A stretch of 64,000 nucleotides of DNA, taken from assembly GCA_018105865.1 (NCBI GenBank), contig CM030832.1, positions 25,347,001 to 25,411,000 on the forward strand, given 5' to 3'. The stretch comes from Metaphire vulgaris (lineage: Eukaryota > Annelida > Clitellata > Crassiclitellata > Megascolecidae). The translations under genes and the position numbers were made by a program. Position 1 is the first letter of the stretch, and every line of letters starts with the position of its first letter. The notes beneath the pieces are model-generated. The model was not told the DNA's origin. It worked only from the letters and a program-made list of their open reading frames with translations, and searched no databases. Below, one piece after another: positions 1-64,000 of the stretch.

Positions 1-1504
1 TGAAAGATCGTCGCATGTAAGACGGAGGCTGCGCGATGCGAGGCCCCCGCTGGGAACCGTGCGTCTGGCTGTTCGACGCGTGCGGCAGCGGTCGGCTGTG
101 TAGTCGCTGCGTACGCCTGAACACCGGCGTCCGGTTACCAGAGGTGATTAGCGAAAAGTTGGGCCGTAGACGGGGTCGCTTACCACCGCTAACGACGATA
201 CCGCTGGCTGGGTTCCCTAGTTTCACGGCACCTAAGCGGACGTGGCTCAACAGTTTGAAATTCCGCCTAGAGACCGACGCCCGAGGAACAGGTCCTGACG
301 GCGATACGCGTCGCCGGCGATGAGGCGCCTTTCGCCGCTGCCGACGACGCTAGGGGGGTGGGTCCGAAGTTAAACTTTCTGACGGATAAAGCGCATAGAT
401 AGGGACATTAGGGGGCGAGCGCTCTCAAGGGCTGGTTCTAAAAATCGAAAATCTCCGAAATATGGGAATTTATGTAGCACGCGTCAATGTTGTAACTAAA
501 GTTCGCTTGAGACGCGCGCTCAGCTGGCAGGAGCTATTGCCGCGTCGCTAAGCCGTAGACGAAGCCTCTGATCACCGCTAGGGAAAACGTTCTTAAACAG
601 GTCCCTACTTTTTCATTTTGACAACAACTACGCGAAAATACAGACAACTGACGAAAAATCCGCCTAAGTGCCCGTCAAAAAGTTTCAAAACTCTAAAAAT
701 TTCAGTCATTGTCATGACATGTGCTTTTCGCACTGTGGCCGCTTATATTGTGAGGCGATAGAGTAAAGAAAGCACAGCGATTGAAAGCGAGTATTTGGAG
801 CCCGTTTAAAGTGCTAAGGCTTATCGTTTCATACTGACGTATCAAAGACTATCGATTGCATTTCCTGTGCGCTAGTTATTGTGGCTGTCCGGATTGCGTC
901 TAGTCAACGCGTCTTTGTCCGTGTTACCAGTGTTGCCACTGTAGCCATTGTTGCCATTGTTGCTTGGTTTATTAATAAATAAAAATAAACCAATAAAGGC
1001 AAGTTGTGTTCGTGTCTTTGAAAGTCGCTGTGACGCCGGAGTCTCAGCGCACTGTCCGTGAAGGTGAGTCTTGGCTGTGATGAACCTCGCCTACCTGAGG
1101 TCACGTTAGTGCCCAGGAGGTCAATTCTGAGCCAAGGGAGGAGACAGACGCCCGCCTGTCGTAAAGGCGCGGGGAGACAGCTTGAGTGAATCGACGGCCA
1201 GGAAAAGAGTGGACCGCCGTCCATTCAGGCACGGGTAACCTCGGGTTTGGTGAAAGCGTCGAGGAAGTCGCAACAGATTAGAGACAACGCCGCCTGTCTA
1301 TAAGAGAGCGGAAGACGGTGAGATTACCGAGAATGAAGAGACGTGGGACCAAGTCGAAGCCGGAGACCAGAAATACCTATCGAATTCGCTTAAGGCGCCG
1401 AGACCAAGCGGTGGCCAGCGATAAGAGGCATGAGTTAAAGGGTCTCTCGGACGAGGACGAGGCCGGAACGGATAGAGAGTCAGAGGAGGAAAATGAGAAC
1501 CCTA
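1..1504. other. GC-rich unassigned stretch, repeat-like
   Basis: GC-rich sequence unlike the AT-rich remainder of the window. Short open frames occur on both strands, but none shows a recognisable domain. The mix of CG-rich blocks, an AATAAA-rich patch near 970-1000 and a short charged open frame at 1318-1614 would fit the end of a retroelement, for example an LTR plus leader. I found no repeated pair of LTRs or reverse-transcriptase motif to support that. Confidence 0.3.
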
Positions 1505-1705
1505 CGTTGAGGAACGGCCGTCCTCAGTGTGCGGCCTGCCCGGCAGCCGCGGACACCTCCTCTGATGTCGGAGAGCCGGAAAGCGAAACTGACGCCGCTG
1601 ATCAGGCAGAGTAGGCGGCTGATGGCGATCGGGAGACCGAACGGGCGTTGGGGGCCGCTCGACCGCCGGCCGCGCTGCGAGACCGCGAGCCGGGGTCGCC
1701 ACATC
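1505..1705 (+). repeat. Interspersed repeat, copy 1 (second copy at 11590-11790)
   Basis: About 200 bp of GC-rich sequence recurs at 11590-11790 in the same orientation, at roughly 75-80% similarity by eye. Shared words include GGCCGTCCTCAG/GGTCGTCCTCAG, GATCAGGCAGAGT and GAGACCGCGAG. The short open frames are not conserved between the copies, so I read it as a non-coding repeat. Confidence 0.6.
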
Positions 1706-2360
1706 TATGCTACATGTCCTTGATATCCTGGTCGAGGATTATATGATCTGGCAAGGAAGATTATTACGGAAAATTAATAACAAACTTCCTTGTATAACAA
1801 GAGAAGTGCAACGGAAAAGAAGGGCGAAAAACAAAGCGTGGAGGAAAACTAAGTAAAGTCAGATTGGCAAGTAAAGGAAATGAAAATAACCAAAACAGAC
1901 TCAAGATCTTGTAGGAACAGTATATCCAGAAAATAAAAGCGTCAGCAGTTACTAACAAGATGGCTATTGTAAATTTTGAAGGCAGTTTGGCAAAAATTAT
2001 TAAACAGAACAGTAAAAGTTTCTACAAATATTGTAATATAAAGATGAGACGAAAGGACAGTGGGTCCACTCTTGAACAGCGCAGGATGTGCAATAACATA
2101 CGATGTAGAAACTGCACAGATTCTAAATAACTATTTCTGTTCAGCATTTACAGATTAAAATACAAATACTATGCCAGAAGCCAAAATTGAGTTCTATGGA
2201 AACGAAGAAGAAGTGCAAACAGATACAGTGTGTACAAAAGAATGTGTTATCAAGGTTTTGACCAATTTAAAGACAGACAAGAGCCCAGGATTAGATGGCT
2301 TACATCCAAAGTTACTTTACGAGGTTCGAAATGAAATAGGACACGCAATTGCTTGTATAA

Positions 2361-4192
2361 CACTGGTCTACGTCAATTTTGCTGACTTGAAGACAACATG
2401 TGATCTTTATGTATTTTGGTGTGCTGAATCCAAAAATCACACCCATTTCCTCCTATCACGTCCAGTTTTTCCACAAAACGCTGTTTACTGATTTACTGTT
2501 TACTGTAATAATGTAGCATTATGTATTATAATTCTTTAGCTATATTGAATACGCAAAAAGATAAGGATGTGTAAAAAGATATGCTTAATATGCAGTGGAC
2601 ATAACTATTTAATAATACAACAGTTTAATAGGCAGTTTTAAACTGCAGACTCAGCATTTTATGGATATAGGCCTATATATAAGCAGCGTGAAACCGACGG
2701 CAGCATTCAGTCGTTCATGAAGCTTACAAGTCGCAGCAAATTTAACTCTTCTAAATAGCTTCCTGTGGAATATGTCACCCAGCACTGGAACACTTTGTGG
2801 GCAGTGCAGGAATGATCCTGACAAATTTTGCTACATTTGTGGTTGTTTTACAATACCTAAAAAAAGAAGGGATGTGTCTGAATTTGTGCATAAAGCTTGT
2901 AATGCATATTTTGCAGTTACGGTAAATTGGGTCACCAGGAAAACCTTGGGCACCACATAAAGTGTGCAGGACATGTGTTGAAAGCCTCAGACAGTTCATA
3001 ATTTGACTAAAGGTCAGAGAAAAAGACTAAAGGTCAGTGAAAAAGTCTTAGCTTTGGAGTTCCAATGGTGTGGCGAGAGCCTCGAAACCATGTTGATGAC
3101 TGCTACTTCTGCCTGGTAAATATTTCAGGCATGTCCACAAAGACAAAATCTTCCATCCAGTACCCAAATCTCCCCTCTGCTCTGAGACCAGTTGCTCACT
3201 GTGACAAAGTTCCTGTACCTATTTGCACTACTTTGGGAGTTTCTTACGACGATGAATTTTGTCAGTCAACAGACACCGATTGCGAAGATTTCGTGGCCTT
3301 AGAAGTTGACGCTGGAATGCACCAAACATTCAACCAAGCTGAGTTGAATGACCTAATATGAGACCTAGATCTGCCGAAGTCGTCAGCAGAGTTACTGGGT
3401 TCAAGACTGAAGGAAAAGAACCTGTTCAGTGTTGGCTCCAGGAACCACGCTTATGTATCATGCAGAGAGAATGAATCTTTTGAAATATTTCCATATGGAG
3501 GAGGAGTTTGTATACTGCATCAACATCAAAGGACTTATTGAATCAATGGGATGTTATAGTTGTAGACAAGATGCTTTTTACGACCTGATTACTGACTTAC
3601 TTGGCAACTTAAGAGTCGAGAATTATGACCTTTCAGTTCAAAATTCGAAGATTGCTTTTCGAAGACTGGGAGCAAACATGAGTGTCAAGTTGCATTTCTT
3701 TCATAGCTACCTGAACTTCAAATCTTGGAGCTATGAGTGAAGAACAAGGAGAATGCTTCCATCAAGACATCAAGACCATGAACGTAGATATCAAGGCAGA
3801 TGGAGCTCAAACATTATGGCAGACTACTGCTGGTGTTTACAGCGTGACAACTGTGACCATAACTATACCGGAGCATCCAAAAATTGGAGAAGATTCCTTT
3901 CTCAAAACTTAAATTTAAGCAACTAGCTATTGCTCTTATTGCTCTCTTGGTTAGAAGACAGACTCATTTTTTGGCTGAATAAAAAATATTACGTGTTATC
4001 GGTTCTTCAGAATTTCCTATTTTCCCTTATGTTTGACTTTAACACCTTTAATTAAGCATTCCTCATTTGCGAAAAAATTTGACGTATTGCATAATTTTTG
4101 ACTTCATATCTGGAATCAGCACCTCTCAATTAGGTAAAATCAGCAAAAATACCTAGGTCAGCAGAAAATTTTTTTTAAAATGTAGACCAGTG
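2361..4192 (+). mobile_element. TIR DNA transposon with CAC...GTG ends, internally deleted
   Basis: The element starts CACTGGTCTAC and ends GTAGACCAGTG, an exact 11-bp terminal inverted repeat. A second shared inner block (TTTTGCTGAC) lies on both sides. It is flanked by TAA (2358-2360 and 4193-4195), a 3-bp target-site duplication. CAC-starting ends with a 3-bp duplication resemble the CACTA/Mirage/Chapaev group; that assignment is inferred. The inside holds broken coding sequence of a transposon-associated protein. Confidence 0.85.
2772..3915 (+). pseudogene. Broken transposon protein with N-terminal Cys-rich motif
   Basis: The remnants run in at least three frames. At 2790-2960 there is a Cys-rich opening (CGQCRNDPDKFCYICG). 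A following segment at 3065-3361 reads MVWREPRNHVDDCYFC and then a YPNLPSALRPV block. A C-terminal piece near 3675-3870 contains MSVKLHFFHS, then in another frame HQDIKTM and MADYCW. I recognise these blocks as one recurring family of long uncharacterised invertebrate proteins carried by DNA transposons; I cannot give a formal family name. The normal protein is several hundred residues longer, so the middle (catalytic) part is largely deleted. It is not functional. Confidence 0.65.
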
Positions 4193-5535
4193 TAATCAAT
4201 GAATCACTCAGAACTGGACTATTACCACAAGACTGGAAAGATGCATTAGTCAGCCCACTGTTCAAGAAGGGAAAACGAAGTGAACCAAGCAATTATAACA
4301 CCAGTGAGCCTAACTTCTGTAATCGGTAAAGTTATGGTAAAATACTGAAAGGGAGCATTTTGGAACATTTCACTAGGCATAAAATTGTTAAAGATAGTCA
4401 TAATGGATTTACAAAGTGGCTTTCATGCCTGACCAACCTGTTCAACTTTTTGGAGGAGGTTTTTAATAAGCTAGATGAGGGCAAGACAGTAGACATAATA
4501 TATTTAAATTTTGCCAAAGCTATGACAGAAGGTTGACATTAGGGGAGGCCATTCGGAATGGGCAGGAGTTATTAATGGAGTGCCTCAAGGCTCAGTGCTG
4601 GGACCATTGCTTTTTCTAATATGTATAAATGATATCGATGAAGGATTACTATCCAAAATTTCAAAGTCTGCCGATGATACAAAGATATGTAGAAATATAG
4701 ACTCGGAGGATGATGCTAAAATTTGACAGGAAGATCTAAGGAAATTGTTTCAGTGGCCTGTGGACAGGTAGATGCTTTTCAATATTGATAAATGTTCTGT
4801 AATGCATGTTGTAAAATCTAATAATGGTAATGAATATTCTTTAGGGCGAATAGTTCTTACAACAGAAAAAGAAAGAGACTTGGGGTAATCATCTATAGAA
4901 GTATGGATCCATCTTACCATTACATGGAGGTAGCAAAAAATTGAAACCAAATGCTAGGAATGATGAAAAGGACAATAATGAGTCGAGACAAAGATATAAT
5001 CATAAAACTATATAAATCATTAGTAAGGCCTCATCTAGAATAATGTGTTCAGACATGGAATTCATTCTTGAAAAAGATATAGAGCTTTTAGAAAAAGTGC
5101 AAAGACGAGCAACGAAGATGGTCAATGGGTGCCATAATTTAGCTACGATAAAAGACTTCAATATTGTGGACTGACAACATTAGAAAGAAGAGAGAGAGGG
5201 GGCATTTGATAGAAACATACAAAATAATGACTGGGAAAGTAGATGTGCCATACGATCGATTCTTTACATTGGCACACTATAGCAGCACAAGAGGCCACAA
5301 ATGCAAATTGTTTAAGCAGAGGGTTGGTCCAAGAAAGAAAGAAAAATAGTGCAAGGGTTGTGGACAAATGGAACAGTTTGGACGAGGTGGGAGTGACAGT
5401 GGAAACAGTATACGGGATCAAAGGCTATCTCGATAAACTAGGTTATTGAATGTAGATGGTTACATCAGTGGTGTTCACACATGCTTACGTAGCCTCCTAA
5501 ACCACTTAAAATCAAATTATTATTATTTTCATAGT

Positions 5536-5780
5536 CTACTGTGGGAAGTTTGTTGCCAATGTATTTGAAACACTTTCCTTTTTTATCTATGGCCTAAACA
5601 ATGTGCGAAAACAAACCAATTTGATGTGCAGTGGTGGCAGTAAGACTAGCGTTGGGTCAATTAAATTCGTATCAACAATGTTTTTAGATCCAGGCTTCAA
5701 ACTGAGTCGAGGTGGTCAGTTTTGCTTTTGCCAGTGTTGACTTCTGGCTCTGCTGATCCACTCGCACGAAAAGCATGACA

Positions 5781-5815
<35 letters not shown>

Positions 5816-5924
5816 CAGCCTCTGCTGACCAAGCAGCATATGGATAACTTTAAAGTTTCTACATACCGCCCAGATATAATCCATTGATGTAATAAACGCT
5901 TTTACGTTTTACTTTTGCCACTTT
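5536..5924. other. Intergenic stretch with a (TG)n microsatellite
   Basis: Apart from a (TG)n run at 5782-5812, I see no gene or recognisable element here. Confidence 0.7.
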
Positions 5925-8600
5925 TCTTGGTTTTTAACGTTTTTTTTTATTTTTATCAAAGTTCTTTATTATAAAAAACGTTGGCAAAATAAAAACATAG
6001 ATATTCTTAAAATGGCTACATAAATTAGCATCCTTGTTGGCGTTACATTTATTGATACTTTTCCATTCCAAAGGCTTTGCATTCGTTACATTGTTTCTAA
6101 AGCACATACTGTACCTGACCGCTAGACGGGTCACCATTCGCCTTATTTCCCCGCAGGGCACAGATCGTATATGGGCAATTATTGGACAACTAGGTGTTTA
6201 CCCGTCAAAAATGACGGGGGAGATTGGCTGTTTTACCACACGATTTTGTGCAAATGCAATAGCATTTTGCGCAATTAATTTCCCTAACTCGCCGCCTTTT
6301 CCTTCAACCGAGTTAACCTCCTTGAGGTTACATTCTCTGGCACTTTTCCATGCAGAAAGCGTTCCGTGCATTCCTTACAATGCTTCCGAAGGAACGTCCC
6401 ATCTGTCACACTAATCAGCGGCACACAATGGTTCGCTCCTTTGGGCGAATTGCATTGGATATTGGAATGCCAATAATTGGCTCAGAGTGTCCACTAAGAA
6501 TACCTCGTGTGACACAGACCGCGCTCCATTTGGTTAGGCGTGTCACCAAAACAATTAAGTGGGTGGTCACCTCCTGCTCCTGCAGCTGCACCTGCTCCAC
6601 TGGAGACGTAGATAATAGACGACCGGGAGCCGTCCTTAACGCTTTTAGTTTCAGAATCCTCCGACGACCGCAACCCGTTGTTAACGCTAGGGAGGTTAAC
6701 GCCCATTCGCGTGAATTTTTTGAAACTTGATAGTCAAGGTAAGTGTAATGATTTGGCAGTGTCGAACGACATGCAGTGCTTGATTCTCTTGTTTGCTGTG
6801 CTGCTTTTTCTCGCCGAGCAACAGCCTGCTCCTCATTCCCACTTGATTGTCGGAAAGCTCGTGAACGCTGGACTTTTTTCTTTTGCACGGACGGTTAGAA
6901 AAAGGAATAAAAATGCTAAACAATTGTGCAAACCTCATCTTCTTAGCTCGTATATAGCCTGAGATATAGCAAATTCAAAAAATAGAAAACTTTCTCAGAA
7001 ATTCGAAATTCGCTGATAATACTTATGTTCAAACTTTGGGGTCATCGAGTTAGAATTGATAGATCTTTACCAAATATCAAACGATTTTCAAACGTTTTAG
7101 TTTATTTTGTTCCTCTGACATCCCTTTACAACTTTGCCGCTGACCAAAGTGGGGTTACCACTGAAACGTTTTCGCTAGGGGGCTTTGAAATGTTTTTGGG
7201 GGAGAGGGTGATATTTTAGACCGCAAAGTTGACTCTACCCCCAATGTTTTTTGTCTTGCACAGACGGTTAGAAAGAGGAATTAACAATCTAAACAATGGT
7301 GCAAATCGCATCTTTTTAGCTCCTATATAGCCTGAGATAGAGCAAATTTAAAACGTGACAGGAATAGTTAATTTCTGAAGAACGCTTTTCCAAAAATTAA
7401 GTCCGCAGTACGGTGACGGCGTCTGAAAATTTAATCCTCACTGGAAGGGTTAAATTTAAAAAAGAGGCATTGAGGTTAGGAAGGAGTAAATATAGATAAT
7501 AACGGGGAGCAGGGCATTGGGAGAGGGAAGGGAGGTTTGGGAGGAGGAAAGTGGGTTGTACGGGTTTTCGGAGCAGCGTTGTGTAGGTTTGAGAACGGGG
7601 TTTGGGGCCGGTGGGGTAGGGCGGAGCGGTGATGAGTTGGGGCCGGGGCGATTGGGAAAGGGATGGGGAGAGGAATGGGGTTTGGGAGGGGATGGGGAGG
7701 GAAAGGAACGGAGTTTGGGGCCTGTTGGGTAGGGCAGGACAGGTATGGGTTGGGGCCTGGAGCGATTGGGAGAGGGATGGAGAGGAAAGGGGGTTGGGAG
7801 AGGAATGGGAGAGAGAAGGGAACAGGGGTTTGGGCCTGTGGGGTAGGGCGGGTCAGGTATGGGTTGAGGCCTGGGCGGGGATGTGTTGGGGCCGGGGCGA
7901 TTGGGAGAGGGATGGGTAGATGGAAGGGGGCTGGGATAGGGATGGGGGAGAGGGAAAAGGAACGTGGGTTTGGGGCCTGTGGGGTAGGGCGGGACGGAGA
8001 TGGGTTGGGGCCGGGGCGGGCATGGGTGGAGGCCGGGGCGAGTGGGAGAGGGATGGGGAGAGGGAAGGGGGAACGGGGATTTGAGCTGCAATTAAGACGC
8101 TTCGTTAAACGCTGCGTTTATTATACAGTTTTGATTAAACAATTTCGTTGTTATGGCAACAGCGTCTTGCAAAATCTGCCGTGTATCGTGACCGACAGAC
8201 AGATTCGCGGACCGGACATCGAGAATTATATAATAAGATATAATAAGATAATGGGCTTCAGATGGTTCACATGCATACCTCGTTTCCTAGAGCACAAAGC
8301 CGCAAATCGTCGCTTTAATTTGATTCCCATCTGCTTCAAATGCCTGCTAGATATTGGAAATGTGACGCTACACACGGCATTTACTTACTACAACACAGAG
8401 TGAGCATTTTATGCCGCCATTGCTGTGCAAATGTGTAATTACATTTTAAAATTAAATATAGTTACATTGCGTTAGTAGTCAGCGTATTAATTAATGTTTA
8501 TTTCATTCACAGTCGTTTTGCATAATGTGACTTAAGTGCAAAGGCGGTGGAAGACAATAAAAAGCATCCCGGCCGGTCTACAAGATAGCGGCAGCGGGGC
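5925..8600 (+). repeat. Composite interspersed element, copy 1 (relatives at 33130-34690 and 15225-18700)
   Basis: The left end (poly-T, then AAAAAACGTTGGCAAAATAAA) matches 15240-15290. The segment 6187-7440, starting at a small hairpin (CCCGTCAAAAATGACGGG), matches 33136-34025. The G-rich tract 7500-8090 matches 34110-34540, and 8085-8240 matches 34540-34680. The right end, 8280-8600, matches 18000-18680. Short reading frames inside are not conserved between copies. The element shares a line of descent with the fold-back repeat at 15.2-18.7 kb. The transposition class is not clear from the ends. Confidence 0.6.
7500..8090 (+). repeat. G-rich minisatellite
   Basis: Imperfect tandem units are built from GGGAGAGGGATGGGG, GGGTTTGGGGCC and GGGTAGGGCGG. 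Unit spacing is irregular (roughly 90-110 bp between GGGGCGATTGGGA-type landmarks). The long proline-rich or glycine-rich open frames here are by-products of the composition. The many G-runs could form G-quadruplexes. A diverged counterpart lies at 34110-34540. Confidence 0.8.
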
Positions 8601-8981
8601 GTTGGGGGTTCGAGATGCCTAAACCAACACCGTTCGAGATAGGCGGTAAAGAAGTGGCTCCATTCAACGAGCTTCGCCTTCTGGGGGTGCTCATCGACTC
8701 CTCGCTGACCCTCGTCGGGCATCTTAGCGCCGTGACTCGCTCTTGCTTCTTCCAATTCCGGCAAATTCGGGAAGTTCGTCGTTATATAACAATACCGGCC
8801 GCTATTCATCTTGTCCGTGCTCTGGTACTCTCAAGACTGGACTATAGGCTAGCAACAGTTTCCTTCTCGGACTGCCTGGGAACCAGCTCAGTAGACTTCA
8901 GGCAGTCATCAATGCCTCGGCTCGGATTATTTTCGGCTTGAGGTGGCACGATCATGTGACACCTGCGCTAAAGGACAAACT
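8601..8981 (+). mobile_element. CR1-like LINE, RT C-terminal part, left piece
   Basis: The translation has the C-terminal features of a CR1-like reverse transcriptase. These are LRLLGVLIDSSLTLVGHL, then FFQFRQIREVRRYI, ALVLSRLDY, and after a frameshift WHDHVTPALKDKL. It is cut at 8981 by a hAT transposon and resumes at 10865 with the next motif of the same protein (HWL...RIVYK). Confidence 0.8.
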
Positions 8982-10856
8982 CAGTGACTATTTTAAGCGT
9001 GGAGTCCAACCAAAATGTGGAGTCCAAAGTCAATAATGTGGAGTCGAAGACTGAGAATTGGGGAGTCCACAAATATAATTTTTACTGTCTAAAAACTTTA
9101 AACACTGCAGTTCAGGTACATCAGCCAATGCTCAAGTCCGTATGTGCAGTGCATTCATCATCACTTGCATTCAAAGATGTCTGCAAATGTGTTCCAGAGG
9201 TTAAACACCTGATCACACAGTTGTCATCGATTGCTTCGCACTTTCATACATCAGCCCGCCGAACTGCTGAGCTGCGGCAAATCGTGGCATCAAATGGATT
9301 TACTATTAAACACTTGCCAACTTATTTTGAAGTCAGATGGGCAGAGTTCTCAGAATCCTTACTTGGCGCTGTGCTACAGTCGTGGCGTGCTCTTGCTGCA
9401 TACTTTAGTTCAAAATGTGCGGCTGGTGATCCAGCACAGTTCAAAAAGAGTATGACAAATAGCGACAATATAAAACTTATGTGCTTTCTGGCTGATCTTC
9501 TGTTCCTGTTGGAAAATTTTCAAAAGAAATTACAGAGTGACCTCTTAACAATTCTTGACATAAAACCAGAGTTAGACATTTTTTTGATGAAACTGGATAA
9601 ATTGGTTAAGGAGCCATTGCCGGGTGGATGGGAACAAGCCTTTGTGGATGCTGTTTACAAGGAGGGTGACTCGGAAAGTCTGCATGGCCATGAATTGTGG
9701 AGTAAACGTCGTCGAACTAGTGAAGCAAACCTTTTCGTGACAGACAAACGTATTTTTTCATCCATTAGAAACGATAGTATTCAGTCATTGAAAAACTATA
9801 TGTCAACAAGACTTGATCTTGGCAACAACTTGGCTGACCACATCACAAGCCTGTCTTCATTCTGTAACTTCACAGCTAATTCACAAGACATTCAAGTTGC
9901 CTGGAGCATAATTTCACCAGATTTGGATTTAGCTACATTGGCTGACCAGTACACAGATATTCAGCTTGGCATGAAAGACAAACATATATCTCGAGACAAG
10001 TGCTTCAAACATTGTGCTCAAGACTTGAATCCGACTTGGCCACTATAGAGCAGAGTGCACTAGCAGAAACTTTGGCAAGAGTATTAGTGTGCAAGCCGCA
10101 TGCTGCTGATTGTGAGCGCCTCATATCTGCTTATAACCGACTGAAGACAACTTATCGGGCAAATCTGGATAGACAAACCATTGTTGATTACTTGTATATC
10201 AATGTCAACATGCCAATATTGTCCAATTTTGATCCACGCCCAGCAGTACTGAAGTGGCTAGTAGAGAAGGCTCGTCGGCATCGTGAAACTCCAAAAGTTA
10301 CCGAACAGCAGTGGTTTAAAACTGTCTTTGAGCAAGAAGATGCATCTGGCTGTGACCAGCCGAAACAAACTGCACGCAGGTTTTGAGAAACCTTAGCGGC
10401 TTAACCTACCGACATAGAAGATTTACTTGCATCAGGAGTCTTCAGGACAGTGTGGCAATTAACCTCTTGCAGTTGTTATTGCAGCACAGAATTGAGACTG
10501 GCTGGCAGTGGCTGCCATTAATCATTTACTACATAGTACATAATTAAGATAAAAACTATGGACATTAATCATTTACTACATAATGAAGATAAAAAACTAT
10601 GGACATTTGGTCTACATCTTCTGTTGTGTTACATGGCAGATATTTTTGGCTGCATTTGCTGACTCCTGAGAGGGCAAAATAGCACATTTTAACAGCTAAA
10701 TGTTGTCAGCTTCAAGGGGGCTTCGCCCCTCTGACCCCCCACCAGGGGCTTTGCCCCTGGACCCCACTGGGAGCTCTGCCCCCGACCCCTTATAGGCTCG
10801 CGCTCAACGCGCTCGTCATGATGTGGAGGCCAAACAGATCCTTAAAATAGTCACTG
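8982..10856 (+). mobile_element. hAT DNA transposon, complete ends, 1875 bp
   Basis: It begins CAGTGACTATTTTAAG and ends with the exact reverse complement (10841-10856), a 16-bp terminal inverted repeat. It is flanked by a perfect 8-bp duplication GACAAACT (8974-8981 and 10857-10864), the length typical of hAT transposition. Near the right end (10700-10800) is a run of GC-rich stem-like repeats (GGGGCTTTGCCCC type), a common feature in subterminal regions of such elements. It encodes a truncated transposase. Confidence 0.93.
9000..10386 (+). pseudogene. hAT-family transposase, truncated and frameshifted
   Basis: Two overlapping frames, 8984-10048 and 10000-10386, join into one protein of about 460 residues with a frameshift near 10000-10050. 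The first part has a helical RNase-H-fold-like region (HLPTYFEVRWAEFSESLLGAV) typical of hAT proteins related to vertebrate KIAA1586/ZMYM-like sequences. The second carries the C-terminal dimerisation signature (CKPHAADCERLISAYNRLKT, then LDRQTIVDYLYI). The N-terminal zinc finger and the first catalytic block are missing, so the copy depends on other elements or is dead. Its ends are intact, so it may have moved recently using enzyme supplied in trans. Confidence 0.85.
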
Positions 10857-10864
10857 GACAAACT

Positions 10865-11256
10865 CCATTGGCTTCGGGTCCCGGAGCGTATAGTTTACAA
10901 GCGGTGTTGGTTAACTTTTCGTGCTCTTCGGGACACAGCCTGTCCCGATTACTTGGCATGCCTAGTACGACGACAAACGACGACTGGGTGCCGTCTCCAG
11001 CTGAGATCTAGCAGCCGCCACCGGCTGTACGTTCCTCCTCCGGCCAGGACTCCGAAGTTTGGCGAGCGTTCTATGACTCGCTGTAACCCACATCTGTGGA
11101 ACGCGCTCCCTGATGCGCTGGTCGGGATTACTTCACCTGAAACGTTTGCTAAAGAGCTGAAAACGCATTTGTTCACCATATCGTATAGTTGACTGTTTGA
11201 CTGTACAGCGCTTTTGGTTTTGGCCGATGGCCATGTTACGCGCTTCACAAATCGTC

Positions 11257-11257
<1 letters not shown>
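10865..11257 (+). mobile_element. CR1-like LINE, RT C-terminal part, right piece
   Basis: Continues the LINE interrupted at 8981. After the target-site copy the frame reads HWLRVPERIVYK, then ACLVRRQTTTGCRLQLRSSS and ERSMTRCNPHLWNALPDAL...FAKELKTHLF, the usual end of CR1-like reverse transcriptases. The 3' untranslated part contains TACAGCGCTTTTGG and runs straight into an (AAT)n tail. Confidence 0.85.

Positions 11258-11351
<94 letters not shown>
11258..11351 (+). repeat. (AAT)n microsatellite, LINE 3' tail
   Basis: About 31 uninterrupted AAT units directly follow the LINE 3' end. Short 3-bp-period tails are usual for CR1-like elements, so this probably grew from the LINE tail. Poly-isoleucine and poly-tyrosine open frames here are artefacts. 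Confidence 0.95.
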
Positions 11352-11353
<2 letters not shown>

Positions 11354-11589
11354 TGACTGAACCAGCATGCGTTTTCAAGTGTGATTTATAGAAAAGAAGG
11401 AACTGTTTTTAAAATGCCTATTTAATACAAAATTGCAAAGATAGGCCTCTCGTGTCTGTAAAGTGTTTATTCACATGGTGAAGTAGCCCTGCTTTCAACT
11501 TTTGCATTTTGCAACAATTTTATTTCAGACAGTGGCGTAACCAGGATTTTCCAAAAGGGGTTTTCAACGACCATTTTCTCCAATTGCGG
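11352..11589 (+). repeat. Interspersed repeat, copy 1 (copy 2 at 18697-18935)
   Basis: About 240 bp match 18697-18935 closely. Shared landmarks are GAACCAG-CAGCATGC, TTTTCAAGTGTGATTTATA, GTCTGTAAAGTGTTTATTCA and CAGTGGCGTA-CCAGGATTTTCC. The final part is the left end of the CAGTGGCGTAGCC-type terminal-repeat element that is complete at 18874-19136. Confidence 0.75.
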
Positions 11590-11790
11590 AAGCTGTGTTG
11601 AGGAGCGGTCGTCCTCAGTATGCGGCCTGCCCAGCTCGAACACCTCGTTTGATGGTTGTGAATTCGAATGAGAAACCGACGCCGCCGATCAGGCAGAGTC
11701 GGCGGGGGAAGGTGATCGAGAAATCGAACGGGCAATGGGGCCGCCCGATCACCGGCCGCTCTACGAGACCGCGAGACGAGATTGTTGCAC
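11590..11790 (+). repeat. Interspersed repeat, copy 2 of 1505-1705
   Basis: GC-rich block homologous to 1505-1705. The stretch that follows (11790-12130) has no recognisable gene. Confidence 0.6.
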
Positions 11791-12149
11791 TATATTTGCT
11801 ATTTCTATACTTTGTTTTCTGGCTATCCTAGGCTCCTGAAAACTTCACAGGTCTTACACACAATACCTAATGTGCCTAATAGATAAGGCGGCCCTGTGCA
11901 TGTCATGAGACTAAAAGGATTAGATAATTTGGTAGTGACCGATGTGGTGGAAGAGAAAAGATAAAGAGGTTGATGGAAGGGAGAAGATCAAGAGGTAAAC
12001 GAGATATAAATTCATGGAGAAACTACGAAATAGATTGAGCATTGACAACATCAAGCGTCTAACGATCACCAGAGATCGTAAAAGTCTAGGTTCATAGACG
12101 CCAACGCAAAAAAGAAGACACCTGAGGAAGTAGGAGGTTGATTGGTCTA

Positions 12150-14240
12150 ATTATGCACTGCATCTGGAAATCTACAGATCAACTATGTACTACTACAGCT
12201 ATGCACTACTCATTCTTCACGTATAACAAACTGTATATTTTTTGCGTAAATGACAGATTGAAACAAATAGACATAAAAATGAGAACTTCTACATGCAACA
12301 TCGATGGCAATGGACATTATGCTTTCGCTGGATCACTTCAGTCTATCGATGATTTCATATTGATTTCCTCCTCTTTAGACCTGCTATTCTCACAGCGAAT
12401 ATACTGCGTGTGATAAATTAGCGTATGATATACACAGCCAACGCTAAATTATCCAATTACATAGAGGGTTGGCCAATAAAAGCGGTATTGCCCAACCGGT
12501 GCATTTTGGAATTTAGAAGAAAAACGCGTGGCTTCATGCATGATATAAGTAAGTAAGCAACATTCAGATTATTGTGGTGCCTCTTCCACAGGTGGACTGC
12601 GTGAACCCATTACAGAGTTACAGTTCATAACTAGTGCGGAACAACCATGTCTTTAGCCTCTTTTTGAAAATGTTGAGCGAAGGGGAAAGTTGAACGAATG
12701 GCGGAGGAAGGCCGTTCCAGGCCCTAGCGTAACGACATGAAATGCGCGGTCTCCTACGGTGCGGAGGCAGGGCTGGATTAACCAGTAGGCAAACAAGGCA
12801 CGTGCCTAGGGCACCAAGCGTTTGGGGGGCACCACAAATCTTCAAGAAAAATGTGTATATTGTCCCGGTAGCCGGCTAGCCGCGCGTAATCGACAAGACA
12901 TTAGCCAATCGCAAATGTAATATTGAATCGCACATTATTTAACCTTGGTTTCGCAATCTGGGGGGTAAAATACCTCCCACCCAGTTTTTTTGCTATTTTT
13001 CTTCGAGTTTTTTTGTGCTATTTTTTATTTTTAGGATATGTTTGTGCTACGTAACGCACTAATGCGTAACGACAAACTCACTTCCGTTTTGGTCTGCTAG
13101 TGAAAACAATTGTGAATAGTGCTAATTTTTCGACGTGACATTGAATGATTGTACATTTGCATAACGGCTTAGAACTACTTTGCATTTTCGAACATTTGTA
13201 AAGACTACTTACTGATGCAGATATTACTAATATAGCTTTCAAAGCAAAACTTGATTTGACGGAGGTTAATGCTTACACTTTTTTGCTTTCGTTTTCGTTT
13301 TCATTTAAGGGTTTTTTATTCTAAAAATCTAATTTTTCATATATTATACACATACAGACGTTTATTGCTAGTTAGTGTTGAAGGAGTTCATTACTGCGCT
13401 TTAAGTGTGTTTTATCGATTTTTATAAAGCAATTATTGATAGGAGCCTAAGTATATTATTTCTTAGCCTTATTTTGCATAATTTTCTAATATTTATGTAA
13501 TTACAATTCGTTCTGAAAAACGTAATTATGAATAATCGGAAAATTATACCTTAGCACACCCACTTATATTAATTATATCATTTATTCATTTTTCATTTAC
13601 ATCTTTGCACATACTTTTTTCAGGCTCAGACCCCAAGATACAGAAATACCTCATTGTAGGTTTTATATGAGTGATAGTAGTAGGCCTACAAACATATGTG
13701 TTAACAAATGTTCTTCTTTGTTAGTTTTTTACATAATATTGAACATACCAGCGGTCAGTGGAGGATCGGGGGCCCGGGGCAGAAGGGGCACCCATGTGGG
13801 TTTGTGCCTAGGGCACCAAGATGGCTTAATCCGGCCCTGTGCGGAGGCGCGTCCTCGGGACAGCCAGTAAGGCAGACATGGCCGATCTAAGGCGTTGCCG
13901 ACCTTCCAAGTCAGCGACATGTTTCAGTTCGGTCGTCATATACGCAAGACCTGCACCATTCAGGCAGCAGAAGACCATATATGGTACCACATATGAAGAT
14001 ATGGCACTACAGAAGTGAACCAAATCAAATCACATGCATTTTGGCCCAGTAGTTGTGAAAATATTGATATTGGCGTGGATTCACATTCAATTAGATTTTG
14101 GAAATGCTAGATTATAAGAGATCTACATATTTGATCAACAAATTGTATAGGCTGTCCCCTTTTGAATCTGAATTCATGGGCTCTGACTAACAGAGCTAGG
14201 CAGATTCTATCACTTCCTAATCCTGGAGGACCAGGCAACA
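12150..14240 (-). mobile_element. CR1-like LINE 3' region, copy 1, split by a hAT element
   Basis: 12285-12767 plus 13840-14240 are nearly collinear with 63190-64000. On the minus strand, 12625-12767 encodes a reverse-transcriptase C-terminus (CRYARAWNGLP...SLNIFKKRLKTWLF). Its upstream part continues beyond the insertion (13848-13900, reading in the minus sense LEGRQRLRSAMSALL). 14000-14240 matches the second copy but shows no clear protein. The insertion at 12768-13839 is absent from the copy at 63 kb. Confidence 0.75.
12768..13839. mobile_element. Non-autonomous hAT-type element, 1072 bp
   Basis: The left end CAGGGCTGGATTAA and right end TTAATCCGGCCCTG form a terminal inverted repeat with one mismatch. 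A perfect 8-bp duplication, TGCGGAGG, flanks it (12760-12767 and 13840-13847). The related copy at about 63682 has only one such site, giving a natural empty site. The inside is AT-rich and non-coding. Both ends carry an inner repeat GTGCCTAGGGCACCAAG in direct orientation (about 12801 and 13805). Confidence 0.93.
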
Positions 14241-15224
14241 GGCATATCGATCTGCGATTTGATTCTTTTGTTGCTATTTTAATAATGCCTTTGCTGAGTT
14301 CTTGAATCCGCTATAAAAGCCATTGTAATGCGCATACCTTTCGACATGCAGCTACTAAGGTGCACCTGCTCAACAGACATGGGTTTTAATCTGATTGGCG
14401 TAGCCGTGTATTCAATTCAAAATTGTGAAGTAATAATAAATTGTAAAACTCGCTCAAACTGACGTTCCCTACAACAACTATCATGACACCAGCGTCTGCA
14501 ACTACAACGAAGACCACCATTCCATCCAGTGGACAGACGAGTACCTGTTTTGTTTACAATTATTAAACAAGATGGTAGCGGTATATGACTAATATTTGCA
14601 TATGCATAGTGGGTGAGATCGAGAGTCGTACGTGAAGACGAAAGTTGTTCGAGTGTCAGTTGTGTCCAACTTAACAATCATTACTTAAAGCACAACTGTA
14701 AATGTCAATACTTACGTCACATTTGTTAATTCAATCTTCAAAGTCAAAATAGACCAACGACTGAACGTGATGTATTTTTTGCATGAACAGTTTGATAAAA
14801 TGCTACAATTTTTTTAAATCGACATCAGAAACCCAACAATAGGCTTCAATCAGTCAGCTAGTTTTGAGGAAGTTAAAACTTCAAACTTGTAAGCCATACA
14901 GACTTTCAAAGCCACGTAAAGCAAATACCAAATACCAAAACCAAAAGCAAAATAAAGCTGGAAACTTGTTGTCGTGTCGATTGATAACGCCGATTAACTA
15001 ATTGGGCGATTCGTGATTCTCGTCGTGTACACGAAAAGCAATTTCATGTTTGGCACAAAATAAATTATATCCGCTAACATTTTTATGTAAACATAGCAAA
15101 GGGCTGCCTACTTGCTCGCGCTGTGTAACAACAGCCTTACCAATCAAATCAAGTGCTCAACGGATGAGTTATGAAGAGTGAATCCAGACCCAAGACCTCT
15201 GACTTGTGCGTGCTGACAATCAGA
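14241..15224. other. No gene recognised
   Basis: AT-rich sequence with no credible coding region. A short minus-strand open frame at 14417-14677 has no recognisable features. Confidence 0.6.
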
Positions 15225-15910
15225 AAGTCCTTTTAACGTTTTTTTTTATTTTTTCCAACGTTTCATATTATAAAAAACGTTGGCAAAATAAAAACACAGA
15301 TTTTCTTAAACCAGCTACAAAAATTAGCCTCCCTGTTGGCGCTGCATTTATTGACACTCTTCCTTTTCAAAAGCGCTGCATTGTCTACATTGCATTCGTT
15401 GTATTGTTTCTGAAACAATATACAGGTCATTTTTCATCTTATTTCCCTTGCAGGTCATGGAGTGTATATAGGCAATTATTGGACACCTGGATAATAGTCT
15501 CAGATGGTCCTCGTGCATCAGATCATGGACTACTAGATTACCTGGACGCCCAACTGAAAAAGATGCCTTACATCAGGGGGCTGAATAAATGCAGCCTCCT
15601 GTGCACTTGCATGTAATTTTGGACTTTTTCAACGTGCAATTGCTCGGATTCTGTGAAAGCTAAAAAGATGAGCTATACACCAGTGTTTTGCATTTTTATC
15701 CCTCTTTCAAACCATCCGTGCAAAATTTAATAACAATTGGGATAAGGGTCCACAATCTGGCCTGAAACAGAACCCCCTCCAAAAAATTGTTTTTCTGTTC
15801 CAAGCTGTGTTGCTAAAATTTTTGAGTGGCAACCTAACTTTTGTGAACAGCAAAGTTGTAGGGGAATGTAATTGGAACAAAATAAATCAAACATTTTGAA
15901 AATTGGACAA

Positions 15911-16164
15911 TATTTAGTTGAGATATAGCAAATTATAAAAGAAATACAAGCATCGTTCTAAACTTATCGAAACGACAATTTATTGGAAGGAGAGTGCTCG
16001 GGGTAGGAAGCATATATCTCGACCAAATATTGTCCAATATTTAGTTGAGATATAGCAAATTATAAAAGAAATACAAGCATCGTTCTAAACTTATCGAAAC
16101 GACAATTTATTGGAAGGAGAGTGCTCGGGGTAGGAAGCATATATCTCGACCAAATATTGTCCAA
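15911..16164 (+). repeat. 127-bp tandem duplication at the fold-back centre
   Basis: Two consecutive copies (15911-16037 and 16038-16164) are essentially identical, each starting TATTTAGTTGAGATATAG and ending near ACCAAATATTGTCCAA. They form the spacer between the inverted arms. Confidence 0.93.
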
Positions 16165-16498
16165 TTTTCAAAATGTTTGATTTATTTTGTTCCAATTACA
16201 TTCCCCTACAACTTTGCTGTTCACAAAAGTTAGGTTGCCACTCAAATATTTTAGCAACACAGCTTGGAACAGAAAAAAAGTTTTGGAGGGGGTTCTGTTT
16301 CAGGCCAGATTGTGGACCCTTATCCCAATTGTTATTAAATTTTGCACGGATGGTTTGAAAGAGGGATAAAAATGCAAAACATTGGTGTATACCTGATCCT
16401 TTTAGCTTTCACAGAATCCGAGCAATTGCAAGTTGAAAAAGTCCAAAATTTGCAAATGCACAGGAGGCTGCATTTATTCAGCCCCCTGATGTAAGGCA

Positions 16499-17155
16499 TG
16501 ATACACATATCAGTAGAAGGAAATAACATCGAACAAGTAAAGAATTTTACATATGTGGGAGGAGAAATATCAAGCGATGGAAGACACGAACAAGATATTA
16601 AAAAGAGAGCAGCAAAAGGACTACAGACAATGGGAAGACTTAGACATATTTGGAATGCTAAAGAAATAAAGATCAACACAAAAATTCAAATATACAACAC
16701 TATCATTGTTCCACAAATGCTTTATGGATCAGAAACGTGGATATTAAAAAGAGCAGATGAAAACATACTATTGGTGGCAGAAATGAGTTGTTTGAGAAAG
16801 ATTATTGGGAGTAAGTAAATTACAAAGAATAAGAAATGAAGACATCAGGAAAAGACTGGGAATGAAAGAGACAATAATAGATAAAATCAGAAGAAGACTT
16901 AGATGGTATGGACATGTAAATAGAATGAAAAGCAACAGACTCCCATATAAAGCACTCTACACATACAAAGAGGAAAAAGAGGAAGAGGAAGACCCAGGAA
17001 AAAGTGGATGGATAACATCAAAGAAGACTTCGAAAGATATCAAATGACAATAATAGATGGAATGAGATTAACAACGGAAAAAGATAAATGGAAAAGTTTT
17101 GTGTCTAGCTATTGCCGCTAATGAGCTGGCAGAAAGCAACTATGATGATGATGAT
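16499..17155 (+). mobile_element. RTE-like LINE 3' fragment with target-site duplication
   Basis: A 5'-truncated LINE encodes an RT C-terminus in two frames. The first has VKNFTYVGGEISSDG, IYNTIIVPQMLYGSETW and SCLRKIIG. The second has IRNEDIRKRLG and RRRLRWYGHVNRM. It ends in (ATG)n. GATGTAAGGCA occurs at 16488-16498 and again at 17156-17166, an 11-bp target-site duplication. The mirror arm at about 15560 keeps the uninterrupted site. Confidence 0.88.
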
Positions 17156-17214
17156 GATGTAAGGCACCTTTTTCAGTTGGGCGTCCAGGTAATCTAGTAG
17201 TCCATGATCAGATG

Positions 17215-17950
17215 ATGGTATGATCAGATGATGGTATGAAGGTTTCCTGGACTAAAACCAAGTTACAGAACCTAGGATGTGGATCACAGCCCTCCTCTAT
17301 CGTGATTGATGGGGAGTGTGTTGAGTCAGGAGACAGTTTCACATACCTTGGTAGCGTGCAGTCCTCCAATGGACATTGTCATCAAGATCTGACCAGACGC
17401 ATCACCCTAGCCTCTACTGCCATGTTCTCCCTGCATAATATCTGGCAGGACAGACGTCTCTCTCTGGTCATCAAGCTTCGTCTGTACCAGACACTCGTTC
17501 TGTCTGTCCTACTCTATGCGGCCGAGACCTGGACCTTACTCGCCTCAGATCTAAGTAAGCTGGAAGTCTTCCATATGAGGTGCCAACGTCAGATCCTTGG
17601 AGTACACTGGTATGACTTCATTACCAACGCGGAGATATCCTCACGGACTGGATTACCATCACTCAATGAATTGATAAGTAGGCGCCGCCTTGCAATTTTT
17701 GGACATGCAGCCCGCCTCGAAGAGACAGTTCCTGTTCATCAAGCCCTCCGTTGCCACGTTGACCTATCCATCGGTCGTCCACCTGACCGATCATGGAAGC
17801 GCTGTCCTGGTCGTCCCAGGAAAAGATGGATCGACCACATCCGTTCCCAGACCAGCGAGATTCCATCTACTCTCTGGAGTCGTGCCATCCGGCGGGGTCA
17901 TGGTCAAAAGGTGACGCAACGGCCCACACCGGCTACGCGCTTCTGATGAT
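17215..17950 (+). mobile_element. RTE-like LINE 3' fragment, open reading frame retained
   Basis: 17236-17946 encodes 236 residues of an RT C-terminal region without a stop. It has SFTYLGSVQSSNGHC, LYQTLVLSVLLYAAETW, RCQRQILGVHWYDFITNAEI, RRRLAIFGHAARL and a final GRPRKRWIDHI. This family is distinct from the fragment upstream. GATCAGATG flanks it (17206-17214 and 17951-17959), part of a tandem 16-bp GATCAGATGATGGTAT at 17206-17237. The catalytic YADD part is missing, so it cannot move by itself. Confidence 0.85.
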
Positions 17951-18696
17951 GATCAGATGGTCCTCGTGCACCTCAAATTGCCGCTTTCATTTGGACGTGT
18001 CACCTGCTCCAAATGCCTACTAGATACTGGACCGTGACTGGACGCGTGAAGCTACGCACGACATTTAAGCCTACTCAACTCCAAGCCCCTATTGGCTGCC
18101 GCCGATTTTTTTCATGTATTTCCATATTTTTGTTTTGTTTTCGGACGTGGTTTTGGGGGTCAAACCCCCTTGGCTGGCTGGAGATTGAGCATTTCAAAGA
18201 GTGCTGTAGAAAAGTTAAAGAATGTAATGGTATAAGGCAACGACCTTCTTTTTGCTTGTCAAGAATTTTTGAAGTTCGTTCCGACCAACTCCAACCCCCC
18301 CTTTTCCGAAAATCCTGTTTACGCCACTGGGCCTACTTATTACAACATAAAGTGAGCATTATTGAGAAATAGAAAAAGTAAAATTATTGTTCTTATGCCG
18401 TCATTGTTGTGCGAGTGTTTAATTACATTTTTATAAATATAGTTACACTGCGTTAGTAGTCAGCGTACTATTGCTGTTTATTTCATTTCGCAGTCGTCGT
18501 TTTGCATAGTGTGACTTAATTGCATAGACAGCGAATGAGTCATCGACACTGACTGCGATCTTTTGACTGTTAATCGAAGCGTTTTCTACCCCAGCGACGG
18601 TGACGTTCTCATAAGCATTTGATACACGAGGTTCATCATACCCCGGCCGGTCTACTAGATAGCGGCAGGGGGCGTCGAGGGTCCAGGTGCCTAACT

Positions 18697-18935
18697 AACT
18701 GAACCAGGCAGCATGCATTTTCAAGTGTGATTTATAAAAAAGAAGGAAATGTTTTTAAAATGCATTTTTAATACAAAATTACAAAGGTTGGCCAATCATG
18801 TCTGTAAAGTGTTTATTCAAATGGTGAAGTAACCCTGTTTTCAATTTGCATTTTGCAACACTTTTATTTTAGACAGTGGCGTAGCCAGGATTTTCCAAAG
18901 AGGGTTTTGAACGACCATTTTCCCAACTGCGGAAA
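18697..18935 (+). repeat. Interspersed repeat, copy 2 of 11352-11589
   Basis: Matches 11352-11589 over its length and overlaps the left end of the terminal-repeat element beginning at 18874. Confidence 0.75.
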
Positions 18936-19136
18936 TTCGGAAAACCCTGACAAATAAAAAACGTCGCTTAGTTATATGAGCTAGGCGACGCGGACAGCCT
19001 ATTTTTTCTATCTTTTGCTATCTTATACCCGATTTTAGTGCTCTTCCACCCACAGATTAATAATACTCAATGCAAAAAATTTGGTCGGCCAGTCAAGAAA
19101 TTTAACCCTTGAATCCTCCCTTTGGCTACGCCACTG
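18874..19136. mobile_element. hAT-type MITE, 263 bp
   Basis: Ends CAGTGGCGTAGCCAGGA and (reverse complement) CAGTGGCGTAGCCAAAGGGA form terminal inverted repeats. Flanks ATTTTAGA and ATTTCACA agree at 6 of 8 positions, as expected for an aged 8-bp duplication. Non-coding. Confidence 0.8.
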
Positions 19137-20639
19137 ATTTCACAACAATATTAAAGACGCAGTAGGCCATGGCTACTGTAACAATAACATAAGTAAAATT
19201 TTACAAATTAAAAAGTTGGCCAAACAATTTAAAGTTCTTACTTCTTAAAAGGTACTCCGGCATGCCCTACGGCGGACCGATGTACTTAAAAGTACCCCGG
19301 CCTCGGCCGACGGGGCCGATAGGAGTGCGCCACCTATGATTAATTTTTGATTCTCTGTGGGTGTGTAGGGCACAGAAAACGTCGGGAACGTTCATTCAAC
19401 GTTTATAAACGTTTTTAAAATTCTGTGACGTTTTTTACGTTTGTTAGCGTTTTTAAAATTATTTTTCCAACGTGTATTACATCTACGTTTCACGCCAGTG
19501 ACTGTACGAGAATATGGGACATCAACTAAATGAAAGTCCTACCGAATATCTTGTGGAATGGCTAGTAGGGCGATCGAGGGAAGATCCGCGTATTAAGGTA
19601 CCTGGTTCATTATACAACATGTTTTATAAACAACATAAACAAGTTTTATAATGAATTCGCTGTGCGAGAGAAGCCAATTGAAGACCTGTTGAATTGATAG
19701 TGTATAGTTATGTAAAAGTCTAATCAATTTTTAAAAAATTCTCCGATAAATTTCACATTTTCCTTTTGCCCATCTTCATTGCTTTACATTTTGCAAGAAT
19801 AAGCAATAATATCATTATCAATTTTGATCTATTCTACAGGGTTCGAAATAGAGCACTCCCAGACTGTACGAGAACATGGGACATCAACTAAATGAAAGTC
19901 CTGCCGAATATCCTGTGGCATGGCTCGTAGGGCGTTCCAGGGAACTCCGATCGCTCTGGGCCTGCGTATATATTGGCTCTGAGGAAGAGGCCTGTCGGGC
20001 TGTGGTTCTCTGCGACCTTCCCTTGTTGGACTGCTTCAGCTGTGTTGCGCTCTTGAAATAACATCATACGAATATAGGCCTAGGTCTAAGTACTATAACG
20101 CAGACTTGCTGTAGTACTTATTACTTTGTCCGTCCTTGTGCTGGAAGGACAGCATGTTCTCTTGCTACTCCGGTCGTTGGCGAAATCTTGGGACTCTCCC
20201 AAGACGGATCCATGTGAACCAGAACTTGTTCGACCGAGTTACCATTGGTTCACTGACCGCAGATAGCCTTTTACTTCCTTCCAATGTCCTGCCTTATTTC
20301 ATTCTCACCTACTTTAACAGAATAATAGCTAACATCTTTCAATCAATCAAAGATTCATTTCCGAAACAAGAACCATTGCATATTATTTCAAGTTGCCAAG
20401 TTACAAGGAAGCGCGAACATTTTTTAGTTCTAAATTCACTGCACAGTATAATTAAAGAAATAAGAAGCTTCTAACGGAACCAAGGTTCCCGAATGACAAT
20501 AGCATGTAAATAAGAAATAAACCTTAAAACATTGAAATGTCAAATAAACATAATAAAAAATGATATTAACATAAGATATTTCATGTGCATAAGTAAGCAA
20601 GTGGAAATGCTAATGATCACTGATCCAGATATCATTATG

Positions 20640-20640
<1 letters not shown>
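19137..20640. other. Non-coding stretch with a short duplicated segment
   Basis: No gene with a known domain. About 85 bp around 19501-19590 (TGTACGAGAATATGGGACAT) recur at 19863-19947, 362 bp apart. Both copies open with the short reading frame MGHQLNESP-EY. The second can be read for 61 residues, the first for about 45. They could be a duplicated exon, but I see no splice or domain evidence. Confidence 0.4.
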
Positions 20641-20675
<35 letters not shown>

Positions 20676-20760
20676 TAATAATAAGCGTGAGAAATTAAGC
20701 AATACTTATTTCAATATACAGTATTTACCAAGCATCACAAAGAGTAGTGTAACTAGAAAG
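20640..20760. repeat. (TA)n microsatellite and adjoining repeat copy
   Basis: (TA)n at 20640-20674 is followed by a sequence (GAAATTAAGCA-TA-TTATTTCAATATA, then TTTACCAAG-ATCACAAA) that recurs at 52130-52185, next to the right-hand inverted array of the 48.6-52.1 kb unit. Confidence 0.75.
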
Positions 20761-21050
20761 ATGCTCGCTTCGCTCGCGCTAGCTTCGCTCGCTGTGCAGG
20801 ATAATACTAAAACCCAATCATTGAATTCATGCTGCTGAACAACGTTTCAATGACGTACATACGCCACGTAGCCAAGCTCTGACGCTGCAACGTACGCTTC
20901 GTCAAACGCTTCGCGTGGCCGTTCGCTTCGCGTCGCCGTTCGCTTCGCGAGTTGTAGGCCTACACACTATGACGCTGCAACGTACGCTTCGTCAAACGCT
21001 TCGCGTGGCCGTTTGCTTTGCGTGGCTGTTCGCTTCGCGTCGCATTTGAG
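20761..21050. repeat. GC-rich CTTCG repeat block
   Basis: Dense TTCGCT/CTTCGCG words include a 90-bp tandem duplication (GACGCTGCAACGTACGCTTC at 20881 and again at 20971). It directly precedes the plus-strand Mab-21-family remnant. Confidence 0.8.
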
Positions 21051-21054
21051 TAGC

Positions 21055-21255
21055 ATTTTGCGTCGAAGGGAGCTGAAAAATTCAATTCCAATTTATCGGC
21101 GTATAAACCTTATGGACGTTTCATATGAGAGCATAATTAAAGAGCATCTTCATTCGCCTTTACACTGCGTTGTACCCGCCTACAGGGCGAATTTTTACTT
21201 TGTTACCTTGAAAAATTACACCAAATCTTTATCAGAAAGCATTGGATGTTGTAGA
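21055..21255 (+). pseudogene. Mab-21/cGLR family remnant (C-terminal region)
   Basis: The translation reads RRRELKNSIPIYRR and then VVPAYRANFYFVTLKNYTKSLSES. This matches the C-terminal extension of the intact copies (ILRRKQFKNSIPIYRR and SAYRANFYFTAMQSYNESL at 25506-27440). Only about 65 residues survive, with no NTase or Mab-21 core, and homology is lost after about 21255. It is the only member on the plus strand. Confidence 0.8.
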
Positions 21256-21549
21256 TTGTTCGAAAATGTGAATTTTGAACTAACATCAAACTAGCTATCC
21301 AACGGAAAACGCACCACATTTACTGATGCTGATTTCTAATAGTTTGTCGCCAATATTGCCTATCCGCCGTCGATGCTTCCATGTTTGGACCGACCATACA
21401 TGTTTCAGTTGGTTGATAACATTTTATTTAGTCTACAGTTGTTATATTCTATGCAGATCCTATGAATTAATATACAGTGTATAATATACACAAACTGTGG
21501 TTATTCTCTTTTCGAATTCAATTCAATTTATTGCTTATAACGAATTATT

Positions 21550-21860
21550 ATTGTTGTTATTATTATCCAGGAAGATTTATATAGCGCTGTAACATAGTTA
21601 AAAGCCAAAATCAAAAGCGCTTTGACAGCGCTGACATGTCAATGAAGGTCGGAAGGCAGCGATGTCGAAAATCTACTCTGATGAAAGAAAGAACTCGATG
21701 CCGTGACGAAATCCGGTGCCGAGTCCTTAGGAAGCCGTCCTTCACAAGAAAACTGCAACATTGATACGTCAGCGAGGAACGGAAGATGATGATAGAGGTC
21801 CGCGAATTGTGAACGCATAAACGCATAAACGAGTACACTCTTAAGCGAAGTACCACATCA
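21550..21860 (-). repeat. LINE-like 3' end repeat (related copy 35355-35900)
   Basis: TTATTATTATTATCC followed by ATAGCGCTGTAACA...CAAAAGCGCTTTGACA matches 35355-35430. Homology continues through AACGGAAGATG blocks. Read on the minus strand, a GCGCTATA-type 3' region with an (AAT)n tail resembles the 3' ends of CR1-like LINEs seen elsewhere in the window. Confidence 0.55.
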
Positions 21861-22585
21861 TATAATAGGGAATTAGTTAAAGTACAAAATCAAACATCAT
21901 GTAAAAAGATTACAGCCACACTTCTTAACTAAATCTGAAACAAACAACAGAAAAAAGAACGAAAAAGAACATGCTTTCATGACATCATTGGGCAATGTAA
22001 CATGTTAAGAATAAGTAGGTACATAAAAATAAAATTTAGAAAAAAGGTGGGAAACAAATGGATATCAAAAGGGAGCAGAGTTCCCGCCAGTAGATAACCT
22101 AGTTGGCAACAGTTATAAAGCTCTTGCTGAATCATTTGAATGTGTTCATATTTCCATTTTGATTTCTGTTTAAGATACAAAATCTAAGTAATTAAAAGTT
22201 TTTATATTACCGCATGATAACACTAACGGTGATTAAAGTTCAAACAGTTAGGCCTACGACCAACTCAACGCCTTATTCTCTGTCACATCTATATTAAGTC
22301 AGAAAGGCGGAGTCATTTGTTGAAAGCAACGACGTGATTTTCTATCAGTCTATTTAACTTACAAACGCCAAACGCTTGGTGTCGCCCATTGTGATGTTGA
22401 AATCTGATGCGGCCCCCACCACCGCACTCCTAGCGACGCCACTCCAGTTACGGAAACATATTTAAATGAGAGCAAAATTTTCGACAGTAATTGAGGTCAT
22501 GTGACCCAACACTGACTGAGAAGGGAAAACGAAAGTAGATCAATTATTAGATCAATTAGGCTAGGCTCGATGTCGCCCGTTCAGC

Positions 22586-22586
<1 letters not shown>
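21861..22586. repeat. Interspersed repeat; 22250-22560 recurs at 40246-40780 and 30755-30850
   Basis: The block CAACTCAA-GCCTTAT-CTCTGTCA...GGCGGAG, then ACGCCAAACG-TTGG, CACCGCACT, AATTGAGGTCATGTGACCCA and CCCGTTCAGC, is shared in order with 40246-40780. A shorter part lies at 30755-30850. No coding potential. Confidence 0.7.
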
Positions 22587-22642
<56 letters not shown>

Positions 22643-22818
22643 GACCGACAGACAGACATACAGAGACAGACAGACAGAGAAACAGGCAGGCAAAGAGAGA
22701 GAGACGGACAAAGATAGATATAGAGACAGAGAAACACGGAGGAAGGCAATCAAAGAGGGAGAGATACAGAAAGAGAGAAGATATGGAGAGAGAAAGACAG
22801 AAAGAGAGAGACAGAGAG

Positions 22819-22886
<68 letters not shown>

Positions 22887-22890
22887 ATGA
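22587..22890 (+). repeat. (GA)n/(GACA)n low-complexity tract
   Basis: About 300 bp of GAGA and GACA repeats. It sits at the end of the same repeat block as the GA tract at 40781-40950, so the tract is an inherited part of that repeat. Arg/Glu-rich and Ser/Leu-rich open frames are artefacts. Confidence 0.93.
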
Positions 22891-23013
22891 GAGGAGTAGA
22901 GTTATAGGCCTATAAGAGTAGATATAGAGTCTTATCCAGTCTGTTATTGCAAACATTAATGCTAGTGGCCATTGCGTTGCATAGAAAGCTCACTAAATGT
23001 GCTTAGGCGACCA

Positions 23014-23330
23014 TTAAACTTCCTTCAAGGGTTCTGGCGTTGTCTTTCGTGTTGTACTAGCGATGCGACCGTTAGACATTGGTAAGGACTTAGAACAGCG
23101 TTTTATACGCGCTGAGAGGAGATAAATCAGCACGATCTTCTTCCTCAGTCTGTTGTCCTCCATCCTGCAGACGTGCCCGAAGAAGTTCATTATTCTCCAT
23201 ATCAATGTTTGCATGATGTCAATTTTGGCCTTGATTCTTTCTCTTGTCTTTGTGTTCTTTATTTTCTGCTGCCATTTGATGTTTAAAATTATTCTATAAC
23301 ATTTCATTTCAAAGACCAATAGGCTTTCTT
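23014..23330 (-). mobile_element. RTE-like LINE fragment
   Basis: Minus-strand translation contains LLVFEMKCYRIILNIKW, then RERIKAKIDIMQTLIWRIMNFFGHVCRMEDNRL, the C-terminal end of RTE-like endonuclease-reverse transcriptases. A (TA)-rich tract at 23365-23460 adjoins it. 23461-23844 is non-coding. Confidence 0.75.
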
Positions 23331-23844
23331 GTACACAAGCATAAATACATAAACATGCTTGTGCATATATATATACACGCATATTTATGCATAAACATAT
23401 ATATATATACGTATATATAGATAAGAGTATATTATAAGAATATATATATATATATATATGAGTCAGTGTCACTTTGTAAATCGATGTTGCATAGCACAGT
23501 ATTGGACAATGTAATCAATGAGTCTGCTTTCTCCTATCGTTGACTGCCTTTTCATTTGAAGAAAATTGACAATCGCCCCACAGACGCTGGAAAACTCTCG
23601 GCCAATTTACAAATGAGCATGCAGTGGCGCTAGAGATGGTCTATTTCCTCATCAACTGTACAGTATTTAATTGAGCAAATGATGTTATTTGAGCACACGA
23701 GTGATGTCATAGTATTCTGGAGTCTTCGTCATAGCTTGAGCTAGAGACCTTTGCATATGTCTTCCCATTCTATTACTAAACTGAAGCGCCGCAATGTTTG
23801 GCTAGTAACTGCAATATCGTGGAATTTGAATGTGAGGTACTTGC

Positions 23845-25062
23845 TCTTTATAGATACTACCTTAACGTAATGTCGCCAAGAGAATAGCTGCACTGAAAAC
23901 ATCATTTCTCACCAGTTGAGACATGCATGGCACCTCGAAATCCGAATTTGAGTAGGGGGACCAAACAACCCGTACAGGTTTGACAGACAACTTGTGCCCA
24001 CATTGAATGCGGAGGTAGGCTATTTTAGAAATTCATAACAATTCTATTGCGTCCAATTTTAAGCACACATCGTGAACAGTTGAAGAGCTCGGCGATTCGC
24101 AGTAAGAGATATTTCTGTGCAAAGTAACGAATCCTAATATTACCTGCAAATGTTCATCGTATATCTTTGATAAACTGATGCAAACCAAAACTGGTATGGG
24201 ACTGTTGTAGCATTGAGGAATGTCTTTCACTCTGTTTAATCTATCAAGATATTCGTCACACAGAGTCAAAGATTCTTTGTAAGACTGCATGGTAGTAACG
24301 TGACATTTTGGATCGTAAAGTGACACAAGGACATCCAAGCATCTTTCACACTCGACCAACGATTCTTTGTAAGATTGCATTGTTACAAAGTAAAAATTAA
24401 CTCGGTAAGCTGATGCAGCGAAAAATAACGATGACGGATAAGATTCTCTAATAACATAGTCAATGACATCATCCACAGAGCTCTTTCCAAGGCTACGACG
24501 ATAGATTGGAATTGAATTTCTAGTTTGTTTGCGAAACAACATCGAATTTACAATTTCGTAATATGATAGCTCAAGATTTCCGTAATTGAATTATTACGAA
24601 GTCTTCGTTTCTGAACAAAGCGTATTTAAAGCTCTCAAGACACTCGACGGAATCTTTGTATTCTTTTCTTAAAGCAACATTGTCGACTGACATCAAACGA
24701 AGATGTGCTTCAATTGCTGAGTGAAGATATTTTCATTCCTGGTAAAAACCATTCACATTCAGACAAGTATTCGCCAAACGTCCGTTTAGATGCTCATTGA
24801 TAGGAAATGACATCTGGGTTATATGAAGGCATTCATTTTTGAAGGTCCCTAAGAATTAAAATCCACGCGACATTGTATAAGACTAGAAGCACAGACGAGC
24901 TTTCTACCAGCCACGAATTTCAGCAGCGCCTGCAATTTCATCTCGAAACTGCCTTTATCTTTCAAATGACTCACTATATTGCATTTTGGAATGAAGTAAT
25001 TAGGGTAGAATTTCTCATTAAGACAATTATGAAACCGAAGAAGCAATGTTTGTACACAGCAT
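23845..25062 (-). pseudogene. Mab-21/cGLR family copy, N-terminal half lost
   Basis: The remnant has two readable parts. 24849-25046 matches the end of the Mab-21 domain (LLRFHNCLNEKFYPNYF, then HLKDKG). 24033-24542 covers the C-terminal extension (RNSIPIYRR, SAYRVNFYFVTMQSYKESL, IYDEHLQVILGFVTLHRNIS). The segment between is homologous but frameshifted, and 23845-24030 matches the 3' coding end. The TPR-like line MQSYKESL occurs twice in this copy, a small internal duplication not seen in the intact genes. The N-terminal half, including the whole catalytic centre, ends abruptly at 25062, where half of the fold-back repeat begins. Confidence 0.88.
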
Positions 25063-25430
25063 TCTTATTTTGTTCCAATTACATTCCCCTACAACTTTGC
25101 TGTTCACCGAAGTTAGGTTGCCGCTCAAAAATTTTAGCAGCACAGCTTGGAACAGAACAAAATATTTTTGGAGGGGTTCTGTTTCAGGCCAGATTGTGTA
25201 CCCTTATCCCAAATTTTATTAAATTTTGCACGGATGGTTTAAAAGAGGGGATAAGATTGCAAAACATTGGTGTATACTTCATCGTTATAGCTTTCACAGA
25301 ATCCGAGAAATTGCAAGTTGAAAAAGTTCAAAACTACTTGCAAATACACAGAACGCTGCATTTCTTCGGCCCCCTAATGTAAGGCACCTTTTTCAGTTGA
25401 CCGTCCATTAATCATTTAGTTGTCTATGAC
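25063..25430 (+). repeat. Half fold-back element
   Basis: Matches one arm of the fold-back at 16180-16498 and 17157-17190 (AATTACATTCCCCTACAACT, TTCAGGCCAGATTGTG, GCACGGATGGTTT, ATGTAAGGCACCTTTTTCAG). It contains no LINE insertion, so it shows the arm before those insertions. It abuts the truncated gene copy. Confidence 0.88.
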
Positions 25431-25505
25431 TAGACAGACAGAATCGCTGACTTTCGAGATAAATGAATAGCATGATGGAGGAATTAGATGGTCAATGAAG
25501 AATCC

Positions 25506-27440
25506 TTAATGTGGCCATTTATAAATCCTGCTTTGACGTATTTGACGTACAGCCGCAAAGAGAATAGTGCTGCTGTAAAAATCAATCCTAATCAATTGAG
25601 ACATGCATGGCCTGAGGGAATCACAATATGTGAAAGTGCCAGAGACAATTTGTTCACCCAGCATGAGTTCGCATCGGATGCGTAGGTATTTCAGAAATTC
25701 CTCGACGTCCAATTTTAAACATACTTCGAGAGCAGTTGAAGAATTTGACGACTCGGAGGACGAGATATTTCTGTGTAAAGTAGCAAATCCCAAAATTACT
25801 TGTAAATGTTCGTCATACATTTGTGACAAACTGTTGCAAATCAAAACAGGAATGTATGAATCAAGTTTGCTAACATCGTTAAGATCGTCATTTACCGTTT
25901 GCAACTTAGTTTTGGAAAAGACATCCAAGCATCTGTTACACTCAGTCAAAGATTCGTTGTAAGACTGCATGGCTGTAAAGTAAAAATTTGCACGATAGGC
26001 TGACACAGCGCAAAACAGTATTGGCGGACGCCTTTCTTCAACCATCTTTTCAAGGATCTTAAAACACATCCCATGGTCTCGACGATAGATTGGAATTGAA
26101 TTTTTAAATTGCTTGCGTCTCAAAATTGCATTAAAATTTTCGTTATTAGACATATTTCGATTCGTGTATCTGAATGATGCAAAGTCTTCGTTTCCTGTCA
26201 AAGCGCATTTGAATTTTTCAAGACACTCTACATAATCTTTGCTTTCTTTTCTTGAAGCGACATTGTCGAGGGACATCAAACGTAGATTTGCTTCAATTGC
26301 TGAATGAAGATCTTTCATTCCAGGTAAAAACCATTCACATTCAGACAAATATTGAGACAATAGTCCATTTAGGCCTTCATTGATCGGAGGTGACGCCGCC
26401 ATTTTAAAGCAACACAAACGTTCGAAAGACGCCGCCAAACTCCAAGGTTCACGATCTGAATATCGAATAGCTTCGTCAAAAAGAAAGCTGATAACTCCAC
26501 TTGCAAGTACAGCCCGCAACTTTTTCAATTCGTCTGAAAACATTCCTTCATCTTTCAAATGACTCATTATATTGCATTCAGGAATGACATAATTAGGACA
26601 GAATTTCTTCTCAAGACATCCAAGAAACCGAAAAAACATTGTTTTTACACAGGGGATTATGTTTTGTTTACCCCAAAATTCTGGAGGAAATTCTTCGCAT
26701 GCCCACAACATAAGCGTCTTGAAATAATAGGTTTGAAATCCTTTGTTTCCATCGCTACCAAAATCCTTTGCTATAAATTTTATGATGCATCGAATTAGGT
26801 AGTAGACGAGTTTCTGAACGTTCGTCCAACTGTGAATCAATAGAAGTTCCGCTTTTGAGAATGAGAATCTCCATTCTGTGTCGTCACAAGAGCTCCATGT
26901 ACGAAGTTTCGAAACAAAATGACAACCGCCTCTTGTTATCCTGGCGATCAATTTCTCATTCGGCCATCCGTGAAATCTTTTGCGCTTTCTCCATTCTTCG
27001 GCTTCAACAGGCCAATAAGGACAGTAAACTGCCAACACTAGGTCTGTTTTTATATCAATAACTGGTCTATATTGCTCCATAATTGCATTGGTATATTTTT
27101 CCACGAGTTTAATTGATGGACCACCATTTTCTACTATTTTGTTTAATATAGATGGTCGGCGGTAAAATGCCGATTTTTCACGTTCTCCGTGTATCTTCAG
27201 CCTAGCATATCCTGATGGGGTTTCCGTGCTGTCTATTCTGAGTATTGTGCATTTGGCGTTTTTCGGAGGATTTCTATTCCAAGGAATTGCACAAATATCA
27301 TAAAAGTAGCACAGGGCGTCCCTATCTGAGTACTCAGCAAAGGCATATTTAATTGGAAGTTCATCTGTGCTTCCACATTCCAGAGCGTAAAAAGGCGTTA
27401 GTCTATTGAACGTTCTCGAGCGAAACTTTGAATATTCCAT
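25506..27440 (-). CDS. Mab-21/cGAS-like nucleotidyltransferase family protein, 644 aa
   Basis: Seen: an uninterrupted 644-residue frame. An N-terminal nucleotidyltransferase pattern has Gly23-Ser24, Asp39-x-Asp41 and a third acidic residue, Asp133, seven residues before CPYWP. The Mab-21 helical half follows, with WPNEKLIARITRGGCHFVSK (about 159-178), EWRFSFSKAELLLIHSW and FKTLMLWACEEF. Residues from about 330 on are a helical extension with a TPR-like line (SAYRANFYFTAMQSYNESL) and QMYDEHLQVILGFATLHRNI. Known: Mab-21 proteins with this acidic triad include cGAS and cGAS-like receptors, which make cyclic dinucleotide signals on sensing foreign nucleic acid, upstream of STING. Inferred: a cytosolic innate-immune sensor candidate; ligand and product cannot be told. 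Only 22 residues precede the Gly-Ser, shorter than the usual N-terminal spine helix, so an upstream exon is possible. The start is the one shared by all full-length copies. No cGAS-type zinc-thumb cluster is apparent. Confidence 0.9.
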   Translation of the reverse strand: MEYSKFRSRTFNRLTPFYALECGSTDELPIKYAFAEYSDRDALCYFYDICAIPWNRNPPKNAKCTILRIDSTETPSGYARLKIHGEREKSAFYRRPSILNKIVENGGPSIKLVEKYTNAIMEQYRPVIDIKTDLVLAVYCPYWPVEAEEWRKRKRFHGWPNEKLIARITRGGCHFVSKLRTWSSCDDTEWRFSFSKAELLLIHSWTNVQKLVYYLIRCIIKFIAKDFGSDGNKGFQTYYFKTLMLWACEEFPPEFWGKQNIIPCVKTMFFRFLGCLEKKFCPNYVIPECNIMSHLKDEGMFSDELKKLRAVLASGVISFLFDEAIRYSDREPWSLAASFERLCCFKMAASPPINEGLNGLLSQYLSECEWFLPGMKDLHSAIEANLRLMSLDNVASRKESKDYVECLEKFKCALTGNEDFASFRYTNRNMSNNENFNAILRRKQFKNSIPIYRRDHGMCFKILEKMVEERRPPILFCAVSAYRANFYFTAMQSYNESLTECNRCLDVFSKTKLQTVNDDLNDVSKLDSYIPVLICNSLSQMYDEHLQVILGFATLHRNISSSESSNSSTALEVCLKLDVEEFLKYLRIRCELMLGEQIVSGTFTYCDSLRPCMSQLIRIDFYSSTILFAAVRQIRQSRIYKWPH

Positions 27441-28390
27441 ACTTCTGCAGCATTGGAGTGTAAGTTCTGAAGGAACATATTTTAATTCCTGGCGTATTTA
27501 TCTCAGTCAGAATTCTTGAATATAAAAGATAATATGCTCAGTCTGTGTTAACATGAATCACATTACTTTAACAGAAAGAGACTTCTATCAGTGGTTGACA
27601 TGATGGATTTGTTGGAATAGAACACAATAGAAAACAACAATTTCCTGTTAATCTATGTAAATTCACAATTGAGTTGCCTTGGAGCACAGACTTTATCATT
27701 GTTGTCGTCGTTTTTAAGATAATCATTTTCAGCATCGCTATTAATTTAGTAATCATAACTACAATATTTAATGAAATCGCGATAAGATTTTAATAGACTA
27801 CAAAATTGCGAGACTTTGAGTTTCCGGATGTTTCACTCTCTTATCTCTCTTTTTTTCTCTTTCCCTCTCAACTCTCTCCTCATCTCTCTTTCTCCTTCTC
27901 TCTCTCTCTCTCTCGCTCTCTCTCTCCCTCTCTCTATCTCTCTAGCTTTTAAGATAGAGCTTATAGTGACTCGCTTTCTCCCTGCTATTATCGCAGCTGG
28001 GATAAACGAAAAATGAAACAATGATTTACAGTAGAACGCCTTTTGCATAATTAAGACATCACTTATTCATTGTGACCGCACAATTACGCAAATGAGTCCA
28101 AAAGTAGAACGACAGCGATCATATCACGTTATATGTTAAACTCTGACTTCTACGAATGGTTAAAAAACCAGCCGGACAATCCTAACGCTGAGAAACAAGA
28201 GACAATATTGCCTAGGGAAATTCTAGCAATACAGGCGCCTCCAAAGTTATCAAAATACAGCACAACATAGATGCATATAGCACAAAATTAATTATAATTG
28301 ATGGCTGGGGAGAATGGGATGTCAAATAACTAGTAAAAGTTCACTAGTGCACACGCTTTCCTATGTTCCTATGCTTTAATCATCCACACA

Positions 28391-28395
<5 letters not shown>
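27441..28395 (-). promoter_or_regulatory. Conserved 5' flank of the 644-aa Mab-21 gene
   Basis: This flank is shared, in order, with the flanks at 46103-46990, 57555-59160 (with an insertion) and the orphan at 32045-33130. Landmarks going away from the start codon: AGAATTCT at 27509-27516, AACAGAAAGAGAC near 27570, CAACAATTTCCTGTTAATC, a CT-rich tract at 27838-27950, GCTTTTAAGATAGAGCTTAT and CACAATTACGCAAATGAGTC. A TATA-like TTTTATAT (minus strand, around 27520-27528) lies about 80 bp before the ATG but is not conserved in the other copies. Promoter function is inferred from conservation, which may only reflect recent duplication. Confidence 0.6.

Positions 28396-28437
<42 letters not shown>
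28394..28437. repeat. (TA)n microsatellite at the duplication edge
   Basis: A pure TA run preceded by CACACACGCA. The homologous block at 57.5-59.2 kb also ends in (CA)n(TA)n, at 59141-59180, suggesting the duplicated segment terminates in this tract. Confidence 0.9.
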
Positions 28438-28439
<2 letters not shown>

Positions 28440-29266
28440 CACAGGGCTCCATACTGGGGCCGATGCTGTTCATCCTTTTCATCAGTAAGATCAAAGAGAT
28501 TATCAGTCGTCATCAAGTTTTTTTCCACCTATATGCAGACGACATGCAATTATACCGCAGTTCCACTCCGGCTAATCTAAACAGCGTCATTCCAGCACTG
28601 GAAAACTGTATCGCCGATATCGATAACTGGCTCAAGCTGAATAAACTTAAACTAAATGCCTCAAAGACAGAATTCACAATATTAGGGCATAGTCGACAAA
28701 TAGCGAAAACTGATGTCGAAAATATTACTCTCAATCTTCGTGGAGCCAGCATCAAAAGCTCAAAGATTGTCAGGGATCTTGGAGTAATCCTCAACGACGG
28801 TCTTACTATGTCCGACCACATCAGCAAAGCAGTCTCAACCAGCTTCTATCAACTACGCCAACTCCGTCCAATTATAGACTCTCTAACTACAGACGTAGCT
28901 CAGACTATTATACATGCATTTATTTCGACACATCTAGACTATTGTAATAGTCTCCTTTACCGAATACCAGAAAATCAAATCAGGAGACTTCAAGCAGTCC
29001 AAAACTCAGCGGCACGCCTCTTAACTAGAACTCCAAGGCGCCAGCATATCACACCTATACTCCAGACACTCCACTGGCTACCAGTTCGAAAACGGATTAT
29101 TTTCAAGATAATCTCGCTCGTAGACAAATGCCTAAGATCTGAAGCTCCAGACTACCTCATAAGGGACTGCAAACTACTAAGTGACATCGGCAGAAATCGA
29201 TCGATCAGCACGAGGTCTCTATGGACGCGAATACTATCAGTTCCTCGCACAAGTAATTTTGCATAG
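28438..29266 (+). mobile_element. CR1-like LINE reverse-transcriptase fragment, open frame
   Basis: Begins directly after the (TA)n tract with codons for PQGSILGPMLF, then FHLYADDMQLY (catalytic YADD box), KLNKLKLNASKTEF, DLGVILND, STHLDYCNSLLY, QNSAARLLTRTPR and HITPILQTLHWLPVRKRI. About 270 residues lack a stop. The upstream RT part, the endonuclease and the last C-terminal part are absent, so it is an inactive fragment that happens to remain open. Confidence 0.85.
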
Positions 29267-29420
29267 TCATGTGTGTTTGTGTGTGCTGTGTTGGCATTGT
29301 ATACTGCAAATTGTGTTTACTTTTATTGTAGAGTCAAATATAACAGATGTAGCGGACAAATGGCAGTTGGAATAGAGAGCTGTAGATTTCAAAACAGGAT
29401 AATCTTTAAAAAGAAACTAC
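29267..29420. other. No gene recognised
   Basis: Short flank between the LINE fragment and a hAT element; nothing recognisable. Confidence 0.6.
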
Positions 29421-30470
29421 CATTGGCGGATCCAGGATTTTGGACCAGGGGTCAAATTTCAGAAATTCAGGCCAAAGCCACCAATACTTAATAACGTTAC
29501 AGTATAGGCCTATACCTTATAACACGAAATAATTGAAATCACTATGAACTTTGGAATTTGTGAAAGTAGGACTCTATGAACATTTTCAATTATTTAATTT
29601 TAAGTAAATTTACACTTTTAAACACTTATAATTATACAAAACATTGAATAATACAGTAATTATTAATGGGTACTGGCACTGCTTAATTGCGCATATAAGC
29701 CAACTACACTAGGCCCTAACTGGAACTTTACGTCTATTCTTCATTTTAGCAAAAGTGTCAACTACACTATTGAAATCTAAATTTTCAGAAAATTCCTTTT
29801 CATTATTTAGTAATCCGACTGTCGGATTGCATCCATAGTTGAGCATGTTTCTTTAAGAATCGAGTCATGGGCCAATTCATCACAAAATATCTTTTTCTGT
29901 TGAGGTCGTTTCTCAGCAAACATTTCAGGCGCTTCACATTTGTTAGAAAGCTCGATTGCATCACGCTCAAGATTGTCAAAAATTATATCGTCCCTCATTT
30001 CTAGTATTCTACAGTGGCAAGATTTGATCAAATTTTCCGCAGCTATTAAGTCTATTGAACTGTTTTGCAAATATTCTGACAACTTAATTACAGAGTCTAA
30101 AACTTTTGTCCAGAATTGTAGAAATTTCTATAGGTTACCTGTTAAATATTAAAAAATGTGAACGTTTGATTCATATTTAAACACGTTGTTTACAATACCT
30201 TCGCAAGACTGAAACCAGAGTTTTAATATAAGTAGGCCTATAGGCGGTAGACTGCAGCACTGCTAACATCGATCAATCAGTCCTAAATCTGCTGTCGCGT
30301 CATCAAAAGATAGCAAATACATTCTGCGTTAAATTCTACTTGGCGTATAGATTAATCCGGCGCTGATTAATTAATTATTTATGAAAAACATATTACATTA
30401 TTTTCGGAAAACAGGCCACTTTAAAATGTCAGGACAAATGACCCCCTGACCCCCGTTAGATCCGCTTCTG
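29421..30470. mobile_element. hAT element, 1050 bp, with transposase remnant
   Basis: The left end CATTGGCGGATCCAGGATTTTGG and the right end (reverse complement CAGAAGCGGATCTA) form imperfect terminal inverted repeats. A perfect 8-bp duplication GAAACTAC flanks the element (29413-29420 and 30471-30478). It contains a minus-strand transposase fragment and is otherwise AT-rich and non-coding. Confidence 0.9.
29807..30082 (-). pseudogene. hAT transposase fragment (ZMYM1/DUF4371-like region)
   Basis: About 90 residues read LSxYLQ-like SEYLQNSSIDLIAAENLI, then DDIIFDNLERDAIELSNKCEAP and FCDELAHDS. Helical segments of this kind lie in the middle of hAT-type proteins related to zinc finger MYM-type protein 1. 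No catalytic residues or C-terminal dimerisation motif survive. It sits inside the 29421-30470 hAT element, which fits its origin. Confidence 0.6.
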
Positions 30471-30478
30471 GAAACTAC

Positions 30479-31483
30479 TTTTAAATCCAGTTATTGTCTT
30501 CATAAATCCGGTGCATTTGTCACCCGTTTGTTTGTTGTCTACTGCATAGCCAACCTAAAATTCTTTGCAGTTTCCGAGTACAACATCCTGATATAGGCCT
30601 ATAATAAGTGCTCTTGAACAACGCTTTCAATATACTACTGACCATATATTCTTATTTCTAATCACAGGTCTTTGAGCTTAATTTAATTGAAAACCTAGTT
30701 AAGTAAATCTTTTATATGTACCGTCTGAGAACACGAATACCGTTTCACGTTCAAAACAGTTACGACCAACTCAATGCCTTATCATCTGTCAACTCTATGT
30801 TAAGTCAGAGGCGGAACCATTTGTTTGAAAGAAACGACGTCAATTAATTATTGTTCGCCCACAAGAGAAACGGATGATTTCACCTTTGACCCCACTAATA
30901 GGACGCTTACAGATGTGCAAGTGCAAAATATCGAAACATTGAAACTGGATGATCTGTTGAAAACAATAGATAATTAAGCCATGACCTGTTCCTGTTTGGC
31001 CCATCCATCTTCGAATGCTTTGTGTCAAATCTTTGTAGTCTTTTGAAATGTTTCTGTGATGGAGAGTAGATTTTTGAAAGACAGTGTATAGCCTAGTGTC
31101 GTTTGAAATGGACGAGGGCTGTCGCGTTTCGAACGCCGTAGAATAAAATTGGGACAGACAATATTGACAATCCTTGTACGGTTTCACGCAGCCATGATGG
31201 GGACACAAGAAAATATGATCGTAATTCAAGTGCTTCTTCAGTCAGCTGAAATTGTTGCATATCTACGCACCTATACTGCAACAATAGTCGTTCCATTGAT
31301 TGACGTTACATAGAGAAAATCGATTTTATAGTATTTGTTTCGTATATAAAACTTGTGGTGGACCTTCAAAGAACCGGTTATCTCAAGACATGGTTCATCT
31401 TGCGATCGTCTTTGAAGCCATTTCAATCGATACTAGGCAAAGAACTCTTTTGTTGGTGTGCCTCTTTCTCTTACTGTTAGTGT

Positions 31484-31485
<2 letters not shown>
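30479..31485. other. Intergenic stretch with repeat fragment and an unexplained open segment
   Basis: 30755-30850 is a fragment of the repeat at 22250-22560. On the minus strand 30840-31296 can be read in two overlapping frames, one of them Cys/His-containing (HIFLCPHHGCVKPYKDCQYC). I recognise no family, there is a frame change, and the 3' end lies in repeat sequence, so I do not call it a gene. Confidence 0.35.
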
Positions 31486-31533
<48 letters not shown>

Positions 31534-31780
31534 GGCAGTGGTTAGTTGTTTCCAAATGTTCAATAACAGTTTCCGGAATTCATTGCCTACGTCATTTCGT
31601 GAAAATAGCGCATTATCACCTTTTAAATTAAAGAGGATGTTGCGCCCAATACTTCTGAACCAGCTTCGACAGGACAACAACATTTCTCCCATCCATCTCT
31701 GGCGACGCGCCATTCTCAGAGGACACGGAATTGAGGAAGCAGCCCATCGCTGGCCACGCGAATTAATTAACTAGTTTGAC
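31486..31780 (+). mobile_element. (CT)n tract followed by a probable LINE C-terminal fragment
   Basis: (TC)n runs from 31486 to 31531. 31546-31773 encodes a short frame ending DNNISPIHLWRRAILRGHG...HRWPRELIN. This resembles the last residues of the LINE at 17236-17946 (STLWSRAIRRGHGQ). A C-terminal LINE scrap is the simplest reading. Confidence 0.45.
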
Positions 31781-32044
31781 GCTCTACAATTGTCCTAATT
31801 TATAATGTACAGAGAAAATAGCAAAACATTGCAGCTCAGTCATAATATAATTAAGGAGGCGTTAAATGTATTCACGCTGCTAAATATTACATTACAAGAA
31901 AACGCAAATAAACAGGGTATGCAAAACTAACGTAAAATGTCAGCCAACCATTAAATTCCTCAACACGGTGGCGACTGTTTATTTGCGTTTTTCTCGTATC
32001 ATGCTTTAGCAATGGGAATGAATTTAACGTGTTTTCATTATTTC

Positions 32045-33130
32045 ATTAAGTACGCATATTTTAGTTCTTAGAGTATTGATTCCAGTCAGAATTCTTCAAT
32101 CAAAAAGATAATGTGCTCAGTCACTGTAAAAAATGAACACGTTAATTTAAAAGAAATAGACCTCTACCAGTGGTTCACATGATGGATAATAGTGGTTCGT
32201 GCAATGCAAACAGGAAATAGCTGAATCACAACGTACTCACTGCCAATAAAGTAAAGTAAAGTAAAATCTCGTGAATTTCTATAGCGCCTTGGAAACAGCA
32301 CAACAGTAGCTGCTTATTCATAGGCGCTCAGCCTTTCTTAAAATAGCTATGGGGAAGGTATATTATCAGCCAGGCAATAGTCAACATCCAAAAGGGCAGT
32401 GAGGCTAGGTTGTTACAGCTATGGAGGAAATGATTTTAGAAAAAGGAAGGATTTAAGCTTAGACCTGAAAATTTGAGAAGATAATGCAGGAATTATAGGA
32501 AATGAGGATTCAGATTTTATTGTTTGAAAGTGTCCAAGTTTGCGGAGGGAAGCTGAGATCGAGTTCCAAAATTCAGGTGAAGCGTATGAGAAGGCATGGT
32601 TGCAAATTTTCAGAGATGACTGATTCAGTGGGCGTGACAGAGTGAGGTAAGATGATGAACGTGTGGGTCGAGGAGGCTGAGGGGTTAATAGTGACCTAAG
32701 GTACACAGGTTTTGATGACTGAAGTGAGCTATGTGTAAGTGTTATTATCTTATATTGGATACGTCCTGTTATTTTAAGCCAATGTAATGATTTTAATATG
32801 GGTGAAATATGGAAGAATTTAGGTGACTTAATAACAGCGCGACCTAGTGCATTTTGTATTGATTGTAATTTGTTGATGGAGGCTTTGGGAAGGTTGGAGT
32901 GGACTATTGAGGTGGCAGTTGTGGAAGCAGTTGATGGAAGCAATTATGAGTTGCTGACAATTTTTTAGATTGAACGCAATAAAAAACAACAGTTTCCTGC
33001 CTATCTATGTAAATTCACTTTGAAATGCCTTGGGGCACAGAATACATAGTCGCTGTTGTCGTTTTCCAGCTAATTATTTTCAATTTTTCATCACCTTTAT
33101 TAATTTAGTCATCGTAACTACAATATTTTT
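32045..33130 (-). promoter_or_regulatory. Orphan copy of the Mab-21 gene 5' flank, no gene attached
   Basis: The sequence follows the flanks of the three full-length Mab-21-family genes. From the gene-proximal side it has TTTTAGTTCTTAGAGTATTG, AGAATTCT (32088-32095), AAAAAGATAATGTGCTCAGT, ATAGACCTCTACCAGTGGTT, CAACAGTTTCCTG, and GAAATGCCTTGGGGCACAGA. Where the start codon and coding sequence should follow (below 32045), no Mab-21 homology is found. A CR1-like LINE fragment interrupts it (32250-32938). The block continues in family at 34740-35082, beyond a composite repeat insertion. Confidence 0.75.
32250..32938 (-). mobile_element. CR1-like LINE 3' fragment
   Basis: Minus-strand translation reads IVHSNLPKASINKLQSIQNA, then HISPILKSLHWLKITGRIQYKI, and a C-terminal AFSYASPEFWNSISASLRKL. 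These are the standard order of CR1-like RT C-terminal motifs. The 3' end carries GGCGCTATAGAAATTC and repeats of ACTTT. Comparison with 46290-46310 indicates insertion at GCCAAT|GATGAGTT, with a short GCAAT/CCAAT duplication. Confidence 0.85.
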
Positions 33131-34065
33131 AACTAGGTGTTTACCCGTCAAAAATGACGGGAAAGATTGGCTGTTTTACCAACCGATTTTTTGCAAATGC
33201 AATAGGATTCTGCGCAATTAATTTCCCTAACTGGCCGCCTTTTCCAGGTTTCCTTCAACCGAGTTAACGCCCATTCGCGTGAATTTTCTGAAACTTGATA
33301 GTCAATGTAAGTGTAATGATTTGGCAGTGTCGAACGACATGCAGTGCTTGATTCTCTTGTTTGCTGTGCTGCTTTTGCACGCCAAGCAACAGCCTGCTCC
33401 TCATTCTCACTTGATTGTCGGAAAACTCGTGAACGCTCGACTTTTTTGTTTTGCATGGAGGGTTAGAAAGAGGAATAAAAAAGCTAAACAATGGTGCAAA
33501 CTTCATCTCCTTATCTCTTACATAGCCTGAGATGTAGCAAATTCAAAAAAATTTGGAAACTTTCTCAGAATTCAAAACTTACGCGAAATTCGCTCATAAT
33601 ACTTATGTTCAAACATTGGGGTCATCGAGTTAGAATTGATAGATCTTTGCCAAATGTCAACCGATTTTCAAACTTTTTGATTTATTTTGTTTCTCTGACA
33701 TCCCTTTACAACTTTGCCGCTGACCAAAGTGGGGTTACCGCTGAAAATATTTTGCTAGGGGGCTTTAAAAAATTGTTGGGAGAAGAGGGTGATATTTTAG
33801 GCCGTAAAGTGGACTCTACCCCCAATTTTTTTGTTTTGCACGGACGGTTAGAAAGAGGAATAAACAATCTCAACAATGGTGCAAATTTTATCTTTTAGCT
33901 CCTATATAGCCTGAGATATAGCAAATTTAAAACGTTACATCAATCATTTCTGAAGAACGCTTTTCCAAAAATTAAAAATCCCCAGTACGGTGACGGCGTC
34001 TGAAAATTTAATCCCAACTTGAGGGGTAAAATTTAAAAAAATAGGTATTGAGGCTAGGAAGGAAG

Positions 34066-34109
<44 letters not shown>

Positions 34110-34690
34110 CAGGGGACAGGGCATTGAAAGAGGAAGGAGGTTTGGGAGGAGGAAAGTGGGTTGTACGGGTTTTTTCGGAGCAGCGTTGTGTAAGTTTGGA
34201 AACGGGGGCTTGGGAGATTGGGGAAAGGATGGGGAGAGGGAAGAGGGATGGGGAAAGGGAAGGGGAACGGGGGTTTGGGGCCGAGGCAGGGGAATGGGTT
34301 GGGGCCAGGGCGATTGGGAGAGGGATGAGGAGAGGGAAAAGGGATGGGGAGGGAAGGGGAACGGGGTGGTTTGGGGCCGGGGTCCCGGAATGGGTTGGGC
34401 CAGGGCGATTGGGAGGGATGGGGAGAGGGAAGGAGATGGGGATAGGGAAGGGAAAAGGGGGTTTGGGGCCGTGGCGGGAATGGGTTGGGCCTGGGCGATT
34501 AGGAGAGGGATGGGGTGAGAAAAGGGGGACGGAGGTTTAAGCTGCAATTAAGACGCTTCGTTAAACGCTCCGGTTTGATTAAACAATATTTGGTTGTCAA
34601 TGACAACAGCGTCTTGCAATACCCGCCGTGTTGCGGACGGACGGACGCGACGGACGGACATCGAGAATTATATAATAAGATGAAATCGAA
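33131..34690 (+). repeat. Composite interspersed element, copy 2
   Basis: Matches 6187-8240 over nearly its whole length with a few indels. It begins at AGGTGTTTACCCGTCAAAAA and includes GCACGGACGGTTAGAAAGAG and the closing CAATTAAGACGCTTCGTTAAACG. It is inserted in the orphan Mab-21 flank right after the TACAATATTT that in other copies runs on. A (TA)n tract lies at 34069-34108. Confidence 0.75.
34110..34540 (+). repeat. G-rich minisatellite, diverged copy of 7500-8090
   Basis: Repeating GGGAGAGGGATGGGG and GGTTTGGGGCCG units, shorter than the first copy. The flanks are homologous, so the two arrays are descendants that expanded or shrank separately. Confidence 0.8.
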
Positions 34691-34739
34691 ATATATCCGA
34701 TATAAGATTTCTCTAGATTGCAATATTGCGAAACGTTCT

Positions 34740-34805
34740 GGCGTTTCTTTTAGGCCGACTGCGTTTTTCAGGTTTTTCTCTATCTCTCTCTTTAGGGCCT
34801 ATTTC

Positions 34806-34838
<33 letters not shown>

Positions 34839-35082
34839 ATATCTGTCTGGCTCTCTCTCTCTTTCTTCCTCTCTCTAGCTTTTCAGATAGAGTTTATACT
34901 GGCTGACATTCTTCCTGCTAATATCGCAGCTGGTATAAAGGAAAAACTGAACAATCATTTACAGTAGAACGCCGTTTGCATAATTAACAACCAATTAGGC
35001 CTAGAGTTTATGTCTTAATTATGCAAACGCCGTTAATAATTACGAACGCACAATTATGCGAATGAGTCCAAAAGTAGAGCGA
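34740..35082 (-). repeat. Outer part of the Mab-21 5' flank block
   Basis: CTCTCTCTAGCTTTTCAGATAGAG, CTTCCTGCTAATATCGCAGCTG and GTAGAACGCCGTTTGCATAATTA match 27930-28050 and 58700-58850. It contains a (TGTC)n run at 34812-34845. It belongs to the orphan block begun at 32045, pushed away by the composite repeat. Confidence 0.75.
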
Positions 35083-35090
35083 CAGCAATG

Positions 35091-35274
35091 CAGTGGCGGC
35101 TCCAGGATTTGGCTAGTGGGGGGCCGTTGGGGTGGCAACTTCTAATCACGGGGGGTCCAACCATCTATTGTTAGGTATGCAGTATTAAGTATAAGGTTCC
35201 AACAGGGGTACTTGGAGAGCAGGCACTCAATAGAGGGGCACGGGCCTTCGGGCCCCCCTGTGGAGCCGCCACTG
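35091..35274. mobile_element. hAT-type MITE, 184 bp, perfect ends
   Basis: CAGTGGCGGCTCCA at the left and its exact reverse complement at the right form a 14-bp terminal inverted repeat. CAGCAATG flanks it on both sides (35083-35090 and 35275-35282), a perfect 8-bp duplication. Two further relatives lie at 60665-61005. Non-coding. Confidence 0.95.
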
Positions 35275-35354
35275 CAGCAATGATACAACGTGATGTCAAA
35301 CTCTGACTTCTTCGAATGGTAAAAGCAACCAGTCAGTCTTAACTGCGGTCTCAA

Positions 35355-35900
35355 AATTATTATTATTATTACTAAGACAATTTTTATAGCGCTGTAACAT
35401 GGTTAAGTACCAAAATCAAAAGCGCTTTGACAACGCTAACATGTCAATGGTGGACAGAAGATGGCGATGTTGAAGTCCGCTCGGATGAAGAAAAACAAAA
35501 CTCGCGACCGAGAAATTCGGTGCAGTCGTATGAAGCGGTCTTTCACTGGAGAACTGCAACCACCACGACGTTATCAGCGCAGAACGGAAGATGTTGTTGG
35601 TCCGCGAGATTGGTAGAAGAATTTCCCGCAAGGAGACCGACGGCGATGTGCGGACCCGAAGACGGACGCCCCAGCCAGTCAGAAGTATTCCCCGGCGGCG
35701 AAATCCAAGAGCGGTCTTCCGAGAGAAATGTTTCATCGCCGATATCAGCGAATCCGACGAATATTGATTCAACGAAGTCCGAAAAACGTCCCTTCTCGGT
35801 CGCGCTGTACCAGTACGGCCCGTCAAGAAATGAGGAACATGCACACATCTATTATATGATTCTCTTTTTCGCCGTCTCTGTCATAGGTAGGCCCTATACA
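35355..35900 (-). repeat. LINE-like 3' end repeat, copy 2 (copy 1 at 21550-21860)
   Basis: TTATTATTATTACTAAGACAATTTTTATAGCGCTGTAACA and the following 200 bp match 21560-21790. Open frames on both strands of 35416-35912 have no recognisable domain and are not kept in copy 1. Confidence 0.55.
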
Positions 35901-36889
35901 GACTTTAATTAGAATTATAGCTTGCTTCAACTTTCAGTGGTCTTCCTTTTGACCATAGATATACGCTATCTCGCGGACTCAGTAATCGCCAATTTCGTGG
36001 CGGAAATCGAATCTCAGTCTCCAGACCATACATACTTCAGTGTGAAGACATAGCTGTGGTAAATTCCTGATTCGATTTTTTGATCTTTTAAGTGCGATTG
36101 AAATATTCTTAAATGACAGGAACCGCCCACTAATGTTGCTCACAGAAAGTGGATAGCTTTGGAAATTAGCATTTTCAGCAGATCTATTCATGCATCTTAA
36201 TGATTTTCATATTCGAATACAAGGTGAAACGGCACTCATCTGCGATTTTTACTCCAAGGCTAAATCGTTACTTTAGAAAGTGGCACTTTTTGAGAATCGG
36301 TTATCACGAAACTGCTTTAGTCACTTTTCACGTTGTGACTAGGCCTATTATAGCCAAGAAGATGTAACATTTCCATGCTTGTTTCTCAAGATATTATTTA
36401 AAATTTGAGAAAACAGTTCGAGGAACGTTCTATGATCTGGATGCACGTTCATCGAAAAGACTCATTTTTCACGGGCAAGCAGCTAGTGAGTATATAGGCG
36501 ATGAACCTTAGCCTACCGGTCCGGATATATTTTCAAGTAATAATAATCTTATACAAACCTCAGAAATCATTGCAAAATCCTTGTAAAGGCCATCACGTAT
36601 TTTGAATATAGCCCAGGGTGGGCAAACTACGGCCCGCGGGTCGTATGCGTGCCGCGAGATCAATTAGAAATATGCATACGAGCGGCAGGAAGTATGATAA
36701 TTTGAAATTAGTTTATGGAAAAAGGGAATTTATTTTAAATCTTAATATCATAACGCTATTCTGCTATGGACTAAATAAATGATACGTTACTTCTGATGAC
36801 GATGTATGTCAGCATCCTAATTATAAATGTTTGGTCTTTTATATGTGCGGTCCGCCTGATGTAGTATTAGGTATCATGCCGCCCTTTAA
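35901..36889. other. No gene; fragment of a terminal-repeat element at 36612
   Basis: CAGGGTGGGCAAACTACGGC at 36615-36634 looks like the left end of a common hAT-type repeat, but no matching right end or duplication was found. Nothing else is recognisable. Confidence 0.5.
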
Positions 36890-37870
36890 CTGGTTTCTTG
36901 CATCATAGGCTTATAGAATCGATTTCCTATTTGACATTGGCCTGCTGAAGGACTATTGTTACAGTAGGTTATAGATATGCAAAAATTTAGAAGAGTGATG
37001 AAAATAATTAAACCACATTTTCTTGCGGTTAAATCTTCATTGCGTCAAATCACTCTAGAATTGTCAATAAATTCTAGCCACCTGGACCACACCACTCAAA
37101 TATTTAGTAGCTACCTCGTGCAAATCAAAAGTTATAGGCAAATACAACTAGAGGCCCATAATGAAAATAGCCACTGACACAAATAATGTTTCTAATACGT
37201 ATCAATTTCTGCCTATTTCAGTAATGGTGCCCAGGGACGTAGATAGGAATGGGCTTGGGGGGGGGGGCTCAAGCTCCCCAAAACCTGAAGCTACCTCCAA
37301 ATGAATTCAAGCCCAAATGGCGTTGCGGGCTCAAAAGTAAGAAAGGGGAGTGAATCTTGAGCTTCAGCCTCCCCCATCTCCCAACCTAAAACTCTGCCCA
37401 TGCCTGGCTATGTCCCTGGTGATGCCTGCACTCTGGACCACACAACTCAAAGATTTAGTCGCTATCTCCCACATATCAAGGGTTCTAGGCAAGTAGAGGC
37501 CTATAGGCGTAATAATCATTTACATAGAAATAATGTTTCTAATATTATACAGTCTTTTCCCAAAATCTATTCTCAGTCAAATGGCTACAAAGTCGGTCGA
37601 GAGATGAGTCGTGTCTTAAGTTAACTGGTTCCTTGTATCGCCGGCTTTATAAACGACAAACATATTATAAAATCGATATTCTGTTTGACATTAGTCCGTG
37701 GAAGGACTATTGTTACAGTGTGGGTTATAGATATGCAAACAATTCAGCGGAGTGATGACATAAATTAAAACCACATTTTCTTGTGTCTCCATCTTAAGTG
37801 GGACTGTCAATATATTCCATCTCACTTTAATTATAGAGCGTTCGAAATGCCACAAAAATGGTGAGCCGTT
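36890..37870 (+). repeat. Diverged tandem duplication with an embedded MITE
   Basis: GTTACAGTAGGTTATAGATATGCAAA (36958) recurs at 37710 as GTTACAGTGTGGGTTATAGATATGCAAA, followed in both by AGTGATGA and ACCACATTTTCTTG. CTGGACCACACCACTCAAATATTTAG (37081) recurs at 37432. A 188-bp element with CAGGGACGTAG ends lies at 37232-37419. Confidence 0.65.
37232..37419. mobile_element. Small TIR element (MITE)
   Basis: Left CAGGGACGTAG and right CTATGTCCCTG are inverted with one mismatch. Flanks ATGGTGCC and GTGATGCC agree at 6 of 8 positions. It contains a G-run and its C-rich counterpart. Confidence 0.65.
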
Positions 37871-38076
37871 TAGGCCACACTTTACACAGTCTTTTGAAAG
37901 ATCCATTCTCTGTCAAACGGCGACAAAGTCTATCGAGAGATGAGCGGCGTAAAATTAAGATTAGAAAAAGTTTGCCCATTTCTGATATACGTTGTGAGGA
38001 TAACGTATATAGATAAAAGCAGAAATCGAAATAGAATTATCAACACACTTCATTGATCTAGCAAAAGCATTGATAG

Positions 38077-38131
<55 letters not shown>

Positions 38132-38733
38132 ATTTGCTGAATCATTTGATAGTGTTGATATTTACATTTTGATTTTTCTAAGATACTGTGGCGAAATTGA
38201 TAATAGCTAAGCCTAGGATCCAATAATAGCATATAAAAAGATAGTTCCTAAGATAGTCGCTAGGTGGCGCGCATGGCCATTAAGTAGTCGTAAGAGATGA
38301 AGAATTAATAATAATATAATGCGAGGCCCTGTAATGATAAAGCGTAGATAGTAATTAGCCTTGTCTTTAGTCTTGTTTTTCTTCATCCGAGCGGACTTCA
38401 ACATCGCTATAGAAATTGTCTTAGTAATAATAATAGCCAAGTAATGCACGGAGGCTAGGGAACATGCGTCAGATGCATAGAACCTTATGATAAGGGAGGG
38501 CAACGGTGATTGGCTAGTGAATTTAGCACACCCCCTTAGGCTAGTCAGAAACCCTATAAATACCGTGTTTCGACGTAGATGATGGCCGATAGCTGAGGGC
38601 AGCGTGTGGACGGATGGTAAGGGCCATTGTCAGGAACGGTACGCGAGATATAGAGTAGTACACGGTACACGAGGAGAAGATAAGTGGTACACGGGTACAC
38701 GTGGAGAGTTGGGGTACACGGTACACGAGAGAA
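37871..38733. other. Non-coding; (TA)n at 38079-38127 and TACACG repeats at 38650-38730
   Basis: A pure TA tract and a short array of GGTACACG-type units (38656-38728). No gene seen. The region 38370-38420 shares words with the LINE-like repeat ends at 21.6 and 35.4 kb. Confidence 0.6.
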
Positions 38734-39157
38734 CGGTGTTGCCAGTATGTTTTTTTCCAACCAAATCTGGTTTTTTGGGCCTCGTTTGGTTGTTTGGTAT
38801 TTTTTGGCGGAATCTGTTTTTTTTAAATCTGCGAAAGTTTAAAAAATTTGCCTGATTTATGCAGTGAAAGTGAGAAAATTAGGAGTTTTCAGAGGTACTC
38901 CATGCATGTTGAAAACTCTTTTTTGCTTGTAGAATCAATTTTAGAAGTTTACCTGTTTACCTTGTTTGAAGACGACAAGACGACCTTTTTTGCTTGTCAA
39001 TACTTTCTGGAGACGTTATAACGAAATTTTAAAAAAATTCAGGTTTGTCGCTATTTTTTATGATATTTATCATCTTGGACCTTTTTGCGAACCTGGTTTT
39101 TTCTGGGTTTTTTAAAGGCACGATCTGGTTTTTTCAAACTGTTCACTGGCAACACTG
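38734..39157. mobile_element. hAT-type element with CAGTGTTGCCA ends
   Basis: The left end CGGTGTTGCCAGT and the right end ACTGGCAACACTG form an inverted repeat with one mismatch. CAGTGTTGCCA is a frequent hAT terminus. The interior is T-rich and symmetric in composition (AATCTGGTTTTTTGGG; GATCTGGTTTTTTC). I could not define a clean 8-bp duplication. Confidence 0.65.
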
Positions 39158-39409
39158 ACAGAGAGAGTTGGAGATAGAGAGAAGGACTCTGAAGGAGTCA
39201 GCCATATATAGATAGAGAGAGTAAAACCTTAGCCAAAAAGCTAAGTCGACCACCCACCCGCCTTAATAGAAAGAAAGGAACAGATAGACCCCTGTTAGGA
39301 ACCACCGCGAGTCATCCTGGTAGTTTAGCAAGAAGGGCGGTTCACAACAATACAAAATCTAAATAATATAATTACAAGTTTAAATCTTACCGCCTGAGAA
39401 CACGAACAC

Positions 39410-40200
39410 TTAGAAGTTTATAAGTTTATTTCCAATATTTCCAATATCATACATAACATTTATAACAGATCATGAAATAAAATTTTTAAAAACAGCTGAT
39501 TTAGCTAATACAAATAATACATATGATGGAAACAAGAAATCAAGTATACAAAAAGGGAAACATCATTCCCGCCAAGAGGTACCTAGTAAATTAATATTTT
39601 ACACAGTAGTTGATTAAGTAATGCAATATGATTGACAAAATAAACATATACAAAAAGTCAATATTGAAAGCTGTAAAAGAAGCCTAACATATAAACAGGT
39701 ACATCAAACATTTGGTAAATTGGGTGATAGATTTAGTAGATAATTTTTCAACTTATATTTAAATTCATTAGAATTGGCAATAGATGATAGGCCTAGTTTA
39801 TTTGGTAATGAATTCCATATTCTAGGTCCAAAGTATTTGATCGTGAATAATCTGTTATTGGTAGTAGCAAAAGTAATAGAGAAGCTATCACTATTTCTTA
39901 CATCGCGGAAATGTACATTTTATACTAATTATAAAATATTTATGTTTGTAAAATATTCCAGGTAATTGGTTGTTTACATATTTATGCATAAAGATGGAAG
40001 TTTGCTGAGTGTGAATATTGGCTTTGTTAAGGATTTTAAATTTTCTATATAGTTGCAAATAATTATTGAACTGATTTACATATATGGTTCATTTAATTGC
40101 TAGGTTTTGAATCTTTTGTAGTTTATTCGTTAAGCATTTGTAATTTAAGCTCCAAATAATATTGCAATACACTAGATAGGGATGTATCAATGTAAACTAT
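39410..40200 (-). mobile_element. CR1-like LINE C-terminal and 3' fragment
   Basis: On the minus strand, 39700-39850 reads TIKYFGPRIWNSLPNKLGLS, then SNEFKYKLKNYL, the typical end of a CR1-like reverse transcriptase. 39860-40200 is upstream coding sequence with stops, and 39410-39700 would be 3' untranslated. Words in the 3' part (TTCCCGCCA-GAGGTA) resemble 22079-22095. Confidence 0.7.
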
Positions 40201-40245
40201 AATTCAAGTACAACCCTTTTGTTGATGTGTTGTTGATGTAAAAAG

Positions 40246-40777
40246 TAACGATCTACTCAATGCCTTATTCTCTGTCAAATCTATATTAAGTCCCAGAGGC
40301 GGAGATACTGATTTCTAAGCGATGACATGAATTCTTCGAACAGAAAAAGTCACTTTTGACCCCGGTAATTAGGCGTTTACTTTTCACACCGATTGAAACT
40401 CAACAAATCATCGTCCAGTTACACACAGGCGCCACTGTAGTTGACGTTCCGGTGCGGTTAAGCCATGGCGTCACCCTCCCCAAAAATTTACACCACGGGT
40501 CTCCTTGTGTCCTCCTGTACCGGCTCATGCAAACAGCTTGAAACGCTTAGTCTATACGAACGCCAAACGTTTGGAGTCACCCATTGTGATGGTCAAATTG
40601 CTGTCACCCGGTGCGGCCCCTACCACCGCACTTCCAGCAACGCCATTCCAGTTACGAAAACATAGATAACATATTTAAGCGAAAGCACATTTCCAACAGC
40701 AATTGAGGTCATGTGACCCAACACTGACTGAGAAAGGAAAAAGAAAGATCAATTAGGCGAGATAATTACCCGTTCAG

Positions 40778-40780
<3 letters not shown>
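40246..40780 (+). repeat. Interspersed repeat, copy of 22250-22586
   Basis: Shares the same ordered blocks as 22250-22586 with an extra internal segment (40320-40550) that includes GAAAAAGTCACTTTTGACCCC, similar to 30865-30890. A (GA)n/(GACA)n tract at 40781-40950 follows, as in the first copy. Confidence 0.7.
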
Positions 40781-40831
<51 letters not shown>

Positions 40832-41219
40832 CAGACAGACAGAGGAGAGACAGACAGACAGACAGAGGAGAGACAGACAGACAGACAGATAAACAGACAG
40901 ACAGACAAAAGACATAGAAAGAGAGAGAAAGAGAGAGAGAGAGAGGAAGGTGCTTACCCGTTCGTTTCTCTGATGCTAGTGTGGAACAAATTAATTAATC
41001 TAGAAAGAGAAACGGTCTGCACTAACTATTAAATTACTGTATTGCTTGAAACGGTAATGGTGTTCGAGATAAAAATCTTTGATAACAGATTAAAATGCTA
41101 GCGATAAGAGTCTACATTTTAAAGTTCAATTATAAAGCCAAAAACTAAATTTCAACCATGTGAGAGCGCGCGCAAAGATACACTATAGGCCTAATACAGA
41201 ATATATATACAGTAAAGAA

Positions 41220-41590
41220 AGAAAATGTTATAGAAAAATACTACGAATCGGATGGGTCGAAAAAATCACAAATGAAGAACTATACAGTTGAATTCAGCCC
41301 AAACAAACCATGCTGGAAAGAGTAAAACAAAGGAAACTCCAACTTTTCGGACACATATGCAGAATGAAAGAGGACAGAAAGATCAAAGCTCTAATGTTTG
41401 GAATAATGGAGGCATTGGAGGGTGCCAATAAGAGAGGGAGACCACACAAGGAATGGTGTGATGATATTGAAGAATGGTGTGGAAGCAGTTTACAGGATCT
41501 TAGTCACAGAGCAACGGACAGGAAAGAATGGCAGAAAACTGTGGAGATGGCATTATACACCAACGGGCGATGAGCCCACGGTTAATGATG
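41220..41590 (+). mobile_element. RTE-like LINE 3' fragment
   Basis: Translation carries RKILRIGWVEKITNEE, then RVKQRKLQLFGHICRMKEDR and KRGRPHKEWCDDIEEW, the C-terminal signature of RTE-like elements. It ends in a short ATGATGA tail. It belongs to the same broad family as 23014-23330. Confidence 0.78.
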
Positions 41591-41905
41591 ATGAAAGTCA
41601 ATAGAATAAACTATCAAGATCCACATTTCTCGCAGTAGCGCAATTTTAACAATTTTAGCAAAATCAAACGATTCAAAATTTTAATTAGGCCTATTATATA
41701 GTCTTTCACCAGTTCACAATTTCAGGTTTGCAAATGGCATAGATGTGATAGCAACAAAGACAGATCACCTACAAACCTAATGAAATAAGCAAGGCCGGAG
41801 AAGAAGGTGAACTGAAAGTAAATACACAGAAAACTAAAGCAATGGTCACGGGGAACAAGGAGGAAGAAATTGACCTAAAACTAAAGAATGAAGTAATATC
41901 TAACC

Positions 41906-43428
41906 CAGTGTTTATTCTAGCCACCTTGACATTGGGGGGAGTTTGAAATGTTTGGGGGAGAAGGTTTATCTGCCCAAAAATCTTGACGAGCACAAAAATT
42001 GACGAGCAAAAAAAAGGTCATCACATCCTTCCTTATCTTTCTTCCGGTTCCATTTCTTCTTCAGTTCCTCTGACCACTGGAGCTGGAGTTCCGCAGGGTT
42101 CTGTTTTGGGTCCTTTGCTTTTCACTCTTTATACCACTCCACTTGCACATGTCTTGAAAAATAGGTCTGTAAATTTTCACTTCTATGCTGACGACACCCA
42201 GCTATATGTATCCTTTCCCCGGACTCTGCTTCACCTGAGCTCGCTAATCTACTAAACATCCTTACTACAGCTCGCGACTGGTTTATTTCTAATCGTCTTT
42301 TCATCAATCCTTCAAAAACTGAATTCATGATTCTAGGTACTCAACCCCTAATGACGAAATTACCTAAAAACTCTTTCGATTTATCATTTGGAGATGCAGT
42401 CTTGTTTCCACTTAATTCAGTTCGTAATTTGGGTATATCATTTGATAAATTGATACTGATTTATCGTTCAAGCCACATTTCTCTAAATTGTCACAGTCTT
42501 GTTCTGCATTCATGCGTCACTTTAGAAAGTTTAGACGGATTTGTAAGACATTGGATACAAGGTCTTTAATAATCTTAGCTAATGCATTTATTTCGTCTAA
42601 AATCGAGTATTGTAATTCGCTTTTTTCGGGTTGCCGAAGTGTTATCTCCAACGTCTTCAGACAATTCAGAATGCTGTTGCGAGAATTGTAATTCCAACGA
42701 AAAAATTTGATCACATTACCCCTGTCCTTCGTAGGTTGCATTGGCTTCCCATTTAACAACGTATTAAATTCAAAATCGCTACCCTCACTTTTAAGATACT
42801 AAGAAATCAGCATCCTACTTATCTTCGAGAAATGCTATTATATCATCAGCCATATATATCCACGAGGTCTGCAAATAAATGCCTTCTTGAAATTCCCTTG
42901 CGTCGCACTAAATCTGGGTGTAGAGCTTTTAGTTATGCATCCCCATATGTTTGGAACTCCCTTACCCTTGATATTCGGATGGCCTCTTCTCTAGATATTT
43001 TTAGGCGTCACCTTAAAACATATTTGTTTCCTCCTTAAGTCTTGGTATTGCCCTGACTGATTTCTGGTTTTTGACTTGGACCGAATCGACCCTCCTCAGC
43101 TATAGTCTGCTCTGCCGATGAGCACTGCGGTTTGTGGTCTGAGGCGTCCCCGATGAACACCTATGTGTTTGAAACGGACGATAAAATTAATTTGAATTTG
43201 AATTGAATTCCTTTTCTCCTCTCCTCATGCTCTAATGCTCTATTGAATATCGTCATATCCTTATAACCTTATGTTTATCTCCTCTCCTAAATAAAGAAAC
43301 TCCCCTCTCGTCACACTTGGGGGGATTTCCATCCCCCAATGCAACATACAGTTTCTTAGAATTTTTTAGGGTGAATTTTCAAACTTTCGGGGGCTGCCCC
43401 CCCAAAAAAGGGCCTAGAATAAACACTG
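41906..43428. mobile_element. hAT-type element, 1523 bp, carrying a LINE fragment
   Basis: CAGTGTTTATTCTAG at 41906-41920 and its exact reverse complement at 43414-43428 are 15-bp terminal inverted repeats. ATCTAACC flanks both sides (41898-41905 and 43429-43436), a perfect 8-bp duplication. Subterminal stretches TTGGGGGGAGTTTGAAATG and CAAACTTTCGGGGGCTG suggest longer imperfect inverted ends. Most of the interior is a CR1-like LINE fragment. Confidence 0.93.
42001..43208 (+). mobile_element. CR1-like LINE, frameshifted, inside the hAT element
   Basis: The order of motifs is [30 protein letters not shown] (catalytic box), then in other frames NPSKTEFMILG, NSVRNLGISFD, SSKIEYCNSLFSG, a frameshifted TPVLRRLHWLP block, and CRAFSYASPYVWNSLTLDIR with FRRHLKTYLF. 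A 3' tail of TTTGAATTTGAATTGAATT ends it. At least four frame changes make it dead. Confidence 0.88.
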
Positions 43429-43600
43429 ATCTAACCTAATCAAATCCTAAACTTCCATGGCGCCACTCCATAGTGCACAGGAGCGTCAACCGATGGCATA
43501 AATACCAAAATTCGTATACCTAGGATAAGCATTGACAGAAGAGGCCAGTCTTCGTTTAGAACCCATAGATATATCCCAAGCAATTGAAATCACAACGATG

Positions 43601-44080
43601 AATCCAGAATACATATGTATGTAATTATCATGAGCAAGTAAGACTGTATATTTCCACAGCACTTTAACGAAACTTTCCAATTGAAAGCAAAATCAATCGA
43701 ATCAAAATTTTAATTCTTTTGTCTGCGTCACTGCTTTCCAAAACATTGCAGCGTTTAACATTGCAGCGTTTGACTACATTCGCTGAGTCTCAACGTTAAT
43801 AAGTTCGCCCTGCAATGTGAGATAGGACTTTAACAGATACATTCCGCTCGTTTCTGTAATAAGTTTAATAACTTCTGTTTGAAGACTGGAAACATTCTCG
43901 AGTAGATCGCAAGAAATGTCACACTCCTTAGAGGTCTTCATCGCAATGTTCGTAATGACTGATTACACTGTAACCAGCATAGTTTCGTCAACACACAAAC
44001 TTCAAAAGACAGAACTCATGTTAGTGCCTTTGCTTTACAGCACTTAACAAGGCTTGGCGTATCTTCATTGGAGCTTAAAT
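43601..44080. other. 3' flank of the 656-aa Mab-21 gene
   Basis: Non-coding. On the minus strand an AATAAA polyadenylation signal candidate lies at 44081-44086, about 46 bp after the stop codon of the gene ending at 44132. Confidence 0.5.
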
Positions 44081-44131
44081 TTTATTTCGGCCTAGATATA
44101 TTAATATGGTTTTCTACACAATCTTTCCCAT

Positions 44132-46102
44132 TCAATCTTCCAACCGAAGCGGCGAAATGTCTGGCACTTGACTGCAATATAGGGGAATTAGAGTTCGAGG
44201 TATGTGCTCTACAGAGACCCTGCCTTGACGTAATGCCGCAAAGAGAATGGCTGCACTGAAAACATTACTTGGCATCAGTTGAGACATGTACGGCACCTCG
44301 AGATAAGATTTTGAGGAAACGGAATAAACAACCGCCACAGGTTTTACACGCAACTTGTGCCCACATTGAACGCGGAGATATTTCAGAAATTCTTTGGCGT
44401 CCAATTTAAAACACACTTCTTGGGCAGTTGAAATATTGGACGAATCGGAGGAAGAGATATTTCTGTGCAACGTAATAAATCCTAAAATTACCTGCAAATG
44501 TTCATCGTATATCTGTGATAAACTGTTGCAAATCAAAACTGGTATGTACGAGGAATAGTATCTCTGAACGTTATTTACTTTGATCATGATATCAAGACAT
44601 TCGTCACACTCAGTCATAGACTCTTTGTAAGACTGCATGGCTGTAAAGTGAAAATTTGCTCGGTAAGCTGATACAACGCAGAGTAGAGATGACGGAAGAG
44701 ATTGTTTTAAAATCTGGTCATCAGCATCATCCTCAAAACTCTTTCGAATTCTTCGACAGTAGACTGGAATCGAATCTCTTGTTTGTTTGCGGATCAAAAT
44801 TACACTCATAAGTTCGTAAAATGACAGTTCAGGATTTCCGTATCTAACTGATTCAAAGTCTTCGTTTCCGATCATAGCGCATTTAAAACTTTCAAGACAC
44901 TCAACGTAAATTTTGCTGTATTTTCGTGAAGCAATATTGCTGATTGACAACAAACGAAGATGAGCTTCAATTGCGGAATGAAGATTTTTCATTCCCGGTA
45001 AAAACCATTCACAATCAGATAAATAATGGCTAAATCGTCCATTCAGATTTTCATTGATCGGAAATGACTCGCTGGCCGATTGAAGACACAGATACTCGAA
45101 AGACCCTAGCGAGTTAAATGTAGGTGTCTCTACTGGAACACGAACGGTATTTATAACGGTCAAGAAATTCATCAACGCTTGCAATTCTGTCCGGTAACCA
45201 CCTTCATCTTTCAAATGACTCATTATATTACATTCTGGAATGAAATAACTTGGGCAGAATTGCTCATTGAGACGTTTGTAAAACCGAAGTAGAAATGTTT
45301 GTACACAGCTCATCGTGTCTTGTTCACTCCAAAATTCTGGAGAAAATTCTTCGCAAGCCCACAACATGAGCGTTTTGAAAAAGTAGGTTTGAATTCCTTT
45401 GTTTCCATCGCCACCATAATTCTCTGAAATTCTTTTCTTAAAGGTTCGAATGACATGATATACGAGTTTCTGATCTGGCGTCCAACTGTGAATCAGTATA
45501 AGTTCAGCTTTTGAGAATGAGAATCTCCATTCTGTGTCGTCAGAAGAGCTCCACGTACGAAGTTTAGAAACAAAATGACAACCGCCTCTTGTTATCCTGG
45601 CGATCAATTTCTCATTCGGCCATCCATTAAATCTCTTGCGCTTTCTCCATTCTTCGGCTTCAACTGGCCAATAGGGACAGTAAATTGAGAAAACTCTGTC
45701 TTTGCTTACATCACCAAGGTTTGATTTGTATCGTGCCCGAGCTCCATCGATATATTTGAACACCTTTTTTATAGAAGGGCCACCACTTTCTATGTTGGCT
45801 AACATGCGTGGTCTGCGGTAGTATGATGAGTTTCCTCCTTTTCCATATCCCTGTATCTTCAGTCTAGCATATCCTGGAGGTGTTTCCGTGCTGTCTATTC
45901 TCAGTATCGTGCACTTGGTGTTTTTCGGAGAATTTCTGTTCCAAGGAATTGCACAAATATCATAGCAGTAGTATAGGGTGTCCAAATCTGAGGTTGTATA
46001 TGAGGAATATTTAATTGGAAGTTCAGAATTACTTCCGCATTCGAGATTGTAATAAGGCTCTTGCACAGTGAAACTCCTCAAACGAAACTTCGAATAATCC
46101 AT
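44132..46102 (-). CDS. Mab-21/cGAS-like nucleotidyltransferase family protein, 656 aa
   Basis: Seen: an uninterrupted 656-residue frame collinear with the 644-aa paralogue at 25506-27440. The catalytic pattern is kept: Gly23-Ser24, Asp39-x-Asp41 and Asp135 before CPYWP. The Mab-21 half includes WPNEKLIARITRGGCHFVSK, EWRFSFSKAELILIHSW and FKTLMLWACEEF. The middle (about residues 305-345) is the most diverged part, and the C-terminus is longer than in the paralogue, ending SPLRLED. The extension keeps SAYRANFHFTAMQSYKESM and QIYDEHLQVILGFITLHRNIS. Known: this acidic triad is required for cyclic dinucleotide synthesis in cGAS-like receptors. Inferred: probably an active enzyme and a receptor variant with its own ligand preference. 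Loss of synthesis with a structural Mab-21 role remains possible. The start codon is shared with the other copies. It is preceded by the conserved flank, here with AGAATTCT only about 35-42 bp upstream. Confidence 0.9.
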   Translation of the reverse strand: MDYSKFRLRSFTVQEPYYNLECGSNSELPIKYSSYTTSDLDTLYYCYDICAIPWNRNSPKNTKCTILRIDSTETPPGYARLKIQGYGKGGNSSYYRRPRMLANIESGGPSIKKVFKYIDGARARYKSNLGDVSKDRVFSIYCPYWPVEAEEWRKRKRFNGWPNEKLIARITRGGCHFVSKLRTWSSSDDTEWRFSFSKAELILIHSWTPDQKLVYHVIRTFKKRISENYGGDGNKGIQTYFFKTLMLWACEEFSPEFWSEQDTMSCVQTFLLRFYKRLNEQFCPSYFIPECNIMSHLKDEGGYRTELQALMNFLTVINTVRVPVETPTFNSLGSFEYLCLQSASESFPINENLNGRFSHYLSDCEWFLPGMKNLHSAIEAHLRLLSISNIASRKYSKIYVECLESFKCAMIGNEDFESVRYGNPELSFYELMSVILIRKQTRDSIPVYCRRIRKSFEDDADDQILKQSLPSSLLCVVSAYRANFHFTAMQSYKESMTECDECLDIMIKVNNVQRYYSSYIPVLICNSLSQIYDEHLQVILGFITLHRNISSSDSSNISTAQEVCFKLDAKEFLKYLRVQCGHKLRVKPVAVVYSVSSKSYLEVPYMSQLMPSNVFSAAILFAALRQGRVSVEHIPRTLIPLYCSQVPDISPLRLED

Positions 46103-46990
46103 TGAAGTTTTAGTTCTAAGTCGAATATATTCGGTCAGAATTCTTTAAAACGATAACAATATTTAGCCTGTGAAAAAGTGAATAGCAATAATTTAACAGA
46201 ATCAGACCTCTAACGGTGATCGACTTTGACATGATGGATTATTGTTAATGGTTCGTGCAACGCAACCAGAGAATCGCTGAATCACACTATAGCCATTGCC
46301 AATGATGAGTTACTGAATCTTTATTGTTTACAATGAATGACATAGAAAACAACAGTTTTATGCATCTCTATGTAATACCACTTCAAAATGCCTTCGGACA
46401 GAGAATTCATCACCGTTGATTTCGTTTCATGGTAATTATTGTCATCACCATAATTGACACGGGCATCTCGTAACTACAATATTTAACGAAATTGAAATTT
46501 AATTCGCAAGAAGATTTTCGATATTGATTAGTTGCTTCACTCTTTCGTGGAGCAGGTTTTGTTTGTGGCTTCAAGGGTAAACCAATAGCTACTGTTTGGT
46601 AAGATGATTCAAATCCACTCAAGTTAAGACAATGCACTATCATTAGGCCTACTTGGCGACGATTGGCTGCATGAGTAAGTCAGCGATCGAAAGTGATGTC
46701 TATCTTGGGCAGTTCATAGCAATTCAATTTCCTGACAGACCAAATGATATAAGATACAAGATGATTAAGATAGAAGATGGTTACCTGACAAAATTGCGAG
46801 AGGTTCTGACATTTCTTCTCAACAGGCTTTGCGTTCTCAGTTGCTTCTATGTGTCAAGCCTTTCAGACATATTGAGTCGCTTTCTTCCTGCTTTTATCGC
46901 AACAAATTGAAACTGGTTGCAGCTGGGATAAACGAAAAACGGAGCAAATAGGCGGCCAATTTTCAACAACCATTTATAACGCCATTGACA
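46103..46990 (-). promoter_or_regulatory. Conserved 5' flank of the 656-aa Mab-21 gene
   Basis: Homologous to 27441-28050 and 57555-58860 but more diverged. It has AGAATTCT (46137-46144), AACAGAATCAGACCTCTAA, GACATGATGGATTATTG, AACAACAGTTTTATGCATC, GTAACTACAATATTTAACGA and, further out, ATCGCA...GCAGCTGGGATAAACG near 46895-46935. The CT-rich tract present in the other copies is missing. Confidence 0.6.
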
Positions 46991-47269
46991 AAACATGAAC
47001 TCATAATTATGCGCAGGCCTGCCGAGATAATTTCCGGGCCCCGGTACAAAAAATTGCCACGGGCCTCTGACCTGCCAAGTGCGTTAAAAAGTTGATGACC
47101 TTTTTTGCGTTGCAGTCTCTTTTATGGTGTAATGCATTGACTACTTAACACCATCGGTCCCGGCCCCCCTATTCAGACATTCGCCGGGCCCCTGAGCTGA
47201 TGACGAAGATGACCTTTTTCCGTTGGCAGAGTCTTTCTTAGGATTCACACTATTGTTAATACATCATCA
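46991..47269. other. No gene; GC-rich repeat fragments
   Basis: GGGCCCCGG- and CGGGCCCC-containing stretches (47035 and 47192) hint at a small inverted-repeat element, but I could not define its ends. Confidence 0.4.
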
Positions 47270-47489
47270 CCGGAGATATTCGAAAGACGCATACGAAATT
47301 GGCACGACCTATACATGTGTGGCCGGCAGCTTTGTTAACTTCCAGCAGCCCTTGCAATTCTTTCTCGTAACCATCTTCGTCTTTCAAATGACTCATTATA
47401 TTGCATTCTTGGATGAAATAAATATGACAGAATTCCTCATCTAGACATCTGTGAAACAGAAGCAGCAATGTCTGTACACAGACATTGCA
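47270..47489 (-). pseudogene. Mab-21/cGLR family remnant
   Basis: The minus-strand frame reads LLLFHRCLDEEFCHIYFIQECNIMSHLKDE and then KELQGLLEV, matching residues around 268-310 of the intact copies. Homology ends at about 47485 on the N-terminal side, just after TGTACACAG, and fades at 47270 on the other. About 70 residues survive and there is no catalytic part. Confidence 0.82.
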
Positions 47490-47886
47490 GTGAGCAGAGA
47501 ATTATGCAAATTAATGTTGTACAGTTTTTACGTGACTTATTTCAGTGATTGAGTTTAAAATGTGTATGCATCACAAATAGAATTGCCGGTATGGCTTTAC
47601 GCGTAATACAAACTTTCCAAATAAACTATGACCTTGATGAAACTCAATAATGTGTATTACCATCCACGCCAACCAGCCGCCCTGTTTATTCAAGCTACGT
47701 GTACAGACTATTGAGGCACAGGTTCCGTATACCAGGTTAGGCCAATCTAGACTACGTGTTGCTGTCATTGCAGAAAGTAATCATTGGGCTGCTGCTGAGA
47801 AAACTAGCTTTTGCTGTTCCCTGATTATTCAAATGCTGCAGCAATAACTTCCAAGTACAGTAACAATTTCGACCAATCACATTGGG
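47490..47886. other. No gene recognised
   Basis: AT-rich sequence without credible coding potential. Confidence 0.6.
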
Positions 47887-48303
47887 GCTGTCCATTAATT
47901 ACGTCAAAAAATAAGGGGATGGGGTTTGAAAAAGTTTGACAGTTGTTGACAGGAAGAGGCGGGTCAAGAGAAGTTGACGTCAGCAATTTAATTTTTTTAC
48001 CAATGATAAAAAATAGAAAATTTCATGGAATACTATTTATTACAAAGGAAAAAAGCTTGACAAGCAAAAAAGGTCATCACCACCACATTATGACACTTGA
48101 TGAACAAAAGAAAGGTAAAAAGGGCTCATAGCTGTAAAAATAATAACCTTCTAAACTCTTTAGGGGACCAGTCCCTGGTCTTAGTAGAGGGGCAAAGGTT
48201 TTTGACATAATTATAGGAGGGCCACTGAAAGTTGACAGTCGTTGACAAGAGGGGAGGGGGTCAAAAATTGCCCAAAAATCGTTGACATAATTAATGGACA
48301 GCC
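47887..48303. mobile_element. TIR element (MITE), 417 bp
   Basis: GGCTGTCCATTAATTACGTC at the left and GACATAATTAATGGACAGCC at the right are inverted with one mismatch. The interior has alternating TTGACA-type words and GGGGAGGGGG. A related copy lies at 61091-61520. Non-coding. Confidence 0.88.
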
Positions 48304-48570
48304 TTTGTACACATAATAGATAAGCAAATAGGGAAGTAAAATTTCTTGTATTTATGTAGCGGTTTTTGGTAGTACCGCAGTAGCTAATTATTATTCGGCG
48401 CATAGTCTAAACAGGGAAGGATATTATGATAGTCGCGTCGTGTTTTACGTTTATGTTTCGATTGGAGCCTTTGTGTACCTTATCATCTCTATATTGTCCA
48501 TTTGGTAACTGCTTCATTTTCATCCCCGAAAGTGTATCGTCAAAATTGTCCATTTGTCCTTTATCCGGTA

Positions 48571-48650
48571 CCGTAACAAAATCGCGCACGACAAAATCGC
48601 GACGACAAATTAGCGACGACAAATGAACGCCGACAAAATAGCGTCGAAAC
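48571..48650 (+). repeat. Left array of 14-bp repeats (CGACAAAATNGCG)
   Basis: Five units with cores (A/G)ACAAA at 48575, 48590, 48604, 48618 and 48632, giving spacings of 15, 14, 14 and 14 bp. Consensus is ACGACAAAATCGCG. The same motif occurs in inverted orientation at about 52030-52095. Confidence 0.85.
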
Positions 48651-48739
48651 AAGAAACGATAGAGAACACAACTTACAACTTAACCTGTTTATTAAAACTA
48701 ATACAACACCAAAGCTATTATAGCTAAGGCTGATTAATG

Positions 48740-51445
48740 AAAATGTTATCGTGTACAGTAGTTCAGCCATGGATAAGGCTCTTAACTGTGGTATTCTAAA
48801 AGGAAGGCCATTTGGTGGTACTGCAATATTTGTAAACACTATCTGGGCATCTGCCACTAAATTGTGTTGTCATCATATCGCTTTATAATTTTGAATATTG
48901 ACAGAACCTTGTTAATTAATGTGTACATGCCTTGCAGCGACTCTGATGAATATATTGAATGTTTATCAATGATAGCAAACTGTATGGATGATACAGACTT
49001 CGACTCTGTTATCTTATGTGGGGATCTCAATATAGAATTCAACGCTAAATATAAATTGTGGGATGTTTTCTTAAAGTTTATGATGGATAATAAGTTGGTA
49101 CATACTGACAGTTTCCTGCCTGTAGGGATGAGTTATTCTTTTCGTAATAATTCGTTGTCTGCTTGTTCCCTAATTGATCATTTCGTTGTTAGTGAGAATT
49201 TGTATAAGAATGTTGTCTCTCTTAATATAGTAGATTCTGGGATTAATTTGTCTGATCATATTCCGGTCTCTCTTGAAATTGAATTGAAAATTTCTAATTC
49301 CAAAGTAGTTAACAAGGAAGAGAAGCACTCAAAAAAGCAGTCAAGTGGGAGGTTTTATAAACTTAGATGGGACAAGGTTGATCTTAGATACTACTATGAA
49401 CACACAAGGGTATCTTTTGAACCTATCAAAAACTATCAGAAGATTATATCAAACATGGAGTCTGTAATGACTCTGTGGTTGAATATGTATACAATAGCAT
49501 TGTTAATTCCTTACAGGCTGCAGACATGATAGTCCCCAGGGTTCCTGTTAATTTCTATAAATTCTGGTGGGATGCACAGCTTGATGAGTTGAAATCCAAG
49601 TCCATTGAAACTTTCAAGCTGTGGGAAGCTTCTGGCAAACCAAGGTTTGGGAGATCTTTAAGAAAATGCAGCAAGCCAAGGGGCTATACAAACACAATTA
49701 AACAAAAAGAAAGAGACAACAAAAATTTCTTTAGTGATGAACTTAATGAAGCTCTCATGCAAAAGAACATGCATGAATTTTGGAAAGCATGGAATAGCAA
49801 ATTCAAGGCCAAGGGAGTGAAAAGAAGCAGTCAGAGTGTTGATGGTTGTAGTACCGAGAGTGAAATTGCTAATGTCTTTGTTAAGTTTTTTGAATCTGCA
49901 TGTACCCCAAATAACATACAGAAGCATTTAGATGAAAAATTTAAATTTGAGCAAGAGTACAATGTATATATGCAAAAAAGTACAAATCGTCCACTCATCT
50001 CAGTAGAAGAAGTGGATTCAGCACTTGGTAAATTGAAGAGGGGTAAAGCCTCTGGATATGATAACCTGACAGTTGAGTATATCATGTTCGCTCATCCAGT
50101 GGTCATATTATGCATAACCAACCTGTTTAACTTGATGCTGCAAATTGGATATGTGCCCAATGGCTTCGGTAGAGGAATCATAATTCCTCTATTGAAGGGC
50201 TGTGGTACAGATTCAACTAGTTGTGAAAATTACCGTGGAGTAACGTTAAGTCCAGTTATCTCTAAGGTGTTTGAACACTGCCTTCTGTCCATGGTTGGAT
50301 CACATCTGAATAGCTCGGACCTGCAATTTGGATTCAAATCAGGAGTAGGCTGCTCAGATGCTATATATACCCTTAGGGGTGTGTTAAATTATTTAAACAG
50401 AAATCAGTCCACAGCCGTGATTACTGCTCTTGATATTTCAAAGGCATTCGATAAAGTATGTTACTTTGGTTTGTTTAGAAAATTAATGCAGAGAGGCACC
50501 CCCTGTTACTTCATTGATGTTCTAATAGATTGGTATGAAAAATGTTATGCTAATATTCGATGGGGTGATGTCATATCAGGTTCTTTCAAGGTCTTAGCTG
50601 GGGTAAGACAAGGTGGTGTCCTTTCCCCATTATTATTTGCTGTATATGTGGATGATCTTGTCTCCAATTTAAAAAAATCTGGCTATGGTTGTTACATCAA
50701 TACTTTGTTCATGGGTTGTTTACTTTATGCTGATGATATATTGCTTATTTCTCATTCTGTTCATGGTATGCAATGTTTACTTGATGTATGTAGTGTTGAA
50801 ACTGCTAATCTAGATTTGAAGTTTAATGTAAAAAAATGTAAGGTCATGAGAATTGGTAGACGTTATGCAATGGTCTGTGCTCCCTTATTATTGAATGGAT
50901 CTGTTCTGGCTTATGTTGATGAGTTGAAATATCTTGGGATCGTAGTTAGAGCTGGTCGTCATTTCAGGATATCAATTACAGAGACCAAAATGAAATTTTA
51001 TAAAAATTTTAATAACTTGTACAGCAAGAGCAAATCCTCTTCCTCTGAGTTGATATGTGTTGACTTACTCAAATCGTTTTGTTTACCTATTAATTATCTT
51101 ATATGCTACTGAAGCTACTTGTCCGAACAAGAGCACTTTAAATAACTTGGATCACCTAGTACAGCAGGCTGTATGCAAAATCTTCGATGTACATAACAAA
51201 GTAATGATTGACTGTATTCGCGAAATGCTTGGATTGCATTTAATACATGATACTGTAAAGAATCGTCAATACTCCTTTACATCTCGGTTTTTCAAGAAGA
51301 ATCTGTATTTCAGCAAATGTATAATAGCGGAATGTGTTGTGTAGTTGTTAGCTACGAGTTGTGTTTGTGTTTCTTTTTTGTCTTTTTTGTCTTTTTTTAT
51401 GTTGTCTGCATTTGCGAATAAAGTTATATATTATAATTATGAAAA
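48740..51445 (+). mobile_element. CR1/Jockey-like LINE with endonuclease and reverse transcriptase
   Basis: This is the longest retroelement in the window. An endonuclease domain (start truncated) begins near 48760 with GRPFGGTAIF, changes frame near 48860, and continues in 48864-49529 with CGDLNIEF, ACSLIDHFVVS and NLSDHIPVSLE. After another frameshift near 49490-49530, 49475-51112 encodes the reverse transcriptase: LGKLKRGKASGYDNL, NYRGVTLSPVISKVFE, QFGFKSGVGCSDAI, ALDISKAFDKV, GVRQGGVLSPLLFAVYVDDL, LLYADDILLISHS, FNVKKCKVM and LKYLGI. A third shift near 51100 leads to the last 95 residues (to 51344). AATAAA occurs at 51418. Three frame changes make it inactive, but the RT domain itself is intact. 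Confidence 0.92.
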
Positions 51446-51529
51446 TTTCATTTCAGCATTCAAAGAAATTCAGAAATTCATGCTGTCACCTTAACTTCTG
51501 TACATGAAGGAACAAGGAGAAGATGATGA

Positions 51530-51800
51530 TTCAAAGGCGTGATTAAACCTAATGCGACTCGGCTGATCGTTCAAAAATATAGGTTTTAAGACGATTAAAA
51601 AATATCGGACGTGATATAATTTCATCTCGTAGCGATGACGGTAAGACGGCCCAGAGGGCTGGACTCAGTGCTCGGAATGAGCGGTCTCCGATTTTGGTGT
51701 TTGTTCGGGGAACTCTCAGAGTTCGGGTTGTGATTGATCTGGTGGTGATCGATAGATTCCTGTTATAGTCTCGAAGTAGCTGGCAGTCTCTTTATATTAA
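51530..51800 (-). mobile_element. CR1-like LINE C-terminal fragment
   Basis: Minus-strand reading gives RTLRVPRTNTKIGDRSFRAL, SPALWAVLPSSLRDEI and FFNRLKTYIF, the last part of a CR1-like reverse transcriptase. The same end motif occurs on the 63-kb repeat. It is distinct from, and opposite to, the LINE at 48.7-51.4 kb. Confidence 0.8.
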
Positions 51801-52029
51801 TCAATAACATCAGGACTAATGTAATTTAGAAGAACAATCATTCATGATATTATATAAGTACAAACAGTTAATAAACGTAGTAAACAATAATGTTACTACT
51901 GTGAAAAATGTCTCTTCATATTAATAAATAACGTAGAAACAAACACTAAACTGTGAAAAATGTCTCTAATATCCTTGACATCTCATAGCCGAGTATGAGA
52001 TCTATTTATTATTGTCGCTCCGTTCATAT

Positions 52030-52095
52030 CGCGCGATTACGTCGGCGCTATTTTGTCGGGGTTTTTGGAGCTATTTTGTCGGCGCTATTTTGTCT
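52030..52095 (-). repeat. Right array of 14-bp repeats, inverted
   Basis: CGCTATTTTGTCG-type units have TTTGTC cores ending at 52057, 52080 and 52094, plus a degenerate GCGATTACGTCGG unit before them. They are the reverse complement of the left array at 48571-48650. The sequence just outside (52106-52185) matches 20640-20755. Confidence 0.82.
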
Positions 52096-52410
52096 GGACG
52101 CCATATATATGTATATTAATAATACGCGTATGAAATTAAGCAGTATTTATTTCAATATATTTACCAAGTATCACAAAAGAGTATGGTAATGGTTCAATTA
52201 TTCAGTATAATAACTGGTTTAAGTTTATTTTAAAATAAAGTTATATTTGGTAAGTTGGGAGCCTATTCCATATACGATGACCTTGAAATTTGGTAGCAAA
52301 TATTCTTGCGCTTAAGTATGCAAACGGTAGAACAAAATTATCACTAATCCTAATGTTACGATTATGTTTTTATTGATATAGTCATTACACAATTTATGCT
52401 AAGGATAAAA

Positions 52411-52793
52411 GGGCTCGTCCACAAATGAGGTAACGCGCCTAGGGGGTAGGAGGTCCGGACATTTGTTACGAAGTGTGACGAGGGGGAAGTGTTTCCGTGA
52501 ATGTGACGTAACGCAACACAACATTTTTAAGTGGCGACCTTTTTTCTTGCTTGTCAGGGTATTTAGAGAGGGACAAATACAAGGATGACCCTTTTTGCTT
52601 GTTAGTATATTTGGAGTGGGGAAAAATAGAAGGATGAATGACCTTTTTGCATGTAAAGACTTTTTGGAAGACGAAAAGGGGTCGGCCCGTTCATACGTCA
52701 TATTTAGGGGGTCTGACTTTTTGTTACGACGTGTAACGTAAGGGAGAGTGTCAAAAAGTGCCAAATCGCGTTACGTCATTTATGGACGACCCC
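52411..52793. mobile_element. TIR element (MITE), 383 bp
   Basis: GGGCTCGTCCACAAATGAGG and, at the right, CGCGTTACGTCATTTATGGACGACCC form a roughly 26-bp imperfect inverted repeat. The flanks are AAAAG and AAAGT, too simple to define a duplication. The inside has repeated GACCTTTTT-CTTG words. The minus-strand open frame across it is an artefact. Confidence 0.85.
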
Positions 52794-54041
52794 AAAGTTA
52801 CATTCCGTGGTATGCAACGCCTTAAATAATATCTCCGTAAGAAACGAATTAGGTTTATATTATATATAGAATGGTTATTATATATATATAGTTCATTATT
52901 TCATTATTCTGTCGCTACTTAGATAGGGCCCGTCGTTTCAGTTTATTACATGATGCGTTTGTTGGATTACAAGTGGGCAGATATTTATAAGTTGTTGCTA
53001 ATATGCTGTTATTAAACCTTCCTGTTCAGCATTAACGGCATCAACAGCTCTCCAATTTTCATAGAGCTTAGTGTCTCAAATCCGGTCACTTTTTCAGTTC
53101 ACATATTCATTAAATCCGAACCTGGTTTGTTTACATGTTCTCTCCCAGTTGTTTAAACGTCCGATTGCAAAGTATTCACGTCTTGTATACAAACATAAAC
53201 CGTCTAAATCAAAAGACTGCAACTGTAGGCCTACTCATACTAAACACAATCCACTGCATTACAGTCTCCCTTATACTCATTAATGCACTCGTGCGCCTAA
53301 AGTTCGATCGTCAATATTATTCCAGTGAAATATTTATTAGAGAAATTGCAAACCAGAAGATGACTCTTTCGTTACAAACTATTTGATCACAAGATCCTGG
53401 AATCCTCCCAAACTAAGCAGTGTGCCAAAGTCGACGATTCATCCTTTAAATCTACAGTGCAATCTTAAGAAGTCTGTTTAGTTTGAATTAAAGCCATGAA
53501 ATTTCTCCCCTCCCCTCGTACATAGCCTTATGCTCTGTGAGAATGACAGATCGAGAAAACCAACAGAAATCAAAATGGAAATATCAACATTCTGAAATGT
53601 CCATTATAATTTATGCTTTTGCTAAATCATGGGTGCACAGATATTTTCATTTTGTCAAAGTGTAACAAACGAATAGTATCGCTTCCTTACCTATCCATCC
53701 AATTAAAGAAATAAAATAAAATACGCCTGGACTCTGGATGCTACATTAGAATTTACTAAATCAGAGATGAATCTGTATTATAAACATCGACTTCAGAAGA
53801 CTAGTTATGAGAATCCGTACGGTGTGTTCGTCTACAGTCTTGTTAGCAAAATTCTGCACTAGACTTCACGTTTCAGCCATTAATAGGCCTGCACCTTCAA
53901 GCAGCGGTTAAAATACTTGGATTTATACACCATACCGTGGATGATTACAGCCTAATAGCCTCTTACAATCATTTCAAACAGCTAGTCTTTGTGTCGCTGT
54001 TCTCAAGCTTTACATTTATCTGATTAAACTAGTACGTAGTC
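52794..54041. other. No gene recognised
   Basis: AT-rich sequence with a short (TA)n stretch near 52858-52890. Short open frames at 53071-53386 have no features. Confidence 0.6.
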
Positions 54042-54095
<54 letters not shown>

Positions 54096-54097
54096 CA
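54042..54097 (+). repeat. (ATT)n microsatellite, left half
   Basis: About 18 ATT units immediately before the CAGGGCGCGATTTGTA end of the element at 54098. Confidence 0.93.
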
Positions 54098-55446
54098 GGG
54101 CGCGATTTGTAGGAGAAGGGAGGATTCCCCTCTCCCACTGCCCAAGTGCATCCCCCCACTGAGGGGGCTACTGACATACTAGCCAGGGAAGTCAATATCC
54201 CCCCACTGTGACTGTGACAAGAAAATGCATTCACCGTCAGCAGAGGTAGAAAAATTTTTCCGCGCTTCGCGCCGAGGCTGAGTAAAACAATGAAATGTGT
54301 TGTTCGGTGGTAACTGGGGACAGATTTACCTTAATCTTTCAAAAAATTTACCCATGTTGCTGATTAAACCATTTACGAGCGTAGACCTATACTTCATCAT
54401 GGCCAGACAATAAAATTGACAGATCATTATTTGGTGACAGAGCAATAGTTTATCTAGTAGAACTGTGCAAAGTAGACCCGTCACTAGCCTTGGACAGTGT
54501 TTAATCTAGACTCTTGACTCCGGGAGAGGGGAAATGACAAGGCCGGGAGGAAGTCAGCTAGGGGCTGCTGTTAGTTACTGTAGTATGCCAAAATTTCCGG
54601 GGAGAATTTGAAATTTCTAGGGGAAGGGCAAATCCCCCCCGGAAACGGCCTAAATTAAACCCCTGGCCTTGGATCAGTTCCGACAGTACAAGAAGAACAA
54701 TGTGGAAGTAATCGATAATGTGCTAGTTTCAGCACTCAAAACAGTGTTAGAACACAACCAATGATAACACAAATCAACTGAACAAAACTCAATACAAATA
54801 AACTAATATTAAATTAATAATCTAATAAACTAATAAACTAAGCACAAACTTTAAGCACAAACTTTACACAGTACAGCTTCTGCCCTCAGACAAGTTCTAG
54901 TAATGCACTCAGCAAAGTACAGCGACTTCTTCTCATATTTATTAACAAAGGATGCTTGTCGCCTTTTTACAACAACATGCAAACTTTCCAAACCCGTCAA
55001 AGTTCAATGATACACTAGTTAGAAATCAACTCGGTATTCATACACTTTCATCTCTTGGGTATGCGATGGGCAACATGCTGCCTCAGATGCACCAACTGAC
55101 AAAAAAACTGACAAGACATCTGTGTCAATTCCTGCCATGGCAACTCTGTATTAGTTCTCAATTATACTTGCTTCAATTTAGTTGCAGATTTTCAATTACT
55201 GCAACTTGCAGTTGCACTATTGCATTTATGGTCTAAATAAATGGTGTGTGACAATTTATAAAAATAATATTAAAAGTTAGAGCAAAGTAGACCTACTGTG
55301 CATTAAACCATGCATTTCCCATGTCCCCCACTGCTAGTCATTTTCTTCCACTGCTCATCATGTTCCCTCCACTGCTTGTCATTTGCCCCCACTGCTCGCC
55401 ATGTTCTCCTAATGTTCCCCACTACTCCGGGTTACAAATCGCACCC
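54098..55446. mobile_element. hAT-like non-autonomous element inside an ATT microsatellite
   Basis: CAGGGCGCGATTTGTA at 54098-54113 and TACAAATCGCACCCT near 55433-55447 form an imperfect inverted repeat. Both ends abut (ATT)n, so the element probably entered one microsatellite and the duplicated target is hidden in it. Subterminal regions are rich in CCCCACTG words (for example 54135-54220 and 55325-55415). The open frame at 54952-55236 has no recognisable domain. Confidence 0.8.

Positions 55447-55504
<58 letters not shown>
55447..55504 (+). repeat. (TTA)n microsatellite, right half
   Basis: About 19 TTA units, in phase with the left tract at 54042-54097. Confidence 0.93.
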
Positions 55505-55505
<1 letters not shown>

Positions 55506-55633
55506 GTATAGTTCTAACAATAATCTTTTCCATTCCATTATTGGACTAGCCAGAAGGAATCGCTGACATTCGGGATAAGTGAATAGCATGATGGGGAATT
55601 AGATGGTCAATAAAGTGTCCTAAATAGGGCCAT

Positions 55634-57554
55634 TTATAAAATCCTGATTTGACGAACTTGATCTAATGCCGCAAGGAGAACAGCGTTGCTGTAGAGATCA
55701 TTCCTACTCAATTGAGACCTCCTTGGATAGAGGTAATCACAATTTGTGAAATTGACAGAGACAATTGATCCAGGCAGCATGAGTTCGCATCGGATGCAGA
55801 TGTATATCAGAAATTCCTTGGCGTCCAATTTTAAACATACTTCGAGAGCAGTCGAAAAATTCGACGACTCGGAGGACGAGATATTTCTATGTAAAGTAGC
55901 AAATCCCAAAATTACTTGTAAATTTTTGTCATATATTTGTGACAAACTGTTGCAAATCAAAACAGGAATGTACGAATCAAATTCGAAGTCAAGATCGTCA
56001 TTTTCTGTTAGCAGCTTAGATTTGAAAAAGAAATCCAAGCACATGTTACACATAGTCAAAGATTGTTGGTAAGACTGCATGGCTGTAAAGTGAAAATTGG
56101 CACTATATACATATTCAGCGCAAAGCAGTTTGACGGAAGAAATTCTTTGTTCAGCTTTAAAAATAAATCAAAACACAGCGTACGGTATCGACGATAGACT
56201 GGAATTGAATGTTTTAATTGTTTGCGATGCAAAATTGCATTAAAATTTTCGTAAATGGACCTATTTGGATCTGCGTATATGAATGATACAAAGTCTTCGT
56301 TTCCTATCGAAGCGCATTTAAATTTTTCAAGACACTCTACATAATCTTTGCTTCCTTTTCTTGAAGTGACATTGTCGATTGACATCAGACGAAGATTTGC
56401 TTCAATTGCTGCATGAAGATCTTTCATTCCAGGTAAAAACCATTCACATTCAGAAAAATATTGAGAAAATAGTCCATTTAGACCTTCGTTGATCGCAGGT
56501 GACGCCGCCATTGTACGAAAACATAGACATTCGAAAGACCCCGGCCAAATCACAGGTTCACGATCTTCACAACGATTAAAATCGTCAAAAGCAAGGCTGA
56601 TATATCCCTTTGCAAGGAGAAGCTGCAGAATTTTCAATTCGTCTTGAAACCATTCTTCATCTTTCAAATGACACATTATATTACATTCTGGAATGAAATA
56701 ACTGGGACAGAATTTCTCCTCAAGACATCCAAGAAACCGAAGAAACACTGTTTCTACACAGCAGAGTATGTTTTGTTCACTCCAGAATTCTGGTGAGAAT
56801 TCTTCGCAAGCCCAGAACATAAGTGTTTTGAAATAATAGGTTTGAAGTCCCTTGTTCCCATCGCCACCAAAACAATTTGTTAGGAATTTCGTCATAAATC
56901 GAATATAACTATACGCTAGTTTCTGATCTGGTGTCCAACTGTGAATCAATAGAACTTCCGCTTTTGAGAATGAGAATCTCCATTCTGTGTCGTCACAAGG
57001 AGTTATCCATGTACGAAGTTTAGAAACAAAATGACAACCGCCTCTTGTTATCCTGGCGATGAATTTCTCATTCGGCCATCCGTTAAATCTTTTGCGCGTT
57101 TTCCATTCTTCGGCTTCAACAGGCCAATAAGGACAGTAAATTGCAAACACTTTGTCTACACTGACATCAGAACGACCTGGTTTACATCGTTCCTTAATTT
57201 CATGGGTAAGGTTGTCCACGACGAATTTTATTGACGGGCCACCACTTTCTACGTTGGCTAAGATAGGTGGTCGGCGGTAAAATGCCGCTTTTTCATGTTC
57301 TCCGTCTATCTTCAGTCTAGCATATCCTGATGGTGATTTCGTGCTGTCTGTTCTGAGTATTGTGCATCTGGTATTTTTCGGAGGATTTCTGTTCCAAGGA
57401 ATTGCACAAATATCATAATAGTAGCAAAGGAAATCAATATCTGAGATTTCATGTGAGAAATATTTAATTGGAAGTTCATAATGACTTCCGCAGGGCACAA
57501 CGTAAAAGGCTCTAGTCTAGTGAAAGACCTCAAACGAAACTTTGAATAATCCAT
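55634..57554 (-). pseudogene. Mab-21/cGAS-like family copy with two frameshifts
   Basis: Closest to the 644-aa gene. It starts with the same MDYSKFRLRSFTRLEP at 57554 and shifts frame near 57495. From there the long frame down to 56056 holds Gly-Ser (CGSHYELPIKY), Asp-x-Asp (SDIDFL), the third Asp before CPYWP, GGCHFVSK, FSFSKAEVLLIHSW and FWACEEF. A second shift near 56100-56130 moves into 55634-56080, which holds MQSYQQSL and QIYDKNLQVILGFATLHRNIS. Catalytic residues are therefore still encoded but not in one frame. Few other differences suggest recent loss. A sequencing error at either site is an alternative. Confidence 0.9.
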
Positions 57555-59147
57555 TCTTCTGCTACTTTGAAGGGCAAGTTTTAAAGTAACATATTTTAGT
57601 TCTTGTCGTATTGATTCCAGTCAGAATTCTTTACTCAAAAAGATAATATGCTCATTCTGTGTTAAAATAAATCACAATAAGTTAACAGAAAGAGACCTCT
57701 ACTAGTGGTTGTATGATGGATTTGTTTGGAATGAACACAATAGAAAACAACAGTTTCCTGTTAATCTATGTAAATCCACATTGATAATTCCGGTGGCGCC
57801 GTTTCCGGCTGCCAAGCATGCTCCTGTGCATGCCTCGGATAAGCGTCGTTCTGGGCGGTTCGACGATATTTTGCGCTCGTTTTAGCGCAAAATGTGCGAG
57901 TAGTGACCTTCCCGTCATTTTCGGAAGGTCCTCTGCGCTTTTCTCGGGTGGATTAGGACGGTTTTAGTCGCTGATTCGTCGCCTGTCTGGTCCGCCATCT
58001 TGTTTTGCGATTTTTCTATCAACGCGGCCTGACAGAACTGCAGACTAGATACACGTGCGGGAATGCTGCGACATCCGTTCTAATTGTAACCTGGAATTCC
58101 ATCCAAAGTCGGATTCACCTAGCTCGACGACGGTTTACTCACGGGATTTCGCATCTCAGAAATTATCCGTGTGGCTCGCCTCGCGGACAGTTCTTACAAC
58201 ATCTGCGGAATTTTCAACATCTTATCCCGTGTTTTTGCTCCTTTGACGTGCCTGGTGCGGACGGTTCTACAGCGGAAGGCTCCTTTCTACGGGATTCGCT
58301 GCCGTGGGCGTTTGGGCGGCGATCTCCGTCGTTTCCATCAGGGCTGACTTTACGCTGTCTCTGTTATCCGACGTTCGCCATCGGCATGCCAAAGTATGTC
58401 AAAGCGCCTTTGACTTCGACATTCGTCGTGCGTACGGCGCTATAGAAGTCGTCAAGAAGATAAAGATAAAGATTGAAATGCATTGGAGCACAGAATTTAT
58501 CATTGTTGTCGTCGTTTTCTAGTTAATCATTTTCAGCATCGTTATTATTTTGGTCATCATAACTACAATATTCAATATTTTGATAGACTACAAAATTGCC
58601 AGACTTTGAGTTCTCGGATGTTTCACTCTCATTATCTCTCTCTTTTTTCTCTTTCCCTCTCTCAATTCTCTCCTCATCTCTCTCTTTCCCTCTCCCTCTA
58701 TCTCTCTAGCTTTTCAGATAGAGCTTATAGTGACTCGCCTTCTCTCTGCTAATATTTCAGCTGGGCTAAAGAAAAAAATTGAACAATGATTTCCAGCAGA
58801 ATGCCGTTAGCATAATAAATTAAGACATTACTTATTCATTATGAACGCACAATTATGCAAATGAGTCCAAAAGTAGAGCGACAGCGATCATATCACGTGA
58901 TGTCAAAATCTGATTTCTACAAATGGCAAAAACTAACCGGTCAATCTTAACGCTGAGACACACAAGACAATATTGCGTGTGGAAATTCTGGCAATATAGG
59001 CGCTTCCAAAGTTATCAAAAATACAGTTTAACATAGATACAATCAGAACAAATTATAATAAATGGCTGGGGAGAATGGGATGCCAAATTACTAGTAAAAG
59101 TTCACTAATGCACAGGCTTTCCCATGCTTTAATCATCCACGCACACG

Positions 59148-59160
<13 letters not shown>
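57555..59160 (-). promoter_or_regulatory. Conserved 5' flank of the frameshifted Mab-21 copy, with an insertion
   Basis: Collinear with 27441-28395: AGAATTCT at 57623-57630, AACAGAAAGAGACCTCTACT, CAACAGTTTCCTGTTAATC, GATAGAGCTTATAGTGACTCG, CACAATTATGCAAATGAGTCC, and GATGGCTGGGG/AATGGCTGGGGAGAATGGGATG near 59065. It is interrupted by a 685-bp GC-rich insert at 57784-58468 and ends in a (CA)n(TA)n tract. Confidence 0.65.
57784..58468 (+). mobile_element. GC-rich retroposon-like insertion with a GATAAA tail
   Basis: The paralogous flanks lack this segment, which splits CCACATTGA|...|ATTGAAATGCATTGG. It ends AAGAAGATAAAGATAAAG, a short-period tail typical of non-LTR elements or their SINEs, and ATTGA occurs at both edges. 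It has open frames (such as 58005-58445) but no recognisable protein. Confidence 0.65.
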
Positions 59161-59178
<18 letters not shown>

Positions 59179-59189
59179 TTATTTATATT

Positions 59190-60286
59190 TATAGTGGCGA
59201 ACCGGGCTCTCGAGGGCCCTAGGCCTCCTAAACTCAAGATGGCTCTGCCCGGTCTGCTGCACAGGGTAGAACTTGACTCTAAGGTACGTGTCCGTTCGTC
59301 TTGCTTTTTGGCTAAGATTAATAGGCCCTCGCACTGAGCACTCTATCTATCGCCTGTTTTCTTGCGCGCCGCACCTTCTCTATGGCTAGTTACTCCACAC
59401 GCAGCCCCTATCTCGCAGCGTTCTTATATCTCTACGCCCCCGCACTTAGTTCTAAATGCACTGCACTTCTCTTCTTGCTCTCAGTGCAACTGACTCTCCA
59501 CACCGCACCTATATCTCCGCACCGCAACTCTCGCACCGCACCGCTTCTACCGAATCCTCTTGCACCGCACCTCTCGCACTGAACCTATGTCTCCGCACCT
59601 CTCGCTCCTATGACTCAAGCACCGCACCTATCACACCTTCTACCAAGGATGCTCTTAACCTCAGGGTGCTCCAACCTCAGGATGCTCCGACTTCAGGGTG
59701 CTCCAACCTCATGGTGCTCCGACCACAGGGTGCTCTCCTATCCGGGTGCTTTCCTTATCTCCGGGTGCCTTCCTAATCTCTGAGTGCCTTCCATCTAAGG
59801 TGCTCTCCTTATCCGGGTGCTTTCCTTATCTCCGGGTGCCTTCCTAATCTCTGGGTGCCTTCCATCTAAGGTGCTCTTCTTATCCGGGTGCTTTCCTTAT
59901 CTCCGGGTGCCTTCCTAATTAATCTCTGGGTGCCTTCCATCTAAGGTGCTCTCCCTATCCGGGTGTTTTCCTTAGGGTGTCCTATACATGTAAGGACACC
60001 ATACGCACCTTCCTTTCCACAAACACACTGCGGCCCTCAGCTATCGGCCTCGATCCATTGCAAGGGCCGCTATTCAAAGGATTTCTGCGGACCTAAGAGA
60101 GGTGTGCTAAACTCACTAAGCTCAATTTCGTTCTTCTCTCTTGACGTCTGGCGCCCTCTACTGAATGCCTACCCCTTAGCCTTTCTACACTACACGGGCA
60201 GTTCTAATGGATGTATTATGTCTATCGGACCTCAGGCAAAGTTATTATTGGTTGCTAATTATTTCTATCGCTATTTCTGAATTCGC

Positions 60287-60293
<7 letters not shown>
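59190..60293. mobile_element. TIR element of 1.1 kb in a (TA)n tract
   Basis: TATAGTGGCGAA at the left and TTCGCCACTATA at the right are exact inverted repeats. (TA)n lies outside on both sides, consistent with a TA target. The interior is C-rich and contains a tandem array (59739-59960). Open frames are non-conserved and low complexity. Confidence 0.78.
59739..59980 (+). repeat. 71-bp tandem repeats
   Basis: Units start TATCCGGGTGCTTTCCTTAT at 59739, 59810, 59881 and (partial) 59956, with spacings of 71, 71 and 75 bp. The third unit has a 4-bp TTAA duplication. Shorter GGTGCTC-C words at 59645-59735 look like degenerate precursor units. Confidence 0.93.
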
Positions 60294-60326
<33 letters not shown>

Positions 60327-60664
60327 GTTTAGGTGGGCCAATAAGACCAGTACCGCCATGTTTCATAGTTTTCATCGTACACTGTAAATATTTACACAGC
60401 CCCTAGATAAAAATGCATGAAATTTGGCGTACTATTGCGTGTTATATTGTGAATTAAATCACTTACGTTCATCCATGGAGTTATTATTACAGGAGACGGC
60501 ATTACGTCATTTGGCTGAAGCCAACTATTTGGAAAATTCCCAAACGGCAGCCACATTGGTAGACTCAAAACATCATCAGCTGAGCCATGGGGAATATCTG
60601 CGGGAATGTTTTATCAATGTTCTAAGAACTTTTTATTAGTATGTATTGAAATGGAGATTCAGAT
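60294..60664. other. (TA)n and non-coding stretch
   Basis: (TA)n to 60325, then sequence with no gene recognised. Confidence 0.6.
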
Positions 60665-61005
60665 CAGTGGAGGTTCCAGGATTTGGCAAGTGGGGAGGGG
60701 GGCGTTGGGGTGGCAACTTCTAATCATGGGGGCCTACCGTTTGTTGTTAGGTATGTAGTATTAAGTATAGGGTCCCAACACGGAGGCCAGGCACTCAATA
60801 GGGGGCACGGACCCACCCTGGGCCCAGTGGCGGCTCCAGGATTTGGCAAGTGGGGGGCCGTTGGGGTGACAATTTCTAATCGTGGGGGCCTACCTTTTGT
60901 TGTTAGGTATGTAGTATTAATCATAGGGTCCCAACAGGGGGGTCACTGGGGCCAGGCACTCAATAGGGGCACGCTCCCCCCGGACCCCTTGTGGAGCCGC
61001 CACTG
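60665..61005. mobile_element. Two joined hAT-type MITEs of the 35091-35274 family
   Basis: The first, partial at its right end, runs 60665-60824 (CAGTGGAGGTTCCAGG). The second is complete at 60825-61005 (CAGTGGCGGCTCCAGG to TGGAGCCGCCACTG). Both share GGTATGTAGTATTAA and CCAGGCACTCAATAGG. Outer flanks ATTCAGAT and ATTAAGGT agree at 6 of 8 positions. Confidence 0.88.
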
Positions 61006-61090
61006 ATTAAGGTGCTATTGTTCGACATTTGTGTTTGAAAATAGCAAGTGGACAGTATATTGGATGACATCAATCGTGTTTTCAATAAGA

Positions 61091-61520
61091 GGCTGTCCAT
61101 TAATTATGTCAACAATTTTGGGCAATTTTTGATCCCCTCCCAGGGATATTTTTACACCCTCCTAATACTCCAACACCCTTCTCAATTTGAGGTCGACACC
61201 CCCAAAATTTGGTAATGTGACAATGGTATGTATACACAATGGATACTAATTAGCTCAGAACACCACCCTACAAATGGAGGACACCCTCCCTCCAACTTTT
61301 ATTGTCGGATGACCTTTTTTGTCAGCCTTTTTTAGGGGAGAGACTTAAAAATTCCGACACCCTCCTGATTTTTCCGACTCCCCCTCAAATTCAAAATCCT
61401 AGAATCCCACTGCCCACTCCCTCCTTGTCATCAACTGTCAACTTTCAGTTACCCCCAATAATCATGTCACAAACTTTTGCCCTCCTCCCCAAAGATGAAT
61501 GACAGGTCCCAATAACAAAG
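61091..61520. mobile_element. Degenerate MITE related to 47887-48303
   Basis: The left end GGCTGTCCATTAATTATGTC matches the terminal repeat of the 47887-48303 element, and the interior follows it in opposite orientation (TTGGGCAATTTTTGATCCCCT; AACTGTCAACTTTCAG). The right terminal repeat is not recognisable. Confidence 0.75.
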
Positions 61521-62378
61521 TTATTATTTATAATTTTTTAAAAAAGGGAATGATGTAACTCTGAATTAATACTTCTGTATTCCTCCGATTCAACCACAAT
61601 GGCCGCTAACAATGGAGGTGCTATTTTTTAGCCTACGCGCTACTGGCTTCACGCAGCCTGGTTAGAAATGACGTAATGCCGTCTCCTCTAATAATAACTC
61701 CATGCGTTCATCCTTGAATTTCGAAAGTGCCACCTAGTGAAAACCAGGGTCGTTATGACGTCTTTATCAAAATACGAGATATGTTTCTTTACAAAAATGA
61801 TCAACTTAAGGTTTTAATACAGAGCTTAGGTAATATTTCTTCCTTACTGTATTCTGCTTTGCTAGCGTCGCAGTGATGTTTTTGTTTAGTTTACAACCAA
61901 TTTTTGGTAAAATGAATACTATAAATATTAAATAGTTTAAGGGGCCTACGTTTGTCAAAACATCGAGATATGATCATTTCCTCTAAACGGTTTGCTTCAG
62001 GCTAATTTTCTATTTCCCGACGACTTCTGACAGAAATTCCAAATGAGAAATGGAATGGAACGAATCATGAACGCCTCCTTAAGAAAGTCGATAATACAGA
62101 TACGGCAGAGACGCAACAAGCAAGGCAGTGATTGTACGGAGAGGAACCGATATCACAGCTTTCTAAAAATCAATATGCAGCCTAGAAAACAAGCCACAAC
62201 CACACAAATGTCTTTGTACAATTGCATGACAGATTGGCATTTGGCACTTTTATACCAGTTACTAATTTTAGCATCCAAGCATGCATAGTAGCTCATATTT
62301 CTAATGAACGTATTTTATCCTAGCCCCTGAATTCTACAAAATATTGACAAATTAAAGCGACACTAAGAACATTGAGTC
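61521..62378. other. No gene recognised
   Basis: AT-rich, no credible coding region or repeat boundary. Confidence 0.6.
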
Positions 62379-62658
62379 TCGACAGCAGAGATCTTTGCGG
62401 AAATTCTAATGCTTACAGTCTAGCTAAAGACGCAATTTCGCAAAAGGGTCAATGGTCATTGGCGGATGGGCGCAATAGCACTACACTGCTGTCTGCTGCC
62501 CAGGTTAACAGCACTATTATCCGCTATAGCCTTTAGGCTATAGCCACCGGCTGTGAGTGTCAGACCCACAGACAAAATGTCAATAGATTTTGGACTGTGA
62601 ACAGAATCGAAACCGCAATTTCCCTTCCCGGAATTCCCGCAAAGATCTCTGCTGTCGA
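62379..62658. repeat. 280-bp segment bounded by a perfect 22-bp inverted repeat
   Basis: TCGACAGCAGAGATCTTTGC(GG) at 62379-62400 is exactly reverse-complemented at 62637-62658. A smaller palindrome, GGCTATAGCC around 62517-62545 (GCTATAGCCTTTAGGCTATAGC), sits near the middle. It is probably a small TIR element. No duplication could be assigned. Confidence 0.85.
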
Positions 62659-63180
62659 TCACACGAACCCATGTTCATGTGTTGCACAATTTAAACTTCA
62701 ATGCAAATTATTACGTTTCTTAGTTAAATTTAAATTCAGTCAAATTTTTCAAGATCGTACTGTTTGTTTAGATTCTGCCATTTTGCAATTCTATCAATTC
62801 TTTCAAATCATTTGCAATTTATCACAATTTGTGTATAATAGTGCATTGCATTCCTTGCAGAACATTATGATAAAAAATATGGGGTGTGCCATATTATAAG
62901 AAGTTTAGTGGAGCTAAAAGACCTGCTGTACAGCAGAAAAAGAAAATGTCCGACAAGGAGCTATTGATGAAAACGTCCAAAATTTCTGATATCCTCAAAT
63001 CAAATAAGAGCACTGAGCATACATAGAGTCATAGAGCATGTTTGCATGTTTTCAATTTTCCTTGGTCTCCATGGTGTCGCGTGTTAGCGTAATCGATTTC
63101 TGTGAGTGGACGAAAGTTCAAATCTGCCTAGGGCGTCCAAAAGTAAAAAGATGGCCCTGCAGCTACGGTATAACTGTTCA
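62659..63180. other. No gene recognised
   Basis: AT-rich non-coding sequence. Confidence 0.6.
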
Positions 63181-64000
63181 CAACAAATAGACATAAAAAA
63201 TGAGAACTTCTACATGCAACATCGATGGCAATGCTTTCGATTTTAGCCTATCGATATTTTCATCTTGATTTCTTCCTCTTTAGGCCTGCTATTTTCACAG
63301 CGAATATAGTCTACAGTGTGTGATAAATTAGCGTATGATATATACACAGCCAACGCTAAATTATCCAATTACATAGAGGGTTGGCCAATAAAAGCGGTAT
63401 TGCTCAACCGGTGCATTTTGGAATTTAGAAGAAAAACGCATGTGGCTTTATGCATGATATAAGTAAAAAAGTAACGTTCAGGTTATTGTGGTGACTCGTC
63501 CACAGGTGGACTGCGTGAACACATTACAGAGTTACAGTTCATAGGCTGACTAGTGCGGAACAACCATGTCTTTAGCCTCGTTTTGAAAATGTTGAGCGAA
63601 GGGGAAAGTTGAACGAATGGAGGGAGGCCGTTCTAGGCCCTATAGCGGTAGCCACATGAAATGCGCGGTCTCCTACGGTGCGGATGCGCGTCCTCGGGAC
63701 AGCCAGTAAGGCAGACATGGCCGATCTCATGGCGTTGCCGACCTTCCAAGTCGGCAGTGTACTACAGAAGTGAACCAAATCAAATCGCATGCATTTTGGC
63801 CCAGTGGTTGTGAAAATATAGATATAGACGTGGTTTCACATTCAATATAGATTTTGGAAATGCTAAATTATAAGGAATCTACATTTTAAATCAACATATT
63901 GTATAGGTTTCCCCTTTTGAATCTGAATTCATGAGCTCTGACTAACAGAGCTAGGCAGGCTCTATCGCTTCCTAATCCTGGAGGACCAGGCAGCAGGCAT
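63181..64000 (-). mobile_element. CR1-like LINE 3' region, copy 2, runs off the window
   Basis: Collinear with 12270-12767 and 13848-14240, with high similarity. The minus strand near 63570-63720 carries the RT C-terminal end in two frames (RTRIRTVGDRAF; FNFPLRSTFSKRG). At 63670-63700 it keeps the site unoccupied by the 1072-bp hAT element. The copy continues past 64000. Confidence 0.8.

Follow-up and report, generated by a model that had tools for sequence, protein, structure and literature searches.

What kind of gene array occupies the window, by which we mean the whole stretch of 64,000 nucleotides of the Metaphire vulgaris genome analysed here: a set of working cGAS-like receptors (cGLRs), proteins that keep the Mab-21 fold for another purpose, or duplicates with little function? 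An earlier note on this stretch had claimed a cluster of at least six Mab-21 loci, made up of two intact intronless genes of 644 and 656 aa together with a frameshifted copy, an orphan flank and three remnants, all full-length copies being on the minus strand. All of these elements were recovered (Table 1), the two genes with exactly those lengths, and the three full-length or nearly full-length copies A, B and C do share the minus strand. The interval given for the array, 21055..57554, stops just short of the 5' end of copy C, at 57611.

Table 1. Mab-21 gene copies, remnants and upstream flanks in the window (positions counted from its first nucleotide).
Feature	Position	Strand	Description
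Copy A	25506..27440	-	Intact single-exon gene, 644 aa (locus L032); Mab-21 nucleotidyltransferase (NTase), Mab-21_C lobe and C-terminal extension
Copy B	44132..46102	-	Intact single-exon gene, 656 aa (locus L009); architecture as copy A
Copy C	55640..57611	-	Sister of copy A, broken into three frame blocks
Remnant D	~23772..25058	-	C-terminal two thirds, spread over more than one frame; stops in two of three blocks
Remnant E	47295..47480	-	Piece of the Mab-21_C region
Remnant F	21034..21303	+	Piece of the C-terminal extension
Upstream flank of copy A	27668..28437	.	80% match to the copy C flank
Upstream flank of copy C	58472..59192	.	Set apart from the gene by 57785-58471
Orphan flank piece	34818..35089	.	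No gene copy adjoining

Duplication and decay in the window

The remnants were located by tblastn with the proteins of the window itself as queries, and the best E-values (1e-103 for the linked pieces of remnant D, 5e-15 for E and 2e-13 for F) rule out matches by chance. Each block of copy C is 67-71% identical to copy A in amino acids, and the match between their upstream flanks ties the two copies together; the segment that separates copy C from its flank has no counterpart beside copy A. The orphan piece resembles both flanks, positions 34818-34987 (81%) and 35044-35089 (89%) matching that of copy A and positions 34851-35089 (71%) that of copy C, and another piece of the same flank (75%) is found at 33020-33128. 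The copies have been duplicated together with their flanks and have then decayed by frameshift and truncation; the local birth and decay of copies that had been proposed is supported. Retrotransposon ORFs lie between the Mab-21 copies.

Scale of the expansion

The 728 Mb assembly was searched with the Mab-21 and Mab-21_C profiles and with protein B, and same-strand hits lying no more than 2 kb apart were merged. The best 150 of 442 (Mab-21), 150 of 336 (Mab-21_C) and 66 of 538 (protein B) first-look candidates were scored, giving at least 150, at least 150 and at least 71 match rows, respectively. At least 297 merged Mab-21 loci were found, a count that may include long-intron genes counted twice, some broken loci and a few Mab21L1-like ones; contigs C1-C41 account for 227 of them, and shorter contigs, among which there may be alternative haplotypes, for the other 70. 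The contig of the window, C1, on which the window occupies 25347001-25411000, carries at least 50 loci between 22.39 and 26.16 Mb, and other loci-rich contigs are C21 and C18, with at least 55 and at least 34 merged loci. The window thus belongs to a cluster of several megabases and represents a minor portion of a very large family expansion, on a scale far above the six loci originally suggested. The 297 merged loci include neither copy C nor the remnants found in the window. Because these are missing, and because only the best candidates were scored, the true number is likely to be above 297. Among the main alignments of the protein B search, 49 of 66 are free of internal stops and 17 contain one. 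The genome also holds a second architecture, in the form of long ankyrin-Mab-21 ORFs.

Family identity and active site

Copies A, B and C match both Pfam Mab-21 (PF03281) and Mab-21_C above the curated cut-offs, the former with 34.4-43.0 bits against a cut-off of 24.1, so that the Mab-21 assignment of the earlier note stands. The NTase match covers the C-terminal part of the profile only (from position 114-122 to 196 of 197). When the PDB was searched with the family profile, the cGAS-like receptor 1 structure 8gjy came first (2.8e-36) and MB21D2 (7lt1) second (9e-28), with further matches to 8gjw (a second cGAS-like receptor 1 chain), Mab21L1 (5eog) and cGAS; protein A alone likewise returned 8gjy and MB21D2 first, then cGAS. 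The Pfam matches and most PDB matches span the latter half of the NTase core together with the helical lobe; the N-terminal part of the core is seen only when the first 330 residues are compared by profile-profile alignment.

Conservation was assessed in an alignment (A1) of 77 rows, made up of 28 copies from this genome and 49 of 65 homologues, and all 77 members match both Mab-21 and Mab-21_C. The 28 near-intact paralogues have open frames of 630 aa or longer and come from 30 fetched loci among the 66 scored, L017 and L036 having been set aside because neither is open over that length. Residues are numbered along the stop-to-stop frame of copy B, which is 670 aa long. Aligned as a profile with five Mab-21 proteins of the ankyrin type from this genome, of which two were checked with Pfam (probability of the alignment 97.6%), the family places GS37-38 on their GS, D53 and D55 on their E-x-D, and D149 on their third D. 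In the alignment with the Mab21L1-like L001/L003 (probability 99.1%) the first two acid positions are D and E, and the third is Gln in L001, where the window family has the acid D149. Because these profile alignments put the GS and the acids in register, the family carries, judged from its sequence, the residues for metal-dependent nucleotide transfer. GS and D53/D55/D149 are kept in all 28 near-intact paralogues. Across A1 the acidic triad is present in 71 of 77 rows, and GS or GG together with the triad in 70, these being counts on the more complete proteins, since 16 homologues were left out (13 with only Mab-21_C listed and three, P0049, P0050 and P0052, with both domains).

The strict cGLR motif published by Li et al. 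2023, h[QT]GS X8-20 [DE]h[DE]h X50-90 h[DE]h, was found in none of the 77 rows. The GS is preceded by Cys in 28/28 paralogues, where the motif asks for Gln or Thr; the second and third acids are 91-97 residues apart in 24 of the 28, against a published range of 50-90; and in five proteins a non-hydrophobic residue stands between the first and second acids, Arg in copy A and Glu in four others. We count all of these departures against a cGLR-type explanation. The passages of PMC10732462 cited here define the superfamily by clade and Pfam Mab-21, and the window proteins have the Pfam domain. We call them Mab-21/cGLR-superfamily proteins, probably cGLR-like in function, but because none of them has the strict motif (Cys, acid spacing) they are not confirmed cGLR enzymes.

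The C-terminal extension

Past the Mab-21 domains, copies A and B continue for about 330 residues in an extension that had been labelled TPR-like, a label that the profile searches do not confirm. In a Pfam scan of the 77 members of A1, the best match beyond the two Mab-21 families was to an unrelated DUF in one member (E 0.0093), and TPR_8, TPR_7 and TPR_DENND3 each matched a single member (E 0.012-0.24). The extension profile scored 18.0 against a designed TPR consensus, compared with a maximum of 12.5 in 30 column-shuffled controls, with a probability of only 1.6%; calling it TPR-like would be a guess. A search with residues 340-650 for other protein contexts gave one protein, P0001, itself a Mab-21 protein; as its candidates were limited to proteins of similar total length, this is weak evidence.

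Descent and selection

A tree that sampled close homologues together with L007 and a single Mab21L1-like sequence unites the 28 paralogues in one clade (support 0.99) apart from the 49 homologues from outside; P0001 and P0002 come next. In a 26-row tree, from which L028 and L029 were dropped as near-duplicates of L032 and L025, copy B groups with L010 and L011, and copy A with three copies on contig C23. Because A and B sit in different subclades, the window mixes lineages.

Pairwise dN/dS among the 28 near-intact copies has a median of 0.42, with values of 0.38 for the NTase, 0.29 for the helical lobe, 0.57 for the linker and 0.43 for the extension. A counting method applied to 26 of the 28 copies gave 0.54 overall and 0.82 for residues 316-380. 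At p<0.1, this method found S>N at 177 sites and N>S at 14 among 647 columns, which, with gene conversion unmodelled, is no excess of N>S sites over chance, and we count the absence of such an excess of positively selected sites against a sensor function. Selection on the family is moderately relaxed purifying selection, to which the fast evolution claimed at the outset reduces. All 28 copies have in common a start sequence close to MDYSKFRLRSFT, and their open frames measure 640-724 aa; the variable segments lie, in copy B numbering, at approximately residues 115-154 and 315-354. Copy C compared with copy A has dN/dS of 0.32, 0.77 and 1.09 in blocks of 36, 452 and 163 codons, a pattern that fits decay.

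STING in the same genome

A search of the same genome for STING, which had been suggested as a check, found STING_LBD exons at two loci, C8 and C14 (nine candidates, all nine scored, three matches). At C8 a TIR_2 exon above cut-off lies upstream on the same strand, and the gene, its exons read singly, looks like a TIR-STING, a protein type known from the Pacific oyster according to the cited part of PMC10732462; at C14, the upstream exon piece tested gave no TIR match. Two STING loci stand against hundreds of Mab-21 loci, an imbalance that we count against the receptor explanation favoured below.

Proposed function and alternatives

On balance we lean towards reading the multi-megabase cluster as one of lineage-expanded cGAS-like receptor genes, which would encode ligand-gated sensors signalling via STING. 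The proteins would be cytosolic and would stay inactive as long as they had bound no ligand, whether nucleic acid or some other microbial feature; the ligand-bound protein would then make a cyclic dinucleotide, to be read by the few STING proteins of the genome, including the putative TIR-STING, and the C-terminal extension would serve in ligand recognition or partner docking. This reading draws on the Mab-21 and Mab-21_C matches, the PDB matches to 8gjy and MB21D2, the retained GS and acids, the constraint shown by the median dN/dS and the 177 S>N sites, the size of the expansion, the single clade of the 28 paralogues, and the STING_LBD and TIR_2 exons. For the window proteins we infer an immune role. 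A more specific form of this proposal, put forward tentatively and with considerable doubt, is that of a lineage-specific cGLR subfamily in which the uniform C-terminal extension, not a nucleic-acid surface, would be the sensor; hundreds of clustered receptors with variable segments would converge on few STINGs, TIR-STING among them, ligand diversity being provided by gene number and the signal being shared.

The proteins could also be catalytically silent scaffold receptors that keep the fold and signal by protein contacts, for example by activating a TBK1/IKK-epsilon-like kinase. The shrimp proteins LvMab21-1/2/3 are described as acting on IKK-epsilon in an antiviral role and, as reported, neither bind dsDNA or dsRNA nor make cGAMP (PMC12928593, in the part cited); Li et al. 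(PMC9980059) state among the limitations of their study that many cGLRs, when produced recombinantly, seem to lack activity in vitro; and the lack of the strict active-site motif, with Cys before GS, points the same way. Yet GS and the three acids are kept in every near-intact paralogue though other stretches vary widely, a pattern difficult to account for unless the proteins are catalytic or bind nucleotides, and we consider silent scaffolds unlikely. The shrimp Mab21 signalling reported without cGAMP also counts against a nucleotide-making reading of the window proteins.

That the copies are mostly neutral duplicates, spread with repeats and by segmental duplication and drifting with little function in most, would agree with the retrotransposon ORFs between them, the three remnants and one broken copy within the window, the stops in 17 of the 66 protein B alignments, and the high dN/dS of the two long blocks of copy C; the median dN/dS among near-intact copies, their common start sequence and their long open frames speak against it, and make this quite improbable in our judgement. 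We give very little credence to a developmental or other non-immune role such as that of Mab21L1/2. The Pfam families are the same and Mab21L1 is among the PDB matches, but the genome has separate Mab21L1-like genes (L001, L002) with much stronger Mab-21 scores, L001 is without the third acid kept in the window family (Li et al., PMC9980059, are contradictory here, giving Mab21L1/2 a complete putative active site in the text and the opposite in a legend), and hundreds of variable copies are ill-suited to a patterning gene. If, as we favour, the genes encode active cGAS-like sensors, hundreds of them feeding few STINGs would be a good system for receptor diversification by birth and death, and would also allow asking what the added C-terminal region detects.

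Comparison with known systems

Li et al. 2023 (PMC9980059) report, in the passages cited here, more than 200 cGLRs in some bivalves, such radiations in bivalves and corals, and fusions of cGLRs to TPR and ankyrin modules, with 87% of cGLRs having no added domain. The suggestion that the architecture is undescribed is thus only partly right: cGLRs fused to TPR or ankyrin modules are already in print, and while no title or abstract opening in the literature covered, with few subscription papers, describes this array, that is no evidence of its being new. The array is real and large, expansion of this kind is already known, and the C-terminal extension merits a structure.

The window family has in common with animal cGLRs (PMC9980059 in part; 8gjy) the Mab-21 NTase with helical lobe, the GS and acidic triad, and a large radiation; it differs from them in the Cys before GS, the longer spacing to the third acid in 24/28 and a C-terminal extension without a recognised domain. 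MB21D2 (7lt1), termed an orphan cGLR in the cited part of PMC9980059, is matched as the second-best structure over profile positions 122-355, but the window proteins run on for about 300 residues past the matched stretch. Shrimp LvMab21-1/2/3 (PMC12928593) are likewise invertebrate Mab-21 proteins, a likeness drawn from their description in the cited part of that source and not from sequence comparison. The ankyrin-type Mab-21 genes L042 and L044 resemble the window genes in being long single open frames, clustered and of the same superfamily, but they differ in carrying an N-terminal ankyrin array that is some 1000 residues long or longer, in their canonical GSS and E-F-D, and in having about 180-200 residues after the Mab-21 match.

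Near-copies on short contigs

Three short contigs of the assembly (C120, C111 and C132) carry near-copies of loci from contigs C1, which holds the window, and C8. In pairwise comparisons of Mab-21-type loci, dS was 0.065 for copy A against L028, 0.07 for copy B against L010, and 0.012 for L025 against L029. In an assembly search with protein B, the order of A and B differs between C1 and C120, so these near-copies may represent either an alternative haplotype or a paralogous block.

Related genes elsewhere in the genome

Judging from its exon arrangement, the STING locus L039 is probably a TIR-STING gene. Of the two STING loci, the other is L040, where the one upstream piece scanned for TIR gave no match. 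The more distant paralogue L007 encodes a product of 673 aa, similar in length to the window proteins, with GS and D-V-D present and an extension comparable in size to that of the window family. In the ankyrin-type frames L042 and L044, a Mab-21 domain lying close to the C-terminus, with GSS and E-F-D as active-site residues, follows an ankyrin array that is roughly 1000 residues long or longer. Among the matches listed in an assembly search with the Mab-21 profile were many similar candidate frames (1200-2400 aa) on C42 and C18.

Positions of features in the window and elsewhere in the assembly
Feature	Location	Strand	Remark
Mab-21 paralogue L007	G000:C29:1635162-1638440		more distant
STING_LBD exons and upstream TIR_2 exon	L039:1435-3223	-	same strand
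Ankyrin-Mab-21 open frame	L042:2358-7001	-	single long frame
Ankyrin-Mab-21 open frame	L044:3-4544	+	single long frame
Reverse-transcriptase ORF	window 28337-29266	+	
Reverse-transcriptase ORF	window 49421-51112	+	
Endonuclease-like ORF	window 48861-49529	+	
Low-complexity duplicate pair	window 6695-8239 and 33263-34681		GC-rich
358-aa open frame	window 8972-10048	+	

Other sequence in the window

The 358-aa frame had no Pfam match at E<=1. The duplicate pair shares about 77% identity and contains proline-rich frames. Retrotransposon ORFs, two reverse-transcriptase and one endonuclease-like (whose match scores just below the cut-off), are interspersed among the Mab-21 gene copies.
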